Shown: positions 1 through 64,000 of the stretch, piece by piece
Position numbering within the stretch: position 1 is the first letter of the stretch
Layout of the letters: the number at the start of each line of letters is the position of its first letter
Origin: Deltaproteobacteria bacterium
GTDB taxonomy: Bacteria > Desulfobacterota > Syntrophorhabdia > Syntrophorhabdales > Syntrophorhabdaceae
Reading direction: 5' to 3'
DNA: 64,000 nucleotides
Assembly (NCBI GenBank): GCA_022711595.1
Contig: JAKLET010000010.1
Coordinates: 1 to 64,000 of the forward strand
Notes under the pieces: generated by a model
The model's database searches: none
Told to the model about the DNA's origin: nothing
Seen by the model: the letters and a program-made list of their open reading frames with translations, nothing else
Made by a program: the position numbers and the translations under genes

Positions 1-2436
1 GAGCCTCTCCCGGGGGAAGTCCGGGGTGAGCCTGTGCCTCCTGATGAGCTCCCGGGCGTACTCCTCCTCTATCCCCGCGTCGAGGGCCTCGGCGCAGAGG
101 CGGGCCATCTCGCGGGGCTGCCAGTACCAGTAGAAAGTGAATGCGTATTTTTTATCGCTGCCCAAACGGAATGCCTGTTCCAGAGCCCGTAGAGCCCCTT
201 TTTTGTCATCCTTGTCGAAGTGTATGCTCGCCTGGGTGAGGCGTGCAAGGTAAAGGGTGTGGGTAGGATTGAGTCGAGCGAGCATTTCGATAACATTTCG
301 AAGCTCTTCAAAGGCTTCATTATTTTTGCCACAATAGCGTAATGCATACACCAAAGAAAGTCTGCAATATATTTCACCGAAATAAGCCCCCATCTGCAAC
401 GCGGCTTTCAATGCAATGTTTGCATCATTCAGTGCGGAAGTGTATTCACCTTTACCTAAGCTATAAAAAACCTTTTTTGAATAATATCGCGCGACAATCC
501 CGGCCCTTCCTTTAACAGTTGCTGATTCCATTTTTTTCAAGAACGTTTCTGCAAGCCTGAGATCTCCCAGTTCATAAGACGCGATAATTCCATATCCGTA
601 CATAATCCCTAAATGCATTTGCGCCCCAATATCTTCAGCTATTTTGATCGCACTTTCTGTGAGGTTAAGGGTCTGTTCCCATGAGCCGTGCATCCAGTCA
701 TGGAGCTCAACAACCCTGATAATATAGGCCAGATAGATCATCGGAGATGCTACCTGCTGTGAGGAGAGGGCAATCTCTCTCAATTCGTGCGCAAGTCTGT
801 GGAGCTTTTGGTAATCCCCGAACATTGTATAATGCTCAGTTACGTGACCTGCAGCCATCAACCTCGAAACGGGGTCACTGACCTTCTCACTCGCCCTCAC
901 CGCCCGCTCGATCCAGGCGGATATGTTTGTGTGCCAGGGTTGCCTCCAGGTGATACCGCACACCATGGCCGAGGCGATCTGGGCGTCCATCTCCGGAGAG
1001 GGCAGCGGCGCGGCGACATCCACGTTCCTGTCGACCCAGTCTATCCACCTGTCGAAGCGGGTGTAGTCGTCCCACTCGAGGAGGATGCTGTTCATGATGC
1101 CCGCAACGCAGAGCAGGCAGCCCGTGTGGTCCCCCCGGGACTCGAACAAGGCGAAGGCCCTCTCCAGGCAGTCCCTCGTCTGCGCGGGATCCGTGACCAG
1201 GCGCCCCATCCCCAGCCAGTACAGGAGCCAGGGGGTGGAGTCCCTCAGCTCCCCGGGGAGCCTCTGCGCCCACTCCTCCAGGGTGGCTGTCCTGCCGAGG
1301 CCGATCAGGGTGCGGGCATGGTCCAGGATGCGGGGGACGGCCTCCGTGTGCGCCCCCGCGTCAAGGAGGAGCCTGATGCCCTCCTCGGTTTGCCCGAAGC
1401 CGATGAGCAGGCGTCCCGCCTTCACGGTGAGGGAGGCGAGCTCTCCGGGGGTGTAGCGCTTCGCCGCCAGCGCCAGCAGGAACTCCCTGAAGAGGGGATG
1501 GTAGCGGTACTCCGCGCCGTAGCGCTCGGTGAAGAAGCTGTTGCGGTCCAGGTGGGCCAGTATGGAGGCCCCCTCCTGTGTGCCGGTGAGGGACGAGGCG
1601 ATCCCGGGGGAGATAGAGGAAAGCAGGGAGGTGACGAGGAGGAAGTCCTGCACCCGTTCATCGAACCTGCGGAAGACCTCTATGGCGAGATAGTCGAAGA
1701 CGGGCCCCTGGCCTGCAGGATCAGGCGCGGAAGACGGGACGCCCCTCCTGTCGAGCATGAGGATGACACCGGCCGCCCATCCCCGGGTGCTGCCGTGGAT
1801 CCGCCCGACGACCTCCTCGGGGACCGGGGAATGTGCGCGCATGCCGATCATCTCCCTCGACTCGTCCAGGGTGAAGCGGACGTCGTCCCAGCCGATGCCG
1901 CCGAGCATGCTCCGGGCCCTGAGCGAGACATAGGGCGCCGGGGGCTCTTCCCTGCTCACCATGAAGACGCGCACCCCCTCGGGGACGGTCATGAGCCCGT
2001 TCGCTATGACCTCGTGGAACACGGAGGTCCCGGGGACGTCCTGGCAGTTGTCGAAGACGATGGCAGAGGGCCGGGGCATCCTGCCGAAGAGGGACGAGAA
2101 GTAGTGGCGGGTGAAGGCGCTGATGCCGGGGCGCAGCTCGGGGCTCAGAAGGGGAAGGGGCCTCGTCCTCCCCTTCCTCAGGCTCCGCGCCGCCTCCCTC
2201 ATGTAGTAGAAGAAGGTCGCGGGATCGCTGTCGTCCTCGTCTATCCGGTACCAGAGGACGGGGATGCCCCGGGACTGCACGTAGCTGGCAACGAGGGTGG
2301 TCTTGCCCGAACCGGCAGGGGAGGAGACCCAGGTGACCGGGCAGTCGCCCGTCCTGTCGATGAGGTCGAAGAGACGCCGGCGGTCAACGGCCAGCCGGAG
2401 CCTCGGCGGGGTGGTCTTTATCTTGTGGTCGCGCAT
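1..2436 (-). CDS. SARP/LAL-type STAND ATPase regulator, paralogue 1 (C-terminus cut by window edge)
   Basis: The reading frame is open from the ATG at 2436 to the window edge (812 codons visible). It encodes a large cytoplasmic signalling ATPase of the MalT/LAL type: a Walker A motif SPAGSGKTT at residues 39-47, a Walker B-like AIVFDN at about 125-130, then a long helical-repeat region. By comparison with the complete paralogue at 17770-20748 the missing end should carry a winged-helix plus BTAD segment, so the product is probably a transcription factor. Codons 1-493 and about 771-812 appear identical in DNA to the paralogue; codons about 494-770 are clearly homologous but much diverged, and two codons longer. 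I translated this diverged part by hand and found no stop, so it is not a pseudogene within the window. The ligand is unknown. Confidence 0.9.
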   Translation of the reverse strand, partial: MRDHKIKTTPPRLRLAVDRRRLFDLIDRTGDCPVTWVSSPAGSGKTTLVASYVQSRGIPVLWYRIDEDDSDPATFFYYMREAARSLRKGRTRPLPLLSPELRPGISAFTRHYFSSLFGRMPRPSAIVFDNCQDVPGTSVFHEVIANGLMTVPEGVRVFMVSREEPPAPYVSLRARSMLGGIGWDDVRFTLDESREMIGMRAHSPVPEEVVGRIHGSTRGWAAGVILMLDRRGVPSSAPDPAGQGPVFDYLAIEVFRRFDERVQDFLLVTSLLSSISPGIASSLTGTQEGASILAHLDRNSFFTERYGAEYRYHPLFREFLLALAAKRYTPGELASLTVKAGRLLIGFGQTEEGIRLLLDAGAHTEAVPRILDHARTLIGLGRTATLEEWAQRLPGELRDSTPWLLYWLGMGRLVTDPAQTRDCLERAFALFESRGDHTGCLLCVAGIMNSILLEWDDYTRFDRWIDWVDRNVDVAAPLPSPEMDAQIASAMVCGITWRQPWHTNISAWIERAVRASEKVSDPVSRLMAAGHVTEHYTMFGDYQKLHRLAHELREIALSSQQVASPMIYLAYIIRVVELHDWMHGSWEQTLNLTESAIKIAEDIGAQMHLGIMYGYGIIASYELGDLRLAETFLKKMESATVKGRAGIVARYYSKKVFYSLGKGEYTSALNDANIALKAALQMGAYFGEIYCRLSLVYALRYCGKNNEAFEELRNVIEMLARLNPTHTLYLARLTQASIHFDKDDKKGALRALEQAFRLGSDKKYAFTFYWYWQPREMARLCAEALDAGIEEEYARELIRRHRLTPDFPRERL

Positions 2437-2462
2437 GTTCCGGTTTTTTTAAAGACAAGTCA

Positions 2463-2492
2463 ATTGTATGGGATGGGCGCGGCGGTTGTCAA
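2463..2492 (-). promoter_or_regulatory. sigma70-type promoter of regulator paralogue 1
   Basis: Reading the minus strand, TTGACA (2492-2487) is followed after 18 bp by TACAAT (2468-2463), 27 bp before the ATG at 2436. Match to consensus is 6/6 and 5/6. The same promoter is duplicated in front of paralogue 2. Confidence 0.65.
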
Positions 2493-2520
2493 TCGGTAAG
2501 TTGGCAAAAAAAGATGAATC

Positions 2521-2539
2521 TGTAACCTATATGTAACCT
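2521..2539. promoter_or_regulatory. SARP-like operator: TGTAACCT direct repeat, 11-bp spacing
   Basis: TGTAACCT occurs at 2521-2528 and 2532-2539, so the repeats are exactly one helical turn (11 bp) apart. SARP-family regulators are known to bind heptameric direct repeats with 11-bp periodicity. The site lies about 29 bp upstream of the -35 box of the regulator and 37 bp before the divergent gene at 2576, so it could serve autoregulation or the divergent secreted-protein cluster. Binding is inferred. Confidence 0.5.
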
Positions 2540-2575
2540 CAGGAATGGTAATTAAATAAAAAAGAAGGAGGGGTT

Positions 2576-2845
2576 ATGGACAAAAGCGCGGCGGCGATCA
2601 TGATTCAGGCAAAAAGTCTGGGGGTTGCAATAGCATTGACGATCTTTTTCGGCGGCTTGGGTCTTCTTTATTCAACAATACCTGGCGGTATCGTTATGTC
2701 TATTGTCCAGATCATCGTAATCATCATTGCGGTCTTCACATTGGGTTTAGGTTTGATCCTCTTTATACCGGTGCACATCATAAGTGTCATCTGGGCGATC
2801 ATTGCAATAAAAAAATATAACGAAAAATTGATTGCCAATTCGTGA
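2576..2845 (+). CDS. small inner-membrane protein, TM2-like
   Basis: An 89-residue hydrophobic protein with a first membrane segment at about residues 13-31 (ending GGLGLLY) and a second long hydrophobic stretch at about 38-78, closing with a short basic tail. The GGLG...I...IW pattern recalls TM2-type small membrane proteins, but I do not see the full signature. A strong ribosome-binding site (AAGGAGG, 2564-2570) precedes the ATG. It is the first gene divergent from the duplicated regulator, 37 bp from the putative operator, so it may be a target. Function unknown. Confidence 0.75.
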   Translation: MDKSAAAIMIQAKSLGVAIALTIFFGGLGLLYSTIPGGIVMSIVQIIVIIIAVFTLGLGLILFIPVHIISVIWAIIAIKKYNEKLIANS

Positions 2846-3022
2846 TTCAAGAAAAAGTATGGTGAAACATACCCATAATATAACCATGAAAAATCAAGAA
2901 AGATGAGGACATATTACCCTTGACTGTATCGGTAACGCAATGTAAGTATGGAAAAGTTAACAAATGGTAACTGCTTAACAATATATACAACTTATTGAAT
3001 CTGTGGGGGTTTGTAGGACATC

Positions 3023-4615
3023 GTGGGTGGAGGTCTGTGTAGAAAGGTTATATTTGCGCTCCTGATTGGTATATCCATTTTTTCCTTCGCTTTTCCCCTG
3101 TTTGCCCAGGCACCCCTCGAAAAAGGCCTTCGTTACATCAAGGAAAGGAACTACGAATGGGCCCTCAAGGAGTTTAAGGAGGCCCGCAGGCTCGATCCCT
3201 CATCGAGCAGTGCCGCCTACCTGCTCGGTATTACCTGTAAGGCACTCAAGAACCTCAAGGAGGCGATCCCGAACCTCCGCGATGCCGTGACCCTCACGCC
3301 CCTCATCAAAGAGGCTCTCCCTGAGCTGATCGATGCCCTCTATGTGGCGGGTAATATAGCGGAAACAAAAAAGTGGATAGAGGTTGGGGAGCGTGACAAC
3401 ATCTATCCAGGCAAGATCCAATTCTTCAAGGGGATCGTTCTCCTCAAGGAGAACAGGATGAATGAGGCCATAGCGGCCCTTGAGAGTGCAAAAAAGTATG
3501 ATCCCACCATGGTGCAGGCAGCAGATTTCCAGATCGCTCTCGTCTATGCGAAGCTCGGGAAGCTCGAGGAATCCAGGCGGCGCTTCAAAGACCTCATCAC
3601 TCTGGACCCCACGAGCAACCTGGCGTCATACGCAAAGGACTACGAGCGGACGATCACCGACAGACTCGACGCCGAACGGCCATTTCGCTTCAGTATCGGC
3701 CTTGTTTACAAGTACGATTCCAACGTGAACGCGCAGCCGGTATCAGGGACCATATTTGACAACCAGAATCTTTCCTACGCCGTCTCCGGCAAGGAAGACA
3801 CGGCCATGAACATGACGCTCAACGCCATGTACATTGCCCCCTTCTCGTTCAGATCCCCCTACAGCCTCTCGCTCCAGTACGGCATGTACGCGGACCGCTA
3901 CTTCCGCAGGGACGACTACAATATCGCCCAGCAGTCATTCTCGGTCACTCCTGGCTACTCGGCGGGAAGGGTCTCCTTTACTCTCCCGCTTATCGGGCGC
4001 TACGTGAACCTGCAGAGGGAGGTGGGCACGGACTTCCTCAACAGCCGCAACTGGTGGTCCGATACCCGCTATCTCTTAAGCGGTGGCGCCTCTCCCACCG
4101 TCCGCTTCATGGTGAACGACAGGAACATCATCGATCTCACCTACGGGTTCATGCAGAACAAGTATTACACCACCACCGAGAATGATTGGCCCCAGGACCC
4201 CGACGAGGACCGGGACGGCTATTCCAACAGCGGTTCGGTGGGATGGACCTTCTTCTTCAAGGGCGGGGCGGCCCTTCTTGCCCTGCGGTACACCTATACT
4301 GATATGAGCACCGACGGCTGGAACTGGTCATACGATGAGAACAAGTTCGGTTTAAGCTTTGTCTATCCGCTTCTCGAGAAGCTCAAGCTCCAGTACAGCT
4401 CCGAGGCATCGTTCGTCGACTATAAACACGAGAATACCGTGTTCAATATGAGGCGCCGCGATGAGGTCTACACCAATGCTGTAACGTTCATATACCAGAT
4501 CACAAAGAACTTTGACGTGAATGCCCAGTATTCCTACATACGCGACCACTGCAATATCAGCACGTATGACTATGACAGGCACATTGCGTCTGTTGGGGTT
4601 GAGTACAGGTTTTGA
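3023..4615 (+). CDS. TPR-containing outer-membrane beta-barrel protein (Slam/T11SS-like)
   Basis: 530 residues. A signal peptide (residues about 1-30, ending LFAQA) is followed by roughly four TPR units (about 33-215) and a C-terminal half of alternating amphipathic strands rich in Tyr/Phe that ends in EYRF, the terminal aromatic typical of BAM substrates. An N-terminal TPR domain followed by a barrel beginning with GLVYKYDSNVN is the layout of DUF560/Slam proteins, which move surface or secreted proteins across the outer membrane (type XI secretion). The start is a GTG with TAGGACA just upstream; no ATG lies before the signal peptide. The next gene encodes a large exported protein that could be its cargo. 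The Slam assignment is inferred from architecture, and a generic TPR-porin remains possible. Confidence 0.7.
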   Translation: MGGGLCRKVIFALLIGISIFSFAFPLFAQAPLEKGLRYIKERNYEWALKEFKEARRLDPSSSSAAYLLGITCKALKNLKEAIPNLRDAVTLTPLIKEALPELIDALYVAGNIAETKKWIEVGERDNIYPGKIQFFKGIVLLKENRMNEAIAALESAKKYDPTMVQAADFQIALVYAKLGKLEESRRRFKDLITLDPTSNLASYAKDYERTITDRLDAERPFRFSIGLVYKYDSNVNAQPVSGTIFDNQNLSYAVSGKEDTAMNMTLNAMYIAPFSFRSPYSLSLQYGMYADRYFRRDDYNIAQQSFSVTPGYSAGRVSFTLPLIGRYVNLQREVGTDFLNSRNWWSDTRYLLSGGASPTVRFMVNDRNIIDLTYGFMQNKYYTTTENDWPQDPDEDRDGYSNSGSVGWTFFFKGGAALLALRYTYTDMSTDGWNWSYDENKFGLSFVYPLLEKLKLQYSSEASFVDYKHENTVFNMRRRDEVYTNAVTFIYQITKNFDVNAQYSYIRDHCNISTYDYDRHIASVGVEYRF

Positions 4616-4692
4616 TAGCTGTGAATGAAAATCATCATACGTCAGTTCGGAGGGTAAATATCAACTCGATGTTTCAAGGAGAGAACTGTTAA

Positions 4693-7600
4693 ATGAATCG
4701 TTTAGTTTGCAGTATATTAAACTTTCTACTTATATGTTGCGCCTCCATTCCGGTCACCGCAAATGCAGTAACAATATTCATTGACGGTATGGATCGTATG
4801 AATACTTTTTCTGGCAATTTACTGGGACGTGATACTTCGTATTTAATTAACAGTGCTTTGGCAGACAAGATCGAAGGGGAAAAAAAGGACATACCTTGGT
4901 CAGGTAATATTTATCCCGGGACCTATGATGCTCGGATTGCAACGAATATGTTAAAAGAAGAGATTGTTGAATTGGCAAAATATAATGAACCCATAAACAT
5001 AGTATCCCATAGCTATGGGACGGTAATTGCGTATATAGCATTAAATGAATTGCAGAGTAATGATGAAACAAAACATATCAAAATCGACTCTCTCATTACT
5101 ATGGGTTCTCCTCTCGGAGAAAACGTAAACACAAGTGCGAGCAACTATGGTGAAACAATGGATATCGTTAAAGATCTAGCAAGGATAGGCGACCTGAAAT
5201 TACCAAGCAAGCTTGCACCTCTCGAGAATGTTAAGGGTTGGACAAATGTTCATTCCGCAGGGGACTATGTTTCAGGGGTAATCAATGTCTCCGGTGTAAA
5301 AAATATACAGATTGACGAAGTGATAATAAAATATACAGGCACCAGCATTTCGACCCCGGAATCTGTTATGCCCATCCCGGGATCAACACGGGTCGAAGGA
5401 GTACATCCGCATGCCCAGTACTACGAAACTGAAGCTAAGTTTAAGAAAGATGGGGAGTACGTTCTATTATCTGAGGTACTAACCAAAATACTATCTATAG
5501 GTTCTTTTCAGGACGTGGTGGAGCCGTCAGTATTATCTTTCAATTTGATACCTCCCAATACTTCAACAGCCAAAACAACACAATCCACGATTCTCGGCAA
5601 CGAAAAGTATTCTGAATTTGGATCTGAATTGGGCAGTGGTTATTATACCAACGGAGACGTCGGGGGCGGGGGCGGAGGAAGCTGGGGTGACGATCCTGTT
5701 CAGCAACCATCCATACCCTATATCCCGCCGAATCTTCCCCCATCAGGAAATACCGCATCCCTTAATACAGGGAACAACTCTACGGCGAATAGCACCACCG
5801 GAAACAGCCCCACAGCACCATCATTCAAATTTGGAAGCAATGTTGATGCATCCGGGTATGGTGTCCAGACAACAGGGCTTTTGACAGGAGCCGGAACCTC
5901 GGCGACAGGGAGTAGCCCTCAATACGTTGCCGTTGACCCCACCGGCAGATTCGCATATGTGTCAAACGGCAGTAGTAATACTGTCTCCGTCTACACCATC
6001 AACCAGACCACGGGGGCGCTGACTGCTGGGACGGCTGTGGCTACAGGAATTTATCCCCAGGGCGTTGCCGTTGACCCCACCGGCAGATTCGCATATGCTG
6101 CAAATAACAGCTCCAACTCCATCTCCGTCTACACCATCAACCAGACCACGGGGGCGCTGACTGCTGGGACGGCTGTGGCTACAGGAAGCAACCCGCATCA
6201 TGTCGCTGTCGACCCCATAGGAAAATTTGTATATGCCGCAAATTATGGTTCTAACAGCATCTCCGTCTACACCATCAACCAGACCACGGGGGCGCTGACT
6301 GCTGGGACGGCTGTGGCCACGGGAGTCGCGCCTTCATCCGTTGCCGTTGACCCCACCGGCAGATTTGCATATGTGTCAAGTATCACGTCCCAGACTGTTT
6401 CCGTCTACACCATCAACCAGACCACGGGGGCGCTGACTGCGGGCACAGCGGTGGCAACAGAGATTTGGCCACTTTCGGTCAGCATCGACCCCACCGGCAG
6501 ATTTGCATACGCCGCGAATTACGGTTCCCACTCCATTTCCGTCTACACCATCAACCAGACCACGGGGGCGCTGACCCCGGTGGGAACAATCGCTACGAAC
6601 AATCCTTACTATATTGCCTTTGACCCCACCGGAAAATCTGCGTATGTAACAAACGGTAATCCAAGTCCAGCTACCGTGTCGACGTATACCATCAACCAGA
6701 CCACGGGGATGTTGACCTTGTTGGGAACGACTGCCACAACGGGGAACTTTCCTCAATCCATTGTGGTTGACCCCACCGGAAAATATGCGTATGTGACACA
6801 TGAAGGGATAAACACGGTCTCAAACTACACCATAGATCCATCGATGCAGTTGTTCAGCAGTGTCCTTACCGGCTCAATATCGGGAACCGCATCCCCCGGG
6901 GGCACGACACCTATAACAATGACCGGCTCCTATGATCCTACTAGCCCTTCCTCCTTCTTGTGGGGACAAAAAATCTACAGCTACAATGGGTCAACAGGTC
7001 AAAATACAACATATGATGATCCCCCCAATGCATATGCCGGTTATCTGACGGGCTACAAGGCGGATGACAACACGATGAAGGCGAAATGGGCCAGCATCTA
7101 TGTGAAGGACAACGGCAGTGCGGGCATCCACCTCGGGACCCTCACAGGTACGGCCACGGCACCCAACCATACCACGTCCGGCACGATCAACAAACCCGTG
7201 GAGATGGTCTCAGGCGGGATCGGTTTCACTCCGGCAAATTTGTATCCGGCAAATGTTGTCACCACTTCCCTCATCAACGGCACACCGATTCTTGCCAGCG
7301 GGAACTTCAGCGGAGCCGGCACGATGTCACCCGCATACCGCAAATGGGAGAGTCTTGGCATCACCGGCCAGGAGTGGGGTGTGTGGAGTTCGGTCAGCGG
7401 CGGCAGCTACACCGGGCCGACCTCATCGGGCTGGTCACTTTCCGAGGATTACAATTATGCTGCCACAAAAACGATCATAGGCGCAGAGGTGAAGGGAACG
7501 TCTTGGACAGGGAATAAGATTGAGGGTACGAAAGCCGGTTACGGTGCCGATATAAGCACAGGGAAGACCTGGGTGAGCATCGGGGACGTCATAGGCACGT

Positions 7601-8100
7601 ATGATCCGGTGGCGCTTACGTATCAGGCCGTCGGTGCGGGGTCATGGATAGAGACGAATAAGTTCCTCTGGATGGCGGCCAACGAACCATCGAAACTCCA
7701 GGCGCTCAACATCCCTTGCGTGCAGGTGGGAAATGTGAACCTTGCCGGTTCCAACAACTACGGCACGGGGACTATGAACGTCACCATGAACAACATGAAG
7801 TTTTTTGCCAACACCGCCGGTGGACCGGCGAAGATATGGGCGGTGGGCCAGGGCCAGATGGGAAGCTGGACCGGTACAACCCCGCCGGCTGGTACTGCCG
7901 CCAACATTTCTGGCGGGGGCCTGAACGCCACATTTACCGTTAAGACATTCGATGTGACCACGACCAACAAGTTCAACGCCACGATCACGAACGGGACCGG
8001 AGGTTTCAACGGTTCCACGACCTTCCGTGGCGCCGCCACGGGGACGATCAACACGGCGGCAAAGACCTTCTCCGGAACTGCGGCGGGGGTGGCAAAGTAG
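4693..8100 (+). CDS. secreted lipase-like / YVTN beta-propeller multidomain protein
   Basis: 1135 residues with a signal peptide (about 1-25, cleavage after TANA). Residues about 26-270 look like an alpha/beta hydrolase: VSHSYGT at 104-110 is a nucleophile elbow of form S-x-S-x-G with candidate Ser107. A Gly/Ser/Asn-rich linker (about 310-400) follows. Residues about 410-720 hold seven YVTN/lactonase-type propeller blades of 46-47 residues (VAVDPTGRFAY...VSVYTINQTTGAL). Residues 720-1135 form a Gly/Thr/Asn-rich beta module ending GTAAGVAK, of a kind I associate with large deltaproteobacterial exoproteins. AAGGAGAG precedes the ATG. It directly follows a TPR/beta-barrel gene, which suggests an exporter-cargo pair. 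Domain boundaries are approximate and enzymatic activity is inferred. Confidence 0.8.
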   Translation: MNRLVCSILNFLLICCASIPVTANAVTIFIDGMDRMNTFSGNLLGRDTSYLINSALADKIEGEKKDIPWSGNIYPGTYDARIATNMLKEEIVELAKYNEPINIVSHSYGTVIAYIALNELQSNDETKHIKIDSLITMGSPLGENVNTSASNYGETMDIVKDLARIGDLKLPSKLAPLENVKGWTNVHSAGDYVSGVINVSGVKNIQIDEVIIKYTGTSISTPESVMPIPGSTRVEGVHPHAQYYETEAKFKKDGEYVLLSEVLTKILSIGSFQDVVEPSVLSFNLIPPNTSTAKTTQSTILGNEKYSEFGSELGSGYYTNGDVGGGGGGSWGDDPVQQPSIPYIPPNLPPSGNTASLNTGNNSTANSTTGNSPTAPSFKFGSNVDASGYGVQTTGLLTGAGTSATGSSPQYVAVDPTGRFAYVSNGSSNTVSVYTINQTTGALTAGTAVATGIYPQGVAVDPTGRFAYAANNSSNSISVYTINQTTGALTAGTAVATGSNPHHVAVDPIGKFVYAANYGSNSISVYTINQTTGALTAGTAVATGVAPSSVAVDPTGRFAYVSSITSQTVSVYTINQTTGALTAGTAVATEIWPLSVSIDPTGRFAYAANYGSHSISVYTINQTTGALTPVGTIATNNPYYIAFDPTGKSAYVTNGNPSPATVSTYTINQTTGMLTLLGTTATTGNFPQSIVVDPTGKYAYVTHEGINTVSNYTIDPSMQLFSSVLTGSISGTASPGGTTPITMTGSYDPTSPSSFLWGQKIYSYNGSTGQNTTYDDPPNAYAGYLTGYKADDNTMKAKWASIYVKDNGSAGIHLGTLTGTATAPNHTTSGTINKPVEMVSGGIGFTPANLYPANVVTTSLINGTPILASGNFSGAGTMSPAYRKWESLGITGQEWGVWSSVSGGSYTGPTSSGWSLSEDYNYAATKTIIGAEVKGTSWTGNKIEGTKAGYGADISTGKTWVSIGDVIGTYDPVALTYQAVGAGSWIETNKFLWMAANEPSKLQALNIPCVQVGNVNLAGSNNYGTGTMNVTMNNMKFFANTAGGPAKIWAVGQGQMGSWTGTTPPAGTAANISGGGLNATFTVKTFDVTTTNKFNATITNGTGGFNGSTTFRGAATGTINTAAKTFSGTAAGVAK
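5926..6726 (+). repeat. tandem 138-bp coding repeats (beta-propeller blades)
   Basis: The stretch beginning GTCTACACCATCAACCAGAC recurs at 5989, 6127, 6265, 6403 and 6541 with a strict 138-bp step, then at 6682 (141 bp) in weaker form. About 60 bp per unit are nearly identical between the first units, while the loops between vary. This points to recent amplification or ongoing homogenisation of propeller blades. Confidence 0.9.
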
Positions 8101-8116
8101 AAAAAAAGGAGGCATG

Positions 8117-8347
8117 ATGTCCAAAGACGAAAGAGTGGGCTGGGATTGGCTGGCATTCATTCTGGGGCCCATCTGGTACTTTACGAAAGGCATGATCGGG
8201 AAAGGTATCTTTCTGTCGCTGATCTGCCTCTTTACCATCGGTCTCGGGGCGCCTTTTATATGGATCTACTGCGGCGCCAGGGGGAAGGGTGATTATTACG
8301 AGTTCAGATTGAAGCAAAAGAATAAGTTTGATTTGAACAGACTTTAA
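8117..8347 (+). CDS. small membrane protein, DUF2628-like
   Basis: About 76 residues (77 if the preceding ATG at 8114 is used). The pattern WDWLAFILGPIWYFTKGM followed by one or two hydrophobic stretches resembles the DUF2628 family, in which an aromatic N-terminus FNW..FxxGPIW precedes membrane helices. The start at 8117 gives a better distance to AAGGAGG (8106-8112) than 8114. It sits 16 bp after the exoprotein stop and 16 bp before the next gene, so the three are probably one transcript. Function unknown. Confidence 0.7.
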   Translation: MSKDERVGWDWLAFILGPIWYFTKGMIGKGIFLSLICLFTIGLGAPFIWIYCGARGKGDYYEFRLKQKNKFDLNRL

Positions 8348-8363
8348 GCAAAGGAGGGAGTGT

Positions 8364-8669
8364 ATGAGTGAAGGCGGCGGACTTGCTATGTTATTCATTT
8401 TTGTTGTTTTGCCTTTTCTTGGTTTTATCGGTTTTTTCATCTATTTTGTTTTCAAGATATTACAGTTTGTCATTCAGGCGATAAATCTCTACAAAAAGAT
8501 CCTCAATAGAGAGGATGCCATTCTTAAAGTGCTTATCGATATCCGTGACAATACAAAACAGTTCTCAGAAACTGATTCACCTGCGAGCAGCAATCGTAAC
8601 TGCCCGAGCTGTGACGCGGTTCTCAGCGATTCAGATGTATTTTGCCCTGAATGCGGCAAAGAGCTCTGA
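8364..8669 (+). CDS. membrane-anchored zinc-ribbon protein
   Basis: 101 residues. A hydrophobic segment (about 8-45) is followed by a short charged helix and a C-terminal zinc ribbon with CPSC and CPEC knuckles near residues 80-98. An AAAGGAGGGAG ribosome-binding site precedes the ATG. The zinc ribbon resembles that opening the next protein, hinting that the two act together. No catalytic motif is seen. Confidence 0.75.
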   Translation: MSEGGGLAMLFIFVVLPFLGFIGFFIYFVFKILQFVIQAINLYKKILNREDAILKVLIDIRDNTKQFSETDSPASSNRNCPSCDAVLSDSDVFCPECGKEL

Positions 8670-8697
8670 TCCATAAAAAACTATCAAAGGAGAACCT

Positions 8698-10872
8698 ATG
8701 CTGACCTGTTCCCGATGCAGCGCCCCTATTAAGGCCAATCAAAAGTTTTGCCCCAGGTGCGGCTACAGTCTGAAGGCATATCCCCCGGTCTCATCTGCCG
8801 ATCCCGTTCCACAGGAACCTTCCTCTCCGGAGAGGCGCGGACCCTTCCCCCCCGAGCTCACCGCCTCCGTCGACATCCACGAGAAGAGGATATCGCAGGA
8901 CCCTTTGAACCCCGATCTCTATATCGCCTTCGGCGGCCTCTACCGCGACTATAAATATTACGAGGAGGCCCTGGTCCAGTACCAGAAGGCGGTGAACCTG
9001 GACCCCTCTAGAAGTGACGCCCACCGCCTGTCGGGACAGGCATACCTGGCCCTCGGGAACTACGAGAGGGCGAAGGTCTCCTTCGAAAAGGCCCTTTCAT
9101 CGACTCCAGACCCCGAGGCGCAGACCGGCCTCTTCCTGGCCCTGAAGGGGATGGATAAAACAGAGGACGCCATCGCCATGGGCAGCGGGCTCCTCGCCGG
9201 GGACGGCAGGCGCCCCGAGCTCTACCGTGCCATGGCGGACCTCTACCTCTCAAGGGGCATGGAGGACGACGCCATATCCATGCTCACCTCCCTTGCCGCT
9301 CTCTCGCCGGACAGGGAGGTCCACAGGGAGATCTCCCGGCTCTACCGGAAGAGGAGCATGCCCGACGAGGCCCTCCTCCACGCGCAGAAGGTGCTCTCCC
9401 TCGACCCGAAGGACAGTGACGCTCTCCTCGAGGCCGGGACCATCTCCCGGGAGAAGGGCGACCTTGACGCGGCAGGGCACTACCTTGAGGCGCTCCTCGG
9501 TGATGAGCCCGGGCACACCTCCGCACGCGCTCAGCTTGCCCTCGTCCATGCGGACAGGGGGGACCTTGCCCGTGCCGCAAAGACCCTCGACGCCCTCCCT
9601 CCGGATGCCCCTTCATCGGCAAAATCTGAAGAGAAGGAGCTCATAGCGCGGGCGTACGGGAAGATGGGAGAGAAGGCCCTCGCCTCCGGCGACACGATAA
9701 AGGCGAAGGAATACCTGAAGGCCTCCCTCGAGTACGCAAAGGACCCGGAAGTGTCCTCTGCCCTTGCGTCTATCATCGGGAAGGAGGCGGACAATGCCTT
9801 TGCAAGGCAGGACTACCAGGGGGCCAGCCTGCTCTATGAAAGGGCGGCGGACCTGGACGAGTCATACCGGCAGAAGCTCTCTTCGACTAAAAGGATCATC
9901 GCCGGAAGGATGAGGAAGAAGGCCGTCATGATAGGGGCGCCCGTCCTGTGCGTCCTGCTCGCGGTCTGCGCCTTCTTCATCTGGAAGCACTACACCACGG
10001 GGGAGGTCATCCTCTCCTTCTGCAACGCGGACAACGAGGTGGAGAAGCTCGAGATAGACGGCAAGGCCTACAAGCCGGAGCCCCAGACCATCCGCCTTCC
10101 CACAGGGGAGCACAAGGTATTCGCCAAGGCGAAGCAGGGCTACAAGGACGACACCTCCACCTACACCTTAAAGGGCGGGGAGAAGAAGGAGCTTTACATA
10201 TCGCTGGACAAGCTGTCGGAGGTGAGGCAGGAGACAGGCGGAGAAACAACGGGGCAGGCACAGGAAAGTGGGCAGGGGGCAACAGGAGGGGAATCACCTA
10301 TGGATTTCTTCCCGCAAAGAGGAAAGACAAGGGTTGGCAGATACACGACAGGGAAAGCAGAAACGAGTTTTACGGTCGTGGGGAATTCCACCTTCCACGG
10401 AAGAAACGCAATGGAAGTGAGATATATAACGAAGGTCCCAGGAAAAAAAGAGTTAGTAGAGATGAGATATTTTGAAATAGACCAAAATTCGATCAGCTAT
10501 CTGGGCAGCAAGTCTATTGGGGGCAAGACAGCAAAGACAAGTACATACGATCCCGGTGTTACTGTGCTTAAGCTTCCTTTGAACAATGGCGCATCCTGGG
10601 AGAGCAGCTATGATGTCCGGCATGATGTCGATGGCAAAATCAAGAACTTATCATATAGAATGAAATATTTTGTGGAGGGCAAAGAGGTTATAAATACTCC
10701 AGGCGGGAGCTTTGATTGTCATAAGATCGAGAAAATACTTTACGACCGCGATAACGGGAAAGAAGTAAACAGGGGCTACACATGGCACGCACGGGGAATT
10801 GGAATTGTAAAAGAGAACACGCGATGGTCTAACGGAAATTTTGCGGAATGGATGTTCACAAGGTCAGAATAG
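8698..10872 (+). CDS. zinc-ribbon, TPR, single-pass membrane protein with extracytoplasmic C-terminal domain
   Basis: 724 residues. It starts with a zinc ribbon (C4, C7, C18, C21), then about eight TPR-like units (about 56-395), a membrane helix (about 402-428), a small PEGA-like beta domain (about 430-505), a Gly/Gln-rich linker and a C-terminal domain (about 535-724) whose repeated beta pattern recalls DUF3108-type domains. Topology should be cytoplasmic ribbon/TPR and periplasmic C-terminus. AAAGGAG precedes the ATG. Base composition changes sharply near 10270-10300: the first three quarters use GC-rich codons (CTC, GCC, GAG), the last quarter is AT-rich like the genes downstream. This suggests a fusion of segments with different histories. 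Confidence 0.75.
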   Translation: MLTCSRCSAPIKANQKFCPRCGYSLKAYPPVSSADPVPQEPSSPERRGPFPPELTASVDIHEKRISQDPLNPDLYIAFGGLYRDYKYYEEALVQYQKAVNLDPSRSDAHRLSGQAYLALGNYERAKVSFEKALSSTPDPEAQTGLFLALKGMDKTEDAIAMGSGLLAGDGRRPELYRAMADLYLSRGMEDDAISMLTSLAALSPDREVHREISRLYRKRSMPDEALLHAQKVLSLDPKDSDALLEAGTISREKGDLDAAGHYLEALLGDEPGHTSARAQLALVHADRGDLARAAKTLDALPPDAPSSAKSEEKELIARAYGKMGEKALASGDTIKAKEYLKASLEYAKDPEVSSALASIIGKEADNAFARQDYQGASLLYERAADLDESYRQKLSSTKRIIAGRMRKKAVMIGAPVLCVLLAVCAFFIWKHYTTGEVILSFCNADNEVEKLEIDGKAYKPEPQTIRLPTGEHKVFAKAKQGYKDDTSTYTLKGGEKKELYISLDKLSEVRQETGGETTGQAQESGQGATGGESPMDFFPQRGKTRVGRYTTGKAETSFTVVGNSTFHGRNAMEVRYITKVPGKKELVEMRYFEIDQNSISYLGSKSIGGKTAKTSTYDPGVTVLKLPLNNGASWESSYDVRHDVDGKIKNLSYRMKYFVEGKEVINTPGGSFDCHKIEKILYDRDNGKEVNRGYTWHARGIGIVKENTRWSNGNFAEWMFTRSE

Positions 10873-11011
10873 GACAGGAGGGATCAACGAAAGGATACGT
10901 GTTATACACATAGGTTTTACGCCATTGTTCTTGATCGTCGACTATTCGATATAGCGGTGCAGTCATGATAGAACCAAGGCCAAAAATATTTTATTAAAAA
11001 AGGAGTGGAAA

Positions 11012-11998
11012 ATGAGGCGTTTAAAGATATTTGTCCTTGTGTTCTTTCTTGTCATTTTGTTCTCGATTTTATCAAAGGCAGAAGCGTTTCAGACGAATGC
11101 CCATATGATTCAGTATGGGACCAATACATCTCCTTTGGAGTTCCTTCTGGTCGTACCCGATGATCTTTCCGGGTATGACTATCTTAGCCATTATCCATGG
11201 ACGGCCTTTCTCTTTGTGCAAGATTACGATGAACGCAAAATAGACCAATTGACAGTAACCCAGATAAAAAGTGGAAGTCTGGGCAGATATTCAAGCTATC
11301 ATGTATTATCGTTCAGCAAGATAAAGGGATTTGAAGAAATGGCAGAATTGCTGAAAACAGCGGATGAATTCGAAATTGAATCCAAGAAAGATCACATTAA
11401 AGCGAAACTGAAAGAATGCTATAGAAAATACTACAATGAATTCAAGACCAAATATCTGAATAACTATTTCACATTCGTTTCGTATCATCACCATGACGGC
11501 AACAAAGCTGAAATGCTTCCCGAATACAATCCGCCAAGCATCAAAGACGAAAAGGACTTCAGAGGACATAGAATGACGAAAGAAAGTCACCGTTATGTCG
11601 ACAAAATAAGCAAGCGGCAGTATGATTTTGACAAGAAGCTCTTGACGCTTTATGCCCTGGGCGGCGTTCCCGAAGAACATCACTTGAACAGTAGCTGGAA
11701 GCACGCGTACGTAGATCGGTATAATAATGCCAAGTATAATAAACGTTTTCCTGAACAAATGCAGATCAACGTATCAATTGAGGATGCCAGAAAACTCTTT
11801 TCAGGACGGAACTTGTCCTGTGTAACTGTTCTTACCGTAAAACCCCGGCAGGGTATCGTTCTTTTCACACAAAGACCCAGAATTCAACAGTTCAACATAC
11901 AAAAAATAACAAAGATCTTTTATGACGAGTCGCATAGCTATGAGAATCCAAATTTAATTATTGAGATTCCGTCAAGCCCGGGCAGACCCCTTTATTAG
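11012..11998 (+). CDS. secreted hypothetical protein
   Basis: 328 residues with a clear signal peptide (about 1-25, ending SKAEA). The mature part is rich in Lys, Tyr and His, with a charged central region (about 110-150) and a FVSYHHHDG stretch. I recognise no family. AAAAAGGAG precedes the ATG. It is AT-rich like its neighbours at 12051 and 12523, and follows the TPR protein by 139 bp in which I see no other gene. Confidence 0.7.
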   Translation: MRRLKIFVLVFFLVILFSILSKAEAFQTNAHMIQYGTNTSPLEFLLVVPDDLSGYDYLSHYPWTAFLFVQDYDERKIDQLTVTQIKSGSLGRYSSYHVLSFSKIKGFEEMAELLKTADEFEIESKKDHIKAKLKECYRKYYNEFKTKYLNNYFTFVSYHHHDGNKAEMLPEYNPPSIKDEKDFRGHRMTKESHRYVDKISKRQYDFDKKLLTLYALGGVPEEHHLNSSWKHAYVDRYNNAKYNKRFPEQMQINVSIEDARKLFSGRNLSCVTVLTVKPRQGIVLFTQRPRIQQFNIQKITKIFYDESHSYENPNLIIEIPSSPGRPLY

Positions 11999-12050
11999 AA
12001 TTATGTCAAGAGTAATTGTTGAAACGCTGGGAGACAAGGGGAGAATTATT

Positions 12051-12470
12051 ATGCGCATGCGTATTGTGTTTTTCGTTGTTCTGTTCTTTGCGGCAACAGG
12101 TTTTATTTTAACCGTGCCGGCATTTTCTCAGAATAAAAAGAACCAGGCCAGTTATCCCGTAGAAGGGATATACAGTGATCTTCGATTTTGTTCAGAAACA
12201 GGCGATGTCGAGGGAATGAGGGTCATCATACTCAGTTCAGGCGCCAATGATTACCACGTTGTTGCACAACTGGCTTCAGGGGGTATGCCCGAACCGGTAT
12301 TGGTAAAGGCTGACCGAAAGGGAAACAAGATAATGTTCACAATACCCGTGGATCTTCCTGGCTTTCCAATGGAAACCTTTTCGGGGACAGTCTTTAGCAA
12401 CGGTCTTTCGCTGAAGTCGAAGAACTACAAGATGGGTCTGAAACGCCTGAAATGTAATATTGATCAATAG
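12051..12470 (+). CDS. small secreted hypothetical protein
   Basis: 139 residues from the ATG at 12051, which directly opens the signal peptide (MRMRIVFFVV, cleaved near VPAFS). The mature part has a beta-rich pattern and a single Cys pair (C in LRFCSETGD and C near the C-terminus). A longer frame from 11961 overlaps the previous gene and would bury the signal peptide, so I reject it. Function unknown. Confidence 0.65.
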   Translation: MRMRIVFFVVLFFAATGFILTVPAFSQNKKNQASYPVEGIYSDLRFCSETGDVEGMRVIILSSGANDYHVVAQLASGGMPEPVLVKADRKGNKIMFTIPVDLPGFPMETFSGTVFSNGLSLKSKNYKMGLKRLKCNIDQ

Positions 12471-12522
12471 ACAGTGAAAAGAGGAAGAGCGATTTGAATA
12501 CATTAATTAAAGGATAGAAGAT

Positions 12523-13020
12523 ATGAGAACGATATTTACAAGCCGAGTTGCTGCCGTAATGTCCCTGTTGATCTTTTCGTTGTTGTTTGTTTTTGCAACC
12601 TTTTCTTATGGGTCAGAGCCGGGCGAGGAAACGGTCTGCTTGAGAAAGCCGAACGCCGAAGAACTGGCGATAGTCATCAGGCATGGGTATAAAGATATCA
12701 AGGAATACAAGAAGATGGTCAGAGATATCTATAATCAAGAATTGGAGAAAACGATTGGCGTGACAGTCCTTGACATAAATAATGACAATAAGCCCGACAT
12801 TGTTTTTACTGATCAGGGCCGGACGGGAAGCTGTGGTCATTCATGGGATGTCCTTCTCAACATGGGAAATGGACAGTATAAAATGATAGGTATATCTGAC
12901 TGCACCGGTGAATGCATCACTTTTCTAAAAGAGATGAAGAATGGTTTTAGAATGGCAAGAATAGACGGTGGTGTTTTGTTTTATGACGCGAAGAAATGCG
13001 GTTATGTCGATCACAAATGA
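12523..13020 (+). CDS. secreted protein with Ca-binding (FG-GAP/EF-hand-like) motif
   Basis: 165 residues, signal peptide about 1-30. The motif LDINNDNKPDIVF resembles the Asp/Asn-rich calcium loops of FG-GAP/VCBS repeats. Four Cys in the second half (GSCGHSW, DCTGEC) could form disulfides. AAGGAT precedes the ATG. It ends 5 bp before the convergent MFS gene. No family name is supported. Confidence 0.65.
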   Translation: MRTIFTSRVAAVMSLLIFSLLFVFATFSYGSEPGEETVCLRKPNAEELAIVIRHGYKDIKEYKKMVRDIYNQELEKTIGVTVLDINNDNKPDIVFTDQGRTGSCGHSWDVLLNMGNGQYKMIGISDCTGECITFLKEMKNGFRMARIDGGVLFYDAKKCGYVDHK

Positions 13021-13025
13021 TGAAG

Positions 13026-14306
13026 CTATTCTTTGATATAATCAAGGGCGGTCCTTGCGGTCCCTTCTTCGTTTCTTTTAGGTATTTTCAGTGCCAGCGC
13101 TACGCTGATCATCACAAAGACAGCCATGGCTCCGAACGCCCAGCGGTAACGCACAGGCCCGGAATCTGCCATACCGGAAACGATGGCACCCCACGCCATC
13201 GGGCCGATGAAGGTCGCGAAACGCTCGAAAAGCACGTAGAAGCTTGAGGCGAAATTCAGTTTTTCGTTGGGGCAAAGCCTGGTCAACAAAGCGCGGGTCA
13301 CCGCGAAGACAGAACCAAAAAAAACCGAAAGTACCGCAACAGCTATATTGAAGCTCACAAAATTCCTTTGCATGGCTATCACGGGTAGAAGAACGCAAAA
13401 CCCCAACAGCAAAAAGACCAGGGTGGGCTTGAGGCCGAGGCGGTCGCTCGCCCACCCGCTGAGCACGCTCCCCAGTGCAGAGCATACAAGGATCATCAGG
13501 AGGATCGATGACTTGATACTGTCCGGCAAAGACCAGACCTGCTGAAGGAATATGGGAAAGTTGATGCTTATCGTCAGGAGCGCATCAGCGAAAAGAAAGT
13601 AGGACAGGAGGAACAGCACGATTCCTGGAACTTTGAGCAATCCCCGGCAGTTTTCCGCAAATTCCTGCATCTCCTGGAGTCCTGTCGTTCTCGCCGCTTT
13701 TACTGTTAAATGCCGCTCGGGTGCACGGAATAACAGAATCATTGGCAGGGACAATGCGATGTATGCAAGGGTGGCCGGCAGAAAGGCCTGTACGCGGCCG
13801 GGAGGCCCCGGCAGGAGCACCATCCCTTTTACCAGGGGAAGGCATATGATCAATCCCGCGACCTGACCGATCCAGTTGCCAAACTGCCCGAGGCCGGAAA
13901 CATATCCCCTGCGCTGGGGCGGCGAGATATCGCTGAGCAGCGGGGTATAGAACACAAGGCTCAACAGGTAAAAATAATTTACCATGAGGAAACAGAGAAC
14001 GGCCGGCCACAATGTTGTTTTTACAATAAAAGGCACGATCGATGCCGCCAGGTAACATATATAGGTCATCACCGTGACCCGCTTGAGATACGTCAGTCTG
14101 AGTCCTCTCCTGTCAGCCATTGATCCCAGCACGGGGGCTGTCAGGGTCAAGAGCGCGCTGGAGCCGACAAATATCATATTGAAACGAAAATCCGACAACC
14201 CGCGTTCCACCACGAGCCACTGGGAAAAATAAAGATAAAAGGCGACAAAGGAAACGGAGTTGGCAAAATCATACAAAACCCAATAGAAAACATTTTTTTT
14301 ATTCAT
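13026..14306 (-). CDS. MFS transporter, UMF1/Atg22-like
   Basis: 426 residues with about 12 hydrophobic segments. The N-terminus FYWVLYDFANS matches the start of the UMF1 (vacuole effluxer Atg22-like) branch of the major facilitator superfamily, and SMADRRGLRL supplies the cytoplasmic loop 2-3 motif. GGAAGG precedes the ATG. It is followed on the same strand, 26 bp upstream, by the DUF1329 and DUF1302 genes, so the three may be one operon moving a hydrophobic or amphipathic compound. Substrate unknown. Confidence 0.85.
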   Translation of the reverse strand: MNKKNVFYWVLYDFANSVSFVAFYLYFSQWLVVERGLSDFRFNMIFVGSSALLTLTAPVLGSMADRRGLRLTYLKRVTVMTYICYLAASIVPFIVKTTLWPAVLCFLMVNYFYLLSLVFYTPLLSDISPPQRRGYVSGLGQFGNWIGQVAGLIICLPLVKGMVLLPGPPGRVQAFLPATLAYIALSLPMILLFRAPERHLTVKAARTTGLQEMQEFAENCRGLLKVPGIVLFLLSYFLFADALLTISINFPIFLQQVWSLPDSIKSSILLMILVCSALGSVLSGWASDRLGLKPTLVFLLLGFCVLLPVIAMQRNFVSFNIAVAVLSVFFGSVFAVTRALLTRLCPNEKLNFASSFYVLFERFATFIGPMAWGAIVSGMADSGPVRYRWAFGAMAVFVMISVALALKIPKRNEEGTARTALDYIKE

Positions 14307-14332
14307 CAGCCTTCCCTTTGTTACTCTTCAGT

Positions 14333-15799
14333 CTACTTTGCCCCAAGCAGCTCTTCGATATTCACGTCCCGGCGCCTCCACTGCGAGGGCAGAGAAAATG
14401 ATAACTCAACATTTGACCGCATGTTGATATGGTCCTTTATCAGGTGCGGACCTGTCCATGAGAACATTCCCGAATCAGGGAAAAAACCATATTGCGTGTC
14501 CCTGGTCCTGTAAAGCCGGCCTTTTTTATCGTAATTTTCAATGTGGTAAAAGAGGAATGTCTCCTTGTCGATGTAAAAGATCCTTGAACCGTACACATAG
14601 CCGGGATCGAGCTGTGTCATCTTTATCACATAAAGCGGCCGGCGCTCAAAACGGATGTTCTTGAGCTCCGCACCTTCCGAAGAGACATATTCCGCACCGT
14701 CAAGCGAAGGGGCGGGAACGAGGTACTCTCTCTCTTCGATGAGCTCGAAACGGTAGGGGTACCGCACGGGAGATATCTTCTGCATGAAACCTTCCCAATC
14801 ATCATAGATCCTGCCCTGCCCGGAGAGGTCGTCCTGCGTGTCCCTCGGTGCAAGCTTCCGCACTTTCCTGGTCCAGGGCATGTAGACCATAAGGGCATCC
14901 GGTTTCTCCGAATCGTTATAGGTCATCCCTGTCTGCAGCCCGCCGGAAAAATCACGCGGCGAAATGTAGGTGAGTGCGAAGGTTTTAACCTCCTCTCTTT
15001 TCCGGGCCCCTTCATCGTAGTATCCGTATGGTTCCAGGATGCATCTTCCTGTCAATCTCAGCATTTTCACGTTAAAAATGCCCTGGAAATCGATTCGAAG
15101 GCTTTTCGCATAACTGGTCAGTCTGGCCAGAAAAAAACAATCCCCACCCCAGCCCACGTATCTTTTTTCCACGTTGTACATGATCTGTTGTGCCTTGAAT
15201 TTTCCTTCCGGTCTTGGAAAGGGATATCCCCCGTCCCAGGTGTCCTTGATAAGGTAGCCCTTTTCGTCAAGCCTTGCCCTGTTAAGGTTCTTTTTTGTCA
15301 ACTCTGCAATTGGCAAGGACCAGTAGTATTGACGGGTTGGAATGATCTCGAACTCCGGTATGGAGCCGGCGAAAGGAGGACCCCCGGGCTTGATCCTTTC
15401 GAGGAGGTCTTTATAGAATAGTTTTCTGAGACCCGGGTATTTATCCATGTCCTTGCAGGTATATTTCCCGGGTTTTATCTCCGGTGCTATCTTTTCCACC
15501 TCTCCGGGCGCCGTGAATCCTACCAATTCCGACCATTGTTTTTTCATGTTTCCCACGTTGTAGGTGAGCTGCTCGTACATCTTATCGGGCAAGAGCTGCT
15601 TTGGCCCAAAATGCGTAAGCCAGGGCCGGGGATCATCAAACATCTTCTTATGCGCGTCAATATCTGCCAGCGAAGGTAAATAGGTCAAGGGATCGGGATA
15701 TTCCATGGATAAACAAAGAACAGGGAAAAAGAGAAGTACAATGCATAGCCCCAGAACGGGAAGTTGAATGGATCCTGTTTTCGCGATGAACGTTTTCAT
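14333..15799 (-). CDS. DUF1329 domain protein (periplasmic, LolA-like fold)
   Basis: About 488 residues. The start at 15799 is preferred because AAGGGGT lies at a proper distance; an ATG at 15808 abuts that site. A signal peptide (about 1-35) is followed by the DUF1329 domain, with characteristic outer-membrane-sensitivity-protein-like segments (WGGDCFF, RDFSGGLQTG, YVIKMTQLDPGYVYGSRIFYID). DUF1329 proteins are regularly paired with DUF1302 barrels and RND/MCE-type lipid or hydrophobic-compound transporters, and here the DUF1302 gene lies immediately upstream. A role as periplasmic carrier is inferred. Confidence 0.85.
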   Translation of the reverse strand: MKTFIAKTGSIQLPVLGLCIVLLFFPVLCLSMEYPDPLTYLPSLADIDAHKKMFDDPRPWLTHFGPKQLLPDKMYEQLTYNVGNMKKQWSELVGFTAPGEVEKIAPEIKPGKYTCKDMDKYPGLRKLFYKDLLERIKPGGPPFAGSIPEFEIIPTRQYYWSLPIAELTKKNLNRARLDEKGYLIKDTWDGGYPFPRPEGKFKAQQIMYNVEKRYVGWGGDCFFLARLTSYAKSLRIDFQGIFNVKMLRLTGRCILEPYGYYDEGARKREEVKTFALTYISPRDFSGGLQTGMTYNDSEKPDALMVYMPWTRKVRKLAPRDTQDDLSGQGRIYDDWEGFMQKISPVRYPYRFELIEEREYLVPAPSLDGAEYVSSEGAELKNIRFERRPLYVIKMTQLDPGYVYGSRIFYIDKETFLFYHIENYDKKGRLYRTRDTQYGFFPDSGMFSWTGPHLIKDHINMRSNVELSFSLPSQWRRRDVNIEELLGAK

Positions 15800-15826
15800 T
15801 GTGATCATACCCCTTTCATGCTTGTT

Positions 15827-17356
15827 CTAAAAACGATAACTTATCGTCAGATAAAGCTGGTCCTTGTGTTTTAGCGCTTGGTAGCTTTTGCCGGCTTTGT
15901 CTCCGTCAAAAAAGAGTACGCCCAATGTGTACCGCCAATGGTGGCTCCAGTCATATACCGTCTGAAGCCTGAAAAAGTTTGCCTTTTCACTTATGTTGCG
16001 AAGCCAGAAGAAAGAGGGTTGAAGTTTTCCGCCCAGATAGCCCGTGCTGATCATAAGGCTCGCCTGGTAGTTGTTCTCTCTCAGCGACTCGCCTCCGGGC
16101 CCGCTCAGCATTCCCTCTCCAGGGTAATTCATTATTTTGCGATGGTAGAACTGCGGTGAGATCGTGAAAAAAGACAATTGATTAAGCAATGGTATCTTTA
16201 CTTTCCAGTCTATACCGGCCGCCCAGCGTATCTCGTCATGTTGCTCAAAGGCATTAAGGCGGTCCCAGGTGAATGTTTTGTTGAAAGCGTAGAATCCCTC
16301 AAGGCGAAGTAAGGGCGCCACACCGCCAAGGGCTGTTGACTGCAGGGGATCGATATCCGTTGTCAGTGTCCCGCCGACGAAACGGAACATGGGATAGTAA
16401 CCCTCCACGTTAGGATGGAAGATCGTCCTGCCGTCATAGGGAGAAACCTCAGGCCTGGGGAGCCCGGCTGTTCGTACTACCGGATCTTTATCGCTGCCGT
16501 AATAGTAATTCAAGGTGACGACTGTATCTCGAACAACAGCCCGTAAGCGCAGGGCGTATTCAAAACCGTCCGATCCTCCCGGTTCGGTCAGGCGGGAGTC
16601 GGCAGATCCCATATAGCCAAAATCCCTGGGATAGGGTCTGTTCGTCGGTATCTCTATATAAGGCGACCAGATACCCGATACGTCATTGCCCGGTTTCATG
16701 CTCTCATTGGGAACGAACTGGAGGTTGGGATTGAATATCACCTGGAAAGAAAGGCTCTGGCACCAGTCCGGAAGGTCCGGTACCCCGTATTCCGCCCTTA
16801 CAAGCCATGTAGGCTGAATGGTTGTTTCAAATTCAACATCCGCAAGCCCCCGCCTTTGGTCGAGCGGATTGATCTGGTCCATGAGCCTGAACCCGTCCGT
16901 TTCCCCCCATCGCACGATCTGTTTTCCCAATCTGAAATAAAAATGGTCGGGTCGCCAGGTTATGTGAGCCTCATTGAGAATATCCTTGAAATCATCAAAC
17001 ACATATAGCTTCCCTCTTGATTCATCAAATCCCTTATCCCGCCAGTTTGTGTTGTCTTTCAGGGCCTGGTACGCCCAGTCCGCGTTGAACCTTCCGCTCA
17101 GGAAGATCCGCATATCGTGCCTTGGTTCATATGTTCCTTCGATGAGCCCCTGAAAGATTGCCGACTGAAAACTTTCCTGGGTATCAAAGTGTTCGCCTGC
17201 TATGCCAAACCCCACGCTCTGGCTCAGGTACCCGTGAATGGAGAGCGGTTTGCCCCAGAGCTGCATCTCGGCAGCCGGGGAGTTCGTACATAACAATGCT
17301 GCAAGGATAAAGGCAGGCAAAAGCGTACTTCGAATAAGAATGTCAGTAATTCTCAT
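15827..17356 (-). CDS. DUF1302 outer-membrane beta-barrel protein
   Basis: 509 residues with signal peptide (about 1-28), then LWGKPLSIHGYLSQSVGFG and many amphipathic strands, ending in the aromatic ITISYRF. The segments FYFRLGKQIVRWGETDGFR and MDQINPLDQRRG are typical of DUF1302 proteins. It is probably the outer-membrane partner of the DUF1329 protein 27 bp downstream. These pairs are linked to transport of hydrophobic substrates; the substrate here cannot be read from the sequence. Confidence 0.88.
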   Translation of the reverse strand: MRITDILIRSTLLPAFILAALLCTNSPAAEMQLWGKPLSIHGYLSQSVGFGIAGEHFDTQESFQSAIFQGLIEGTYEPRHDMRIFLSGRFNADWAYQALKDNTNWRDKGFDESRGKLYVFDDFKDILNEAHITWRPDHFYFRLGKQIVRWGETDGFRLMDQINPLDQRRGLADVEFETTIQPTWLVRAEYGVPDLPDWCQSLSFQVIFNPNLQFVPNESMKPGNDVSGIWSPYIEIPTNRPYPRDFGYMGSADSRLTEPGGSDGFEYALRLRAVVRDTVVTLNYYYGSDKDPVVRTAGLPRPEVSPYDGRTIFHPNVEGYYPMFRFVGGTLTTDIDPLQSTALGGVAPLLRLEGFYAFNKTFTWDRLNAFEQHDEIRWAAGIDWKVKIPLLNQLSFFTISPQFYHRKIMNYPGEGMLSGPGGESLRENNYQASLMISTGYLGGKLQPSFFWLRNISEKANFFRLQTVYDWSHHWRYTLGVLFFDGDKAGKSYQALKHKDQLYLTISYRF

Positions 17357-17769
17357 CCTAACGCGTCCTTTTTTTTAGTTTTATTTAGATAATACGGAAA
17401 CGCTCCCCAACTCAGCGTACCCTTGTTTATTGCCAATTCAAAGATTTGAATGTCTGACGCAGTTCATCTGGTTTTCCGGTGTTCTTAAAACATAGAAATT
17501 ACACGAACAAACCGGCTTCGCTGCAGGCTGCCTGATGAACTGCGCTTCCTGATCCTGGTATGTTCAAACCCTATTTGCGGGCGACCCCTTTTACCGAACC
17601 AGAAAAAAATGCTTCTTGAAATGCAAAAATCGGAACCTTGATGAAATGATCGATGGATTATGTGCTTACCAGTCCCGAATTCAAAAAATACAGTTCAATT
17701 TTATTGAAATCTGAATATGGTTGTCAACCATTATATGTCATTAAAAAACCACCTGCCAGCAGCCCCCCC
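17357..17769 (-). other. intergenic region, no gene supported
   Basis: 413 bp between the 5' end of the DUF1302 gene and the 3' end of regulator paralogue 2. It is AT-rich next to the DUF1302 start and should hold that operon's promoter, but I cannot point to convincing -35/-10 boxes. Short open frames here have no ribosome-binding site. Confidence 0.5.
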
Positions 17770-20748
17770 TCAACCCTCCTTTCCGAGCATGCCCGAGAGC
17801 ATCTGCTCCACCTTCAGGGACTTTCTGCGGAGCCTCTCCCGGCAGGGGTGTATCCAGGGGTCATCGTCGTGGTCGAGGAACTCTCCCCCGCATATCCCGG
17901 CAAAGGAGGACATGAGGCCTGAAGCCTCACCGTTCCAGTCACGGGTGTGTCTCGCCTCCCACAGATCCGACACGCGTTCCGCCAGGCCCTCGAGGGCCCA
18001 GGTGTCCAGCCAGACGTGGTTTTCGTTCAGGCTCACCCTGCCTTCCCTGACCTCTATGGCACGCTCGTCCCCGAGCAGGCGGCGCAGGCGGGAGAGGGTG
18101 GTCTTGAAGGATATGCGGGCGGCGTCGCCATCGGCATCGGGCCAGAGCATGTCCTCCAGCTCCTCCTGGCGGACCTTCCTGCCCCCCGTGCTTATGAGGG
18201 CCTTGAGGAGCATGAGCGGTTTCTTCTGGACCTTGCCGGTGAATGAAAGGGGCCTTTCGTCGATGAGCACCTCGAAGCGCCCCAGGGTACGGATGCGCAC
18301 CGGGAAGGGCCAGTTCGTGAGCCTCTCCCGGGGGAAGTCCGGGGTGAGCCTGTGCCTCCTGATGAGCTCCCGGGCGTACTCCTCCTCTATCCCCGCGTCG
18401 AGGGCCTCGGCGCAGAGGCGGGCCATCTCGCGGGGCTGCCAGTAGGAGTAGAAGGTGAACGCGTATCTTTTTGTCCTCCCTATGGAGAAGGCCTCTTCGA
18501 GGGTCCTTCGTGCTTCCTGTGTCCTCCCCTCGTCGAAGTGTATGCTCGCCTGGGTGAGACGCGCAAGGTAAAGCAGGTGGATGTGCCCCATGGCCCCGAA
18601 GGACTCTTCGATCTTTTCCAGCTCTTCCGCGACCCTCTTTTTTTCGCCCGTACGGCAAAGGATGTAGGTCAGCTTGATCCGGGCATATGTCTCGTAGATA
18701 ATACTGCCGATCTTCATTCCCTCTTTTACGGCATTTTCGGCGTCTTGCCGGGCCAGGGCGAGATCACCCCTCTGCATGTGATAGATCGACCTCATAGAGC
18801 AGAAGCGTCCTCTCATCCCTCTCTTGCCCAGGATGTCCTGGTGTTCCATGATCCTGAAGAACTCGCCCGCCAGTTCCAGATTCTCCAGTTCGAAGGCGCC
18901 CACGATGCCGCTCAGACAGATAACACCCTGAAGAAAATGAGCACCCATATCATCTGCCAGGGTTATAGCATTTTTTACCATGCGGATCGTTTCCTCCCAT
19001 GATCCATGCATCCAGTCGTGGAGATATACGATGCGTACCATGTAGGCAAGGTGTGCCATCGGCGGCAGGTTAGGAGAGAAAGCGATCTTCCTCAGGTCCT
19101 CGGCTACCTGATGGAGTTCAATAAAATTGCCGAATATGGCATGGTACTCCATAACATTGCCCCGCGCCATCAACCTCGCGACGGGGTCACTGACCTTCTC
19201 GCTCGCCCTCACCGCCCGCTCGATCCAGTCGGCCATATTTTCGTGCCAGGGCATCCGGTATGTGAGGCTGCACACCATGGCCGAGGCGATCTGGGCGTCC
19301 ATCTCCGGAGAGGGCAGCGGCGCGGCGACATCCACGTTCCTGTCGACCCAGTCTATCCACCTGTCGAAGCGGGTGTAGTCGTCCCACTCGAGGAGGATGC
19401 TGTTCATGATGCCCGCAACGCAGAGCAGGCAGCCCGTGTGGTCCCCCCGGGACTCGAACAAGGCGAAGGCCCTCTCCAGGCAGTCCCTCGTCTGCGCGGG
19501 ATCCGTGACCAGGCGCCCCATCCCCAGCCAGTACAGGAGCCAGGGGGTGGAGTCCCTCAGCTCCCCGGGGAGCCTCTGCGCCCACTCCTCCAGGGTGGCT
19601 GTCCTGCCGAGGCCGATCAGGGTGCGGGCATGGTCCAGGATGCGGGGGACGGCCTCCGTGTGCGCCCCCGCGTCAAGGAGGAGCCTGATGCCCTCCTCGG
19701 TTTGCCCGAAGCCGATGAGCAGGCGTCCCGCCTTCACGGTGAGGGAGGCGAGCTCTCCGGGGGTGTAGCGCTTCGCCGCCAGCGCCAGCAGGAACTCCCT
19801 GAAGAGGGGATGGTAGCGGTACTCCGCGCCGTAGCGCTCGGTGAAGAAGCTGTTGCGGTCCAGGTGGGCCAGTATGGAGGCCCCCTCCTGTGTGCCGGTG
19901 AGGGACGAGGCGATCCCGGGGGAGATAGAGGAAAGCAGGGAGGTGACGAGGAGGAAGTCCTGCACCCGTTCATCGAACCTGCGGAAGACCTCTATGGCGA
20001 GATAGTCGAAGACGGGCCCCTGGCCTGCAGGATCAGGCGCGGAAGACGGGACGCCCCTCCTGTCGAGCATGAGGATGACACCGGCCGCCCATCCCCGGGT
20101 GCTGCCGTGGATCCGCCCGACGACCTCCTCGGGGACCGGGGAATGTGCGCGCATGCCGATCATCTCCCTCGACTCGTCCAGGGTGAAGCGGACGTCGTCC
20201 CAGCCGATGCCGCCGAGCATGCTCCGGGCCCTGAGCGAGACATAGGGCGCCGGGGGCTCTTCCCTGCTCACCATGAAGACGCGCACCCCCTCGGGGACGG
20301 TCATGAGCCCGTTCGCTATGACCTCGTGGAACACGGAGGTCCCGGGGACGTCCTGGCAGTTGTCGAAGACGATGGCAGAGGGCCGGGGCATCCTGCCGAA
20401 GAGGGACGAGAAGTAGTGGCGGGTGAAGGCGCTGATGCCGGGGCGCAGCTCGGGGCTCAGAAGGGGAAGGGGCCTCGTCCTCCCCTTCCTCAGGCTCCGC
20501 GCCGCCTCCCTCATGTAGTAGAAGAAGGTCGCGGGATCGCTGTCGTCCTCGTCTATCCGGTACCAGAGGACGGGGATGCCCCGGGACTGCACGTAGCTGG
20601 CAACGAGGGTGGTCTTGCCCGAACCGGCAGGGGAGGAGACCCAGGTGACCGGGCAGTCGCCCGTCCTGTCGATGAGGTCGAAGAGACGCCGGCGGTCAAC
20701 GGCCAGCCGGAGCCTCGGCGGGGTGGTCTTTATCTTGTGGTCGCGCAT
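17770..20748 (-). CDS. SARP/LAL-type STAND ATPase transcriptional regulator, paralogue 2 (complete)
   Basis: 992 residues. The N-terminal STAND ATPase has Walker A SPAGSGKTT at 39-47 and Walker B-like AIVFDN at 125-130, followed by MalT/LAL-type arrangement to about residue 340. Helical repeats (about 350-790) form a presumed ligand or protein sensor. An OmpR/PhoB-like winged helix (about 818-917, RIRTLGRFEV...WPDADGDAARISFKTTLSRLRRLLG) and a shortened BTAD tail follow. In actinobacterial SARPs the DNA-binding domain is N-terminal; here it is C-terminal, the layout of LAL proteins with the LuxR domain replaced. The same promoter and operator precede it as in paralogue 1. Targets are unknown. 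Confidence 0.92.
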   Translation of the reverse strand: MRDHKIKTTPPRLRLAVDRRRLFDLIDRTGDCPVTWVSSPAGSGKTTLVASYVQSRGIPVLWYRIDEDDSDPATFFYYMREAARSLRKGRTRPLPLLSPELRPGISAFTRHYFSSLFGRMPRPSAIVFDNCQDVPGTSVFHEVIANGLMTVPEGVRVFMVSREEPPAPYVSLRARSMLGGIGWDDVRFTLDESREMIGMRAHSPVPEEVVGRIHGSTRGWAAGVILMLDRRGVPSSAPDPAGQGPVFDYLAIEVFRRFDERVQDFLLVTSLLSSISPGIASSLTGTQEGASILAHLDRNSFFTERYGAEYRYHPLFREFLLALAAKRYTPGELASLTVKAGRLLIGFGQTEEGIRLLLDAGAHTEAVPRILDHARTLIGLGRTATLEEWAQRLPGELRDSTPWLLYWLGMGRLVTDPAQTRDCLERAFALFESRGDHTGCLLCVAGIMNSILLEWDDYTRFDRWIDWVDRNVDVAAPLPSPEMDAQIASAMVCSLTYRMPWHENMADWIERAVRASEKVSDPVARLMARGNVMEYHAIFGNFIELHQVAEDLRKIAFSPNLPPMAHLAYMVRIVYLHDWMHGSWEETIRMVKNAITLADDMGAHFLQGVICLSGIVGAFELENLELAGEFFRIMEHQDILGKRGMRGRFCSMRSIYHMQRGDLALARQDAENAVKEGMKIGSIIYETYARIKLTYILCRTGEKKRVAEELEKIEESFGAMGHIHLLYLARLTQASIHFDEGRTQEARRTLEEAFSIGRTKRYAFTFYSYWQPREMARLCAEALDAGIEEEYARELIRRHRLTPDFPRERLTNWPFPVRIRTLGRFEVLIDERPLSFTGKVQKKPLMLLKALISTGGRKVRQEELEDMLWPDADGDAARISFKTTLSRLRRLLGDERAIEVREGRVSLNENHVWLDTWALEGLAERVSDLWEARHTRDWNGEASGLMSSFAGICGGEFLDHDDDPWIHPCRERLRRKSLKVEQMLSGMLGKEG

Positions 20749-20774
20749 GTTCCGGTTTTTTTAAAGACAAGTCA

Positions 20775-20804
20775 ATTGTATGGGATGGGCGCGGCGGTTG
20801 TCAA
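20775..20804 (-). promoter_or_regulatory. sigma70-type promoter of regulator paralogue 2
   Basis: On the minus strand TTGACA (20804-20799) and TACAAT (20780-20775) are separated by 18 bp; identical to the promoter of paralogue 1. Confidence 0.65.
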
Positions 20805-20832
20805 TCGGTAAGTTGGCAAAAAAAGATGAATC

Positions 20833-20851
20833 TGTAACCTATATGTAACCT
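20833..20851. promoter_or_regulatory. SARP-like operator, second copy
   Basis: TGTAACCT at 20833-20840 and 20844-20851, 11-bp spacing, as at 2521-2539. Sequence identity between the two paralogous loci ends at the last base of this site. Confidence 0.5.
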
Positions 20852-21186
20852 ACGGCAGTTTATTCTGATATCAGGATATGGGTATTCAAGACGAGAAAAA
20901 GGAAGAAAACAAATACAAAGAATCTTTTTAAAGCAGTGGACATATGAACAGGTGCGAAGAAAAAGTCAAGAATGCCAGAGAGAATGGAGGTATTCAAGGC
21001 GGTTGCGAGAAGCGGGCCACGGCGGATGATACAAGACGCGATATCGGCACGGAGCAATCCTTTATAAAATATTGCACCTGCTTGATCCGCGCACACCATG
21101 GCATCGCACAACATGAAAGGATCACGGCAACAACGCGCGCGCAGATGATCGTCCGTGCTTCGTAATACCGCATAAAAGGGGGTTTT
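20852..21186. other. intergenic region, no convincing gene
   Basis: 335 bp upstream of regulator paralogue 2. Short frames exist on both strands, but none has a ribosome-binding site or recognisable product. Unlike the corresponding place beside paralogue 1, no small membrane protein gene follows the operator. Confidence 0.45.
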
Positions 21187-21501
21187 GTGGGGGAAACCAA
21201 GCCAAAAAAATGTTTGTTCTGCGGCCGGTTTTTCGTTCCAGATCCAAGGGTGGGAGACAGGCAGAAGGCCTGTTCTCGGAAAGAGTGTCAGAAAGAGCGA
21301 AAGAGACTTGCCCAGTTCAAGTGGTGCAGGAAGAACCCGAAGTACTTCGCGGACCGTTACGAGTACGTGCGCGATTGGAGGGAGAAAAGGACGAGTATGA
21401 AGGTCCGGGAAGAAAGCGGAAATAAGACCGGGAAGAAAGGGCGGGAAAAAAGGTTGAACGGCAAAAAAGGAAACGGAAGCCAAGGGTGGTACAAGAGGTA
21501 A
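21187..21501 (+). CDS. small Cys-rich zinc-finger-like basic protein
   Basis: 104 residues from a GTG preceded by AAAAGGGGG. It contains C9-x2-C12 ... C29-x4-C34-Q, with the text CGRFFVPDP between, i.e. a single treble-clef-like zinc site, followed by a strongly basic tail (many Lys/Arg/Gly). Small proteins with this C-x2-C-G-(R/K)-F-F signature are common in deltaproteobacteria and often sit near mobile DNA; nucleic-acid binding is a fair guess. It ends 3 bp before REP-like element A. Function not established. Confidence 0.65.
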   Translation: MGETKPKKCLFCGRFFVPDPRVGDRQKACSRKECQKERKRLAQFKWCRKNPKYFADRYEYVRDWREKRTSMKVREESGNKTGKKGREKRLNGKKGNGSQGWYKR

Positions 21502-21504
21502 GAA

Positions 21505-21608
21505 TGGGGTCAGGTCTTGTATTTGATCATTTACTAAGAATGATCGATTTTCGATACAACAGATCGTTGTGGAATATAAAAAATGATCAAATACAAGACC
21601 TGACCCCA
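21505..21608. repeat. REP-like inverted-repeat element A
   Basis: 104 bp. TGGGGTCAGGTCTTGTATTT at the left end is mirrored by its complement at the right end (26-bp arms extending through GATCATT). The loop holds ATCGATTTTCGAT and a short AACAGATCGTT palindrome. The GGTCAGGTCTTG end is typical of REP sequences associated with RAYT (IS200-like) transposases; no such transposase gene is in the window. Confidence 0.85.
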
Positions 21609-21644
21609 GCTGTTTCACAAATACATTCATAAGGAGGTTTTACG

Positions 21645-22502
21645 ATGAAACACATTTTTGCAGTGTTCCTGGTTTTAACGTTGTGTTGTTTTATAGGAGG
21701 TTGTGCGACAAGCCCCGTAGCCGAACAAGAACCGCCTCCGCCAAAAGCGGTTTACAATTTCCAGTTCACACCACCTGAAAAAGCAGTGAAGAAGCTTGGT
21801 GTGACTATTGGAATAGTATCGCCCAAGTGGGACGACAAGATCTCAGCTCGCGGGGAGCAGGGGAAAACCCAGTTGCTTGATGTTGGCATCAATCCCAATC
21901 CAACAGAGCTTCTGAGATACCCAAGCCTGGTGGCGCACCTTGGGCCAACGCCAAGAGAATTGTATGAGATCGCCCAAGATTTTACGAAGGCCACGAGTCA
22001 TGATTTCGAAGGGATCATCCTGGCAAGAGGATTTGACACGATGGGGCCTTTTAGGAATGTTGAGGACATGACATACCCACAGAAAACAGCGTGTAGCTTG
22101 ATCATAGTTCCTGAGTTTTCACAGATAATAAGGTCGCGGCCAACTACGGTGATGACCGATGTTATCGAAGGCACAGCTGTTATTCGAACCGAAATTGTTC
22201 TGAATATTTATGAACCGCTGTCCAAAGAGAAGCTTTGGAGCAAAAGGTTCACCAATGAATCTCAACCATTTGCCTATAAGGTCAAATACAGTAAGAGCTA
22301 CGTTTATGATAAAAATCGCAATAACAGAATCGGAGTTCAAAGACAAGGGATAACATGGGACAATCGGACCAACGGTTTTGCGCAAGGTTTTACAGGGCTT
22401 TTCCAGGATCTGATGAAAAAATCATGGGCATATCTAAGCCCTGAAGAGATCATGGTCCTGAAAAAACATTCTGATGATATCAGGGAAAAAAAGAGATTCT
22501 GA
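21645..22502 (+). CDS. lipoprotein, possibly HpaA-like
   Basis: 285 residues with a lipoprotein signal (lipobox IGGC, Cys about 20). The mature protein is alpha/beta with a charged C-terminal helix. Segments such as GFDTMGPFRNVEDMTYP, the EPLSKEKLW beta strand and the C-terminal VLKKHSDDIREKK helix recall the HpaA (neuraminyllactose-binding haemagglutinin) lipoprotein family, but I hold this loosely. TAAGGAGG precedes the ATG. It lies between REP elements A and B with a methyltransferase gene. Confidence 0.7.
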   Translation: MKHIFAVFLVLTLCCFIGGCATSPVAEQEPPPPKAVYNFQFTPPEKAVKKLGVTIGIVSPKWDDKISARGEQGKTQLLDVGINPNPTELLRYPSLVAHLGPTPRELYEIAQDFTKATSHDFEGIILARGFDTMGPFRNVEDMTYPQKTACSLIIVPEFSQIIRSRPTTVMTDVIEGTAVIRTEIVLNIYEPLSKEKLWSKRFTNESQPFAYKVKYSKSYVYDKNRNNRIGVQRQGITWDNRTNGFAQGFTGLFQDLMKKSWAYLSPEEIMVLKKHSDDIREKKRF

Positions 22503-22512
22503 CGAGCGTATG

Positions 22513-22568
22513 AATGACCGGGGGGTTAAGACGTGCGCTGCTTGGAAAGGCTTGACTCCCCGGTCATT
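22513..22568. terminator. hairpin between lipoprotein and methyltransferase genes
   Basis: AATGACCGGGG...TTAAG pairs with CTTGA.CCCCGGTCATT across a loop of about 20 bp. There is no downstream T-run, so it may be a processing or attenuation hairpin rather than a simple terminator. Confidence 0.45.
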
Positions 22569-22596
22569 ACGTAGAGTCAAGAGAGGGGTGGAAACT

Positions 22597-23496
22597 GTGT
22601 CGATTGGTTTAAGGAAAAAAGCAAGGCGGGACAGTAGTGATGGGGAGAGGCTCACGAAGAGGTTCCTCGCGGGCCCGCCGCCCTTGTTCGATGAGAAGAA
22701 CGGATGGATCACCGCGGACGCTTTTCCTTCCGCGGTGGAGCGGGAAAAGATGATCGGGTTTTTTCGAAGGGAAAGCTACATGCTGCGGGAGTTCATGGAT
22801 AACCCCGGGACGTACCGGATGCCCGAGTGCATATACAGGGACGAGGCGCCGGGGTGGCTTGACGACCATCTTTCTTGTTTCCCAGGCGGCCGTGCCCTTC
22901 AGAACAGGATCCGCGCCGTCATCGACGGTGCGGAAAGAGTGGTTATCGAGAAGATGGGAGGTGACCACGGCCGGGCGCGCATCATCAACCTGGTTTCAGG
23001 CACCGGGCGGGACACCGTGGAGATGGTGAAGAGGAATTCCCGATGGAACGGTAATGTTCATATTGAGTGCGTTGACCTTGACAGGGAAGCGCTCGATGCG
23101 GGCAGGGAGTTCGCCCGGGCCGCAGGGGCGGCGGCAAGCATCGACTTTGTTGAGGAGAATATCCTGTCACTGCCCCACCGGGAGGAATTCGACGCGGGTC
23201 TCCTTATCGGCGTCCTGTGCGGCATCCCAATTCCCCGGTGTGTAGCTATCCTGAAAAAGATCAGGCCCTACTTTAAAAAAGGCGGGGTCCTCATCGCCAG
23301 TAACGTGACCACAACCATGATAAAGGAAGACCCCTTCACGTCCTTCATCCTGGACGAATTCGTGGGATGGAGGCTTGTGTACAAAACCCCGGATCAGCTG
23401 CGGAATATCTTCGAACGTGCAGGATACGAGTGGGGGGGTTGTTTTTACGATGAGCCTCACAGGTTCCATTGCATGGGGATGGGGATTGCGCGGTGA
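22597..23496 (+). CDS. SAM-dependent methyltransferase (class I)
   Basis: 299 residues from a GTG at 22597 with AGAGGGGTGG upstream; a longer frame from 22474 runs through the hairpin and is rejected. The Rossmann-type methyltransferase core is visible: motif I INLVSGTGRDTVEM (about residue 130), an acidic strand end IECVDLDREAL (motif II), FVEENIL and DAGLLIGVLCGIP (motifs III-IV), and KKGGVLIASN (post-IV). Substrate unknown. It is GC-richer than the lipoprotein gene before it, though both lie between the same inverted REP-like elements. Confidence 0.8.
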   Translation: MSIGLRKKARRDSSDGERLTKRFLAGPPPLFDEKNGWITADAFPSAVEREKMIGFFRRESYMLREFMDNPGTYRMPECIYRDEAPGWLDDHLSCFPGGRALQNRIRAVIDGAERVVIEKMGGDHGRARIINLVSGTGRDTVEMVKRNSRWNGNVHIECVDLDREALDAGREFARAAGAAASIDFVEENILSLPHREEFDAGLLIGVLCGIPIPRCVAILKKIRPYFKKGGVLIASNVTTTMIKEDPFTSFILDEFVGWRLVYKTPDQLRNIFERAGYEWGGCFYDEPHRFHCMGMGIAR

Positions 23497-23524
23497 TGTA
23501 TTGAATAACGGGATGAATGCAAAT

Positions 23525-23630
23525 CTGAGGTCAGGTCTTGTATTTGATCATTTTTTATATTCCACAACGATCTGTTGTATCGAAAATCGATCATTCTTAG
23601 TAAATGATCAAATACAAGACCTGACCTCAG
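23525..23630. repeat. REP-like inverted-repeat element B
   Basis: 106 bp with ends CTGAGGTCAGG / CCTGACCTCAG. Its loop is the exact reverse complement of the loop of element A, so A and B form a pair of inverted copies bracketing about 1.9 kb. At the position of the GGGG in A and C it reads GAGG, with the complementary change in the other arm, so pairing is kept. Confidence 0.85.
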
Positions 23631-23702
23631 TTACACAGGCTCGATCAGAACATATCTACCGGGGTCTTCAGCAAGAAGTTCCTGACGGGCAGAAAACAGT
23701 AG

Positions 23703-25046
23703 ATGGAAATGCCATGCCGCAAGATCCGCGGCCAACGGCGATCGCCAACCACCCCGGTTGCCCCGCGCGGGCCAATTCCCTTCCTGAGAATTCCGCGCGG
23801 GCGCGCCGGGCTTATATGCCTGGGTATCGCCCTTGTTATGATAACGGCCCTTCAGGGTATCGCCGCGGCCGGGTGGAAGTCCGGGGGAAAGATCGAAACG
23901 TTCAGTGCCTTTTACACGCAGAAAAAGGCCGGCACGGACAACCAGTACAACGAGGTCCGCTTCAGGCCGAACATAACGGTTTTCGGGAATGACCTTCTTT
24001 TTTACGGGGAAGGCGATCTCCGCATCGATGCGCTTAACTACGACAGGGGCTATGTCGATGACGTCGTCGACAGGGATTGGAACCGCAAGATATTCGGCAT
24101 CAGGGAGGCCTATGGCGAGTACAGCAGGAAGTGGCTGCGCCTGCGGGCGGGAAAGCAGGTATTCGACTGGTCGGTGACGGACACCATATCTCCCTCGGAT
24201 AATATAGCGCCCAGGGACTATCTCGACGTAGTGGAGTGGGAGCGTATGGGAGTCCTCTCCATAAGCGCCAGGCTTGGCTACGACAGCTACATGGAGTTCG
24301 TTTATATACCGTGGTTCACGCCCTCGAAGCGCCCGGCGGAGGGAGGGCGGTGGGAGCGGGACCTGCCGCCGGGCATGGCCTACGGTGAACAGGACCTTCC
24401 CGGCCGGTCACACGGGCAATTCGTCTTCCGGGCCGGCACGGTGACGGCAGGTTTCGATATTGGCGTCAGTTTCTACAGTGGATACAGCTACAGTCCGTTC
24501 TACAGGACCGAGCCTCTGTCCGCCGCCCTCTTGCAGTTCACCCCCTGCTACAAAGAGGAGACGGTATATGCGTTCTCTCTTGCGAAAGAGGTTTACGGGT
24601 ACAACATCCGGGCAGAGGCCGGCTATTTCGATCAAACAGGGGAGGACAGGTTCATACAGTATGTCGCGGGCGTCGACAGGGAATGGGCAGGCATCCTGCG
24701 GGAGGGCGACGCCTTCTACGTGCTCCTCCAGTATTCCAATGAGATAAAGACATACAGCTCCCGCTCGTTGAGTTCGGATATGATCGATTTCCGCCGGGTC
24801 TTCAACAACGCCGTGACCGGCAGGATAACATACGCCTTCGACTCGCAAAGGCGCTGGACGCTCAAGGTAAAGGGGAGCTACAACTTCTCCGGCGGCGACA
24901 GCCTCCTGGAGCCGGCCCTGGTGTGGCGCAAGGACAGGTTCGAGATAGAGGGCGGCGTGGACGTCCTCTCCGGTCCCGCAAACAGTTTCTGGGGCGGCTA
25001 CGGCGACAACGACAGGATATTCCTGAAGATGAACATCAAATATTAA
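23703..25046 (+). CDS. outer-membrane beta-barrel protein (DUF1302/porin-like)
   Basis: 447 residues. A long basic N-region precedes the hydrophobic core LICLGIALVMITALQGIAAA, so the true start may be a little downstream of 23703 (a second ATG lies at 23709). The mature part has alternating strands (WLRLRAGKQVFDWSVTDTISPSDNIAPRDYLD), a pattern shared with DUF1302 proteins such as that at 15827, and ends LKMNIKY with an aromatic terminal residue. Likely an outer-membrane channel. It begins 72 bp after REP element B. Confidence 0.75.
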   Translation: MEMPCRKIRGQRRSPTTPVAPRGPIPFLRIPRGRAGLICLGIALVMITALQGIAAAGWKSGGKIETFSAFYTQKKAGTDNQYNEVRFRPNITVFGNDLLFYGEGDLRIDALNYDRGYVDDVVDRDWNRKIFGIREAYGEYSRKWLRLRAGKQVFDWSVTDTISPSDNIAPRDYLDVVEWERMGVLSISARLGYDSYMEFVYIPWFTPSKRPAEGGRWERDLPPGMAYGEQDLPGRSHGQFVFRAGTVTAGFDIGVSFYSGYSYSPFYRTEPLSAALLQFTPCYKEETVYAFSLAKEVYGYNIRAEAGYFDQTGEDRFIQYVAGVDREWAGILREGDAFYVLLQYSNEIKTYSSRSLSSDMIDFRRVFNNAVTGRITYAFDSQRRWTLKVKGSYNFSGGDSLLEPALVWRKDRFEIEGGVDVLSGPANSFWGGYGDNDRIFLKMNIKY

Positions 25047-25389
25047 AGGGGAAAGAATGAGATCAGGCAATAATACTGACTGTTGGGGGGGGGAACACGC
25101 AGACCGGTGAGAACCGCATATGATAAATGGACGGCACGAAGGCAACGGGCCCCTGTGACCTTAACACCCTCCCCGATCTCAACTGGTCCATAGCGGGCAC
25201 AGGTGTGTTCAATAATACGGCAAAGCGGGATGCCGAGATTCAAGAGGTGAACACAGCGGAAACTAAATAAGGCCGTTTACCCGTTCAAAAAAATTGTATG
25301 TCACAAAACGCAGGTTTTCTGGCAAAATAGAATGAGGGAGATAATTGCGCCGCGGTTATCGTTAAATGCATCGAAGGGAGGGATCGAAT
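25047..25389 (+). other. intergenic region with possible short ORF or gene remnant (25127-25270)
   Basis: 343 bp. One frame from ATG 25127 to the stop at 25270 encodes 47 residues with coding-like text (DLNTLPDLNWSIAG, then TAKRDAEIQEVNT), but it has no ribosome-binding site. It may be the tail of a decayed gene. Nothing else is supported here. Confidence 0.3.
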
Positions 25390-26556
25390 ATGGCCGTGGT
25401 AGAAAAGATCGAATTGCGTAAATTTGTTGCCCCCGAGTTTATATTTGGGGGGCAGGCCAGGCTCCTGGCCGGCCGCTACGCAAAGAACCTGGGCGCACGG
25501 AAGGCCCTGGTCGTAACCGATCCGGGTGTCATCGATGCGGGCTGGACCGCGCAGGTCCTTTCTTCCCTGGAGGAGGAGGGGCTCCCCTATTCGGTCTTTT
25601 CATCCGTCAGTTCAAACCCGCGCGCCGAAGAGGTCATGCTCGGCGCGAAATTCTACCGTTCTGAAGATTGCAATATCATCGTTGCCACAGGTGGCGGCAG
25701 TCCGATGGATTGCGCCAAGGGGATCGGCATCGTGGACTCAAATGACATGCATATCCTGGAATTTGAGGGTGTTGACCGGGTCCCGGTCCCCGGTCCCCCG
25801 TTGATCTGTATCCCGACAACAGCAGGCAGTTCCGCGGATGTCTCCCAGTTCGCCATCATCAACGATGCAGACAGGCAGGTCAAAATTGCCATTGTCAGCA
25901 AGACGGTGGTTCCCGATGCCGCGCTGATAGACCCTGTCACAACGACCACGATGGACGCCCATCTCACGGCGTGTACGGGCATGGATGCCCTGACGCACGC
26001 CATAGAGGCCTATGTTTCCGATGCGAGCTCACCGATCACAGACCTTCACGCCCTTGAGGCCATCCGCCTGGTGTCGTCGAGCTTGCTGGACCTCCTGTCG
26101 GATACGGGCAATATTCTGCTCCGCAGCAAAATGATGCTGGGCAGCCTCCACGCGGGCCTGGCCTTCTCAAATGCAAGCCTGGGGGCGGTCCATGCCATGG
26201 CGCACAGTTTGGGCGGCCTCCTTGACCTTCCCCATGGCCATTGCAACGCCATCCTTCTTCCCCGTGTCATGGATTTCAATTATGACACCGTTCCGGAGCG
26301 CTATCGTTCTATAGGTGAAGCCATGGGACTTCATCTTGAGGGTATGGTTCCCGATCAGCAAAGGAAGGCCGTCCTGGGTAAGATTGAACATCTTCAGCGC
26401 TCGGCAGGCGTATGCCAGCCCCTCGGACAGATGGGTACCCCCCGGCGCGATATCCCGAGGCTGGCCGAAAACGCCATGCAGGATGCGTGCATGGTCACCA
26501 ATCCGCGCAAGCCGAACAGGAAGGACATCGAGGAGATCTATGAAAAGGCGTTCTGA
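25390..26556 (+). CDS. iron-containing alcohol dehydrogenase
   Basis: 388 residues from ATG 25390 with AAGGGAGGG upstream. The Fe-ADH (group III) family is shown by GGGSPMDCAKG (NAD(P) binding), PTTAGSSADVS, and the metal-ligand region with DALTHAIEAYVS, HAMAHSLGG and LPHGHCNAILLP. It oxidises an alcohol or reduces an aldehyde or ketone with NAD(P); the substrate is not predictable. Its last 17 bp overlap the start of the following PAS-kinase-receiver gene, so the two are translationally coupled. Confidence 0.9.
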   Translation: MAVVEKIELRKFVAPEFIFGGQARLLAGRYAKNLGARKALVVTDPGVIDAGWTAQVLSSLEEEGLPYSVFSSVSSNPRAEEVMLGAKFYRSEDCNIIVATGGGSPMDCAKGIGIVDSNDMHILEFEGVDRVPVPGPPLICIPTTAGSSADVSQFAIINDADRQVKIAIVSKTVVPDAALIDPVTTTTMDAHLTACTGMDALTHAIEAYVSDASSPITDLHALEAIRLVSSSLLDLLSDTGNILLRSKMMLGSLHAGLAFSNASLGAVHAMAHSLGGLLDLPHGHCNAILLPRVMDFNYDTVPERYRSIGEAMGLHLEGMVPDQQRKAVLGKIEHLQRSAGVCQPLGQMGTPRRDIPRLAENAMQDACMVTNPRKPNRKDIEEIYEKAF

Positions 26557-28171
26557 GCAACCCGATGACTGGGATGCATTGCGGGCAAAGATCATAGGCC
26601 TTGGTGAGCAGTCCATCCAAAAAAGTTACTACCCCGAGCTTCAGAGGCGGCTTGAGGATTTCAAGCGATTTAGGGTCTTGCTGGACCAGAGCATCGATGG
26701 TATTGTCCTTGCCTGTGTTCCCACGGGGGTGCTTGCCGATGTCAACGAGTCGATATGCAACCAATCGGGGTATTCGCGCAGGGAGCTCATCGGTATGTCT
26801 TTCATGGACCTGGTCCTGCCGAATGAGTCCTCGCAGATCAGTGAATTGCTGTCAAAACAGGCGGTTTCCCGACAGGGCATCAATATAGAGATCTCGCTGA
26901 GGAAGAAAAACGGCGACCTCGTCCCGGTGGAGATGACGGCCCGTCTGGTAGAAGTTGGCGGTTCCGTTTACGCCGTGGCCGTTATGCGCGATATCACCGA
27001 TCGCATAAGAACCGTGGAGGAGAAGAAAAAGCTCGAAACCCAGCTCCACCAGTCACAGAAGATGGAAGCCATAGGGAGACTGGCCGGGGGCATTGCGCAT
27101 GACTTCAACAATATCCTCACCGCCCTCACGGGATACGGAAGCCTTCTGCAGATGAAGATGGACAAGGACGATCCCCTGCTCATGTATGTTGACCAGATCC
27201 TGTCGGCTTCACAGAAGGCGGCGGACCTCACGCAAAGCCTCCTGGCATTCAGCAGGCAGCAGCCCGTGACCTTTGCTTCACACGATATCAACAAGATCAT
27301 CAGGGGTTCGGAAAAGCTCCTGAAAAGACTGGTAACCGAGGATGTGGTCATCCGGACCATACTCGCACCGAAACAACCGGCCATCATGACCGATGCAACC
27401 CAGATCGACCAGGTGCTATTCAATCTTGCCTCCAATGCGCGCGATGCCATGCCGAAGGGCGGCGTTCTTACCATAGAAACGAAACAGGTGGAACTGGACA
27501 ATGAAATCATGACCGTGCACGGCTATGGCAAACCGGGCAAATACGTCCTTGTTTCCATTTCGGATACAGGCACGGGCATGGATGAGCCCGAGAAGGAAAA
27601 GATCTTCGACCCGTTCTATACGACGAAAGAGGTGGGAAAAGGGACGGGCCTGGGCCTTTCAACCGTCTATGGCATCGTAAAGCAGCATGAAGGTTATATC
27701 ACGGTGGACAGCGAACCGGGGGCGGGGACGACCTTCCATTTGTACTTTCCTGCTGCGTGCGGAACAGCCGAAAAGGAAAGACCGCCTCAGGCGCCTGCCA
27801 GGGGAGGCAACGAAGCGATCCTGATCGCGGAGGACAACGCCGCGGTCCGCAGTCTCATGAGAGAGGTGTTGTCCCAGTACGGATATTCCATCGTTGAGGC
27901 GGTCGACGGAACGGACGCGATAGAGCAGTTCAATCGATCAGGGGAAATAGACCTCCTTATCCTTGATTCCGTCATGCCGGGAAAGAACGGGCGGGAGGTC
28001 TACAACGAGATAAACAACATCAAACCGGGCATCAGGGTGCTCTTCACCAGCGGCTACACGAGAGATATTGTCCTCGACAAAGGGATCGAGGACAGGAACT
28101 TCCATTTCATTTCGAAACCTGTCCAGCCTATCGCCCTGCTGAACAAGGTCAGGGAAGTGCTCGAAGAATAA
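26540..28171 (+). CDS. PAS - histidine kinase - receiver hybrid protein
   Basis: 543 residues, start ATG 26540 with GAGGAGAT upstream. A PAS domain (about 40-160) is followed by a HisKA domain of the GGIAHDFNNIL type with phospho-acceptor His187, a HATPase domain (N-box LFNLASNARDAMPKGG, G1 DTGTGMD, G2 GTGLGLS), and a C-terminal receiver with phospho-acceptor Asp476 (LILDSVMPGKNG). No membrane helix is seen, so it is cytoplasmic. Coupling to the alcohol dehydrogenase gene suggests sensing of a related metabolite or redox state, which is inference. Its kinase module resembles that of the protein at 41847. Confidence 0.92.
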   Translation: MKRRSEQPDDWDALRAKIIGLGEQSIQKSYYPELQRRLEDFKRFRVLLDQSIDGIVLACVPTGVLADVNESICNQSGYSRRELIGMSFMDLVLPNESSQISELLSKQAVSRQGINIEISLRKKNGDLVPVEMTARLVEVGGSVYAVAVMRDITDRIRTVEEKKKLETQLHQSQKMEAIGRLAGGIAHDFNNILTALTGYGSLLQMKMDKDDPLLMYVDQILSASQKAADLTQSLLAFSRQQPVTFASHDINKIIRGSEKLLKRLVTEDVVIRTILAPKQPAIMTDATQIDQVLFNLASNARDAMPKGGVLTIETKQVELDNEIMTVHGYGKPGKYVLVSISDTGTGMDEPEKEKIFDPFYTTKEVGKGTGLGLSTVYGIVKQHEGYITVDSEPGAGTTFHLYFPAACGTAEKERPPQAPARGGNEAILIAEDNAAVRSLMREVLSQYGYSIVEAVDGTDAIEQFNRSGEIDLLILDSVMPGKNGREVYNEINNIKPGIRVLFTSGYTRDIVLDKGIEDRNFHFISKPVQPIALLNKVREVLEE

Positions 28172-28428
28172 ATGTTTTTTCGCTTTGTCAGTTCGAGACG
28201 CCTGAGAAACCATGCCTTTTCCCGTTCAGGCAGGCGAGCGCGATGGCGCTGTCGCGGTGCGGGACATGTGTCAGAATACCGGACACGCCGATGTCAACAA
28301 AAAGGGACTTGACCGTGTTTTTTCAGGACGGGTCTTGCTAACTGTCCGAAATTAAAACGGCGTGGTAAAGGCACAGATATTGCTTGATATGTCCTGTGTA
28401 AAATATTCTTCATACTTTTGGAGGGACC
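28172..28428. other. intergenic region
   Basis: 257 bp between the hybrid kinase gene and a doubtful small ORF at 28429. I see no gene, terminator hairpin with T-run, or RNA here. Confidence 0.4.
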
Positions 28429-28716
28429 ATGGGGCAGAGGGTTTTCAGAAACGGTCATCCGGTATTTTTTACCGGGCATTACCTGTCTTCTGCAGCACAT
28501 GGAAGTGATTCCCCGGTTCCTTCCCTTAATGGCCCCTACGAAACGGGCAGCCAGGCATGGGAAGCCTCTTGCAGCCCCTATCCAGGATACTGTGCGGGCC
28601 AATCCGAATGTGAGTTCCGGGATTACTGCAACCATCTTTACTATAGTGACGGAAGGTGCGACTGCATGCTGGTCTGGAGAAAAACGACAGGCCTTGTACT
28701 GCCGGCATCCGCGTAG
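28429..28716 (+). CDS. doubtful small Cys-rich ORF
   Basis: 95 codons starting with an ATG preceded by GGAGGGACC, a good ribosome-binding site. The product has seven Cys in its second half (CSPYPGYCAG, CEFRDYC, CDCML). Overlapping frames on both strands are also open, and I recognise no family, so this may be chance. The region to 28800 holds nothing else I can support. Confidence 0.3.
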   Translation: MGQRVFRNGHPVFFTGHYLSSAAHGSDSPVPSLNGPYETGSQAWEASCSPYPGYCAGQSECEFRDYCNHLYYSDGRCDCMLVWRKTTGLVLPASA

Positions 28717-28800
28717 TTTTTTCATTCCACACAAAAGACCAGCTTTTATTGCGAACGCCCCGGATGCCTGCGACTGAAAGCGCGGCCATCATCCACGATC

Positions 28801-29451
28801 TCATTCTTTCTCCTCGCCGCTCTTCATGTCGAAGACCCGTATCATCATGCCTGTCGGATCGATAAGGCCCGGCGGCACTCCGCTGCCGTACCAGGAAAAC
28901 CAGTTTTTTGTCCCGGGTTTATACAGTTCAAAATGCAGCTGGTTCGTGCCGCTTACAACGCCGATTATTTGTCCCTGCTTTATAATGGCGCCGGGAGAAA
29001 GCGGCGGTTTTTTAAGTTCGGCGTAATTGGCCGTGAAATTGCCGTGGTCGACGAGAACGCCGTAGGTCACCTCTCCGTTGCGTCTTGTGTAAAAAGGGGC
29101 GACCCTGATCACCTTCCCGTCCAGCACCGCCTTGACTGGCGTACCCGCTCCCTGTAAGGGATACAGGTCGATCCCGGCATGTTTCCTCGTGTTCCCGTCC
29201 CTTGGCGCGCCGAAATAAGGGTAGTCCTGGGACCCCGATCGCCAGCGCCCGCATTCCATGGAATCATTTTTCGTGAAAGGGTATTTCAATGGCCCGTCGA
29301 AGGGAGGCATTACATCCAGCGGTTGTTCAATGCCGCCTGCCTGCGCGCAGACCTCCCGATCGGCCATGGGCAGCACGAGTGCCATTGCGGCCGGGATCGT
29401 TACGCACAGGATGATGAATAAAAAAACCCCTTTCTTTTTGGGTCTGTCCAT
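28801..29451 (-). CDS. M23-family (LytM-like) metallopeptidase
   Basis: 216 residues with an N-terminal membrane/signal segment (about 9-28). The M23 zinc site is recognisable: HAGIDL (first His and Asp) and LHFEL (H-x-E/H region), with intervening GTPVKAVLDGKVI and GVLVDHGN typical of the fold. Members cleave peptidoglycan cross-links or act as regulators of amidases. The second motif reads HFE rather than the usual HxH, so catalysis is uncertain. It ends at the doubtful ORF region. Confidence 0.8.
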   Translation of the reverse strand: MDRPKKKGVFLFIILCVTIPAAMALVLPMADREVCAQAGGIEQPLDVMPPFDGPLKYPFTKNDSMECGRWRSGSQDYPYFGAPRDGNTRKHAGIDLYPLQGAGTPVKAVLDGKVIRVAPFYTRRNGEVTYGVLVDHGNFTANYAELKKPPLSPGAIIKQGQIIGVVSGTNQLHFELYKPGTKNWFSWYGSGVPPGLIDPTGMMIRVFDMKSGEEKE

Positions 29452-29496
29452 TATTCATTCCCATTTTAAAGAAGTTGTCACCAATATTCAACAACC

Positions 29497-29620
29497 AGCT
29501 TGTCCGGTTCTTTTGGTTTGTCTTGTTCTTTCAGTTAACTGCGCTGGTCAGGAAAAGTACATATGACCGAACAAACCAGAGTAACCAGACAAACCGGGTC
29601 TATTCGACAAAAAACCGTCT
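29497..29620. repeat. intergenic quasi-palindrome of degenerate 9-bp units (element I)
   Basis: The left arm steps in 9-bp units of type NNNNGGTTY (TCCGGTTC, TTTTGGTTT, GTCTTGTTC); the right arm steps as AACCNNACA-type units (ACCGAACAA, ACCAGAGTA, ACCAGACAA). Arms are imperfect complements. It lies between the 3' end of the M48 gene and the 5' end of the M23 gene. Confidence 0.7.
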
Positions 29621-29621
29621 T

Positions 29622-30290
29622 TCAGGGTTGTGGTTGTTTGCCCGTTATCCGGTTTATCGTGTCGATACGGGTCTGCAGATTTGGGTGGGTGTCAAAGAGG
29701 CCTGTCGAATCGGAGCTGCTGCCTTTGGACGCGGCGTATTGTTTCATCTTTTCCAGGGCCGAAACGTAATTGTCGGGGTTCAGGCCCAGCAGATGGCACT
29801 GGTCCACCACGTCCTTGTCGGCCTCAAGCTCCTGGGACCTGCTGTAGCCGCTGGTGAGGAGGGGATTGACGAGCAGGTTCCCATAGCCCACTCCGGGGAT
29901 GAACAGGCCGCCTATACTGAAGGCCGCAGAGGTTATATCCGACAGGAGGGCGTTCTTTGCCGCATGGTTGAACTTGATGTGGGCGTTCTCGTGGAGCAGG
30001 ATGAGGGCAAGCTCGCTGTCATCGCACATTGCCAGAAGGCCGGTCGTGACCACCAGTATGCTTTGCTTTGTGTTCACCCAGGCGTTGGGCGTGTTGTCTT
30101 CAACGATCGCGAACTGGTACCGGTAGAGATGGTAAGGGTGGATGACCTTGCGGGAATCGGAAAGGATACGGTCTACCCTTATGTACTTGTCACGGTTCTC
30201 ATGAACCTTCAGGTATTTTGTTTGTTGGGTTGCGCACCCCGCGAAAAGAAATAGAACGAGAAAAATGATCAATTTTCGTTTAAACCGCAT
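29622..30290 (-). CDS. M48-like zinc metalloprotease lipoprotein
   Basis: 222 residues from ATG 30290 (a GTG at 30299 abuts the GGGAGGA site). It has a lipoprotein signal with lipobox FAGC. The zinc motif HENAH (H-E-x-x-H) occurs in LLHENAHIKFNH and the third ligand region in ELEADKDVVDQC (E-x-x-x-D), matching M48 peptidases such as BepA/LoiP, though much shorter. Probably a periplasmic, membrane-anchored quality-control protease. Confidence 0.82.
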   Translation of the reverse strand: MRFKRKLIIFLVLFLFAGCATQQTKYLKVHENRDKYIRVDRILSDSRKVIHPYHLYRYQFAIVEDNTPNAWVNTKQSILVVTTGLLAMCDDSELALILLHENAHIKFNHAAKNALLSDITSAAFSIGGLFIPGVGYGNLLVNPLLTSGYSRSQELEADKDVVDQCHLLGLNPDNYVSALEKMKQYAASKGSSSDSTGLFDTHPNLQTRIDTINRITGKQPQP

Positions 30291-30356
30291 AACCGTCACT
30301 CCTCCCGCTCCTTAACCATAATTATACAGTAAAATATTTAAAAGCAACACCCAGAA

Positions 30357-30470
30357 CCTGGGGTCAGGTCTTGTATTTGATCATTTTCAAAGTATGTCTT
30401 CTACTTCTAGAGGAAAGCATGCTTTACGGAATAATCGCTAAAATGATCAAATACAAGACCTGACCCCAGG
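30357..30470. repeat. REP-like inverted-repeat element C
   Basis: 114 bp, ends CCTGGGGTCAGGTCTTG and its complement, same arms as elements A and B through TTTGATCATTTT. The loop is different and contains AAAGCATGCTTTA. So the arms are conserved while the centre is replaceable. It separates the M48 gene from the CDF transporter gene. Confidence 0.85.
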
Positions 30471-30526
30471 TGTTCGTTTAAAAATAAAGATTGTTTTTCT
30501 TTTCATCCTGGAACATGGAACAGTTT

Positions 30527-31429
30527 TTATCTTTTTTTCAGGACACAGGTTATCTCGGTGAGATCGCATTCGTTCTCACAGGGTTCCACATGGACTATGA
30601 CATCGACAAGGGTGACCCTTTTTTTGATCTCACCCTCTATCCGGTGGCTGAGCGTGTGGGCCTCATCGACATGGAGTTTCCTGCAGGCGAGGAGGTGAAA
30701 ATCGATGTATTTCCTGTTTCCCGAGTGCCGTGTGCGGAGCTTGTGGAACCCTGCCGAGGGGAAAGACATCCCGTTGATGATCTCCCTGATGTCTCGTTCG
30801 ATCTCATCCGATAACCGGGTGTCCATGATGCCGGATATGCTGCTGCGGAATATATTTATGGCCGAGAAGATAATAATGAGGCCTATAATGACGGCGAAAA
30901 CAAGGTCAAAGGCGGTTATCCCCGTGTAATAGGTGAGCATTATGGCGATGATCGCACCCGTATTGGAATAGAGGTCGCTTGTGTAGTGGAGCGCGTCCGC
31001 CTTGAGCGCGTTCGAGCCGGTGCGGTTGCCTATCCTCTTGAGAACCGCTGCTATTATGAAACTGAACGCGAGGGAGAGGCACATGACGATAAGGTCGAGA
31101 TATGAATAAGAGATCACCTTTTTTTGGATGAACACCTGGGATGCCCTGAAGATGATGATGGACCCGGAGAACACGATCACCAGGGACTGGAGGGCGCCCG
31201 CAAGGTCCTCGGCCTTGCCGTGACCGTACCGGTGCTCGTCGTCGGCCGGCTCGGATGCCTTCTTGATGGCATAAAAGTTCATGGCCGACATGAACACGTC
31301 GAGGAGGCTGTCAAGACCCGAAGAGACCACCGCCATGGAGCCCGAGAAGAGCCCGACGGTGAACTTGCTCAAGGCAAGCACAAGGGCCATAACGGCCGCG
31401 AACAGGGAGGCCTTTTGTTTGACGTCCAT
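30527..31429 (-). CDS. cation diffusion facilitator (CDF) metal transporter
   Basis: 300 residues from ATG 31429; a TTG at 31441 would add four residues. Six membrane segments are visible, with the CDF signature around SSGLDSLLDVFMSAMNFYAIKKAS and DEHRYGHGKAEDLA (metal-binding Asp/His), the second site ALKADALHYTSDLYSN in helix V, and a cytoplasmic ACT-like C-terminal domain. CDF proteins export divalent metals (Zn, Fe, Mn, Co) by proton exchange; the metal is not determined here. Confidence 0.9.
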   Translation of the reverse strand: MDVKQKASLFAAVMALVLALSKFTVGLFSGSMAVVSSGLDSLLDVFMSAMNFYAIKKASEPADDEHRYGHGKAEDLAGALQSLVIVFSGSIIIFRASQVFIQKKVISYSYLDLIVMCLSLAFSFIIAAVLKRIGNRTGSNALKADALHYTSDLYSNTGAIIAIMLTYYTGITAFDLVFAVIIGLIIIFSAINIFRSSISGIMDTRLSDEIERDIREIINGMSFPSAGFHKLRTRHSGNRKYIDFHLLACRKLHVDEAHTLSHRIEGEIKKRVTLVDVIVHVEPCENECDLTEITCVLKKR

Positions 31430-31489
31430 GGGAATAGTCAAATACTATATGAAAAATCCCCGTATTTGTAAATTCTTTATGGCTTAAAA

Positions 31490-31540
31490 TCCCTTTAACG
31501 GTTGAAACAGCTGGAGTTTTTGAAACGGTTAAAGCGGTCC
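31490..31540. repeat. intergenic element VIII, 9-bp degenerate units
   Basis: GGTTGAAAC / AGCTGGAGT / TTTTGAAAC / GGTTAAAGC step at 9 bp. It lies between the 3' end of the PBP1A gene and the 5' side of the CDF gene. Same GAAACGGTT vocabulary as the element at 53803. Confidence 0.5.
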
Positions 31541-31547
31541 TTTGCGT

Positions 31548-33398
31548 TTATGGTGTATAATCCACCCTTGCCGGTGGGAAATCGGTGTTGGGATAGAGTG
31601 GGAGGGCCTTTGACATGAACTCGATCCAGATGGGAAGGGCCGTTGTCCCGCCGGCTTCCTTTGCGCCGAGGTTTGTCCTTTTATCATAACCGACCCAGAC
31701 AGCGCACAGCAGATTCGGTGAGAAGCCGATGAACCAGGCATCGCGGAAATCGTCTGTCGTTCCCGTTTTTCCCGCGAGGTAGTAGGGCATCTTTGCCGCG
31801 GCGCGGGCCGTGCCGTTCTTAACGACGCCTTTCATTATATCCACAAGGGTATAGGCTATTTCCGGCGTAACGACGGGTTCCTCGACTGCCTGTTCGCGGT
31901 AGCGCTCCTCGCCTTCAATGGTGGTGATCGCCTTGACCGAAATGGGCTGGATGTATGCTCCTCCGCGGGCGAATGTGGCATAGGCGGCGGCGAGCTCGAT
32001 CGGGGCTATCTCCGTTGTGCCCAGGGCAAGGGAAAGGTTCGGTTCGAACTTGCTGGTTATATGGAGCTGTTTTGCCATATCTATGACGTTCTCAAGGCCC
32101 GTCTGTTCGAGGAGCCTCACCGTTGCGGTGTTGAGGGAAAGCTCAAGGGCCTTGCGCAGGGTCACTTCGCCGTGATAATTGTTGCCGTAGTTCTTGGGGC
32201 TCCACACAGATCCGGTGTAAGGGTTGGTAAAGGACAGGGGGGAATCGAGCAGCCTGCTGTCCGGTGTCTGCCCTTGTTCGAGCGCGGTCAGGTATATGAT
32301 TGGTTTGAAGGAGGACCCGGGCTGGCGTTTTGCCTGGACGGCCCTGTTGTAGGGGGATTGGGAGAAGTCTTTTCCACCCACGAGGACCTTCAGTTCCCCT
32401 GTCTTGACATCAATGGCGACAACAGCCACCTCCGGCAGTTCGGTGACGCCGGGGTGACGTTTTTTGTAGCCTTCCATGCCCTTTTCGACGGCTTCGTACG
32501 CATACTGGGTCATCTTGAGGCTCATGGTGGTTTTCACGTTAAAACCGCTTGTAAAGACGTCCTGGGCATGTTCGACATAATCTTCGAGGACCTGTTTCAC
32601 GTATTCGGTGAAATAGCCCGTCCTTTTTTCATAAGCCTTGAACGGAGCTATGACGAGGGCGGTTTGGACGGCCTTTGAATAGCTGTTTTTGTCTATGAAC
32701 CCCGCGTCGTACATTTTCTTGAGGACTATGTTGCGCCTCTCCACGGTCCTGGCGGCGTTCTTGTACGGGGACAGCCGTGAAGGTGATTTGGTGAGAGCGG
32801 CAAGCATGGCCGATTCTTCTACGGTCAGGTCCCTGGCCTTTTTATGAAAATAGGTGTATGCAGCCGCCTCTACGCCATGGGCGCCTTCCCCAAGGTAGAT
32901 AAGGTTGAGATACATGTTGAGTATCTCGTCTTTCGAATAGGTCCTCTCGATCTGTATTGCGAGGATGGCCTCTTCGATCTTCCTTTTGTAGGTCTTCTGC
33001 GGAGTCAGGTACAGGGCGCGGGCGAGCTGCTGGGTGATCGTGGAGGCCCCTTCGGTAATGCCCTTTTTAACGATATTACGGTACATTGCCCTGCCTATCC
33101 CGCGGACATCGACGCCGAAGTGACTGTAAAAGCGGACATCCTCTATGGCGACGAAGGCAAGCCTCAAGTGCCTTGGCATCTCGGTGATGGGGATGGGGAT
33201 CCTTTTTTCCACGAAAAGCTCTGCGAAGAGCGTACCGTCGTCGGCATAGAGCCTTGTCGCCGATTTGGGCCGGAAGGTTTCGAGCTGTTTGACGTCGGGT
33301 ATTTCGAGGTAATTGACCAGGGCATACCCGAAACCTGTTCCGAAGATCATGGGGAGCAGGATGAGGATGATGACAATTTTGATAATCCTTGAATACAT
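31548..33398 (-). CDS. mrcA: penicillin-binding protein 1A (bifunctional transglycosylase/transpeptidase)
   Basis: 616 residues from ATG 33398, which directly precedes the membrane anchor (MYSRIIKIVIILILLP); the frame extends upstream but would run across miaA. The GT51 transglycosylase (about 50-230) shows ITEGASTITQQLAR and KEILNMYLN-like KDEILNMYLNLIYLG. The transpeptidase has SxxK (GSSFKPI), SxN (SLNTATV) and KTGT (AGKTGTTDDFRDAW). It polymerises and cross-links peptidoglycan in the periplasm. It is divergent from miaA with only 28 bp between start codons. Confidence 0.93.
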   Translation of the reverse strand: MYSRIIKIVIILILLPMIFGTGFGYALVNYLEIPDVKQLETFRPKSATRLYADDGTLFAELFVEKRIPIPITEMPRHLRLAFVAIEDVRFYSHFGVDVRGIGRAMYRNIVKKGITEGASTITQQLARALYLTPQKTYKRKIEEAILAIQIERTYSKDEILNMYLNLIYLGEGAHGVEAAAYTYFHKKARDLTVEESAMLAALTKSPSRLSPYKNAARTVERRNIVLKKMYDAGFIDKNSYSKAVQTALVIAPFKAYEKRTGYFTEYVKQVLEDYVEHAQDVFTSGFNVKTTMSLKMTQYAYEAVEKGMEGYKKRHPGVTELPEVAVVAIDVKTGELKVLVGGKDFSQSPYNRAVQAKRQPGSSFKPIIYLTALEQGQTPDSRLLDSPLSFTNPYTGSVWSPKNYGNNYHGEVTLRKALELSLNTATVRLLEQTGLENVIDMAKQLHITSKFEPNLSLALGTTEIAPIELAAAYATFARGGAYIQPISVKAITTIEGEERYREQAVEEPVVTPEIAYTLVDIMKGVVKNGTARAAAKMPYYLAGKTGTTDDFRDAWFIGFSPNLLCAVWVGYDKRTNLGAKEAGGTTALPIWIEFMSKALPLYPNTDFPPARVDYTP

Positions 33399-33426
33399 AC
33401 GGGGGTTATTATACTGTATATCACTT

Positions 33427-34356
33427 ATGTTATCAAACAGGATAAAGCTGATAGCGGTCAGCGGACCGACATGCACGGGGAAATCTGCCCTGGCTGCCGA
33501 AGCTGCCTCACGTTTCGGCGGTGAGATCATTAACGGCGATTCCATGCAGGTCTACCGGTATTTCGACATCGGTACCGCCAAGCCGCCAGCAGTGTCAATG
33601 GCGGCGGTCCCCCACCACCTTATCGGTATCGCAGGGCCTGACAAAGAATTCAACGCGGCCCTCTTCAAAGATGCGGCTGATAAGACCATAGCCGATATCA
33701 GTGCCAGGGGGAAGGTGCCGATCGTTGTCGGGGGAACGGGGCTTTACCTCAGGGCCCTTTTTTACGGACTTTTCCCTGCCCAAAAGGACGAAGCGCTCAG
33801 GGAGCGCCTCAGCGCTGAACATCGGGCCGATCCTGCCGCTTTCTATGAAAGGCTCAAAGGGATCGACCCGGAGTATGCTCTCAGGATCAGCTTTCGGGAC
33901 ATGGTGAGGGCGGTAAGGGCCATGGAGATATTCCTGCTGACCGGCCGGAAGGTGTCGGAGCTTGAGCAGGAACACGGTTTTCGGGAGCCCCGGTATGATA
34001 TCTGTAAAATTGGCCTCACGAAGCCCCGTGAGGAGCTCTACCGCAGGATAGACGAGAGGGTGCTGGCCATGCTCGGCAGCGGCCTTGTGGAAGAGGTGAA
34101 GTCCATCCTGACAAGGGGATATGACCCCGGCCTCAAGCCTTTTTCGAGCATCGGGTACCGGGAGGTCCTCCATTATCTTAGTGGTTCCATTAAATATGAA
34201 GATATGGTAAAAGATATTCAGAAAAATACCCGGCGCTATGCGAAAAGGCAGTTTACCTGGTTCGCAAAAGAAAAAGGTATGCAATGGTTCGAGTACCCCG
34301 AAGAACTGGACAGGATAATCGAAACGATATCAAGGTTTGTTGATCGATGGAGCTGA
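33427..34356 (+). CDS. miaA: tRNA dimethylallyltransferase
   Basis: 309 residues from ATG 33427. The P-loop GPTCTGKSALA opens the protein, followed by INGDSMQVYRYFDIGTAKP and VGGTGLYLRAL, all diagnostic for MiaA, which transfers a dimethylallyl group to A37 of tRNAs reading UNN codons. Length is normal. It overlaps scpB by 10 bp, so the two are coupled. Confidence 0.96.
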   Translation: MLSNRIKLIAVSGPTCTGKSALAAEAASRFGGEIINGDSMQVYRYFDIGTAKPPAVSMAAVPHHLIGIAGPDKEFNAALFKDAADKTIADISARGKVPIVVGGTGLYLRALFYGLFPAQKDEALRERLSAEHRADPAAFYERLKGIDPEYALRISFRDMVRAVRAMEIFLLTGRKVSELEQEHGFREPRYDICKIGLTKPREELYRRIDERVLAMLGSGLVEEVKSILTRGYDPGLKPFSSIGYREVLHYLSGSIKYEDMVKDIQKNTRRYAKRQFTWFAKEKGMQWFEYPEELDRIIETISRFVDRWS

Positions 34357-34865
34357 AAAACATTATCGAAGCCGTCCTTTTTTCCTCATCAAGGCCTGTG
34401 ACCCTGAAGCAGATCTCGAAAAGGCTTGCCGAATTCCCTCCGGAGGAGATAGAGCAGGCCATCGGGGCCCTCGTGAGGGAGTATGGCGACGGGGGACGGT
34501 CAGTAGAGATAGCCCAGATCGCGGGCGGCTACCAGATGAGGACAAGACCGGTCTTTCGTGACTACGTGAAGCGCTTTGTCAGGGAAAAGGACGTGGGGCT
34601 TACCCGGTCCATGCTTGAGGTGCTCTCAATAATAGCCTATAAGCAGCCGGTGACGAAGAAGGAGATCGATGTGGTGCGCGGCGTTGATTCCGCCCGGGCC
34701 ATCAAACACCTTCTTGAACGCAGGCTTGTCGAAATGGCCGGACGCAACGGCGACGCCGGCAAGCGCATCGTCTTTCGCACCACAGACCGGTTTTTGGAGG
34801 TTTACGGGCTTAAGAGCCTTGAAGACCTGCCGACGTATAAAGAGATCGAATCTTTAGAAGGATAG
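34347..34865 (+). CDS. scpB: segregation and condensation protein B
   Basis: 172 residues with two winged-helix domains, containing SIIAYKQPVTKKEIDVVRGV, the most conserved ScpB segment. ScpB binds the kleisin ScpA and SMC in chromosome condensation. No scpA lies next to it in the window. Start overlaps the end of miaA. Confidence 0.93.
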   Translation: MELKNIIEAVLFSSSRPVTLKQISKRLAEFPPEEIEQAIGALVREYGDGGRSVEIAQIAGGYQMRTRPVFRDYVKRFVREKDVGLTRSMLEVLSIIAYKQPVTKKEIDVVRGVDSARAIKHLLERRLVEMAGRNGDAGKRIVFRTTDRFLEVYGLKSLEDLPTYKEIESLEG

Positions 34866-34884
34866 AAGAAATCAGGAGGATTAT

Positions 34885-35919
34885 ATGGATATTTCCGAAT
34901 TGTTGAAATTTGCCCTTGACAGCGGGGGATCGGACTTGCACATCAGCGCGGGAGAGCCTCCCGTGATCAGGATACACGGCGAAATGACAAAGGTCGACCT
35001 GCCGGCCCTCGATAAAGAGGACGTGCACAACATGATCTATGACATCCTGAGCGATTTTCAGCGGAAGGTCTTCGAGGAGCACCTGGAGCTGGACTTCTCA
35101 TTCGGCCTTGGCGACCTTGCCCGCTTCAGGGTCAACGTCTTCAAACAGCATCGCGGAGAATCGGCGGTCTTCAGGACGATCCCGAGCAAGATACCGACCT
35201 TCGACGAGCTCAACCTGCCAAGGGTCTTTAAAGACATCGCCGGCCTTGAAAAAGGCCTTGTCCTGGTGACGGGTCCCACCGGCAGCGGCAAATCGACAAC
35301 GCTTGCCGCGATCATTGATTTTATCAACGATACCGTCAAAGAGCACATACTTACCATTGAAGACCCGATAGAGTTTCTCCATACTTCCAAGAAATGCCTC
35401 CTCAACCAGCGCGAACTGGGACCGCATACGAAGAGTTTTTCCAACGCCCTGCGGAGCGCCCTGCGTGAAGACCCCGATGTCATTCTCGTCGGCGAAATGA
35501 GGGACCTGGAAACGATCCAGCTCGCATTGACTGCGGCCGAGACAGGCCACCTTGTATTCGCCACGCTGCATACCAGCAGTGCGCCCGACACGGTGGACAG
35601 GGTCATTGACGTTTTCCCGGCAGGACAGCAGAACCAGGTGCGCTCCATGCTCTCAGGTTCCCTGCAGGCCGTCATTTCCCAGGCGCTCTTCAAGAGAAGG
35701 GACGGCAGGGGAAGGGTCGCCGGTTTCGAGGTCATGATCGCAACGCCCGCGGTACGAAACCTCATCAGGGAAAACAAGATAGCACAGATACCATCCATGA
35801 TCCAGACCAGCAAGGGCATCGGAATGCAGACCATGGAGGCGGCATGCAACGAGCTCGTTGCGAAGAACCTTGTGACCAAGGACGAAGTGTCGTTCTATTT
35901 AAGCAATTCATCGAGGTGA
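34885..35919 (+). CDS. pilT: type IV pilus retraction ATPase PilT
   Basis: 344 residues, AGGAGG before the ATG. The hexameric secretion ATPase motifs are present: Walker A GPTGSGKSTTLA, Asp box EDPIEF, Walker B ILVGEMRD, His box TGHLVFATLHT, and the PilT-specific AIRNLIRE-like box (AVRNLIRENK). It powers pilus retraction and twitching. It is followed 4 bp later by pilU. Confidence 0.95.
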   Translation: MDISELLKFALDSGGSDLHISAGEPPVIRIHGEMTKVDLPALDKEDVHNMIYDILSDFQRKVFEEHLELDFSFGLGDLARFRVNVFKQHRGESAVFRTIPSKIPTFDELNLPRVFKDIAGLEKGLVLVTGPTGSGKSTTLAAIIDFINDTVKEHILTIEDPIEFLHTSKKCLLNQRELGPHTKSFSNALRSALREDPDVILVGEMRDLETIQLALTAAETGHLVFATLHTSSAPDTVDRVIDVFPAGQQNQVRSMLSGSLQAVISQALFKRRDGRGRVAGFEVMIATPAVRNLIRENKIAQIPSMIQTSKGIGMQTMEAACNELVAKNLVTKDEVSFYLSNSSR

Positions 35920-35923
35920 TGCC

Positions 35924-37039
35924 ATGGATATCATCAACGAATACCTGAAGTACATGGTCGAGAAGGACGCGTCGGACATCTACTTTACCGTCGGTGTACC
36001 CCCCTCATTTCGTATTGAAGGTATCGTTTCTTTTTACGGGGACAATGCGCTGACCGCCGAGGACACGAAACGTTTCGCTTACGCCGTCATGAACGAGCGC
36101 CAGCAAAGGAAGTTCGAGGAAGAAATGGAGATGAACCTGGCCATTTTCCAGCCCCAGTATGGAAGGTTCAGGGTCAACATATTCAGGCAGAAGAGCTTCA
36201 TCGGCATCGTTATCCGCCAGATCAAGCTCACCATAAAGACCATTGACGATTGGGGGCTGCCCGCCATCATGAAGGACATCTCCATGTCCAAACGCGGTCT
36301 CGTCCTGGTCGTCGGCGCCACCGGCAGCGGTAAATCGACAACGCTCGCGGCGATGATCGATTATCGCAATTCAAATCAGGCGGGGCATATCATAACCATC
36401 GAAGATCCCATCGAGTTTGTCCACAATCACAAGATGAGCGTTGTCACCCAGAGGGAGGTCGGTTTTGACACCCTGAACTTTTTCAATGCCCTTAAAAACA
36501 CCCTGCGCCAGGCGCCAGACGTGATCCTCATCGGCGAGATCAGGGACGCCGAGACAATGGAAGATGCCATCACCTTCGCCGAGACGGGCCACCTGTGCCT
36601 TGCCACCCTGCACGCGAACAACGCCAACCAGGCCATCGAGAGGATCCTCAACTTTTTCCCCATCGAGCGCCATCTCCAGATATACATGCAGCTTTCCCTC
36701 AATATGCGGTCCATCATATCCCAAAGGCTCATCCCCACGGTCGAAGGCAAGCGCGCCGCCGCCATAGAGATCCTGCTCGACAGTCCCAGGGTGAAGGACC
36801 TCATCCTCAAAGGGGAGATAACCCTTTTGAAAGAGACCATGGCGGAATCGTACTTCGAGGGCATGCAGACCTTCGACCAGCATATCTTCGATATGTACCA
36901 GGCCGGGCTCGTCAGTCACGATAATGCCATCGCCTATGCCGATAGCCCCAATGACATAAGGCTCAAGATCAAGATGGCTGAGATGAAGCCCGACGATTCC
37001 CAGGAGAAGAAGGATTCGGGCCTGAAGCTTAAACTCTAA
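35924..37039 (+). CDS. pilU: type IV pilus retraction ATPase PilU
   Basis: 371 residues; GAGGTG ribosome site. Walker A GATGSGKSTTLA, EDPIEF, LIGEIRD, and ATLHANNANQAIERILNFFP, the last being characteristic of PilU rather than PilT. PilU works with PilT as an accessory retraction motor. The C-terminal tail is rich in Lys/Glu. Confidence 0.93.
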   Translation: MDIINEYLKYMVEKDASDIYFTVGVPPSFRIEGIVSFYGDNALTAEDTKRFAYAVMNERQQRKFEEEMEMNLAIFQPQYGRFRVNIFRQKSFIGIVIRQIKLTIKTIDDWGLPAIMKDISMSKRGLVLVVGATGSGKSTTLAAMIDYRNSNQAGHIITIEDPIEFVHNHKMSVVTQREVGFDTLNFFNALKNTLRQAPDVILIGEIRDAETMEDAITFAETGHLCLATLHANNANQAIERILNFFPIERHLQIYMQLSLNMRSIISQRLIPTVEGKRAAAIEILLDSPRVKDLILKGEITLLKETMAESYFEGMQTFDQHIFDMYQAGLVSHDNAIAYADSPNDIRLKIKMAEMKPDDSQEKKDSGLKLKL

Positions 37040-37043
37040 AAGA

Positions 37044-37136
37044 ACGGTTCCACGTTCAAAGTTCCAGGTTCCAGGGAAAAGAGGAAGAAAAGATCATTCT
37101 GCATGAAACCTGGAACATGGAACGTTGAGCCGTTCT
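37044..37136. repeat. intergenic quasi-palindrome of degenerate 7-bp units (element V)
   Basis: Left arm GTTCCAC/GTTCAAA/GTTCCAG/GTTCCAG (7-bp step); right arm CCTGGAAC/ATGGAAC/GTTGAG; ends GAACGG and CCGTTC pair. It follows the pilU stop codon. A shorter relative (CCTGGAACATGGAACAG) lies at 30508-30524, just after the CDF gene end. Confidence 0.65.
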
Positions 37137-37201
37137 TTTCCTTGCACATTTCCCGCAAATAGGTATCTTATATGTTCTTTATCGAAAAGGTGGGGGGTAT
37201 C

Positions 37202-37420
37202 GTGCTGTTGGGTAAAGATCTCATATTTGTATCAGCTGTCTGCGTGCTGTGCGCGTTCCATGTGGATTACTGGGCCTGGGGACGCTCCGGGCCCCTGTTG
37301 TTTGGATGGATACCGTACCATCTCTGGTATTGCGGTCTGCTTACTGTCACGGGCAGCGTCTTTTTCGCGTGGTGGGTGATGAAGATGTGGCCGGAACCGG
37401 GAGAGAACGGTCGGGATTGA
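37202..37420 (+). CDS. DUF3311 small membrane protein (symporter partner)
   Basis: 72 residues from a GTG at 37202 preceded by AAGGTGGGGG; an ATG at 37172 has no such site. Two membrane helices with GPLLFGWIPYHLWY in between, the DUF3311 signature. These proteins are regularly encoded directly before sodium/solute symporters, as here, with the stop codon overlapping the next start (TGATG). Confidence 0.82.
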   Translation: MLLGKDLIFVSAVCVLCAFHVDYWAWGRSGPLLFGWIPYHLWYCGLLTVTGSVFFAWWVMKMWPEPGENGRD

Positions 37421-38943
37421 TGGACAACCTGCTGGTTTTCGCCATCGTCGCCGCGCATTTTGCCGTCGTTCTCGTTATCGGCTGGTACAGCTACAGGGCG
37501 TCCCTGTCAACGCCCGAAGATTATTTCATGAGCAGCAGGACGCTCGGCACCGTGGTCCTCATCATTTCCGTGTACGCCACGAACATGACCGCCTTCTACA
37601 TGATCGGCATCCCGGGGATAGCCTACCATAAAGGGATCGGTGTCTATGGTTTTGTGGCTTTCGGGACCGCCATAATCACACCGGCCCTGTACTACCTTGT
37701 CGGTTACCGGGCCTGGCTTCTGGGCAAAAGCAGGGGATACATGACACAGCCGGAACTGTACGGGAAAAGGTGGGGCAGCGACGCGGTGTCCATAACGTTT
37801 TTTCTCTTCCTGCTCGTCTTTACCGTGCCCTATTGTTGTGTATCGCTTATCGGCGGGGGTGTGGCCGTTACCATGATGACAAAGGGGGCGATCCCCTATG
37901 GCATGGCTGTCGTCTGTATCTTATCTGTTGTCGTTATATATGTACTTATCGGAGGGATGCGGGGTACCGCCTGGGTGAACGTATATCAGGGGTTGTTCTT
38001 CATGATCGCCGGGGTGTTGGTCTTTTTTCTTCTCGGAGCGAAACTCGGGGGGTTTTCGGAGATAACCGGTAAGGTGTTAGCGGAAAAACCTTCCCTTATG
38101 GTACGGGAGGGTAATTTCACCCCCAGACAGTGGCTGAGTTATCTCTTCATATCACCGTTATCCGTCATCGTTTTTCCCCAGGTTTTCATGAAACTGCTGG
38201 CGGGCCGGACGGCAGGAGGCCTCAAGAGGCTTGTTGTGTCTTATCCGCTCATCGTCCTCGTTACCTGGCCGCCTGTGATCTTTATCGGTATATGGGGCGC
38301 GTACGTGCATCCGGGGCTTGCCGGCAAGGCATCGGATGCCGTCCTTCCATGGATGGCGGGCAATTATCTGCCCGCTTATCTTTGCGGCGCGGTTCTCGCG
38401 GGGATACTCGCCGCGCTGATGTCGTCCATCGATGCCATGCTCCTCAGTTTAAGCACCATGCTCACCCGTGATATCCTTGGCCGCTATGTACCCGGAGTCG
38501 TCAGGGGCAGAGAGGTGGCGGTCGGCAGGATCTTTATGCTGCTGCTTTCCCTGCTGGTCGCCTCGATCGCCCTGGTGCGCCCAGGCAGTATTTTTTCTGT
38601 TGCGACATTTGCCTTTAACGGCTACTCGGTCGCCGTGCCGATGATGATAGGCACTCTGATATGGAAAAGGGCGACAAAATACGGCGCCCTTGCTTCACTT
38701 GTCATCCCGGCCCTGCTTGTGCCTGTATACCAGTTTACGGACATGCTTTCCTGGAGCACCTTCGGGTTTTCCTACAACATCCCCCTGCTGCTGCTGTCCG
38801 TGTTCCTTTTTGTAACTGTTTCCCTGCTGACCGCGAAAGAGGATGATCCGCACCGCGAAGGTTTTTTCGAGGTCCTCGACAATGTTTTTGGAAAAAAAGA
38901 CCGCAGTGCGCGTGTCGGCTCAAACGCTGGACCGCCCCAATAA
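37420..38943 (+). CDS. sodium:solute symporter (SSS family)
   Basis: 507 residues, about 13 membrane helices. Typical SSS features: an N-terminal helix with GWYSYR, the DYFMSSRTLG loop, TNMTAFYMIG, and IGGMRGTAWVNVYQG in the middle. The substrate is unknown; organic acids are common in this branch. It is translationally coupled to the DUF3311 gene and followed 28 bp later by a sensor kinase with a periplasmic solute-binding domain, which may report the same solute (inference). Confidence 0.92.
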   Translation: MDNLLVFAIVAAHFAVVLVIGWYSYRASLSTPEDYFMSSRTLGTVVLIISVYATNMTAFYMIGIPGIAYHKGIGVYGFVAFGTAIITPALYYLVGYRAWLLGKSRGYMTQPELYGKRWGSDAVSITFFLFLLVFTVPYCCVSLIGGGVAVTMMTKGAIPYGMAVVCILSVVVIYVLIGGMRGTAWVNVYQGLFFMIAGVLVFFLLGAKLGGFSEITGKVLAEKPSLMVREGNFTPRQWLSYLFISPLSVIVFPQVFMKLLAGRTAGGLKRLVVSYPLIVLVTWPPVIFIGIWGAYVHPGLAGKASDAVLPWMAGNYLPAYLCGAVLAGILAALMSSIDAMLLSLSTMLTRDILGRYVPGVVRGREVAVGRIFMLLLSLLVASIALVRPGSIFSVATFAFNGYSVAVPMMIGTLIWKRATKYGALASLVIPALLVPVYQFTDMLSWSTFGFSYNIPLLLLSVFLFVTVSLLTAKEDDPHREGFFEVLDNVFGKKDRSARVGSNAGPPQ

Positions 38944-38971
38944 ATTGACATAAACCGGGTTCATCGATAGA

Positions 38972-41464
38972 ATGGTCTTTATGGCACGAAAAGCCTCTTC
39001 GTGTATCCTTCCTGCAGTTTTCGCGATCATATGCCTGGTTTTGCTGATTGTTCCTGCCGGTTTTGCTGAAGGAAAACGTTCGGTTCGCATTGCTGCGGAG
39101 CCTAACCCCCCTATGGCCTCCGTGAATGAAAAAGGCGAGGGGGAAGGTTTCTTTATGGATATTGCCAGGTACGTGGCCGAACGTGAAGGGTGGGGCCTTT
39201 CTTATATCACCTGCGAGTGGGACAAATGCCTGTCAATGCTGAAAAATGGAGAGATAGACCTCCTTGCCGCTGTGGCTTATTCGGAGGAGAGGGCGAAGTA
39301 TGCGGATTTTACCTCAGGTGTTGCAGCCTCCAACTGGGGACGGATATATGCACAGAAAGGAAAAAGCGTAGATTCATTTATTCAGCTTGAGGGAAAGCGT
39401 CTCGCAATGGTAAAGAACGATATACACAGTCTCGCGCTTCAGGACATGCTTCGGGGCTTCGGGGTGAGGCCCGTGCTGATCGAAGTGGTCAGTTACGAAG
39501 ACGTCTTCAGACATCTCAGTGACGGCATGGCCGATGCCGGGGTGGTCAACCGTTTCTTCGGTCTGCTTTATGAAAAGAAATACGATGTCAATCCCACCAA
39601 CCTTATATTCAATCCCACCGAACTGCGCTTTGCCGTGCCGAAGGGCAGAAACAGGGACCTCATTTCCGCCCTCGATAGGAATATCGAAGCGCTCAAGGCC
39701 GATCAGGGTTCTCTGTACTACCAGTCCCTGAAGAAATGGACCGGCTTTTTGAGAGAAACTGCCTATCCCGGCTGGATAAAATGGGCTGTAATTATGGTAC
39801 TAGCGGTGGTTTTCATGGTCATCGCCCATAATCTCATCCTGCGTATGCGTGTGAAGGCCCGCACGGCCCTGCTGGAGAGCGAGATCTCCGAGCGCTCGCG
39901 GATCCAGGAGGCCCTTCACATAGAAAAGGACAGACAACTGGTCCTGACCGGGAACGCGCCTTTCGGCATGGCCATGATCGCTCAGGACGGTAAATACACA
40001 TACGTCAACCCGAAATTCACGGAGATATTCGGTTACGACATCAATGACGTTCCCGATGGCAGGACATGGTTCAGAAAGGCTTACCCGGATGCTCAGTACC
40101 GGCACGAGGTGATATCGAGCTGGCTGAAGATGTTCGAGGCGTTCAAGCCCGGAGAGAACAAACCTTACGAGAACAGGGTGATCTGCAAGGACGGAACGGA
40201 GAAGATCGTGAATTTCAGCCCCGTCAAACTTGAATCCGGTGAAATACTGGTGACCTCCGAGGACATCACCGCACGCAGGCGCGCGGAAGAGGCGGTTATC
40301 AAAGCCGAGGCCAAGTACCGGAATATTTTTGAGCGGTCCATTGAAGGGATATTCCAGTCTACCCCGGAGGGCCGATACATCAGTGCCAATCCGGCCCTTG
40401 CGCATATGTACGGTTTCTCATCACCGCAGGAGCTGCTGGAAGAGGTGACCGATATCTCAAAGCAGGTCTTTGTGAGACAGGAAGACAGGGTGGGCTTGAA
40501 AAGACTGCTTGCAGAAAATGGGGTCATAAAAGATTTTGAGGTTGAACACCAGCGCAAGGACGGCACGCGGATCTGGGTGTCCATAAACAGCAGGGTTGTC
40601 CGGGACAAGAATGAAACAATACTTTACTACGAAGGAACGATCGAAGATATCACCAAGCGCGTGGAGGCCGAAAGGGAGCTTGCCAGATACCGCGGCCACC
40701 TTGAAGAGCTTGTGAGGGAAAGGACCGCAGAGCTGGAGATCGCAAGGGAGAAGGCCGAATCCGCCGATCATTTGAAATCGGCCTTTCTTGCGACCATGTC
40801 CCACGAGCTCCGGACGCCCCTCAACTCCATCATAGGATTTACCGGCCTTTTGCTCCAGGGGCTTGCGGGCCCCTTGAACGACGAACAGCGAAAACAGCTC
40901 GGCATGGTCCAGAACAGCTCACGCCATCTCCTGGAGCTTATAAACGACGTCCTCGATATTTCAAAAATAGAGGCCGGTCAGCTTGAGATCGCTTCGGAGC
41001 CATTCGATCTGAAGGATTCCGTTAAAAAAGTGGTCGATTCCATTTCTCCGCTGGCCGAGAAGAAAGGGCTCACCATTAACCTGAAAATGTCGGAGGAAAT
41101 AAGGATATTCACGGGCGATCAGAGGAGGGTCGAACAGGCGGCCATCAATCTTCTTAACAACGCCATCAAATTTACCGATAAAGGGTATATAGAAATATCC
41201 TGCTCGGTTCGCAATTCGGGTGTTGTTATCTCTGTAAGAGATACCGGCATCGGTATGAGGCCGGAAGACATGGAAAATATCTTTAAACCTTTCCGACAGA
41301 TCGATACCGGTCTGTCACGCAGGCATGAAGGCACAGGGCTGGGCCTGTCCATAACGAAGAAGCTTATCGATATGATGGGCGGGGAGATATTTGTGCAAAG
41401 CGAAGCCGGCAAAGGGAGCACGTTCACCGTCGTGTTGCCGGCATCCGGAAAGGAGGCGGTGTGA
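38972..41464 (+). CDS. solute-binding-domain sensor histidine kinase with two PAS domains
   Basis: 830 residues. Signal/anchor segment (about 10-32), a family-3 solute-binding (PBPb) domain (about 35-255, FFMDIARYVAEREGW, GEIDLLAAVAYSEERAKYADF), a membrane helix (about 270-292), two PAS domains (about 320-435 and 445-570), a coiled coil, HisKA with His611 (MSHELRTPLNSI) and HATPase (INLLNNAIKF, DTGIGM, GTGLGLS). So a ligand in the periplasm should control autophosphorylation. The start could also be ATG 38981; neither has a good ribosome site. The next two genes overlap head to tail. Confidence 0.92.
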   Translation: MVFMARKASSCILPAVFAIICLVLLIVPAGFAEGKRSVRIAAEPNPPMASVNEKGEGEGFFMDIARYVAEREGWGLSYITCEWDKCLSMLKNGEIDLLAAVAYSEERAKYADFTSGVAASNWGRIYAQKGKSVDSFIQLEGKRLAMVKNDIHSLALQDMLRGFGVRPVLIEVVSYEDVFRHLSDGMADAGVVNRFFGLLYEKKYDVNPTNLIFNPTELRFAVPKGRNRDLISALDRNIEALKADQGSLYYQSLKKWTGFLRETAYPGWIKWAVIMVLAVVFMVIAHNLILRMRVKARTALLESEISERSRIQEALHIEKDRQLVLTGNAPFGMAMIAQDGKYTYVNPKFTEIFGYDINDVPDGRTWFRKAYPDAQYRHEVISSWLKMFEAFKPGENKPYENRVICKDGTEKIVNFSPVKLESGEILVTSEDITARRRAEEAVIKAEAKYRNIFERSIEGIFQSTPEGRYISANPALAHMYGFSSPQELLEEVTDISKQVFVRQEDRVGLKRLLAENGVIKDFEVEHQRKDGTRIWVSINSRVVRDKNETILYYEGTIEDITKRVEAERELARYRGHLEELVRERTAELEIAREKAESADHLKSAFLATMSHELRTPLNSIIGFTGLLLQGLAGPLNDEQRKQLGMVQNSSRHLLELINDVLDISKIEAGQLEIASEPFDLKDSVKKVVDSISPLAEKKGLTINLKMSEEIRIFTGDQRRVEQAAINLLNNAIKFTDKGYIEISCSVRNSGVVISVRDTGIGMRPEDMENIFKPFRQIDTGLSRRHEGTGLGLSITKKLIDMMGGEIFVQSEAGKGSTFTVVLPASGKEAV

Positions 41465-41826
41465 ACAACACCATTCTGGTTATCGAAGATAATGAACAGA
41501 ACATATACCTAATGAAGTTCTTGCTCGAAAAGAACGGTTTTCAGGTCATGGAAGCCAGAAGCGCGAAAGAGGGTATAGATAAAGCGTCCGCCCCGGGACT
41601 TATCGCCATACTGCTCGACATTCAGCTTCCCGATATGGACGGATACGGCGTAGCCGGCGAATTGCGGAAACATGAGGCTTTAAACACCATCCCCATCATC
41701 GCGGTGACCTCGTATGCCATGACGGGTGACAAGGAAAAGGCATTAGGGGCTGGCTGTACGGGATATATCGAGAAGCCCATCGATCCCGAGACCTTTATTG
41801 ATGAGATGAAGAGTTATCTCTCTTGA
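41461..41826 (+). CDS. single-domain response regulator
   Basis: 121 residues, GTG start overlapping the kinase stop by 4 bp, AAAGGAGGCG upstream. A receiver domain only: acidic pair IEDN near residues 9-11, phospho-acceptor Asp53 (LLDIQLPDMDG), Thr/Ser switch VTSYAM and Lys KPID. With no output domain it probably relays phosphate between the flanking kinases. Confidence 0.92.
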   Translation: MNNTILVIEDNEQNIYLMKFLLEKNGFQVMEARSAKEGIDKASAPGLIAILLDIQLPDMDGYGVAGELRKHEALNTIPIIAVTSYAMTGDKEKALGAGCTGYIEKPIDPETFIDEMKSYLS

Positions 41827-41846
41827 CGGAAACAAAGGAGGATTGC

Positions 41847-44291
41847 TTGAATATCCTTATCGCCGACGACAACCGGGACAACCTCTACTACCTGTCATCG
41901 CTGCTTGAGGGCGAAGGCCACAAGGCCGTGTCAGCCGAAAACGGCGCAGAGGCGCTCGAGCGGCTGGGAAATGATGTTTTTCATCTGATCATCTCCGATG
42001 TTCTCATGCCGGTGATGGATGGTTTTCAGCTATGCCGGGAGTGCAGGAAAGACAGCGCACTTCGTGATATTCCTTTCATCTTTTACACAGCAACATACAC
42101 AGAAGAGGCTGACAAGAAATTTGGATTGAGCCTGGGCGCCGATGAGTACATCGTTAAACCGATGGAACCGGATGACCTCCTTGGCGTTATCGACAGGGTT
42201 ATACGATCAAAAGAGGACAAGGGCCGTGTCTTAACCGTGAGCACTTCTGCGGGCGACGATGCGGACTATCTTGCCGAACACAACAGGCGCCTCATACAAA
42301 AGCTGGAAAGCAAAATGCTGCAACTCGAAGAGAAACAGCGTGAACTGGAAAAGGAGATAATCGACAGGAAGCAGGCAGAACTGAAGGCGAAGGAAAGCGA
42401 AGAGAGTTTCAAGACCATCTTCGATACTGTCAATGATGCTATTTTTCTTCAGGAGATCGACACGGGCGTCATTCTGAATATGAACCGGGTGACGTGTGAT
42501 ATGTTTGGCTACAACCGCAGCGAAATGTATGGGCTCAGTCTTGAGAAGCTTTGCGCGGACGGTTCTCCGCCTTATACACCGGATGACATGCGGCAGCTGA
42601 TAACAAAGGCGACCGACGGGGAGCCCCAGCTGTTTGAATGGATAATCAGGAACAAAGCCAATGAACCCTTCTGGGTAGAGATACATATGAAGCTGGTACA
42701 TATCGGGAATAAAAACAGAATGCTCGTCGTTGTCCGTGATATTAAGAGACGCAAGAGCATAGAAGAGGCCCTGAACGACGAAAGGCTCAAACTCCAGACC
42801 CTTTCCGAGAACGCCCCCTTCGCCATGGTGCTTATCGATGGTGAAGGCCGCTTCACCTATGTCAATGCCAAGTTCAGGGAAATGTTCGGATATGACGAGG
42901 CGGACGTCCCCGATGGAAGGACATGGTTCAGAAAGGCCTATCCAGACGATCATTATAGAAAGCAGGCCGTTGGTGTCTGGAAGGAAGAATTCATAAATGT
43001 CAGACCGGGAGAAAAGAAACTGAAGGTCTTCACTGTTGCCTGCAAAGACGGTTCTCAAAAGACGGTCAACTTCATTCCCATAAAGCTTGCCTCCGGCCAT
43101 CACCTTGTGACCTGTGAAGATATCACGGAATTCAAGAAGCTCGAATCACAGCTGCGTCAATCCCAGAAGATGGAAGCCATCGGAAATCTGGCAGGAGGCA
43201 TCGCTCACGATTTCAACAATATACTCACAACAATGATGGGGTATGCCGGTCTCCTGCAGATGGAGATAGATAAACACAGTCACCTGGGGCTGTATGTCGA
43301 CCAGATCATCGCCGCATCGCAGAAGGCGGCGAACCTTACCAGGAGCCTTCTTGCCTTCAGCAGGCAGCAGCCCGTCGTGCTCAATCCCCTGAACATCAAC
43401 GAGAACATCAGGTCGGCTGAGAAGCTGCTCAAGAGGCTCCTTACGGAAGACGTTGAGTTCAGAGTGTCCCTTGCCCCCGATGACATGGTCATTATGGCGG
43501 ATGCAACCCAGATCGATCAGATACTCTTTAACCTTGTTGCCAATGCCCGGGATGCCATGCCGAAGGGGGGCATGCTCATTATCGAAACATCGACAGCGGA
43601 TATTGATCCCGAATTTATCGATGTCCATGGTTTCGGGGAAACCGGTAAATATGTGCAGATCGTTGTTTCTGACACCGGTGTCGGCATGAACGAGGCGACG
43701 AAGGAAAAGATCTTTGAACCATTTTTCAGCACAAAAGAGGTTGGCAAGGGAACCGGACTTGGTCTTTCCACTGTATACGGTATCGTAAAACAGCACAACG
43801 GGTTTATCAATGTTTACAGTGAACCGGGCAAAGGTACCACCTTCCGGATATATCTTCCCCTGGTCAGATTGGAAGCGCCGCAGAGACAGGAATTTGTGCC
43901 CGTTATAAAAAGGGGTAAAGAGACCATCCTTATCGCCGAAGACAATTCGGACCTAAGGCGCCTTGTCAGGGAAGTGCTCGAAAAGTACGGGTACAAAATA
44001 ATCGAGGCGGTTGACGGCGAGGACGCAGTGGAAAAGTTCAAAAAACACGAAGAGATCGACCTCATGATCGTTGATTCCGTTATGCCGAAGAAGAACGGGC
44101 GGGAGGTATATGAAGAGGTGAGGAAGATAAGGCCCGACATCAAGGTGCTCTTCACCAGCGGACATACAAAAGATACCGTTCTCAGCAAGGGTATCGCAGA
44201 TTCTGAGGTCGATTTTCTCCCGAAACCGCTATCACCGACACAGCTCCTTGTGAAGGTCAGAGAAGTTTTGGACAGACGGGCCGGGGCCTGA
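41847..44291 (+). CDS. receiver - PAS - PAS - histidine kinase - receiver hybrid
   Basis: 814 residues if started at TTG 41847, which has AAAGGAGG at good distance; TTG 41823 would add eight residues. N-terminal receiver with Asp51 (ISDVLMPVMDG), a coiled coil (about 130-190), two PAS domains, a GGIAHDFNNIL-type HisKA with His454, HATPase, and a C-terminal receiver with Asp743 (IVDSVMPKKNG). Cytoplasmic. Its second PAS shares DVPDGRTWFRKAYPD with the upstream kinase, and its kinase module resembles that of 26540-28171. Confidence 0.92.
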   Translation: MNILIADDNRDNLYYLSSLLEGEGHKAVSAENGAEALERLGNDVFHLIISDVLMPVMDGFQLCRECRKDSALRDIPFIFYTATYTEEADKKFGLSLGADEYIVKPMEPDDLLGVIDRVIRSKEDKGRVLTVSTSAGDDADYLAEHNRRLIQKLESKMLQLEEKQRELEKEIIDRKQAELKAKESEESFKTIFDTVNDAIFLQEIDTGVILNMNRVTCDMFGYNRSEMYGLSLEKLCADGSPPYTPDDMRQLITKATDGEPQLFEWIIRNKANEPFWVEIHMKLVHIGNKNRMLVVVRDIKRRKSIEEALNDERLKLQTLSENAPFAMVLIDGEGRFTYVNAKFREMFGYDEADVPDGRTWFRKAYPDDHYRKQAVGVWKEEFINVRPGEKKLKVFTVACKDGSQKTVNFIPIKLASGHHLVTCEDITEFKKLESQLRQSQKMEAIGNLAGGIAHDFNNILTTMMGYAGLLQMEIDKHSHLGLYVDQIIAASQKAANLTRSLLAFSRQQPVVLNPLNINENIRSAEKLLKRLLTEDVEFRVSLAPDDMVIMADATQIDQILFNLVANARDAMPKGGMLIIETSTADIDPEFIDVHGFGETGKYVQIVVSDTGVGMNEATKEKIFEPFFSTKEVGKGTGLGLSTVYGIVKQHNGFINVYSEPGKGTTFRIYLPLVRLEAPQRQEFVPVIKRGKETILIAEDNSDLRRLVREVLEKYGYKIIEAVDGEDAVEKFKKHEEIDLMIVDSVMPKKNGREVYEEVRKIRPDIKVLFTSGHTKDTVLSKGIADSEVDFLPKPLSPTQLLVKVREVLDRRAGA

Positions 44292-44388
44292 AGAGCGGAA
44301 CCGTATTTCAAGCCTCGGGACTTAACCTGGCACACCGCAGCCGCGTTATTATAATTAAGCCGTAATATTTTTAAATGAGGGGATGAAT

Positions 44389-46116
44389 ATGAAAAAATGC
44401 ATATATCCTTTTTTAAACTTATTTGTAGCGCTATGTTTGATATCTGTTATGGCACCGGCCGGGACCGCTTTTGCCGAAGAAACGGCGATCGCCTTTCCGG
44501 TACAGGGAAAGCACTCCATGGTCGTCACCGGGCAGGATCTGGCGACAAAAGCGGCATTGAAGGTCCTGAAGAAGGGCGGCAATGCCGTTGACGCGGCGGT
44601 GACCGCAGCCTTTGTGATGGCCGTGACCCTTCCCAGGGCGGGCAATATCGGCGGCGGCGGATTCATGCTCATCTACGATGCAAAAAAGAAAGAGGTCGTC
44701 GCCATTGATTTCTGGCAGAGGGCACCCGGGGCCGCGACGCGGACCATGTTCGTGGGCAGGGATGGCCGGGGCGACCCAAAGCTCAGCCGGGAAAGCTACA
44801 TAGCCGTCGCGGTGCCCGGTACGGTGGCTGGCCTTGCCTTCGCGCTCAAGAGAAACGGGACGATCACCCTTGCGAAGGCCATGGAGCCTGCCATCAGGTA
44901 CGCGCAGGAAGGATTTGTCATGAATGCCGGTCTTTCAGCTGACATAAAGTCCTACGAAAAGATACTGAGGGCCCGTCCTGACTCGGCGAAGATATTCTTC
45001 AAGCCGTCGGGGGGTTATTACGAAGCCGGGGACCGTTTCGTTCAGAGGGACCTTGCGCGGACGCTTAAGGCCATTGCCATGGAAGGGCCCGAAGCTTTCT
45101 ACCGGGGAGATATCGCGGACAGGATCGCGAGGCAGATGAAGGCGAACGGAGGCCTGCTGACAAAAGATGACCTTGTCGCGTATTCGCCTGTTGTGCGCAG
45201 TCCGGTCCATACGACGTACCGCGGAGATGACGTTTACTCGATGTATCCGCCAAGCTCCGGCGGGGTGTGCATAACCCAGGTGCTCAACATCCTGGAGGGT
45301 TTCGACCTTGCCCGCACGGGGCACAACAGCGCGGCCACGCTGCATCTCGTTGCGGAGGCGATGAAGCGGGCCTTTGCCGACCTTTTTGTATATGCCGGCG
45401 ACCCCGATGCCGTGGCCATACCGGTAAGAGGCCTGACGTCGAAGTCATACGCCGCCAAACTCAGATCGGGTATCAGCGCTTCACGCGCAACGGCAAGCAA
45501 AGACATCCGTTCGGGTGATGCAAGGGCTTACGAGAAAGACGAGACGACGCATTTCTCCGTTGTGGACCGGGAAGGCAACGCGGTATCGAGCACATACACG
45601 CTCAACGGGAACTTCGGCAGCGGCATAGTTGTTGAAGGCGCGGGATTTCTGCTCAACAACGAAATGGACAACTTCAACGCAAACCCGGGCAAACCCGATG
45701 ACGCGGGGATCATCCAGGGGGACGCGAACGCCATTGCCCCGAACAAGAGGATGATAACGGCCATGACACCCACCATGGTCTTCCGGCAGGGAAAACTCTT
45801 TCTGGTGACGGGCAGCCCCGGCAGTTCACGCATCATCTCGACGGTCCTGCAGGTCATCATGAATGTCATCGATCACAAGATGAACATCCAGGAGGCGGTG
45901 AACGCGCCGAAGGTCCATCACGAATGGATGCCCGACGAACTGCGCATCGAAAAGGGGATAAGCCCGGATACGATAAAGGCCCTCAAGGAGATGGGGCACA
46001 ACGTGGTGCTCCACGGCCCCATGGGCGCGGCGACGAGCATACTGGTGGATCCGGTGACGCAGGCCCGCTACGGTGCCGCCGACCCGAGACGGGAAGGGCT
46101 GGCGCTGGGATATTAA
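44389..46116 (+). CDS. ggt: gamma-glutamyltranspeptidase
   Basis: 575 residues from ATG 44389 (GAGGGG upstream; another ATG at 44383 is closer to it). Signal peptide about 1-28. The precursor should self-cleave before Thr387 in ETTHFSVVD, giving large and small subunits; later motifs GNAVSSTYTLN, GFLLNNEMDNF and GSPGSSRI belong to the small subunit. It hydrolyses or transfers gamma-glutamyl groups from glutathione and related peptides in the periplasm. Length is normal. Confidence 0.94.
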   Translation: MKKCIYPFLNLFVALCLISVMAPAGTAFAEETAIAFPVQGKHSMVVTGQDLATKAALKVLKKGGNAVDAAVTAAFVMAVTLPRAGNIGGGGFMLIYDAKKKEVVAIDFWQRAPGAATRTMFVGRDGRGDPKLSRESYIAVAVPGTVAGLAFALKRNGTITLAKAMEPAIRYAQEGFVMNAGLSADIKSYEKILRARPDSAKIFFKPSGGYYEAGDRFVQRDLARTLKAIAMEGPEAFYRGDIADRIARQMKANGGLLTKDDLVAYSPVVRSPVHTTYRGDDVYSMYPPSSGGVCITQVLNILEGFDLARTGHNSAATLHLVAEAMKRAFADLFVYAGDPDAVAIPVRGLTSKSYAAKLRSGISASRATASKDIRSGDARAYEKDETTHFSVVDREGNAVSSTYTLNGNFGSGIVVEGAGFLLNNEMDNFNANPGKPDDAGIIQGDANAIAPNKRMITAMTPTMVFRQGKLFLVTGSPGSSRIISTVLQVIMNVIDHKMNIQEAVNAPKVHHEWMPDELRIEKGISPDTIKALKEMGHNVVLHGPMGAATSILVDPVTQARYGAADPRREGLALGY

Positions 46117-46117
46117 A

Positions 46118-46152
46118 GATAGTTCCAATGTTTGAAAGTTTGTGAAACGTTA
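46118..46152. repeat. short 8-bp-unit repeat after ggt
   Basis: CAATGTTTGAAAGTTTGTGAAACGTT steps at 8 bp (GTTTGAAA, GTTTGTGA), the same type as the element at 50274. It lies just after the ggt stop codon. Confidence 0.4.
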
Positions 46153-46164
46153 CAGAGACGAAAA

Positions 46165-46273
46165 TGGTTTATCCGGTTTCTCCGGTTTGTTTAGTTTCTT
46201 TGGTTGATAAGGACCAGAAAAACCAGACAAACTGTATAAACCGCATAAACCAGACAAACCGTACGAACCAGTT
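46165..46273. repeat. intergenic quasi-palindrome of degenerate 9-bp units (element II)
   Basis: Left arm: GGTTTATCC/GGTTTCTCC/GGTTTGTTT/AGTTTCTTT/GGTTGATAA. Right arm: ACCAGAAAA/ACCAGACAA/ACTGTATAA/ACCGCATAA/ACCAGACAA/ACCGTACGA. All units are 9 bp and the two arms are complementary in register. It sits between the convergent ggt and class II aldolase genes. Confidence 0.8.
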
Positions 46274-46841
46274 AAGGTTTCAGCGTTTCCAGGTGGTAAA
46301 GGTAGAATGCCGAGGACTCAAGGCTGCTGGTGAGCATGTAGGCCTCTTCCAGAGTGTCGCCGCGGGCGAAACTGCCGTGGCCCCTTACAAGGACGATCCC
46401 GTGGTTTTTCAAACACCCGCTGACGGCCTGCGCGGCCTCGTCGGAGGCTATGGTTCTTTCGGGGGTGACAACAGGTATGCTTTTCAGAAGATGGGAGCCT
46501 TCCGAGTCGACGGGAACGATCTCCCCGTATGCCATGGAAAGAAGCGTTCCATAGGGGGGATGAGCATGAACGACCGCAAGGGCGTCCGTATTGAGGTATA
46601 TCGCCCGGTGGACGACCAGCTCAGATGACGCCGAAAGGATGTTCGGGTCATCGGCACGCTCAAGGTCGATCCCGATTATGTCGGCGCCGTGCAGGCGCCC
46701 CATCATGGAACCCCTTCGGGTGATATACAGGTGCTTGTCCGCCCGGACGCTCATGTTTCCCGCGTGAGAGCTTATAAGTCCCCTGAGGAAGATGTCGCGC
46801 CCGATATCTATGAACGATCTGATGACAGTCTCTTCAAGCAT
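46272..46841 (-). CDS. class II aldolase/adducin family protein
   Basis: 189 residues, AAGGA before the ATG. The fuculose-phosphate-aldolase fold is shown by GLISSHAGNMSVR (phosphate-binding), VVHAHPPYGTLL (two zinc His) and VRGHGSFARG (third zinc His region). Such enzymes cleave sugar 1-phosphates to DHAP and an aldehyde, or act on 5-deoxy or methylthio analogues. It is short for the family (usually 210-230). It is divergent from lsrF. Confidence 0.87.
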   Translation of the reverse strand: MLEETVIRSFIDIGRDIFLRGLISSHAGNMSVRADKHLYITRRGSMMGRLHGADIIGIDLERADDPNILSASSELVVHRAIYLNTDALAVVHAHPPYGTLLSMAYGEIVPVDSEGSHLLKSIPVVTPERTIASDEAAQAVSGCLKNHGIVLVRGHGSFARGDTLEEAYMLTSSLESSAFYLYHLETLKP

Positions 46842-46962
46842 GGCCGGTCCTTTTGTTCCCGTGACATTCTTCTATCATAAAAGGTCCTGACTGTGAAGTC
46901 TTTCATCGCATCGGTTGACCCGGTCCTACGCCATCACGCCCGGTGTGCGCAGGTTTTTTAAC

Positions 46963-46992
46963 TTGAACCGCGATATTGGGTTGTTTTATACT
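46963..46992 (+). promoter_or_regulatory. candidate sigma70 promoter of lsrF
   Basis: TTGAAC (46963-46968), 18 bp, TATACT (46987-46992), leaving a leader of about 55 nt before the ATG at 47056. Best match in the 214-bp divergent gap. Confidence 0.4.
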
Positions 46993-47055
46993 CTGCGAAG
47001 CAAAAAGCTTTTAGTTATTTCCCCGGGAAACTTCACAATAAGAAAGGAGAAAAAA

Positions 47056-47937
47056 ATGGCTGATACCGACGGGATCAAAGAAGCCAAAAACTTTTATACG
47101 GACAGGCCTCAGGAAACGGAAGGTTTTTTCCTGAAAGGTTCCAACTCGCTGGATTGGGGGATAAAGAACAGGCTGGCGCGGATATTCAACCCGGTGTCGG
47201 GCCGGACGGTCATGCTGGCCATCGACCACGGGTATTTTCAGGGGCCCACCACCGGCCTGGAGAGGGTCGATATCAATATCCTGCCGCTCATGCCTTACGC
47301 AGATACCCTGATGCTGACAAGGGGAATACTGCGCAGTGTGGTGCCGCCCTCGACCTCCAGATCGATCGTGCTCAGGGTTTCCGGCGGCGCGAGCATCCTC
47401 AAGGAACTTTCAAATGAGGACATTGCCGTGGACATCGAAGAATCGATCCGTCTCAACGTGTGCGCCATGGCCGTTCAGGTCTTCATCGGCGGCGAATACG
47501 AAAAACAGTCTATCATCAACATGACCAGAATGGTCGACATCGGGAACCGGTACGGCATTCCGACACTGGCCGTGACCGCGGTCGGCAAGGACATGGCCCG
47601 AGACGCGAAGTATTTCCAGCTTGCCTGCAGGATATGCGCCGAGCTTGGCGCCCATTATATCAAGACCTATTACGTGGAAAAGGACTTTGATACCGTCACC
47701 GCTTCATGCCCCGTACCGATCGTAATGGCAGGCGGCAAAAAGATACCCGAGCTTGATGCCCTGACCATGGCCTATAACGCGGTACAGCAAGGCGCATCCG
47801 GTGTGGACATGGGGCGCAATATCTTCCAGTCTGATGCTCCGGTGGCCATGATCCAGGCCGTTAGGGCCGTTGTCCACGACAACATGACCCCGGCCGCCGC
47901 CCTCGATCTCTATAATACTCTGAAGGGCCGCGGCTGA
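47056..47937 (+). CDS. lsrF: LsrF-like class I aldolase/thiolase
   Basis: 293 residues, GAAAGGAG upstream. Nearly the whole length matches what I know of E. coli Lsr[47 protein letters not shown]-like [15 protein letters not shown], and the Schiff-base region [11 protein letters not shown] with Lys203 at the LsrF position. LsrF transfers an acetyl group from 3-hydroxy-2,4-pentanedione 5-phosphate to CoA in AI-2 breakdown. No other lsr gene (lsrACDB, K, R, G) is nearby, so the substrate may differ; the neighbours are a zinc dehydrogenase and a class II aldolase. Confidence 0.85.
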
Positions 47938-47962
47938 CGGTTCTTTCGAAAGAAGGAAAGAC

Positions 47963-48985
47963 ATTAAAGTATCCTACTGGTACAACAATAAGGACATAAG
48001 GATCGAAGAGGTCCCGACGCCGGTGCCGGGACCGGGAGAGATGCTGGTCAAGGTGCATTCCTGCGGTATCTGCGGCAGCGACATCGTGGAATGGTACCGT
48101 CTCCCGCGGGCGCCGCTCGTGCAGGGGCATGAGATCGGAGCCGAAGTTACGGCTGTCGGCGGTGAAGTGAAAAGGTACAAGACGGGCGACAGGGTTTTCA
48201 TTCCCCCCAAGATACCCTGCGGTAAATGTTTTTACTGTTCAAACGGACACTATCCCCAGTGCACGGAGATCAAAGAGCGGCTGCCGGGTGGTTTTGCCGA
48301 ATACATCCTGGTCCCGGAGATCTTCGTGGAGAGAGGTACATACCTGCTGCCCGAAAATGTCACATACGATCAAAGCACTTTTTTTGAGCCCCTGGCGTGC
48401 GCGGTGCGAGCCCAGCGGCTGGCAGGGATAAAAAAGGAAGACAGCGTCCTGGTGATTGGCTGCGGAATGTCCGGACTGCTCCATGTTAAATTGGCAAGCG
48501 CCAGGGGATGCAGGGTGATCGCCGTGGATGTCAACGCTAAGAAGCTTGAGATCGCGGCACGCTCAGGTGCCGACATCACGATCGACGCGGGCGATGATGA
48601 TGTACCCTCAAGACTTGCCGCCGTGATAGGGAAGAAGGCCGATGCCGTATTGTTGTGCGCCTCTGCCGTGCAGGCTGTTGACCAGGCATGGAGATGTGTG
48701 GACAAGGGGGGCGTTGTCGTACTCTTTGCCGTCCCGGGGCCGGAGAAAGAGGTTGTTGTTCCGGTCAATGATTTCTGGATGAAGGAGATAACCATCCTCA
48801 CTTCCTACTACTGCGGGCCGCCCGATATCATGGATGCGATAAAGCTGATCGGATCAGGAGAAATCGACGTCGACGATCTGGTCACCCACCGCCTTCCCCT
48901 GGATGAAATCGTCCATGGCTTTGAACTGGTTTCCGATGGCCGCGAGTCCATCAAGGTCATCATCAAACCCCACCTGCAACCTTAA
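47963..48985 (+). CDS. zinc-dependent medium-chain dehydrogenase, probable AUU start
   Basis: 340 residues if it begins at ATT 47963. In-frame codons from there encode IKVSYWYNNKDIRIEEVPTP, the expected N-terminal strand pair of the MDR fold, and AAGGA lies 5 bp upstream. No ATG, GTG or TTG exists in that frame between the end of lsrF and a GTG at 48023, which would delete the first strands. The zinc sites are visible: catalytic CGICGSD and GHEIG, structural CGKCFYCSNGHYPQC; NAD-binding VIGCGMSGLL. Probably a sorbitol/threonine-dehydrogenase-like polyol oxidoreductase acting with LsrF. Confidence 0.85.
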   Translation: MKVSYWYNNKDIRIEEVPTPVPGPGEMLVKVHSCGICGSDIVEWYRLPRAPLVQGHEIGAEVTAVGGEVKRYKTGDRVFIPPKIPCGKCFYCSNGHYPQCTEIKERLPGGFAEYILVPEIFVERGTYLLPENVTYDQSTFFEPLACAVRAQRLAGIKKEDSVLVIGCGMSGLLHVKLASARGCRVIAVDVNAKKLEIAARSGADITIDAGDDDVPSRLAAVIGKKADAVLLCASAVQAVDQAWRCVDKGGVVVLFAVPGPEKEVVVPVNDFWMKEITILTSYYCGPPDIMDAIKLIGSGEIDVDDLVTHRLPLDEIVHGFELVSDGRESIKVIIKPHLQP

Positions 48986-48989
48986 CCAG

Positions 48990-49075
48990 GTTTATGCGGT
49001 TTATATAGTTTCTTCAGTTTGTTTGGTTTTTACAACCATACAAACCATACAAACCGGAGAAACCGAACAAACGTT
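48990..49075. repeat. intergenic quasi-palindrome of degenerate 9-bp units (element III)
   Basis: Left: AGGTTTATG/CGGTTTATA/TAGTTTCTT/CAGTTTGTT/TGGTTTTTA. Right: AACCATACA/AACCATACA/AACCGGAGA/AACCGAACA. It lies between the convergent dehydrogenase and folK genes. Confidence 0.8.
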
Positions 49076-49077
49076 TT

Positions 49078-49590
49078 TTATGTGTCCTCTGAAAAGGGGA
49101 TGCCTTCGAGTTTTAAGACCCGCTGATCGTCACCTATACCGGAAAGAAAACTGCCGAGCGGTTTATTGAGTGAAGGGTGGACAAGGCCGGGGTCGATCTC
49201 GATGCAGGGCATTATGGCAAACTTTCTGCGATGAAGCTCGCGGTGGGGGATTGAAAGGGGTGCTTCCTCAATGACCGCGTCGCCGTATAACAGTATGTCC
49301 AGGTCTATGATGCGCGGCCCGTTCTTTTCTTCCCTTATCCGCCCCATTGAAGATTCTATGGTGTTCAGGAACTGAAGCAGTTCCCGGGGGTTGCCCCGCC
49401 AGTCTATTTCAACGGCGCAGTTGATGAAATCGTCCTGTTCGATATCTGATACGGGTGTTGTCGAATAAAAGGATGATATGGACCTGAGACTGGCCCGCGT
49501 ATCGCTGGAGATCCGCTTGATCGCGATGATGCAGTTCTTGTAGCTGTTGCCCGTGTTCGAGCCTATGCCGATAAATATCTTATTGTCCAC
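49078..49590 (-). CDS. folK: 2-amino-4-hydroxy-6-hydroxymethyldihydropteridine pyrophosphokinase
   Basis: 170 residues, GTG start with GAGG upstream. IGIGSNTGNS at the N-terminus and GPRIIDLDILLYGD are the HPPK signature. It transfers pyrophosphate from ATP to the pterin in folate synthesis. Stands alone without folP/folB here. Confidence 0.95.
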   Translation of the reverse strand: MDNKIFIGIGSNTGNSYKNCIIAIKRISSDTRASLRSISSFYSTTPVSDIEQDDFINCAVEIDWRGNPRELLQFLNTIESSMGRIREEKNGPRIIDLDILLYGDAVIEEAPLSIPHRELHRRKFAIMPCIEIDPGLVHPSLNKPLGSFLSGIGDDQRVLKLEGIPFSEDT

Positions 49591-49637
49591 GCCGGGGCCT
49601 CTTGCGCCTCTCTCAGAGATCTCTTAGCGCGGCGCAT

Positions 49638-49793
49638 TTATTTTTCCCTGTCGTCGGGTTCCTTCATCTCTTTTTTAAAATCCTTGATGCCTTTGCCGAC
49701 TGAGCCCATGATACTCGGGAGCTTTCCCGCGCCGAAGATCAGGACGACGATGACAAGTATGATAATTATCTCGGGCAATCCAAGGCCGAACAT
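49638..49793 (-). CDS. tatA: twin-arginine translocase subunit TatA
   Basis: 51 residues, read directly from the minus strand. [20 protein letters not shown] is followed by [20 protein letters not shown] and a short acidic/basic tail, i.e. the TatA/E plan: N-terminal membrane helix, FG hinge, amphipathic helix. An in-frame ATG at 49808 could add five residues; neither start has a good ribosome site. It is at the short end of the family. tatC is not in the window. Confidence 0.88.
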
Positions 49794-49902
49794 ATTAAAC
49801 GATATCATTAACGAAAGAAGGGAGTCAACGTTTTTTGCCGGGCCGTCAGATTCGAAAACGCTTGATTAACCCGGCGCTGTGAGTATAAATATATCGGGTA
49901 TT

Positions 49903-50271
49903 ATGATGGATGATACGGGTCATTTCAAAGATCTCAACGCAATGCCGGTGAGCGTCAAGGCGCGCGGTTTTCTCGAGGGCGCAGGATTGCCTCCCCTTGA
50001 CAGGTGTTTCCACTGTGTGCAGATGGCTCTTGGCGCGATAGACCTCGGGCTTGTCGAGGTCGAGACGGATGTTGCCGAAACGGTGAAGGCCATGATGGAC
50101 TGGAGGCCTCAGAGGCTCTCGAATTTCTTCATCCTCATGACCGGTGAAGAATACGAACCTGCCGGTTGGGAAAGTGCGGGCGACCTGCAAGAGCTGGCCG
50201 TGATCATTCTTGATGATATAGAGAACAAGATGCTGATGCACTTCCCCTATTACCGCAACCCCGAATCCTAA
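49903..50271 (+). CDS. hypothetical protein
   Basis: About 122 residues from ATG 49903 (a GTG at 49879 is also in frame; no clear ribosome site). Alpha/beta-looking with a Cys pair in DRCFHCVQMALG and an acidic C-terminal half (GDLQELAVIILDDIEN). No family recognised. It lies divergent from tatA and upstream of def. Confidence 0.6.
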   Translation: MMDDTGHFKDLNAMPVSVKARGFLEGAGLPPLDRCFHCVQMALGAIDLGLVEVETDVAETVKAMMDWRPQRLSNFFILMTGEEYEPAGWESAGDLQELAVIILDDIENKMLMHFPYYRNPES

Positions 50272-50273
50272 AA

Positions 50274-50398
50274 ACAGTTTCAAAGTTTCATAGTTTGAGA
50301 AACGTCTCAGAATGAAAAGATAACGGCATGTTGAAATGATCTTTTTTTATTTCTTTTCCTTGGAACGTAAAACCTGAAACTTTGAAACTGCCGTTACA
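50274..50398. repeat. intergenic quasi-palindrome of degenerate 8-bp units (element VI)
   Basis: Left: AGTTTCAA/AGTTTCAT/AGTTTGAG; right: CTGAAACT/TTGAAACT, with AACGGCA near the centre and GCCGTT at the end. The arms are complementary across about 70 bp. It separates the hypothetical gene from def. Confidence 0.6.
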
Positions 50399-50434
50399 GT
50401 TGACTCTGCCGCCGATATAGTTTAAAAATAATGA

Positions 50435-50935
50435 ATGGCACTTCTTGATATCCGCACCATTCCCGACCAGGTACTGAGAGAATTGGCGAAGCCGATAGAC
50501 AATATCACCGGCGAGATCGTCAGGCTTTCCGAAGACATGATCGAGACCATGATCGGTGCCCGTGGAGCAGGATTGGCTGCGAACCAGATCGGTCTTCCCA
50601 TTCGCCTCATTGCGATCGATGCGTCCCTCAACCCGAAAGAAAAGAGCCATATCATCCTTATAAATCCCGTTATCGTGGAGACCCAGCTCGAAGAGAACGG
50701 CGAAGAGGGATGCCTGAGCGTCCCCGGTTACTACGAGTTCGTAAAAAGAGCGAAAAAGGTGCATGCGATGGGCATCGACCTTAAGGGCAACACGGTCGAG
50801 TTTGAATGCGAGGGACAGCTGGCCCGCGCCATGCAGCACGAGATAGACCATCTGAACGGGGTCCTGTTTATCGATCTCTTGAGTCCGCTGAAAAAAAACC
50901 TTTTCAAGAAAAAAATCACCAAGAAGGATAAATGA
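50435..50935 (+). CDS. def: peptide deformylase
   Basis: 166 residues. All three motifs are present: GAGLAANQIG, EGCLSVPG (metal Cys) and QHEIDHLNG (two metal His and catalytic Glu). It removes the formyl group from new proteins. Its stop overlaps the fmt start (ATGA). Confidence 0.96.
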   Translation: MALLDIRTIPDQVLRELAKPIDNITGEIVRLSEDMIETMIGARGAGLAANQIGLPIRLIAIDASLNPKEKSHIILINPVIVETQLEENGEEGCLSVPGYYEFVKRAKKVHAMGIDLKGNTVEFECEGQLARAMQHEIDHLNGVLFIDLLSPLKKNLFKKKITKKDK

Positions 50936-51855
50936 GGATCGTTTTTTTCGGTTCCTCCGGTTTTTCCGTTCCATCCCTGCGCAAAACGGGTGACAGCGTC
51001 GTTGCCGTGGTGACGAAAAAGGCAAAGCCCAAAGGCCGCGGATATCAGCTTGACGACAATGAGGTCAAAAGGGCCGCATCCGAAATGGGCCTTCCCCTTA
51101 TCGAGATCGATTCGTTCAGGGACGAAGAGGCCAAGTCCATTGCAGATCACAGTCCGGATCTTTTTATAGTGGTTTCATTTGGACTCATGGTGCCCAAATG
51201 GGCCCTCGACGTCCCCTCGAAGGGCCCCATCAATATACATCCGTCACTGCTTCCTCATTACAGGGGCCCATCGCCCATTCAATGGGCGCTCCTTAAGGGC
51301 GACTCCATGACGGGCGTTACGCTCATAATAATGAACGAGAAGATGGATGAAGGCGATATCATTTATCAGGAACATGTGCCGATCCGGGATGACGATAATT
51401 ACATAACCCTGTCAGAGAGGCTTTCCCTGAAGGCTGCCGATGCGCTGCCCGGCATACTCGATCGTATCGACGCCGCGGGGATGGCGGAGGGAGCGAAGCA
51501 GGACCACTCCAATGCCACCTATGCACCGATGATCACCAGGGAGATGGGCAGGATAGACTGGCAAAAAAGCGCGGCCGCGGCGGACCGCCAGGTGAAGGCA
51601 CTGGTAGGGTGGCCTGCCGCTTTTACCACTCTCGACGGGAAGCTGCTGAAGATATTCGACTCCATTGCCGATAGCACCTCGTTGCCGAAAGGCCCGCCGG
51701 GCACGGTTACGGAAATATCGAAAGAAGGGCTCAACGTAAGCACGGGAAAAGGTGTGCTCACCGTCAGGGAATTGCAGATGGAAAATAAAAAACGCATGCC
51801 TGCGTACGATTTCTCGAAAGGATACCGTGGGTTACAGGGTAAACTGTTGATTTAG
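50932..51855 (+). CDS. fmt: methionyl-tRNA formyltransferase
   Basis: 307 residues. The formyl-folate binding and catalytic segment INIHPSLLPHYRGPSPIQWA and the C-terminal OB-like domain (RQVKALVGWPAAFTTLDG) are clear. It starts within the def stop codon, giving the usual def-fmt coupling. Confidence 0.95.
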   Translation: MRIVFFGSSGFSVPSLRKTGDSVVAVVTKKAKPKGRGYQLDDNEVKRAASEMGLPLIEIDSFRDEEAKSIADHSPDLFIVVSFGLMVPKWALDVPSKGPINIHPSLLPHYRGPSPIQWALLKGDSMTGVTLIIMNEKMDEGDIIYQEHVPIRDDDNYITLSERLSLKAADALPGILDRIDAAGMAEGAKQDHSNATYAPMITREMGRIDWQKSAAAADRQVKALVGWPAAFTTLDGKLLKIFDSIADSTSLPKGPPGTVTEISKEGLNVSTGKGVLTVRELQMENKKRMPAYDFSKGYRGLQGKLLI

Positions 51856-51878
51856 CTTGAAAAATGGCCATTTTTCTA

Positions 51879-51908
51879 TTGACAGGACAGGTGTATTGCA
51901 ATTATCAT
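51879..51908 (+). promoter_or_regulatory. sigma70 promoter of the lytic transglycosylase gene
   Basis: TTGACA (51879-51884), 18 bp, TATCAT (51903-51908), about 44 bp before the ATG at 51952. It lies in the only gap between fmt and this gene. Confidence 0.55.
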
Positions 51909-51951
51909 CAAAGTAATGATCTGGTATGAAACTTGCTTGATTAATTAGGTT

Positions 51952-53796
51952 ATGAAAACATATCTCACCATAATGGTTCTTTTCATTTTTTGTATGGGAT
52001 TTGCGGCAGCAGACCGGGCCGACGCGGATAATTTCAACGATCCCAATTCGCCGGGCATTGTCTATGACAGTACTCCTCCCCAAAAACCTCCTTCAGAGCC
52101 CCTTTCCGTGCAAACTCCTATACAAGAAGGGCCGACAGCATCTCCGCCAGCAGTGAAGGAAGAACGTAAAAGCCCTCCCAGGACAGCAAAAACCAAGTCG
52201 ATCAAGACGACGACAAGGAAGAACCAGCAGTTCTATTCCCTGGAGATCGCCACAGATGACGATGATATTTCAAACCTCCTCAAGAACAATTATGACAAGA
52301 ATTTTGACATCCCTATTGTTTTTAATGACGCGGTCAAATATTACATAAAATGGTTTTCTGAAGACAAGAAGAAGGTCTTTGCCAACTGGTTGAAACGTTC
52401 GAAACGCTACGTGCCTATCATAACCGAGATCCTCAGGGAGCACAATATGCCCGAGGACCTGGTCTACCTTGCCATGATAGAGAGCGGTTTCAACCCCAAG
52501 GCATATTCGCACGCAAAGGCGTCGGGTCCATGGCAGTTCATCTATTCGACCGGCGACCGGTACGGGCTTGACGTGAACTACTGGGTGGACGAGCGCAGAG
52601 ACCCGGAGAAATCGACCATCGCTGCGGCAAAATACCTCAGGGACCTTTTCAATCAGTTCGGATGCTGGTACCTTGCCGCTGCCGGATACAATGCCGGAGA
52701 GGGAAGGATCGGAAGGGCAATTGAGAGGCACAATACCACCGATTTCTGGGAGCTATACAAATACGACAGGATCCCTAAGGAGACAAGGGAATATATCCCT
52801 CAGCTCATAGCAGCAGCGATCATCGCAAAGGATCCTGAAAAGTTTGGGTTCGGCGCGATCAGTTATGACCCCCCGATAAGGTTCCTTGAGCTGAAAGTAC
52901 CCCCTGCGACGCCGATCACCCTGATCGCAAAGGCATCGCTTCTCGATATCGATATCGTCCGTTCCTACAATCCTGAGATATTGCGGGGCATTACACCTCC
53001 CGGTACAGGCAGCTACTCGGTAAAGCTGCCGGCTGAGGTGGACAGGCAAACCTTCTATGATAACCTGGAGGCCGAACTTGCCGGAAGGCCGGCCATTAAA
53101 AGCGTTACCACTTACAAAGTAAAGAAGAGAGACTCTCTGGCCTCGATCGTGAAGAAGTTCGGCGTGAGGTCCGAAGACCTTGCCATGGTGAACAGTTATA
53201 ACAACGATTTCAGGGTTAGATCGGGAATGGTCATCGCAGTACCGAAATATTCAGGTGATTCATCAAGCCACACCGTCCTTGCGAAGAATGTTGCCCAGGA
53301 CCCGGATAAATCGAAAAAACAAAAGAGCGTAAAGAAGGACGACGATGACAGGCCCGCCAGGGGCGAGTCAACCAGGAAGGTCGCTAAGACCGAAAAGACC
53401 GAAAAGTCGAATGATGAGGAGCGGGTTAGGACGACAAAAGCGGTAAAGACCTACCATATCGTGAAAAAAGGCGAAACCCTTGCTGATATTTCGGAGCGTT
53501 ACGGCATCGAAAAATCGAGCCTGCGCCAGGCGAACAAACTCAAGGGGGACAGGGTGTACCCCAATATGAAGATCCGCCTTGTAAGCTTTGTGGAGAAGAA
53601 GAAGACAGCGTCACCCGCACCGGCGCCAGCCAGGAAGAAGAATGTAAAGTACCACACCGTGAAGAAAGGTGAGACCCTTTCATCGATATCCGAGAAATAC
53701 GGGGTCGATGTGGACGATATCAAATCCGCCAACAAGATCAAAGGCAACAAGATCAACGCAAAGACAAAGCTCAAGATCGTCAGACAGGAAGGTTAA
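51952..53796 (+). CDS. mltD: MltD-like membrane-bound lytic transglycosylase with three LysM domains
   Basis: 614 residues with signal peptide (about 1-23). A Pro/Lys-rich linker is followed by an SLT/GH23 domain (about 145-300): catalytic Glu in [30 protein letters not shown]. Three LysM domains follow (about 381-430, 500-545, 563-612; [41 protein letters not shown]), separated by a highly charged Lys/Asp/Glu linker. It cleaves glycan strands to anhydro-muropeptides; LysM binds the glycan. Confidence 0.93.
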
Positions 53797-53802
53797 AAAA
53801 CC

Positions 53803-53907
53803 GTTTCAACCGTTCCAACCGAAAAAAACTATAAAAAAATGCTGCGGTTTTCGGGGCTGCAGCATTTTTAATCGTTGAAACTGCTGAAACGGTTGAAACG
53901 GTTTTTT
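53803..53907. repeat. intergenic element VII, 9-bp degenerate units around a terminator
   Basis: Left CCGTTTCAA/CCGTTCCAA; right CGTTGAAAC/TGCTGAAAC/GGTTGAAAC/GGTT. The arms pair and enclose the bidirectional terminator at 53835-53869, between convergent genes. Confidence 0.65.
53835..53869. terminator. bidirectional intrinsic terminator
   Basis: AAAAATGCTGC (53835-53845) pairs with GCAGCATTTTT (53859-53869), 11-bp stem, A-run on one side and T-run on the other. It serves the convergent mltD and acetyltransferase genes. Confidence 0.85.
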
Positions 53908-54360
53908 TCAGACCTTCAGCACCAGGTTTATCATATCACCTCTGGAGAAACCCATGGCGTGAAAGAACTGGAGAAGGTCCCAGTCGTTCCAGTTGACGAG
54001 GGTATAGATTGTATCAACACCATATTTTCGAAGGTTTTCGACAAGCCCGTTGGCAAGGACCTTTGCAATACCCCTGTTCTGGTAATCGGGGTCGATACCG
54101 ATCGTGTCGATCCATCCTATATTGTTGGGTACTTTGAATTCCCAACCGCTTACTTCGCCCAGGATAAAGCCTGCCACCTTTCCGTCAATCTCTGCGACAA
54201 GGGACGCGTCAGGGGGCCTTGTTTCCGCCTGTTTTATGATCTTGGCGACCCAGTATTCCTTTCTGCTTTCACCGAGAACTTTTGTATCAATCTCCACAAT
54301 GTAGTCCAGATCGTCTTTTACCATCTGCCTCATGGAGAGTTTATCAAGAAAATTGCTCAT
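53908..54360 (-). CDS. GNAT-family N-acetyltransferase
   Basis: 150 residues, GAGG before the ATG. The acetyl-CoA-binding motif A is DTIGIDPDYQNRGIAKVLANG (R/Q-x-x-G-x-G/A form), preceded by VAEIDGKVAGFILG. The substrate cannot be told. Confidence 0.88.
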   Translation of the reverse strand: MSNFLDKLSMRQMVKDDLDYIVEIDTKVLGESRKEYWVAKIIKQAETRPPDASLVAEIDGKVAGFILGEVSGWEFKVPNNIGWIDTIGIDPDYQNRGIAKVLANGLVENLRKYGVDTIYTLVNWNDWDLLQFFHAMGFSRGDMINLVLKV

Positions 54361-54505
54361 TATTTAACCTCGCTTGTAATTTTTTTAACATAGTGACGGT
54401 TTTATTGCAAGAAAAGATTCTCGCTTGAGAAATATTAAACAAGCAGTAATATTGAGATGTTGGATACGAATTAAAGGATGGCGTCAATCAATGGGGGTCA
54501 GACTA

Positions 54506-54829
54506 TCAGGCGGTAAGTCTTTCCTGAATGATCCTGACCTTTGTGCCGGTCCGCGGTCTGCCCTGCGGTTTGCTTTTTTTCTTCTGCATTGCGGACTTGC
54601 AGCGGGGGCATAGAACGCCTGTGCTGTCCGGGCCTGCGATGAATATTTTGCCGCAATTATAGCATATCTCCTGGTTGCCGGCCCGCCGGGGATAATCAGG
54701 ATAGATCCGGTAGAGACATGTTGGTTTCGTGCAAACAAATACTCTGACCTTGTTCACCGCGTCATAGTCGGAACACATTTCTGAACCGCAATGCGGGCAA
54801 AAAACTCTGGTTGTCATGGTATCGTCCAT
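54506..54829 (-). CDS. zinc-ribbon protein
   Basis: 107 residues with two ribbons: FCPHCG ... CTKPTC and ICYNCG ... LCPRC, then a basic tail (QKKKSKPQGRPRTG). GAGGTG precedes the ATG. Probably binds nucleic acid or protein; no family named. Confidence 0.7.
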   Translation of the reverse strand: MDDTMTTRVFCPHCGSEMCSDYDAVNKVRVFVCTKPTCLYRIYPDYPRRAGNQEICYNCGKIFIAGPDSTGVLCPRCKSAMQKKKSKPQGRPRTGTKVRIIQERLTA

Positions 54830-54924
54830 TTTGCACCTCTGATGATATTATCGGCGGAAGAACGCTTTTATTTAGTTTGAAAAAAGCGGGCGCTGTGAGG
54901 CCGTTTTCGACGCATTGTTTTTGA

Positions 54925-54953
54925 TTGACAACATTTTATTGCCATACGAGAAT
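54925..54953 (+). promoter_or_regulatory. candidate promoter of the TPR-CHAT gene
   Basis: TTGACA (54925-54930), 17 bp, GAGAAT (54948-54953); 80 bp before the start codon at 55034. The -10 match is moderate. Confidence 0.4.
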
Positions 54954-55033
54954 GTTATTTCTACGTAAGGGCGGTTATCCGGAAGAGCGCCAGAGGGGTG
55001 TCAAGGTAAAATAAAGAGACCGCAGGGGTGATC

Positions 55034-58000
55034 ATGAACATATATCCTCCATATATAAGATCTCTGTGTGTGCTGCTGCTGATTATCATCTTTATACACG
55101 TCTATTCCGGTCCTGCTTCATCCCAGTCCGTTGAAGAAGCGAACCGCCTTTATGCGCAGTATACACAGCTTCAAAAGGAAGGGCGTTACAAAGAGGCGAT
55201 TCCAATTGCCGCGCAAGTTCTTGCAATTTACGAGAAGGCCTTCGGCCCCGAACATCTTTCAACTGCAGCCGCTCTGAACGGTCTGGCAGAACTGTATCGC
55301 AACCTGGGGGACTACCAGAAGGCGCTGCCCCTTTATGACAGGTCTCTTGCCATATATGAAAAGGTTCGCGGCCCGGAGCACCAGGATGTGGCTACTATTT
55401 TAAATAATCTTGCCTTTTTTTACCGTACCATGGGTAACTATCAAAAGTCCGAGGATCTCTACAAGCGCGCCCTTTCCATTTACGAAAAGGCCCTCGGCCC
55501 GGACCATTCGTACACCGCAACTTCCTTGAACGGGCTGGCGGACCTCTACCGCGTCATGGGGGATTACCAGAAGGCGCTGCCCCTTTATGAACGGTCTCTT
55601 TCGATCTATGAAAAGGCCCTCGGCCCGGGTCATTCAAATGTGGCGACGGCCCTTACCAACCTGGCCGAGCTGTATCGCACAATGGGCAACTACCAGAAAG
55701 CAGAAGAATTGTACGGCAGATCGCTCGGAATATACGAAAAGACCCTCGGCCCGGACCACCAGTTTGTGGCAACCGCTCTTTACAGCCTGGCCGAGCTGTA
55801 TCGCACAATGGGCAGCTTTCAGAAGGCTGAGGAGCTCTACAAGCGTGCACTTTCCATTTACGAAAAGGCCCTCGGTCCGGACCATTCGTACACCGTTACG
55901 GCGGTATACGGGTTGGCCGAGCTTTATCGCAACATGGGCGACTTCCAGAGGGCGGAGCCTCTTTACAAGCGCGCCCTGGTGGCATGGGAGAAATCTTTCG
56001 GGCCTGATCACCGCCATGTGGCGACGGCCCTTTACAGCCTGGCCGAGCTGTATCGTTCGACAGGACAGTACGGCAGGGCACGGGATTTTTACAAGCGCGC
56101 CCTTTCCATCTACAGACAGACCCTCGGCCCGGGCCATCAGTATACCGCTACGGCCCTTTACAGTCTGACGGAGCTTTACAGAACGATGGGTTATTTCAAG
56201 GAGGCCGAAGAGCTCTATAAGCAGGCTATTGCCATTTACGAAAAGGCCCTCGGCCCAAACCACTCTCATACCGCCACCGCCATGAGCGGCCTTGCGGAGC
56301 TTTACCGCACAACCGGCGAATATCAGAAAGCCGAGCCGCTCAGCAGGCGCACGCTGGAGATCTGGGAAAAGGCCTTTGGCCCCGATCACCCCAACGTGGC
56401 GACGGGCCTCAACAATCTCGGGATACTCTATGCGGCCCTTGGCAGGTACGACAACGCTTTCACGTATATGCTCCGCGCGCAGGACATTGACAGGAAACTT
56501 ATCGATCAGGTTATGAGTTTTACGTCCGAAGATCAGAAGCTCAAGTTCCTGGCTACCAGGGAAGGTCAGCTTTCGGCGTTCCTGACCCTTGTCGCGGGGC
56601 GGATGAGAGACAGAAGCGATGCGAGGGCGGCCGGATTCACGGTGTGGCTCCAGCGAAAGGGTGTTGTCCTGGAAGCCCAGAAGCGTTTTCAGGACGCACT
56701 CGTGTTTTCAGATGATCCAGGCATAGTTGCGAAATTCCAGGAACTCGCCCGGGTGCGCTCGCAACTCTCAAAGCTGACCTTTTCAGGCCCTGGCAAGGAA
56801 AGTGTTGAGGCCTATCGAAGGAAAATAGAAGAACTGGAAGCAAAGAAGCGCGAGCTTGAAGCTGAGCTTAGCAAGGCGAGCGAGGTCTTCGCCAGAAACC
56901 AGAAGGTTTCGAAGGCGGACGTTGGCCAGGTGGCAGGTGCCTTGCCAGGAGGGAGCGTCCTCATCGATTTTGCCCGTCTGCCCATTTTTTCCTTCACTGC
57001 GAAGGGAAAGGAAAAAAGGTGGCTGCCCTCTCATTACATCGCTTTTATCGTGCCTTCGGGAAGGGCATCGGAGGTTTTCATAGTCGATCTGGGCAGCGCG
57101 GATGAGATCGACAGTCTGATCCGCGATTTTAAAACGGTGGTCGGCAATTACCAGACAGACCCCGAGGGAAAGGAATCGTCGAGGCTTGCCAGGAAGCTTT
57201 GCGACCGCATTTTTCAGCCGCTTGTCAAGGACCTGAAAGGTGCCAGGGAGATATATCTCTCACCTGACGGCAACCTTAATCTCATTCCATTCGAGGTATT
57301 GAAAAACCCCGATGGAAGATATCTCATAGAGGATTATACTTTCAATTACCTCGGTTCGGGAAGAGATGTCCTCGGCTTCGGCATCGTTAAGGGCAGATCC
57401 TCAGAACCCCTCATCATCGGGGACCCCGACTACGATCTTGATGAAAAGAGTCTTAAGGAAGCAAGCCAAAAGCTCGGCATAAAACCCGCGGGAAAGCGTT
57501 CCACGGCCGTACGTTCCCGGGACATGTCATCGCAGGGGTTTTCATCACTCCCGGGTACCAGGGAAGAGGTGGAATCCATCGCATCGATCCTGGGAAAAAA
57601 GAACATCATTTTTCTGACAGGGCCGCAGGCCCTGGAAGAGGCCCTTTACCAGCGAAAGGACCCCAGGTTCCTCCACCTGGCCACTCACGGGTTTTTCCTT
57701 ACCGATCAGGATCTCCTCCTTGCCGAGAAGGGTCAGATCAAGTTTGAAAATCCCCTTGTCAGGTCCGGTATTGTCCTCGCCGGGGCGAACAGGTCACTGC
57801 GGTCCGGCAGTGACGAAGGGATAGTTACCGCCGAAAAGGTCCTGTCCCTGCGGCTTGCCGGCACCGAATTTGTCGTTCTCTCCGCGTGTGAGACCGGTCT
57901 CGGTGATATTAAGAGCGGGGAAGGGGTCTTCGGCCTGAGGCGCGCTTTCACTCAGGCGGGCGCGAAAGGCCTCGTGATGTCGCTGTGGAGCGTTCCTGAC

Positions 58001-58174
58001 AGGGAAACAAAAGAGCTCATGGTGAAGTTCTATTCCAATGTGCTGACGAAAAAGATGAAAGGACCCAGGGCGCTCCGGCAGGCGATCCTCACCGAGCTTT
58101 CAACCGTCAGAGACCGCTACGGGAATACCAATCCCTTCTTCTGGGGAGCCTTCGTGTACATGGGGGAGCCCTAA
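55034..58174 (+). CDS. exported TPR - CHAT protease-like protein
   Basis: 1046 residues from ATG 55034 (AGGGGTG upstream; a GTG at 55028 is too close). A hydrophobic signal segment (about 8-30, ending GPASS) precedes ten or so kinesin-light-chain-type TPR units of 42 residues (LAELYRxMGxYQKAEELYKRALSIYEKALG). A coiled coil (about 590-640) and a C-terminal CHAT domain (about 710-1046) follow. The caspase-like dyad is intact: His885 in HLATHGFF and Cys952 in LSACETGLG. CHAT proteins act as proteases, often in immunity or stress; here the signal peptide predicts a periplasmic or secreted site. The 126-bp repeat units are very similar in DNA. Confidence 0.9.
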   Translation: MNIYPPYIRSLCVLLLIIIFIHVYSGPASSQSVEEANRLYAQYTQLQKEGRYKEAIPIAAQVLAIYEKAFGPEHLSTAAALNGLAELYRNLGDYQKALPLYDRSLAIYEKVRGPEHQDVATILNNLAFFYRTMGNYQKSEDLYKRALSIYEKALGPDHSYTATSLNGLADLYRVMGDYQKALPLYERSLSIYEKALGPGHSNVATALTNLAELYRTMGNYQKAEELYGRSLGIYEKTLGPDHQFVATALYSLAELYRTMGSFQKAEELYKRALSIYEKALGPDHSYTVTAVYGLAELYRNMGDFQRAEPLYKRALVAWEKSFGPDHRHVATALYSLAELYRSTGQYGRARDFYKRALSIYRQTLGPGHQYTATALYSLTELYRTMGYFKEAEELYKQAIAIYEKALGPNHSHTATAMSGLAELYRTTGEYQKAEPLSRRTLEIWEKAFGPDHPNVATGLNNLGILYAALGRYDNAFTYMLRAQDIDRKLIDQVMSFTSEDQKLKFLATREGQLSAFLTLVAGRMRDRSDARAAGFTVWLQRKGVVLEAQKRFQDALVFSDDPGIVAKFQELARVRSQLSKLTFSGPGKESVEAYRRKIEELEAKKRELEAELSKASEVFARNQKVSKADVGQVAGALPGGSVLIDFARLPIFSFTAKGKEKRWLPSHYIAFIVPSGRASEVFIVDLGSADEIDSLIRDFKTVVGNYQTDPEGKESSRLARKLCDRIFQPLVKDLKGAREIYLSPDGNLNLIPFEVLKNPDGRYLIEDYTFNYLGSGRDVLGFGIVKGRSSEPLIIGDPDYDLDEKSLKEASQKLGIKPAGKRSTAVRSRDMSSQGFSSLPGTREEVESIASILGKKNIIFLTGPQALEEALYQRKDPRFLHLATHGFFLTDQDLLLAEKGQIKFENPLVRSGIVLAGANRSLRSGSDEGIVTAEKVLSLRLAGTEFVVLSACETGLGDIKSGEGVFGLRRAFTQAGAKGLVMSLWSVPDRETKELMVKFYSNVLTKKMKGPRALRQAILTELSTVRDRYGNTNPFFWGAFVYMGEP

Positions 58175-58197
58175 AAAACAGGTTTGACCTGTTTTTT
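58173..58197. terminator. bidirectional intrinsic terminator
   Basis: AAAAAACAGGT-TTG-ACCTGTTTTTT: a perfect 11-bp stem with a 3-nt loop beginning at the stop codon of the CHAT gene. It can serve both convergent genes. Confidence 0.9.
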
Positions 58198-58263
58198 GTT
58201 TGCCCGGTTTCTTTGGTTTCCCTCGTTTCTTTTGCTGCTAACTGAACAAACCGGACAAACCGT
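58198..58263. repeat. intergenic quasi-palindrome of degenerate 9-bp units (element IV)
   Basis: CGGTTTCTT/TGGTTTCCC/TCGTTTCTT on the left and ACTGAACAA/ACCGGACAA/ACCG on the right; follows the terminator between convergent genes. Confidence 0.75.
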
Positions 58264-58286
58264 GGTCTTTGCAACAAAAGAGGTTT

Positions 58287-59564
58287 TTAGACAGGGCTCA
58301 TCCTTCTTTTCGCGATCTCGGCGAATATTTTATGGAGTATGGGGTTTTTTTCAAAATCTTCTGTTGAGATCTTGCGCACCACTATGTCAGTCATTGCGAC
58401 CACTGTTGCGCTGCGTTTCCTGTCTTTGGAGAAATATGCCATTTCGCCGAAGATATCGCCTTCCGTCAGGAGGGTTATCGTTCTTCCCCTGGAGTCTTTG
58501 ACCCGGACCTCGCCCTTTGCCAAATAATAGATCCCGTTCGGCTCATCACCGATCCTGATGATGACCTTGCCTTTTTTCAGCCATTGGATCGTAAAGTGGT
58601 TTTCCCAGGAGGTGTCCTCGACCAGCGTGTGGTAGAATTCCTGATCGAACGCCTTGATAATCTGCTGCGAAAGTAAAAGCAGCCTGATCCCTATGGATTG
58701 CCCCTGTTTCTCGTTTATTATCATACCCTGTGTCTCAAAGGTGTCAACGGGGTATGGGTTTTCATGTATGTATTCCGAGATGCGCAGCGTGGCCAGGTCC
58801 ATCTTGCCTGTCGCTTTCCTGAATGCCATTGCGGCATGCCGTAATTGGTGCTCGGCGATCTGAAAATTGGGCACGATGCCTTTTTTCGCATTTCCGATAA
58901 AATGCTCTATTGCTTTGTTCTTCAGCCTGATGAAGCTCATGAGGTCTTTTTCGTTGATATCGGCAGGGCATTTGTGTATTCCCGGCTTATAGACGGAATA
59001 AACGTGTATGGGATGCTTGAAGTTCTTGGGAGTTATCTTGCCGATGGCAACAATGTGCCTGCGTTCCTCATCCTGCGCCATCGCCATTTCACGGTCCATG
59101 AGAATGGTCGTGCCGAAGAATGCGCACAGCTCTTCAAGCCTGTTGGCGGCAGCGAAGCAGTTCCCGAACCTCAGGGTCAGTTTTCCGAATTGTGTTTCAA
59201 TGACATCTCCCACATACAGCCCGAGGCGGGTGAAGGGTATCTTTCCCGATTCTATCGCTTCGGTGATACGGACGGCGGCCCTGAGAGCGCGGCCGCATTT
59301 TTCTTTTTTGCCTTCGCCTTTATTTCTCTTGAAGATCGCAATTGAAGCGTCTCCGGCGCAGGGTTCGAACTCGTGGGCTGCATCTTTGCCTTCCATGATG
59401 ATGCCTTGCAGGAACCCCTGATAATTGACCATGAAATCCCTGATCTCCTGCGCGGTCATATGCGCCGTTAACCTTGAGTACTGGTCCATATCGGTTACAA
59501 GGACCGCGGCTTCCTTCTCCGTGTTTCCATTTTTTCTTTTGGTCTTTATCGGGGCCAAGGACAC
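58287..59564 (-). CDS. class III nucleotide cyclase fused to a cyclic-nucleotide-binding domain
   Basis: 425 residues, GTG start. Residues about 18-200 form a class III cyclase: metal Asp25 in VLVTDMDQYSRLT, second metal Asp72 in CAGDASIAIF, and GNCFAAANRLEEL for the transition-state Asn/Arg. A helical linker follows, then a cNMP-binding domain (about 300-425: IRIGDEPNGIYYLAKGEVRV, GDIFGEMAYFSKDRKRSATVVA, the phosphate-binding cassette). So the protein may both make and sense cAMP or cGMP. Whether the cyclase is active, and which nucleotide it makes, cannot be read from sequence alone. Confidence 0.85.
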   Translation of the reverse strand: MSLAPIKTKRKNGNTEKEAAVLVTDMDQYSRLTAHMTAQEIRDFMVNYQGFLQGIIMEGKDAAHEFEPCAGDASIAIFKRNKGEGKKEKCGRALRAAVRITEAIESGKIPFTRLGLYVGDVIETQFGKLTLRFGNCFAAANRLEELCAFFGTTILMDREMAMAQDEERRHIVAIGKITPKNFKHPIHVYSVYKPGIHKCPADINEKDLMSFIRLKNKAIEHFIGNAKKGIVPNFQIAEHQLRHAAMAFRKATGKMDLATLRISEYIHENPYPVDTFETQGMIINEKQGQSIGIRLLLLSQQIIKAFDQEFYHTLVEDTSWENHFTIQWLKKGKVIIRIGDEPNGIYYLAKGEVRVKDSRGRTITLLTEGDIFGEMAYFSKDRKRSATVVAMTDIVVRKISTEDFEKNPILHKIFAEIAKRRMSPV

Positions 59565-59629
59565 CTTTGCTGAATTGGATTTGTTCCAAACCGCCTCAGG
59601 TTAATTATACGAAAGAAGGTGATGACGGG

Positions 59630-60286
59630 TCAATACACAAAGGTGAAATCGGACAGGGCCGTAAGCGGTTTCACGGGGACCTTTGACCGGGTGGTCCTTG
59701 CCTTTCCTGAAGGATGGTTTTTCTCAACAGTGCGGCCGCCGGTGACAAGGTTTGTGTCCGTGACCTCAGAGGCGCCATTGCCCGTGTCTTCAGCGCGGCT
59801 GGTGAGGCCTATCAGGAACCAGCCGCCTTCCTGGAAACGCCAGCGGTGGGTATATCCCCAGCGCTGCCTGCTGCCGCCGTAATGGTCGATGACAACGGTG
59901 CCGCGCACGATCTTTACACTCGCGAAGGGGTCGCCGTAAACCCCTCCGCACGTCTTGCAGAGGATCGCTTTTCCGGACGACGCCGACAGGGTATAGCCTC
60001 CCCCCTGCACGCCGAATATTATGACAAGAAGTCGGTGTATCTCCTCGGTGTCCATGTTTTTCCTGTCTTCCGCCTTGTTCTTCAGCACAAGCACGACATC
60101 GGGGATACCGTCCTTGTTCAGGTCTCCCTTTGCCTGTTCCATGATCAGAAAGGCGGCGGGAACAAAGGCCTTCACGTCGGGCCCTTTTCCCGGGATGGTG
60201 TATTCCGACGCGGCAGAGGTTGAGAAAAAGATGAGAAGGAAAAGCAGGGCGATGGTGCCCGGGATCCTTGGAAGACGGCGTGTCAT
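59630..60286 (-). CDS. secreted hypothetical protein with Ca-binding-like loop
   Basis: 218 residues, signal peptide about 1-27 (ending STSAA). GDLNKDGIPDVVLVL resembles an FG-GAP/dockerin calcium loop; a CKTCGG pair follows; HRWRFQEGGWFLIG is a conserved-looking strand. I recall similar uncharacterised secreted proteins in proteobacteria, but no function is known to me. Confidence 0.7.
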   Translation of the reverse strand: MTRRLPRIPGTIALLFLLIFFSTSAASEYTIPGKGPDVKAFVPAAFLIMEQAKGDLNKDGIPDVVLVLKNKAEDRKNMDTEEIHRLLVIIFGVQGGGYTLSASSGKAILCKTCGGVYGDPFASVKIVRGTVVIDHYGGSRQRWGYTHRWRFQEGGWFLIGLTSRAEDTGNGASEVTDTNLVTGGRTVEKNHPSGKARTTRSKVPVKPLTALSDFTFVY

Positions 60287-60443
60287 AAGTGGAGCATATC
60301 AGGCTGCATGTCTATTATCAAGTCAAAGAGCTGTTTTTTTGACAGGCAATGTTTTTTATACCCATCGTACGGCCCCCCCCGAGCGTCGGATCTGAAAAAG
60401 TCCTATTTGACAATGTTTCAATATCCTTGTATCTTACGCAAAT

Positions 60444-62678
60444 ATGACAGACGTCATCGACAGGGCAACCAACCGGCAGACCGGGGCACCAGGGTCCGGC
60501 CGGTACGTGACAGTCCTGACGGCCGGACTGATCTCCGGTGTTCTCACGATCACCATGGGATGCGCCTTCTCGGCGCTCATATTCTCAGGTCCATTGTCAT
60601 GTTTCGTGTCCCGCGGCATCAGCCTCATCCTTTTCGGCGCCTTTACCCTCGGTATCTTCACAGCGCTTACAAGCTCATATGAGGGCACCGTTGCCCGTCC
60701 CCACGAGATACCTGCGGCGATCATAGCCCTCGTCGCATCATTTATTGCAGGCGGCATGCCTGGTCAAGCGTCAGGCGAGAGTGTGTTTGTCACTGTTATC
60801 GCGGCCATTGCGGTGACCTCGGTCGCCACAGGCCTGTTCTTTCTTACCCTCGGTCATTTCAAGGCAGGCAATCTTATCCGGTTCGTTCCCTATCCGGTCA
60901 TAGGAGGGTTTCTTGCCGGTACGGGACTTTTGCTTATCAAGGGGGCTTTCGGCGTTATGACCGCTCGTGACCTCACCATAATGAACGTCGTTTACCTCAC
61001 CGGCCCAGATGTGCTCATCAAGTGGCTTCCCGGCCTGGTGCTCGCCGTGATATTGTTTGCGGCCCTGCGTTTTCGAAACCACTACCTTGTGATGCCCGTT
61101 TGGCTCGTGGTGTCCTTCAGCCTTTTCTATCTTGTCCTTCATATAGCCGGTATCCCGGTAAGTCAGGCCCGTGAGCAGGGGTGGCTCATAGGCCAGCTCC
61201 AGGGGAGCGGGCCCGGCCAACCATTCACCCTGTCTTCCTTGGCCGGCATCGACTGGATGCTGATCCTGGGTCAGACCGGCAGGATCGCGACGATACTCAT
61301 TCTCAGCTGCCTGTCGCTTTTGCTTAATGCCAGCGGGTTGGAGCTGGTTGTCCGGGAAGAGGTCGACCTGAACAGGGAGCTTCGATCGGTGGGATTCGCG
61401 AACATGCTCTCGGGCCTTGGGGGCAGCACGGTCGGTTTTCATTCACTGAGCCTTTCCGCACTTGGCTATTCAATGGGTGCGAAAAGCCGGATGGTAGGGA
61501 TCTTTTCAGCGGTCCTCTGCGGTTCCATCGTCTTTTTCGGCAGTTCGCTGCTTTCATATTTTCCTAGGCCCATCATGGGCGGGGTCCTGCTTTTTCTGGG
61601 TTTTTCTTTCCTGTATGAGTGGCTTTATGAGACCTGGTTCAAGCTTCCAAAGGTCGATTGTGTTCTCATATTGCTGATCCTTGTGGTCATCGGGGCATTC
61701 GGGTTCCTTAAGGGCGTAGGTGTAGGCATGCTGGTGGCGATCATGATCTTCGTGGTCAAGTACAGCCATGTGAGCGTTGTCAAGCACACCCTGACGGGGG
61801 CCAATTACCGCAGCAACGTGGACAGGGCCCCTCTGCAGCGGAAGGTCCTCTCGGAGAGGGGCGGGGAACTGTACATATTGAAATTGCAGGGCTTCATCTT
61901 TTTCGGGACCGCCAATAATCTTTATGAGCAGATCCGAAAAAGGGTGGACGACAAGGCATCGGTGCCGCTGCGATTTGTCGTCCTCGACTTCCGGCTTGTC
62001 AACGGCGTAGATTCATCGGCGGTCAACAGCTTCACAAAGATGAAACAGCATGCCCAGACACACCGTTATGTCCTTGTATTTGCCCGGCTTTCCCCTGCGG
62101 TGATCAGGTCGTTCCAGAGGCGAAGCTTCGATCTGAAGGACGATAATGCCTTTCGCATGTTTCCCGATCTTGACCTTGGCATGGAGTGGTGCGAGAATGA
62201 GATACTGAAAGATGAAGGCATTCCCCTGATCGTGGAAAGACAGGGTCTGGAAGACCAGTTCAGGGATTATTTCCCTCCTTCCGCTCATATGGACAATTTC
62301 ATGGGTTACCTCGAAAGACAGGAGGTGCCGGAGGGTTTCTACCTGATACACCAGAATGATCCGCCCCATTCGCTGTACTATATCGAATCCGGTCAGGTTA
62401 CGGTCAATCTTGAAAACGAGTCGGGTCAGACCATACGCTTAAGGACCCTCGGACCGGGAACGGTCATCGGCGAACTGGGCCTGTATCTGAGACTTCCTTC
62501 CATAGCGTCGGTGGTGACGGAAAGGCCGAGTGTTTTTTACAAGCTTACCGCCGAGGCATTGAAGAGGATGGAGGAGGACCGGCCGGACATTGCCGCCGCC
62601 TTCCACAGGTTCATAATGCACCGCCTGGGGGAAAGGCTCGTATATACCAACCGTTCCCTGGAAGCTCTGCTGGATTGA
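60444..62678 (+). CDS. SulP-family anion transporter with STAS and cNMP-binding domains
   Basis: 744 residues. About 12-14 membrane helices (25-440), a STAS domain (about 460-575, FVVLDFRLVNGVDSSAVNSF) and a C-terminal cNMP-binding domain (about 610-735, QNDPPHSLYYIESGQVTV, TVIGELGLYLRLPSIASVV). SulP proteins carry sulfate, bicarbonate or similar anions. The extra cNMP-binding domain suggests gating by cyclic nucleotide; a cyclase gene lies about 0.9 kb away. No clear ribosome site precedes the ATG. Confidence 0.92.
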   Translation: MTDVIDRATNRQTGAPGSGRYVTVLTAGLISGVLTITMGCAFSALIFSGPLSCFVSRGISLILFGAFTLGIFTALTSSYEGTVARPHEIPAAIIALVASFIAGGMPGQASGESVFVTVIAAIAVTSVATGLFFLTLGHFKAGNLIRFVPYPVIGGFLAGTGLLLIKGAFGVMTARDLTIMNVVYLTGPDVLIKWLPGLVLAVILFAALRFRNHYLVMPVWLVVSFSLFYLVLHIAGIPVSQAREQGWLIGQLQGSGPGQPFTLSSLAGIDWMLILGQTGRIATILILSCLSLLLNASGLELVVREEVDLNRELRSVGFANMLSGLGGSTVGFHSLSLSALGYSMGAKSRMVGIFSAVLCGSIVFFGSSLLSYFPRPIMGGVLLFLGFSFLYEWLYETWFKLPKVDCVLILLILVVIGAFGFLKGVGVGMLVAIMIFVVKYSHVSVVKHTLTGANYRSNVDRAPLQRKVLSERGGELYILKLQGFIFFGTANNLYEQIRKRVDDKASVPLRFVVLDFRLVNGVDSSAVNSFTKMKQHAQTHRYVLVFARLSPAVIRSFQRRSFDLKDDNAFRMFPDLDLGMEWCENEILKDEGIPLIVERQGLEDQFRDYFPPSAHMDNFMGYLERQEVPEGFYLIHQNDPPHSLYYIESGQVTVNLENESGQTIRLRTLGPGTVIGELGLYLRLPSIASVVTERPSVFYKLTAEALKRMEEDRPDIAAAFHRFIMHRLGERLVYTNRSLEALLD

Positions 62679-62686
62679 GAAGACGA

Positions 62687-63046
62687 TCACTTACCGCAGG
62701 GATAGGTCTTCTGCAATCCGATGAGCAGGAGCAATCCTATAGGCCAGTCGTCCTTGTACTTACCCGAGGCCTTCATGGCGTCTATCTGGCGATCGATGAT
62801 GTCTTTATACTCTTTGTAACCCAGCGCGAGATCTCTCGGCTGGCAGTACATCGCCGGCTGCTTCTTCTCTTCGAGGAGTGTGTTTGACCAGGCCGTTCCT
62901 TCCCCTATGCCCTGAACATAAAAATCAATATAAAGAGTTTTCTTTTCGTCGGTTTTCATGGCCAGGTAATCCTTTATGGTCATGTCGGCCGACGCGTTGA
63001 CCGCCGTAAAGAACACAATGGATACAACAAGGAGAAATATCTTCAT
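62687..63046 (-). CDS. small secreted Rap1a/Tai-like protein
   Basis: 119 residues from ATG 63046 (AAAGGGGG upstream), signal peptide about 1-20. The mature part has the plan of Rap1a/Tai immunity proteins: FYVQGIGEGTAW, a Cys (YCQPRDLALG), a helix, and the terminal LLIGLQKTYPC. In T6SS these neutralise Tae4-type amidases, but no effector gene lies here, and many orphans exist. Assignment by pattern only. Confidence 0.65.
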   Translation of the reverse strand: MKIFLLVVSIVFFTAVNASADMTIKDYLAMKTDEKKTLYIDFYVQGIGEGTAWSNTLLEEKKQPAMYCQPRDLALGYKEYKDIIDRQIDAMKASGKYKDDWPIGLLLLIGLQKTYPCGK

Positions 63047-63102
63047 GCAAACCCCCTTTACTGTCATTATTCAAAAGGTGATATCTAATATTGCTTTGTT
63101 TT

Positions 63103-63432
63103 TCAAGCCCAGGAAAAAGCCTCAGAATGTATCCCGTTATTTTCAAGGAAATCCTTGAACTCGCTGTAGCATGAATTGGTATTGAACTTACAGGCAACGG
63201 CCCTCAGCAGTCCCTCCTTGTCGCCTTCGGCAACGCCCATGAAAAGGTATAACTTCATCACCTCCTTTTCCTGTATTGTCGTTGAGTATTCATAATCACT
63301 GTCCCCCCAGTACTCCTTTACGGTTCTACCTGTATCGTAGCCTTCTATAACAAGGCTTTCCCCATCAAAATATGCCTGTATCTCAATACTGATATTATCA
63401 TTTTTAAATTGATATAATGTTATCTTCAGCAT
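63103..63432 (-). CDS. hypothetical protein
   Basis: 109 residues from ATG 63432 (a GTG at 63447 is in frame). A beta-rich N-terminus (KITLYQF, ISIEIQAYF, LVIEGYDTG) then helices (KEVMKLYLFM, EFKDFLENN). No signal peptide. Family not recognised; it resembles small cytoplasmic immunity-type proteins only in size and composition. Confidence 0.6.
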   Translation of the reverse strand: MLKITLYQFKNDNISIEIQAYFDGESLVIEGYDTGRTVKEYWGDSDYEYSTTIQEKEVMKLYLFMGVAEGDKEGLLRAVACKFNTNSCYSEFKDFLENNGIHSEAFSWA

Positions 63433-63451
63433 GGCCAATAAGAGCACGCTC

Positions 63452-64000
63452 TCAGTTTATCCAGTTTTCCGGCAGTTCGATCATGTACATTTCTACCTGT
63501 TCCGTGCCTGTTTTGCCCCAGTTGCTTGTAAACAGCACCTTGGTGAAGTCCCTGTTGACGGTAGCGTGCGGCTCGGCCCAGTAATCATGTTCTACGCGGG
63601 GATTGTATAGTGAATGATGGTGCGCTATGCGAACAATCCGCCCGTTCGGTTTGAGCTCTACGGCAAAAATCGCGTTGTCCATCCAGTCACTGTTTTGATG
63701 GTTACCCTCGATATAGCAGGAGATCAGAGCCCATCCACGTTTTTTAAATGCCCGCCCTGATATGTGGAAACCTTTGCTGTATTTTGAGAAATCGATCTTG
63801 AATAACGGGGTGACCTTGCCTGTGGCCAGGTCAAGCATGGAAATATTATCGGTTTTTGTATCCTGATAAACCATTACTTCGCGTCCCTGCGCGTCGAGGG
63901 CAAGGTCACCATGGCCGACACCGCTCAGAGGCCTTTTTTTTGTCAAGGTCTTGTCGTAATATTCTTCGTAACCGGCGAAAAAATATTCACCTTTAGGACT
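63452..64000 (-). CDS. beta-propeller-like protein (N-terminus beyond window edge)
   Basis: The frame is open to the right edge (183 codons visible), ending at a stop at 63452. Repeating segments such as MLDLATGKVTPLFKI, AVELKPNGRIVRIAHH and HATVNRDFTKVLFTSNW have the spacing of propeller blades, as in TolB-like or oligogalacturonate-lyase-like proteins. The missing N-terminus prevents a firmer call. Confidence 0.65.
   Translation of the reverse strand, partial: SPKGEYFFAGYEEYYDKTLTKKRPLSGVGHGDLALDAQGREVMVYQDTKTDNISMLDLATGKVTPLFKIDFSKYSKGFHISGRAFKKRGWALISCYIEGNHQNSDWMDNAIFAVELKPNGRIVRIAHHHSLYNPRVEHDYWAEPHATVNRDFTKVLFTSNWGKTGTEQVEMYMIELPENWIN

Follow-up and report, generated by a model that had tools for sequence, protein, structure and literature searches.

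Two related regulator genes, here called copies A and B, are found in the window (the whole 64,000-nucleotide stretch that was analyzed, G000:C2:1–64000). They are direct copies, 18.3 kb apart from start to start, and their features are collected in Table 1. Position 1 coincides with the end of contig C2, a point missed in the sequence-only reading, so that copy A is present without its last ~180 residues, the SARP domain included. The genome data consist of a single draft assembly.

Contig C5 opens with 193 bp of the 3′ end of a regulator copy. This piece is 97.9% identical to B, the similarity ceases about 25 bp beyond the stop codon, and the 55 residues it encodes are identical to those of B. 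Most simply, it is probably the 3′ end of copy A; if so, the few DNA differences from B mean that the tract is older than the one covering the head of the gene. An attempt to prove by synteny that C5 continues copy A failed, as the relatives that are readable past tRNA-Glu have other genes. At the C5 site (L014, positions 1–403) the regulator 3′ end directly adjoins tRNA-Glu and tRNA-Lys. These tRNAs and the nad genes downstream are common to relatives; beyond the tRNAs, where readable, the gene content differs, making this a variable site. No tRNA-Glu attachment-site repeat was found within the window.

Several other features lie nearby. Directly downstream of copy B, genes for an MFS transporter, DUF1329 and DUF1302 (13026–17356, minus strand) share one orientation and possibly form an operon. 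An AT-rich inverted repeat of 102 bp (21508–21609 and 23525–23626), 99% identical and with GGGGTCAGGTCTTGTATTTG ends, may be a small mobile element or one associated with a transposase. In-frame tandem repeats occur at 5925–6575 (about 138 bp, in a beta-propeller protein) and at 55220–56308 (126 bp, in a repeat protein at 55028–58174). Paralogous genes at 27026–28053, 43134–44161 and about 71.3–72.0 kb of contig C2 have DNA blocks 72–86% similar to one another, and the same similarity extends to genes that lie beside the tRNA-Glu site in relatives.

Table 1. Coordinates of the two regulator copies and associated features in the window.
Feature	Position	Strand	Remarks
Copy A, regulator gene	1..2436	-	Codons 1–812; 3′ end lost at contig end
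Copy B, complete regulator	17770..20748	-	992 aa; MalT-like STAND ATPase head, TPR sensor, C-terminal SARP (winged helix + BTAD)
Homogenized block 1, copy A	958..2539	-	Operator, promoter, ATPase/arm; residues 1–493; GC3 0.91
Homogenized block 1, copy B	19270..20851	-	Identical to 958–2539
Homogenized block 2, copy A	1..126	-	Sensor end, hinge before SARP; GC3 0.98
Homogenized block 2, copy B	18319..18444	-	Identical to 1–126
Diverged TPR sensor segment, copy A	127..957	-	GC3 0.50
Diverged TPR sensor segment, copy B	18445..19269	-	GC3 0.70
Identical patch (27 bp) within diverged segment	A 890..916 / B 19202–19228	-	GC3-rich; probable older conversion scar
Identical patch (20 bp) within diverged segment	A 869..888 / B 19181–19200	-	From alignment and permutation
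Identical patch (27 bp) within diverged segment	A 214..240 / B 18532–18558	-	From alignment and permutation
Operator-like direct repeat TGTAACCTATATGTAACC	2521..2538	+	11-bp period; then 7 bp and TGGTAAT; reads towards divergent ORF
Same operator-like repeat before copy B	20833..20850	+	Extended -10, outside block, degenerate
Sigma-70-like promoter of copy A	2463..2492	-	TTGACA-18-TACAAT, 11/12; within homogenized block, same in B
Divergent 89-aa ORF with RBS	2576..2845	+	Hydrophobic, probable membrane protein; predicted target of 2521–2538 operator

Domain architecture and family

A profile built from 27 homologs was matched to structures and Pfam. Residues 1–402 match the MalT ATPase region (8bob, E 4e-61), and this P-loop head carries Walker A and B motifs (consensus PAGSGKTTLV and VFDN). 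The similarity of the regulator to MalT has an E value of 1e-45. Residues 533–774 match the MalT DT3/TPR sensor as well as other TPR sensors (1hz4 among the matches), and the predicted model shows helical hairpins in this part, at low overall confidence (pLDDT 50; three sequences were predicted, and the models used for secondary structure only). There is no C-terminal LuxR-type HTH. In its place, residues 816–967 match structures of the AfsR SARP domain, which occupies positions 816–992 of 992 and combines an OmpR-type winged helix with BTAD, the arrangement that marks SARP regulators. Pfam matches among family members include AAA/NACHT, TPR_MalT (14/27) and BTAD (12/27); B by itself scores below the Pfam threshold for BTAD. 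Homologs occur in about a tenth of the sampled phylum genomes (41/395), with up to seven matches per genome.

Identity pattern of the two copies

Direct alignment bears out the mosaic described by the sequence-only reading. Block 1, consisting of 103 bp upstream and 493 codons, has 0 differences over 1582 bp, and block 2 likewise has none. Between the middles (276 aligned codons) identity falls to 58% at the DNA level and 46% at the protein level, and their lengths are two codons apart. The breaks are sharp, with saturated divergence directly abutting the blocks with 0 differences. Synonymous sites behave in the same way, with differences at 0/282 fourfold sites in the head against 38/59 in the middle. 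Between the middles, NG86 dS is about 2.7 and dN 0.44; dN/dS is about 0.16, and both reading frames are open. The longest identical coding run covers 1479 sites, compared with a maximum of 85 in 2000 permutations. The middle is itself non-uniform, with three identical patches of 27, 20 and 27 bp (permutation P = 0.0002).

The breaks fall near the borders of the ATPase, TPR sensor and SARP domains, and the diverged segment (493–768) covers the sensor domain. Thus the two copies share motor, promoter and an operator-like box while their sensors differ; the identical parts correspond to the motor, the hinge and probably the output.

Age of the pair and probable gene conversion

In both the head and the middle trees, A and B group with L017 (support 0.98 and 1.0), which is their sole neighbor, is 44% identical and comes from a genome in a different family of the same order. 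In the middle tree the A–B distance is 1.03, against 1.35–1.45 to L017, while in the head tree it is 0, against 1.10 to L017; without conversion the A and B heads should differ by about 0.8 substitutions per site. Five close ortholog pairs show much the same divergence in head, middle and tail (e.g. 88/87/87% and 83/84/80% at the amino acid level), L011/L021, somewhat slower in the head, being the exception. Taken together, the trees, the distances and the even divergence of orthologs mean that the duplication is old and that its ends were recently overwritten. A hypervariable sensor throughout the family was considered and rejected, as close orthologs diverge evenly along the gene.

We infer that the ends of an old duplicate pair have recently undergone ectopic gene conversion. 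This is probably the correct reading, in preference to a fast-evolving sensor or an imported segment, and it agrees with the process proposed from the sequence alone. The pair shows what such conversion leaves behind: old paralogs in which blocks of near-zero synonymous divergence, promoter included, end at sharp borders beside saturated divergence, with mosaic patches in between. Recurrent non-crossover conversion between the direct copies would keep operator, promoter, ATPase, hinge and probably the SARP domain identical; its age and recurrence are read from one pattern in one genome. The proposal that conversion preserves ATPase, promoter and DNA-binding end is supported for the first two, where there are 0 differences, and probably holds for the DNA-binding end as far as it is assembled.

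Selection that lets the sensor vary goes beyond what the borders require. In the tuf genes of Salmonella, mismatch repair cuts conversion 200–1000-fold at a handful of differences (PMC5485169). Given 42% DNA divergence, recombination and mismatch repair alone should halt conversion at the middle, unaided by selection, so that the TPR sensor would now be too diverged for conversion, short scars excepted, and two input specificities would be kept. Selection for keeping two sensors is plausible, and is a separate matter from the borders.

The same mosaic would arise if a recent duplication of the whole gene had been followed by replacement of one sensor, through homologous recombination with an outside allele. 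The unusually low GC3 of the middle of A (0.50), the compositional patchiness of the region, and the tRNA-Glu next to the probable 3′ end of A, with genes beyond it that differ among relatives, would all suit such an import. It is nevertheless unlikely, as the middles of A and B are each other's closest relatives (support 0.85), L017 branching outside them (1.0) in a neighborhood shared with the head; no closer donor sensor was found in 46 class genomes or 395 phylum genomes, and both middles, not one, depart in GC3 from the ends.

An assembly artefact, with a single real locus or a collapsed repeat and the ends of A copied from B by the assembler, is very improbable. It draws on the facts that the contig ends within the second identical block, that C5 begins in the same gene, and that an exact repeat of 1.58 kb is difficult for short reads. 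Against it, each copy has a unique upstream flank, the window contains no N runs, and the two middles are different, intact, in frame and under selection. Collapse of near-identical reads could mask a few differences, so that the true identity of the ‘100%’ blocks may be slightly lower, but it could not make two middles.

That the ends are identical through strong constraint alone, beside a fast-evolving sensor, is almost certainly wrong: distant family members are indeed less conserved in the middle (14–24% vs 36–43%), but the synonymous sites already refute it, with A and B agreeing at all 282 fourfold sites and at every promoter base, and close orthologs are near-equal in all segments. Uniform divergence along the two genes, the outcome that would have spoken against the sequence-only reading, is not seen.

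The search for further copies turned up no third complete copy in the genome, only one distant paralog on contig C36 (37%, not homogenized). Full searches of 14 related genomes likewise gave no near-identical blocks between paralogs, and a pair of the A/B type was not found in any other genome examined. Paralog pairs of the same family occur in G126 (L088/L094) and G333 (L079/L084), with DNA 74–79% alike in parts and lower elsewhere; these are not homogenized.

Codon composition

The blocks also differ from the middles in base composition. The head has a GC3 of 0.913, the hinge 0.976 and the SARP domain of B 0.846, against 0.504 for the middle of A and 0.699 for that of B, so that head minus middle is 0.41 in A and 0.21 in B. 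The same difference in 62 homologs has a mean of 0.02 (sd 0.055, maximum 0.16), and none has a comparable step. The GC3 of B (0.844) is the highest among 330 genes (mean 0.645, sd 0.067) in 452 kb of sampled stretches of the genome. GC3 within the middle is correlated with how alike the copies are locally (rho 0.61, P = 0.007), and the identical patches have a GC3 of 0.92, from only 24 codons, vs 0.46 (A) and 0.68 (B) outside them.

In bacteria, recombining genes are reported to have a higher GC3 in 11 of 14 groups (PMC4450053), and the cause is debated (PMC6867656). The data suggest, as a good hypothesis rather than a result, that conversion here was GC-biased, and that repeated conversion would have raised the GC3 of the converted parts; this is the least certain step of the proposed mechanism. 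If so, one pair would record GC-biased conversion inside a bacterial gene, with GC3 falling from 0.91 to about 0.5 at the borders and rising again in converted patches while the sensor escapes, a reading that we put forward tentatively.

Under biased conversion, converted tracts should be richer in GC3, as they are, and unconverted genes should be stepless, which two neighbors are not. The genes at 4693–8100 (GC3 from 0.35 to 0.7) and 8698–10872 (0.85–0.95 to 0.46) have steps of about 0.2–0.26 within the gene, lie in the low-GC stretch between A and B, and look like chimeric or island genes. Neither has a second copy in the genome, and any internal repeats in 8698–10272 are weak at best (59% over 100 bp). 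Since these single-copy neighbors show similar steps, the step in A and B may be regional and not made by conversion. It is quite possible that the step reflects either such patchiness or a high-GC source of the ends, imported from a GC-rich relative and then copied between A and B. The compositional patchwork around the locus agrees with this, and some homologs reach a GC3 of 0.86 (L046); on the other hand, the nearest relative of the head is L017, with a GC3 of 0.71, at the same relative depth as for the middle. Other recent repeats in the sampled stretches are few and short.

Putative operator, promoter and proposed regulation

The operator-like repeat is the last feature inside block 1, which ends exactly on TGTAACCTATATGTAACC. 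Published SARP operators are heptamers with 4-nt spacers (PMC5930380), the 3′ repeat lying 8 bp from the -10 (PMC10936776). The geometry of the box, a putative operator, fits these. The box TGTAACC-N4-TGTAACC is perfect only at A and B in the 3.5 Mb genome; elsewhere in the genome matches are at chance level, as the pattern and a reversed control give 9 each, those at A and B included. A blind scan for repeats of 11-bp period upstream of 46 homologs gave only three perfect cases, A, B and the distant homolog L072, which has the same box (TGTGACCAATATGTGACC). In A as in L072, TGGTAAT stands 7 bp beyond the box, and the arrangement points away from the regulator. As the extended pattern was drawn up with these two already in view, its independent tests are the weaker box of L037 (16/18) and the whole-genome uniqueness only. 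An operator is recognizable upstream of only about 4 of the 46 homologs, and the DUF1302-DUF1329-MFS genes behind copy B have none in front of them. The divergent 89-aa ORF has no Pfam match. Boxes of the OmpR/PhoB type look similar to SARP heptamer repeats, and the binder may be another winged-helix regulator.

A and B would be two MalT-type STAND regulators from an old duplication, each with a SARP domain at the C-terminus for DNA binding. Each sensor would bind its own signal, the shared ATPase would oligomerize, and the shared SARP domain would bind the TGTRACC-N4-TGTRACC box before both genes. Either signal would then activate the same small set of promoters, those of its own and the sister gene and of the divergent membrane-protein gene at 2576. 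Two signals would share one set of DNA targets, with auto- and cross-regulation. The earlier idea of two inputs on one output is plausible. The same putative operator stands at both genes, but most of the DNA-binding domain of A is unassembled.

Significance and comparison with known systems

If conversion is the process, the pair would be a clear case of concerted evolution that affects a one-protein signaling switch only in its output, its promoter and its motor and leaves the sensor free, and such domain-restricted concerted evolution would be a direct route to many inputs with a common output. With the proposed operator, this family of MalT/SARP hybrid regulators has a DNA target that can be tested. 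Of greatest interest is the GC3 step, as an internal check on biased conversion: at tract borders it provides, inside a single gene, a control on the contested view that recombination itself raises GC in bacteria and, if true, would make the debated bias testable within single genes.

In Campylobacter jejuni, Tlp2, Tlp3 and Tlp4 have identical signaling domains and sensor domains about 30% identical (PMC9769880), and may be seen as a precedent, in chemoreceptors, for a design with shared output and different inputs. They are membrane chemoreceptors and not transcription factors; unlike in these, the identity of A and B also covers the promoter and operator and resumes after the sensor, and GC3 tracks the identity blocks. 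MalT, the LAL/STAND maltose regulator, is single-copy in the textbook case. Its structures match the N-terminal ATPase head and TPR sensor found here, but the A/B family carries a C-terminal SARP domain and not a LuxR HTH.

The combination of SARP with NOD/TPR is that of SARP-LAL and large SARP regulators such as PimR and AfsR, and heptameric direct-repeat operators of 11-bp period are also shared with these (PMC5930380, PMC10936776), here by sequence alone; the SARP domain is C-terminal in the A/B family, not N-terminal as in AfsR and PimR. Ectopic gene conversion keeps bacterial paralogs alike in tuf (PMC5485169) and in 26 genes (PMC6053082). Conversion in those cases is of the whole gene, whereas in A and B it would be restricted to the ends, skipping one domain. 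New here, and absent from the sequence-only reading, are a GC3 step that tracks the homogenized blocks and an operator-like repeat at the end of a block.
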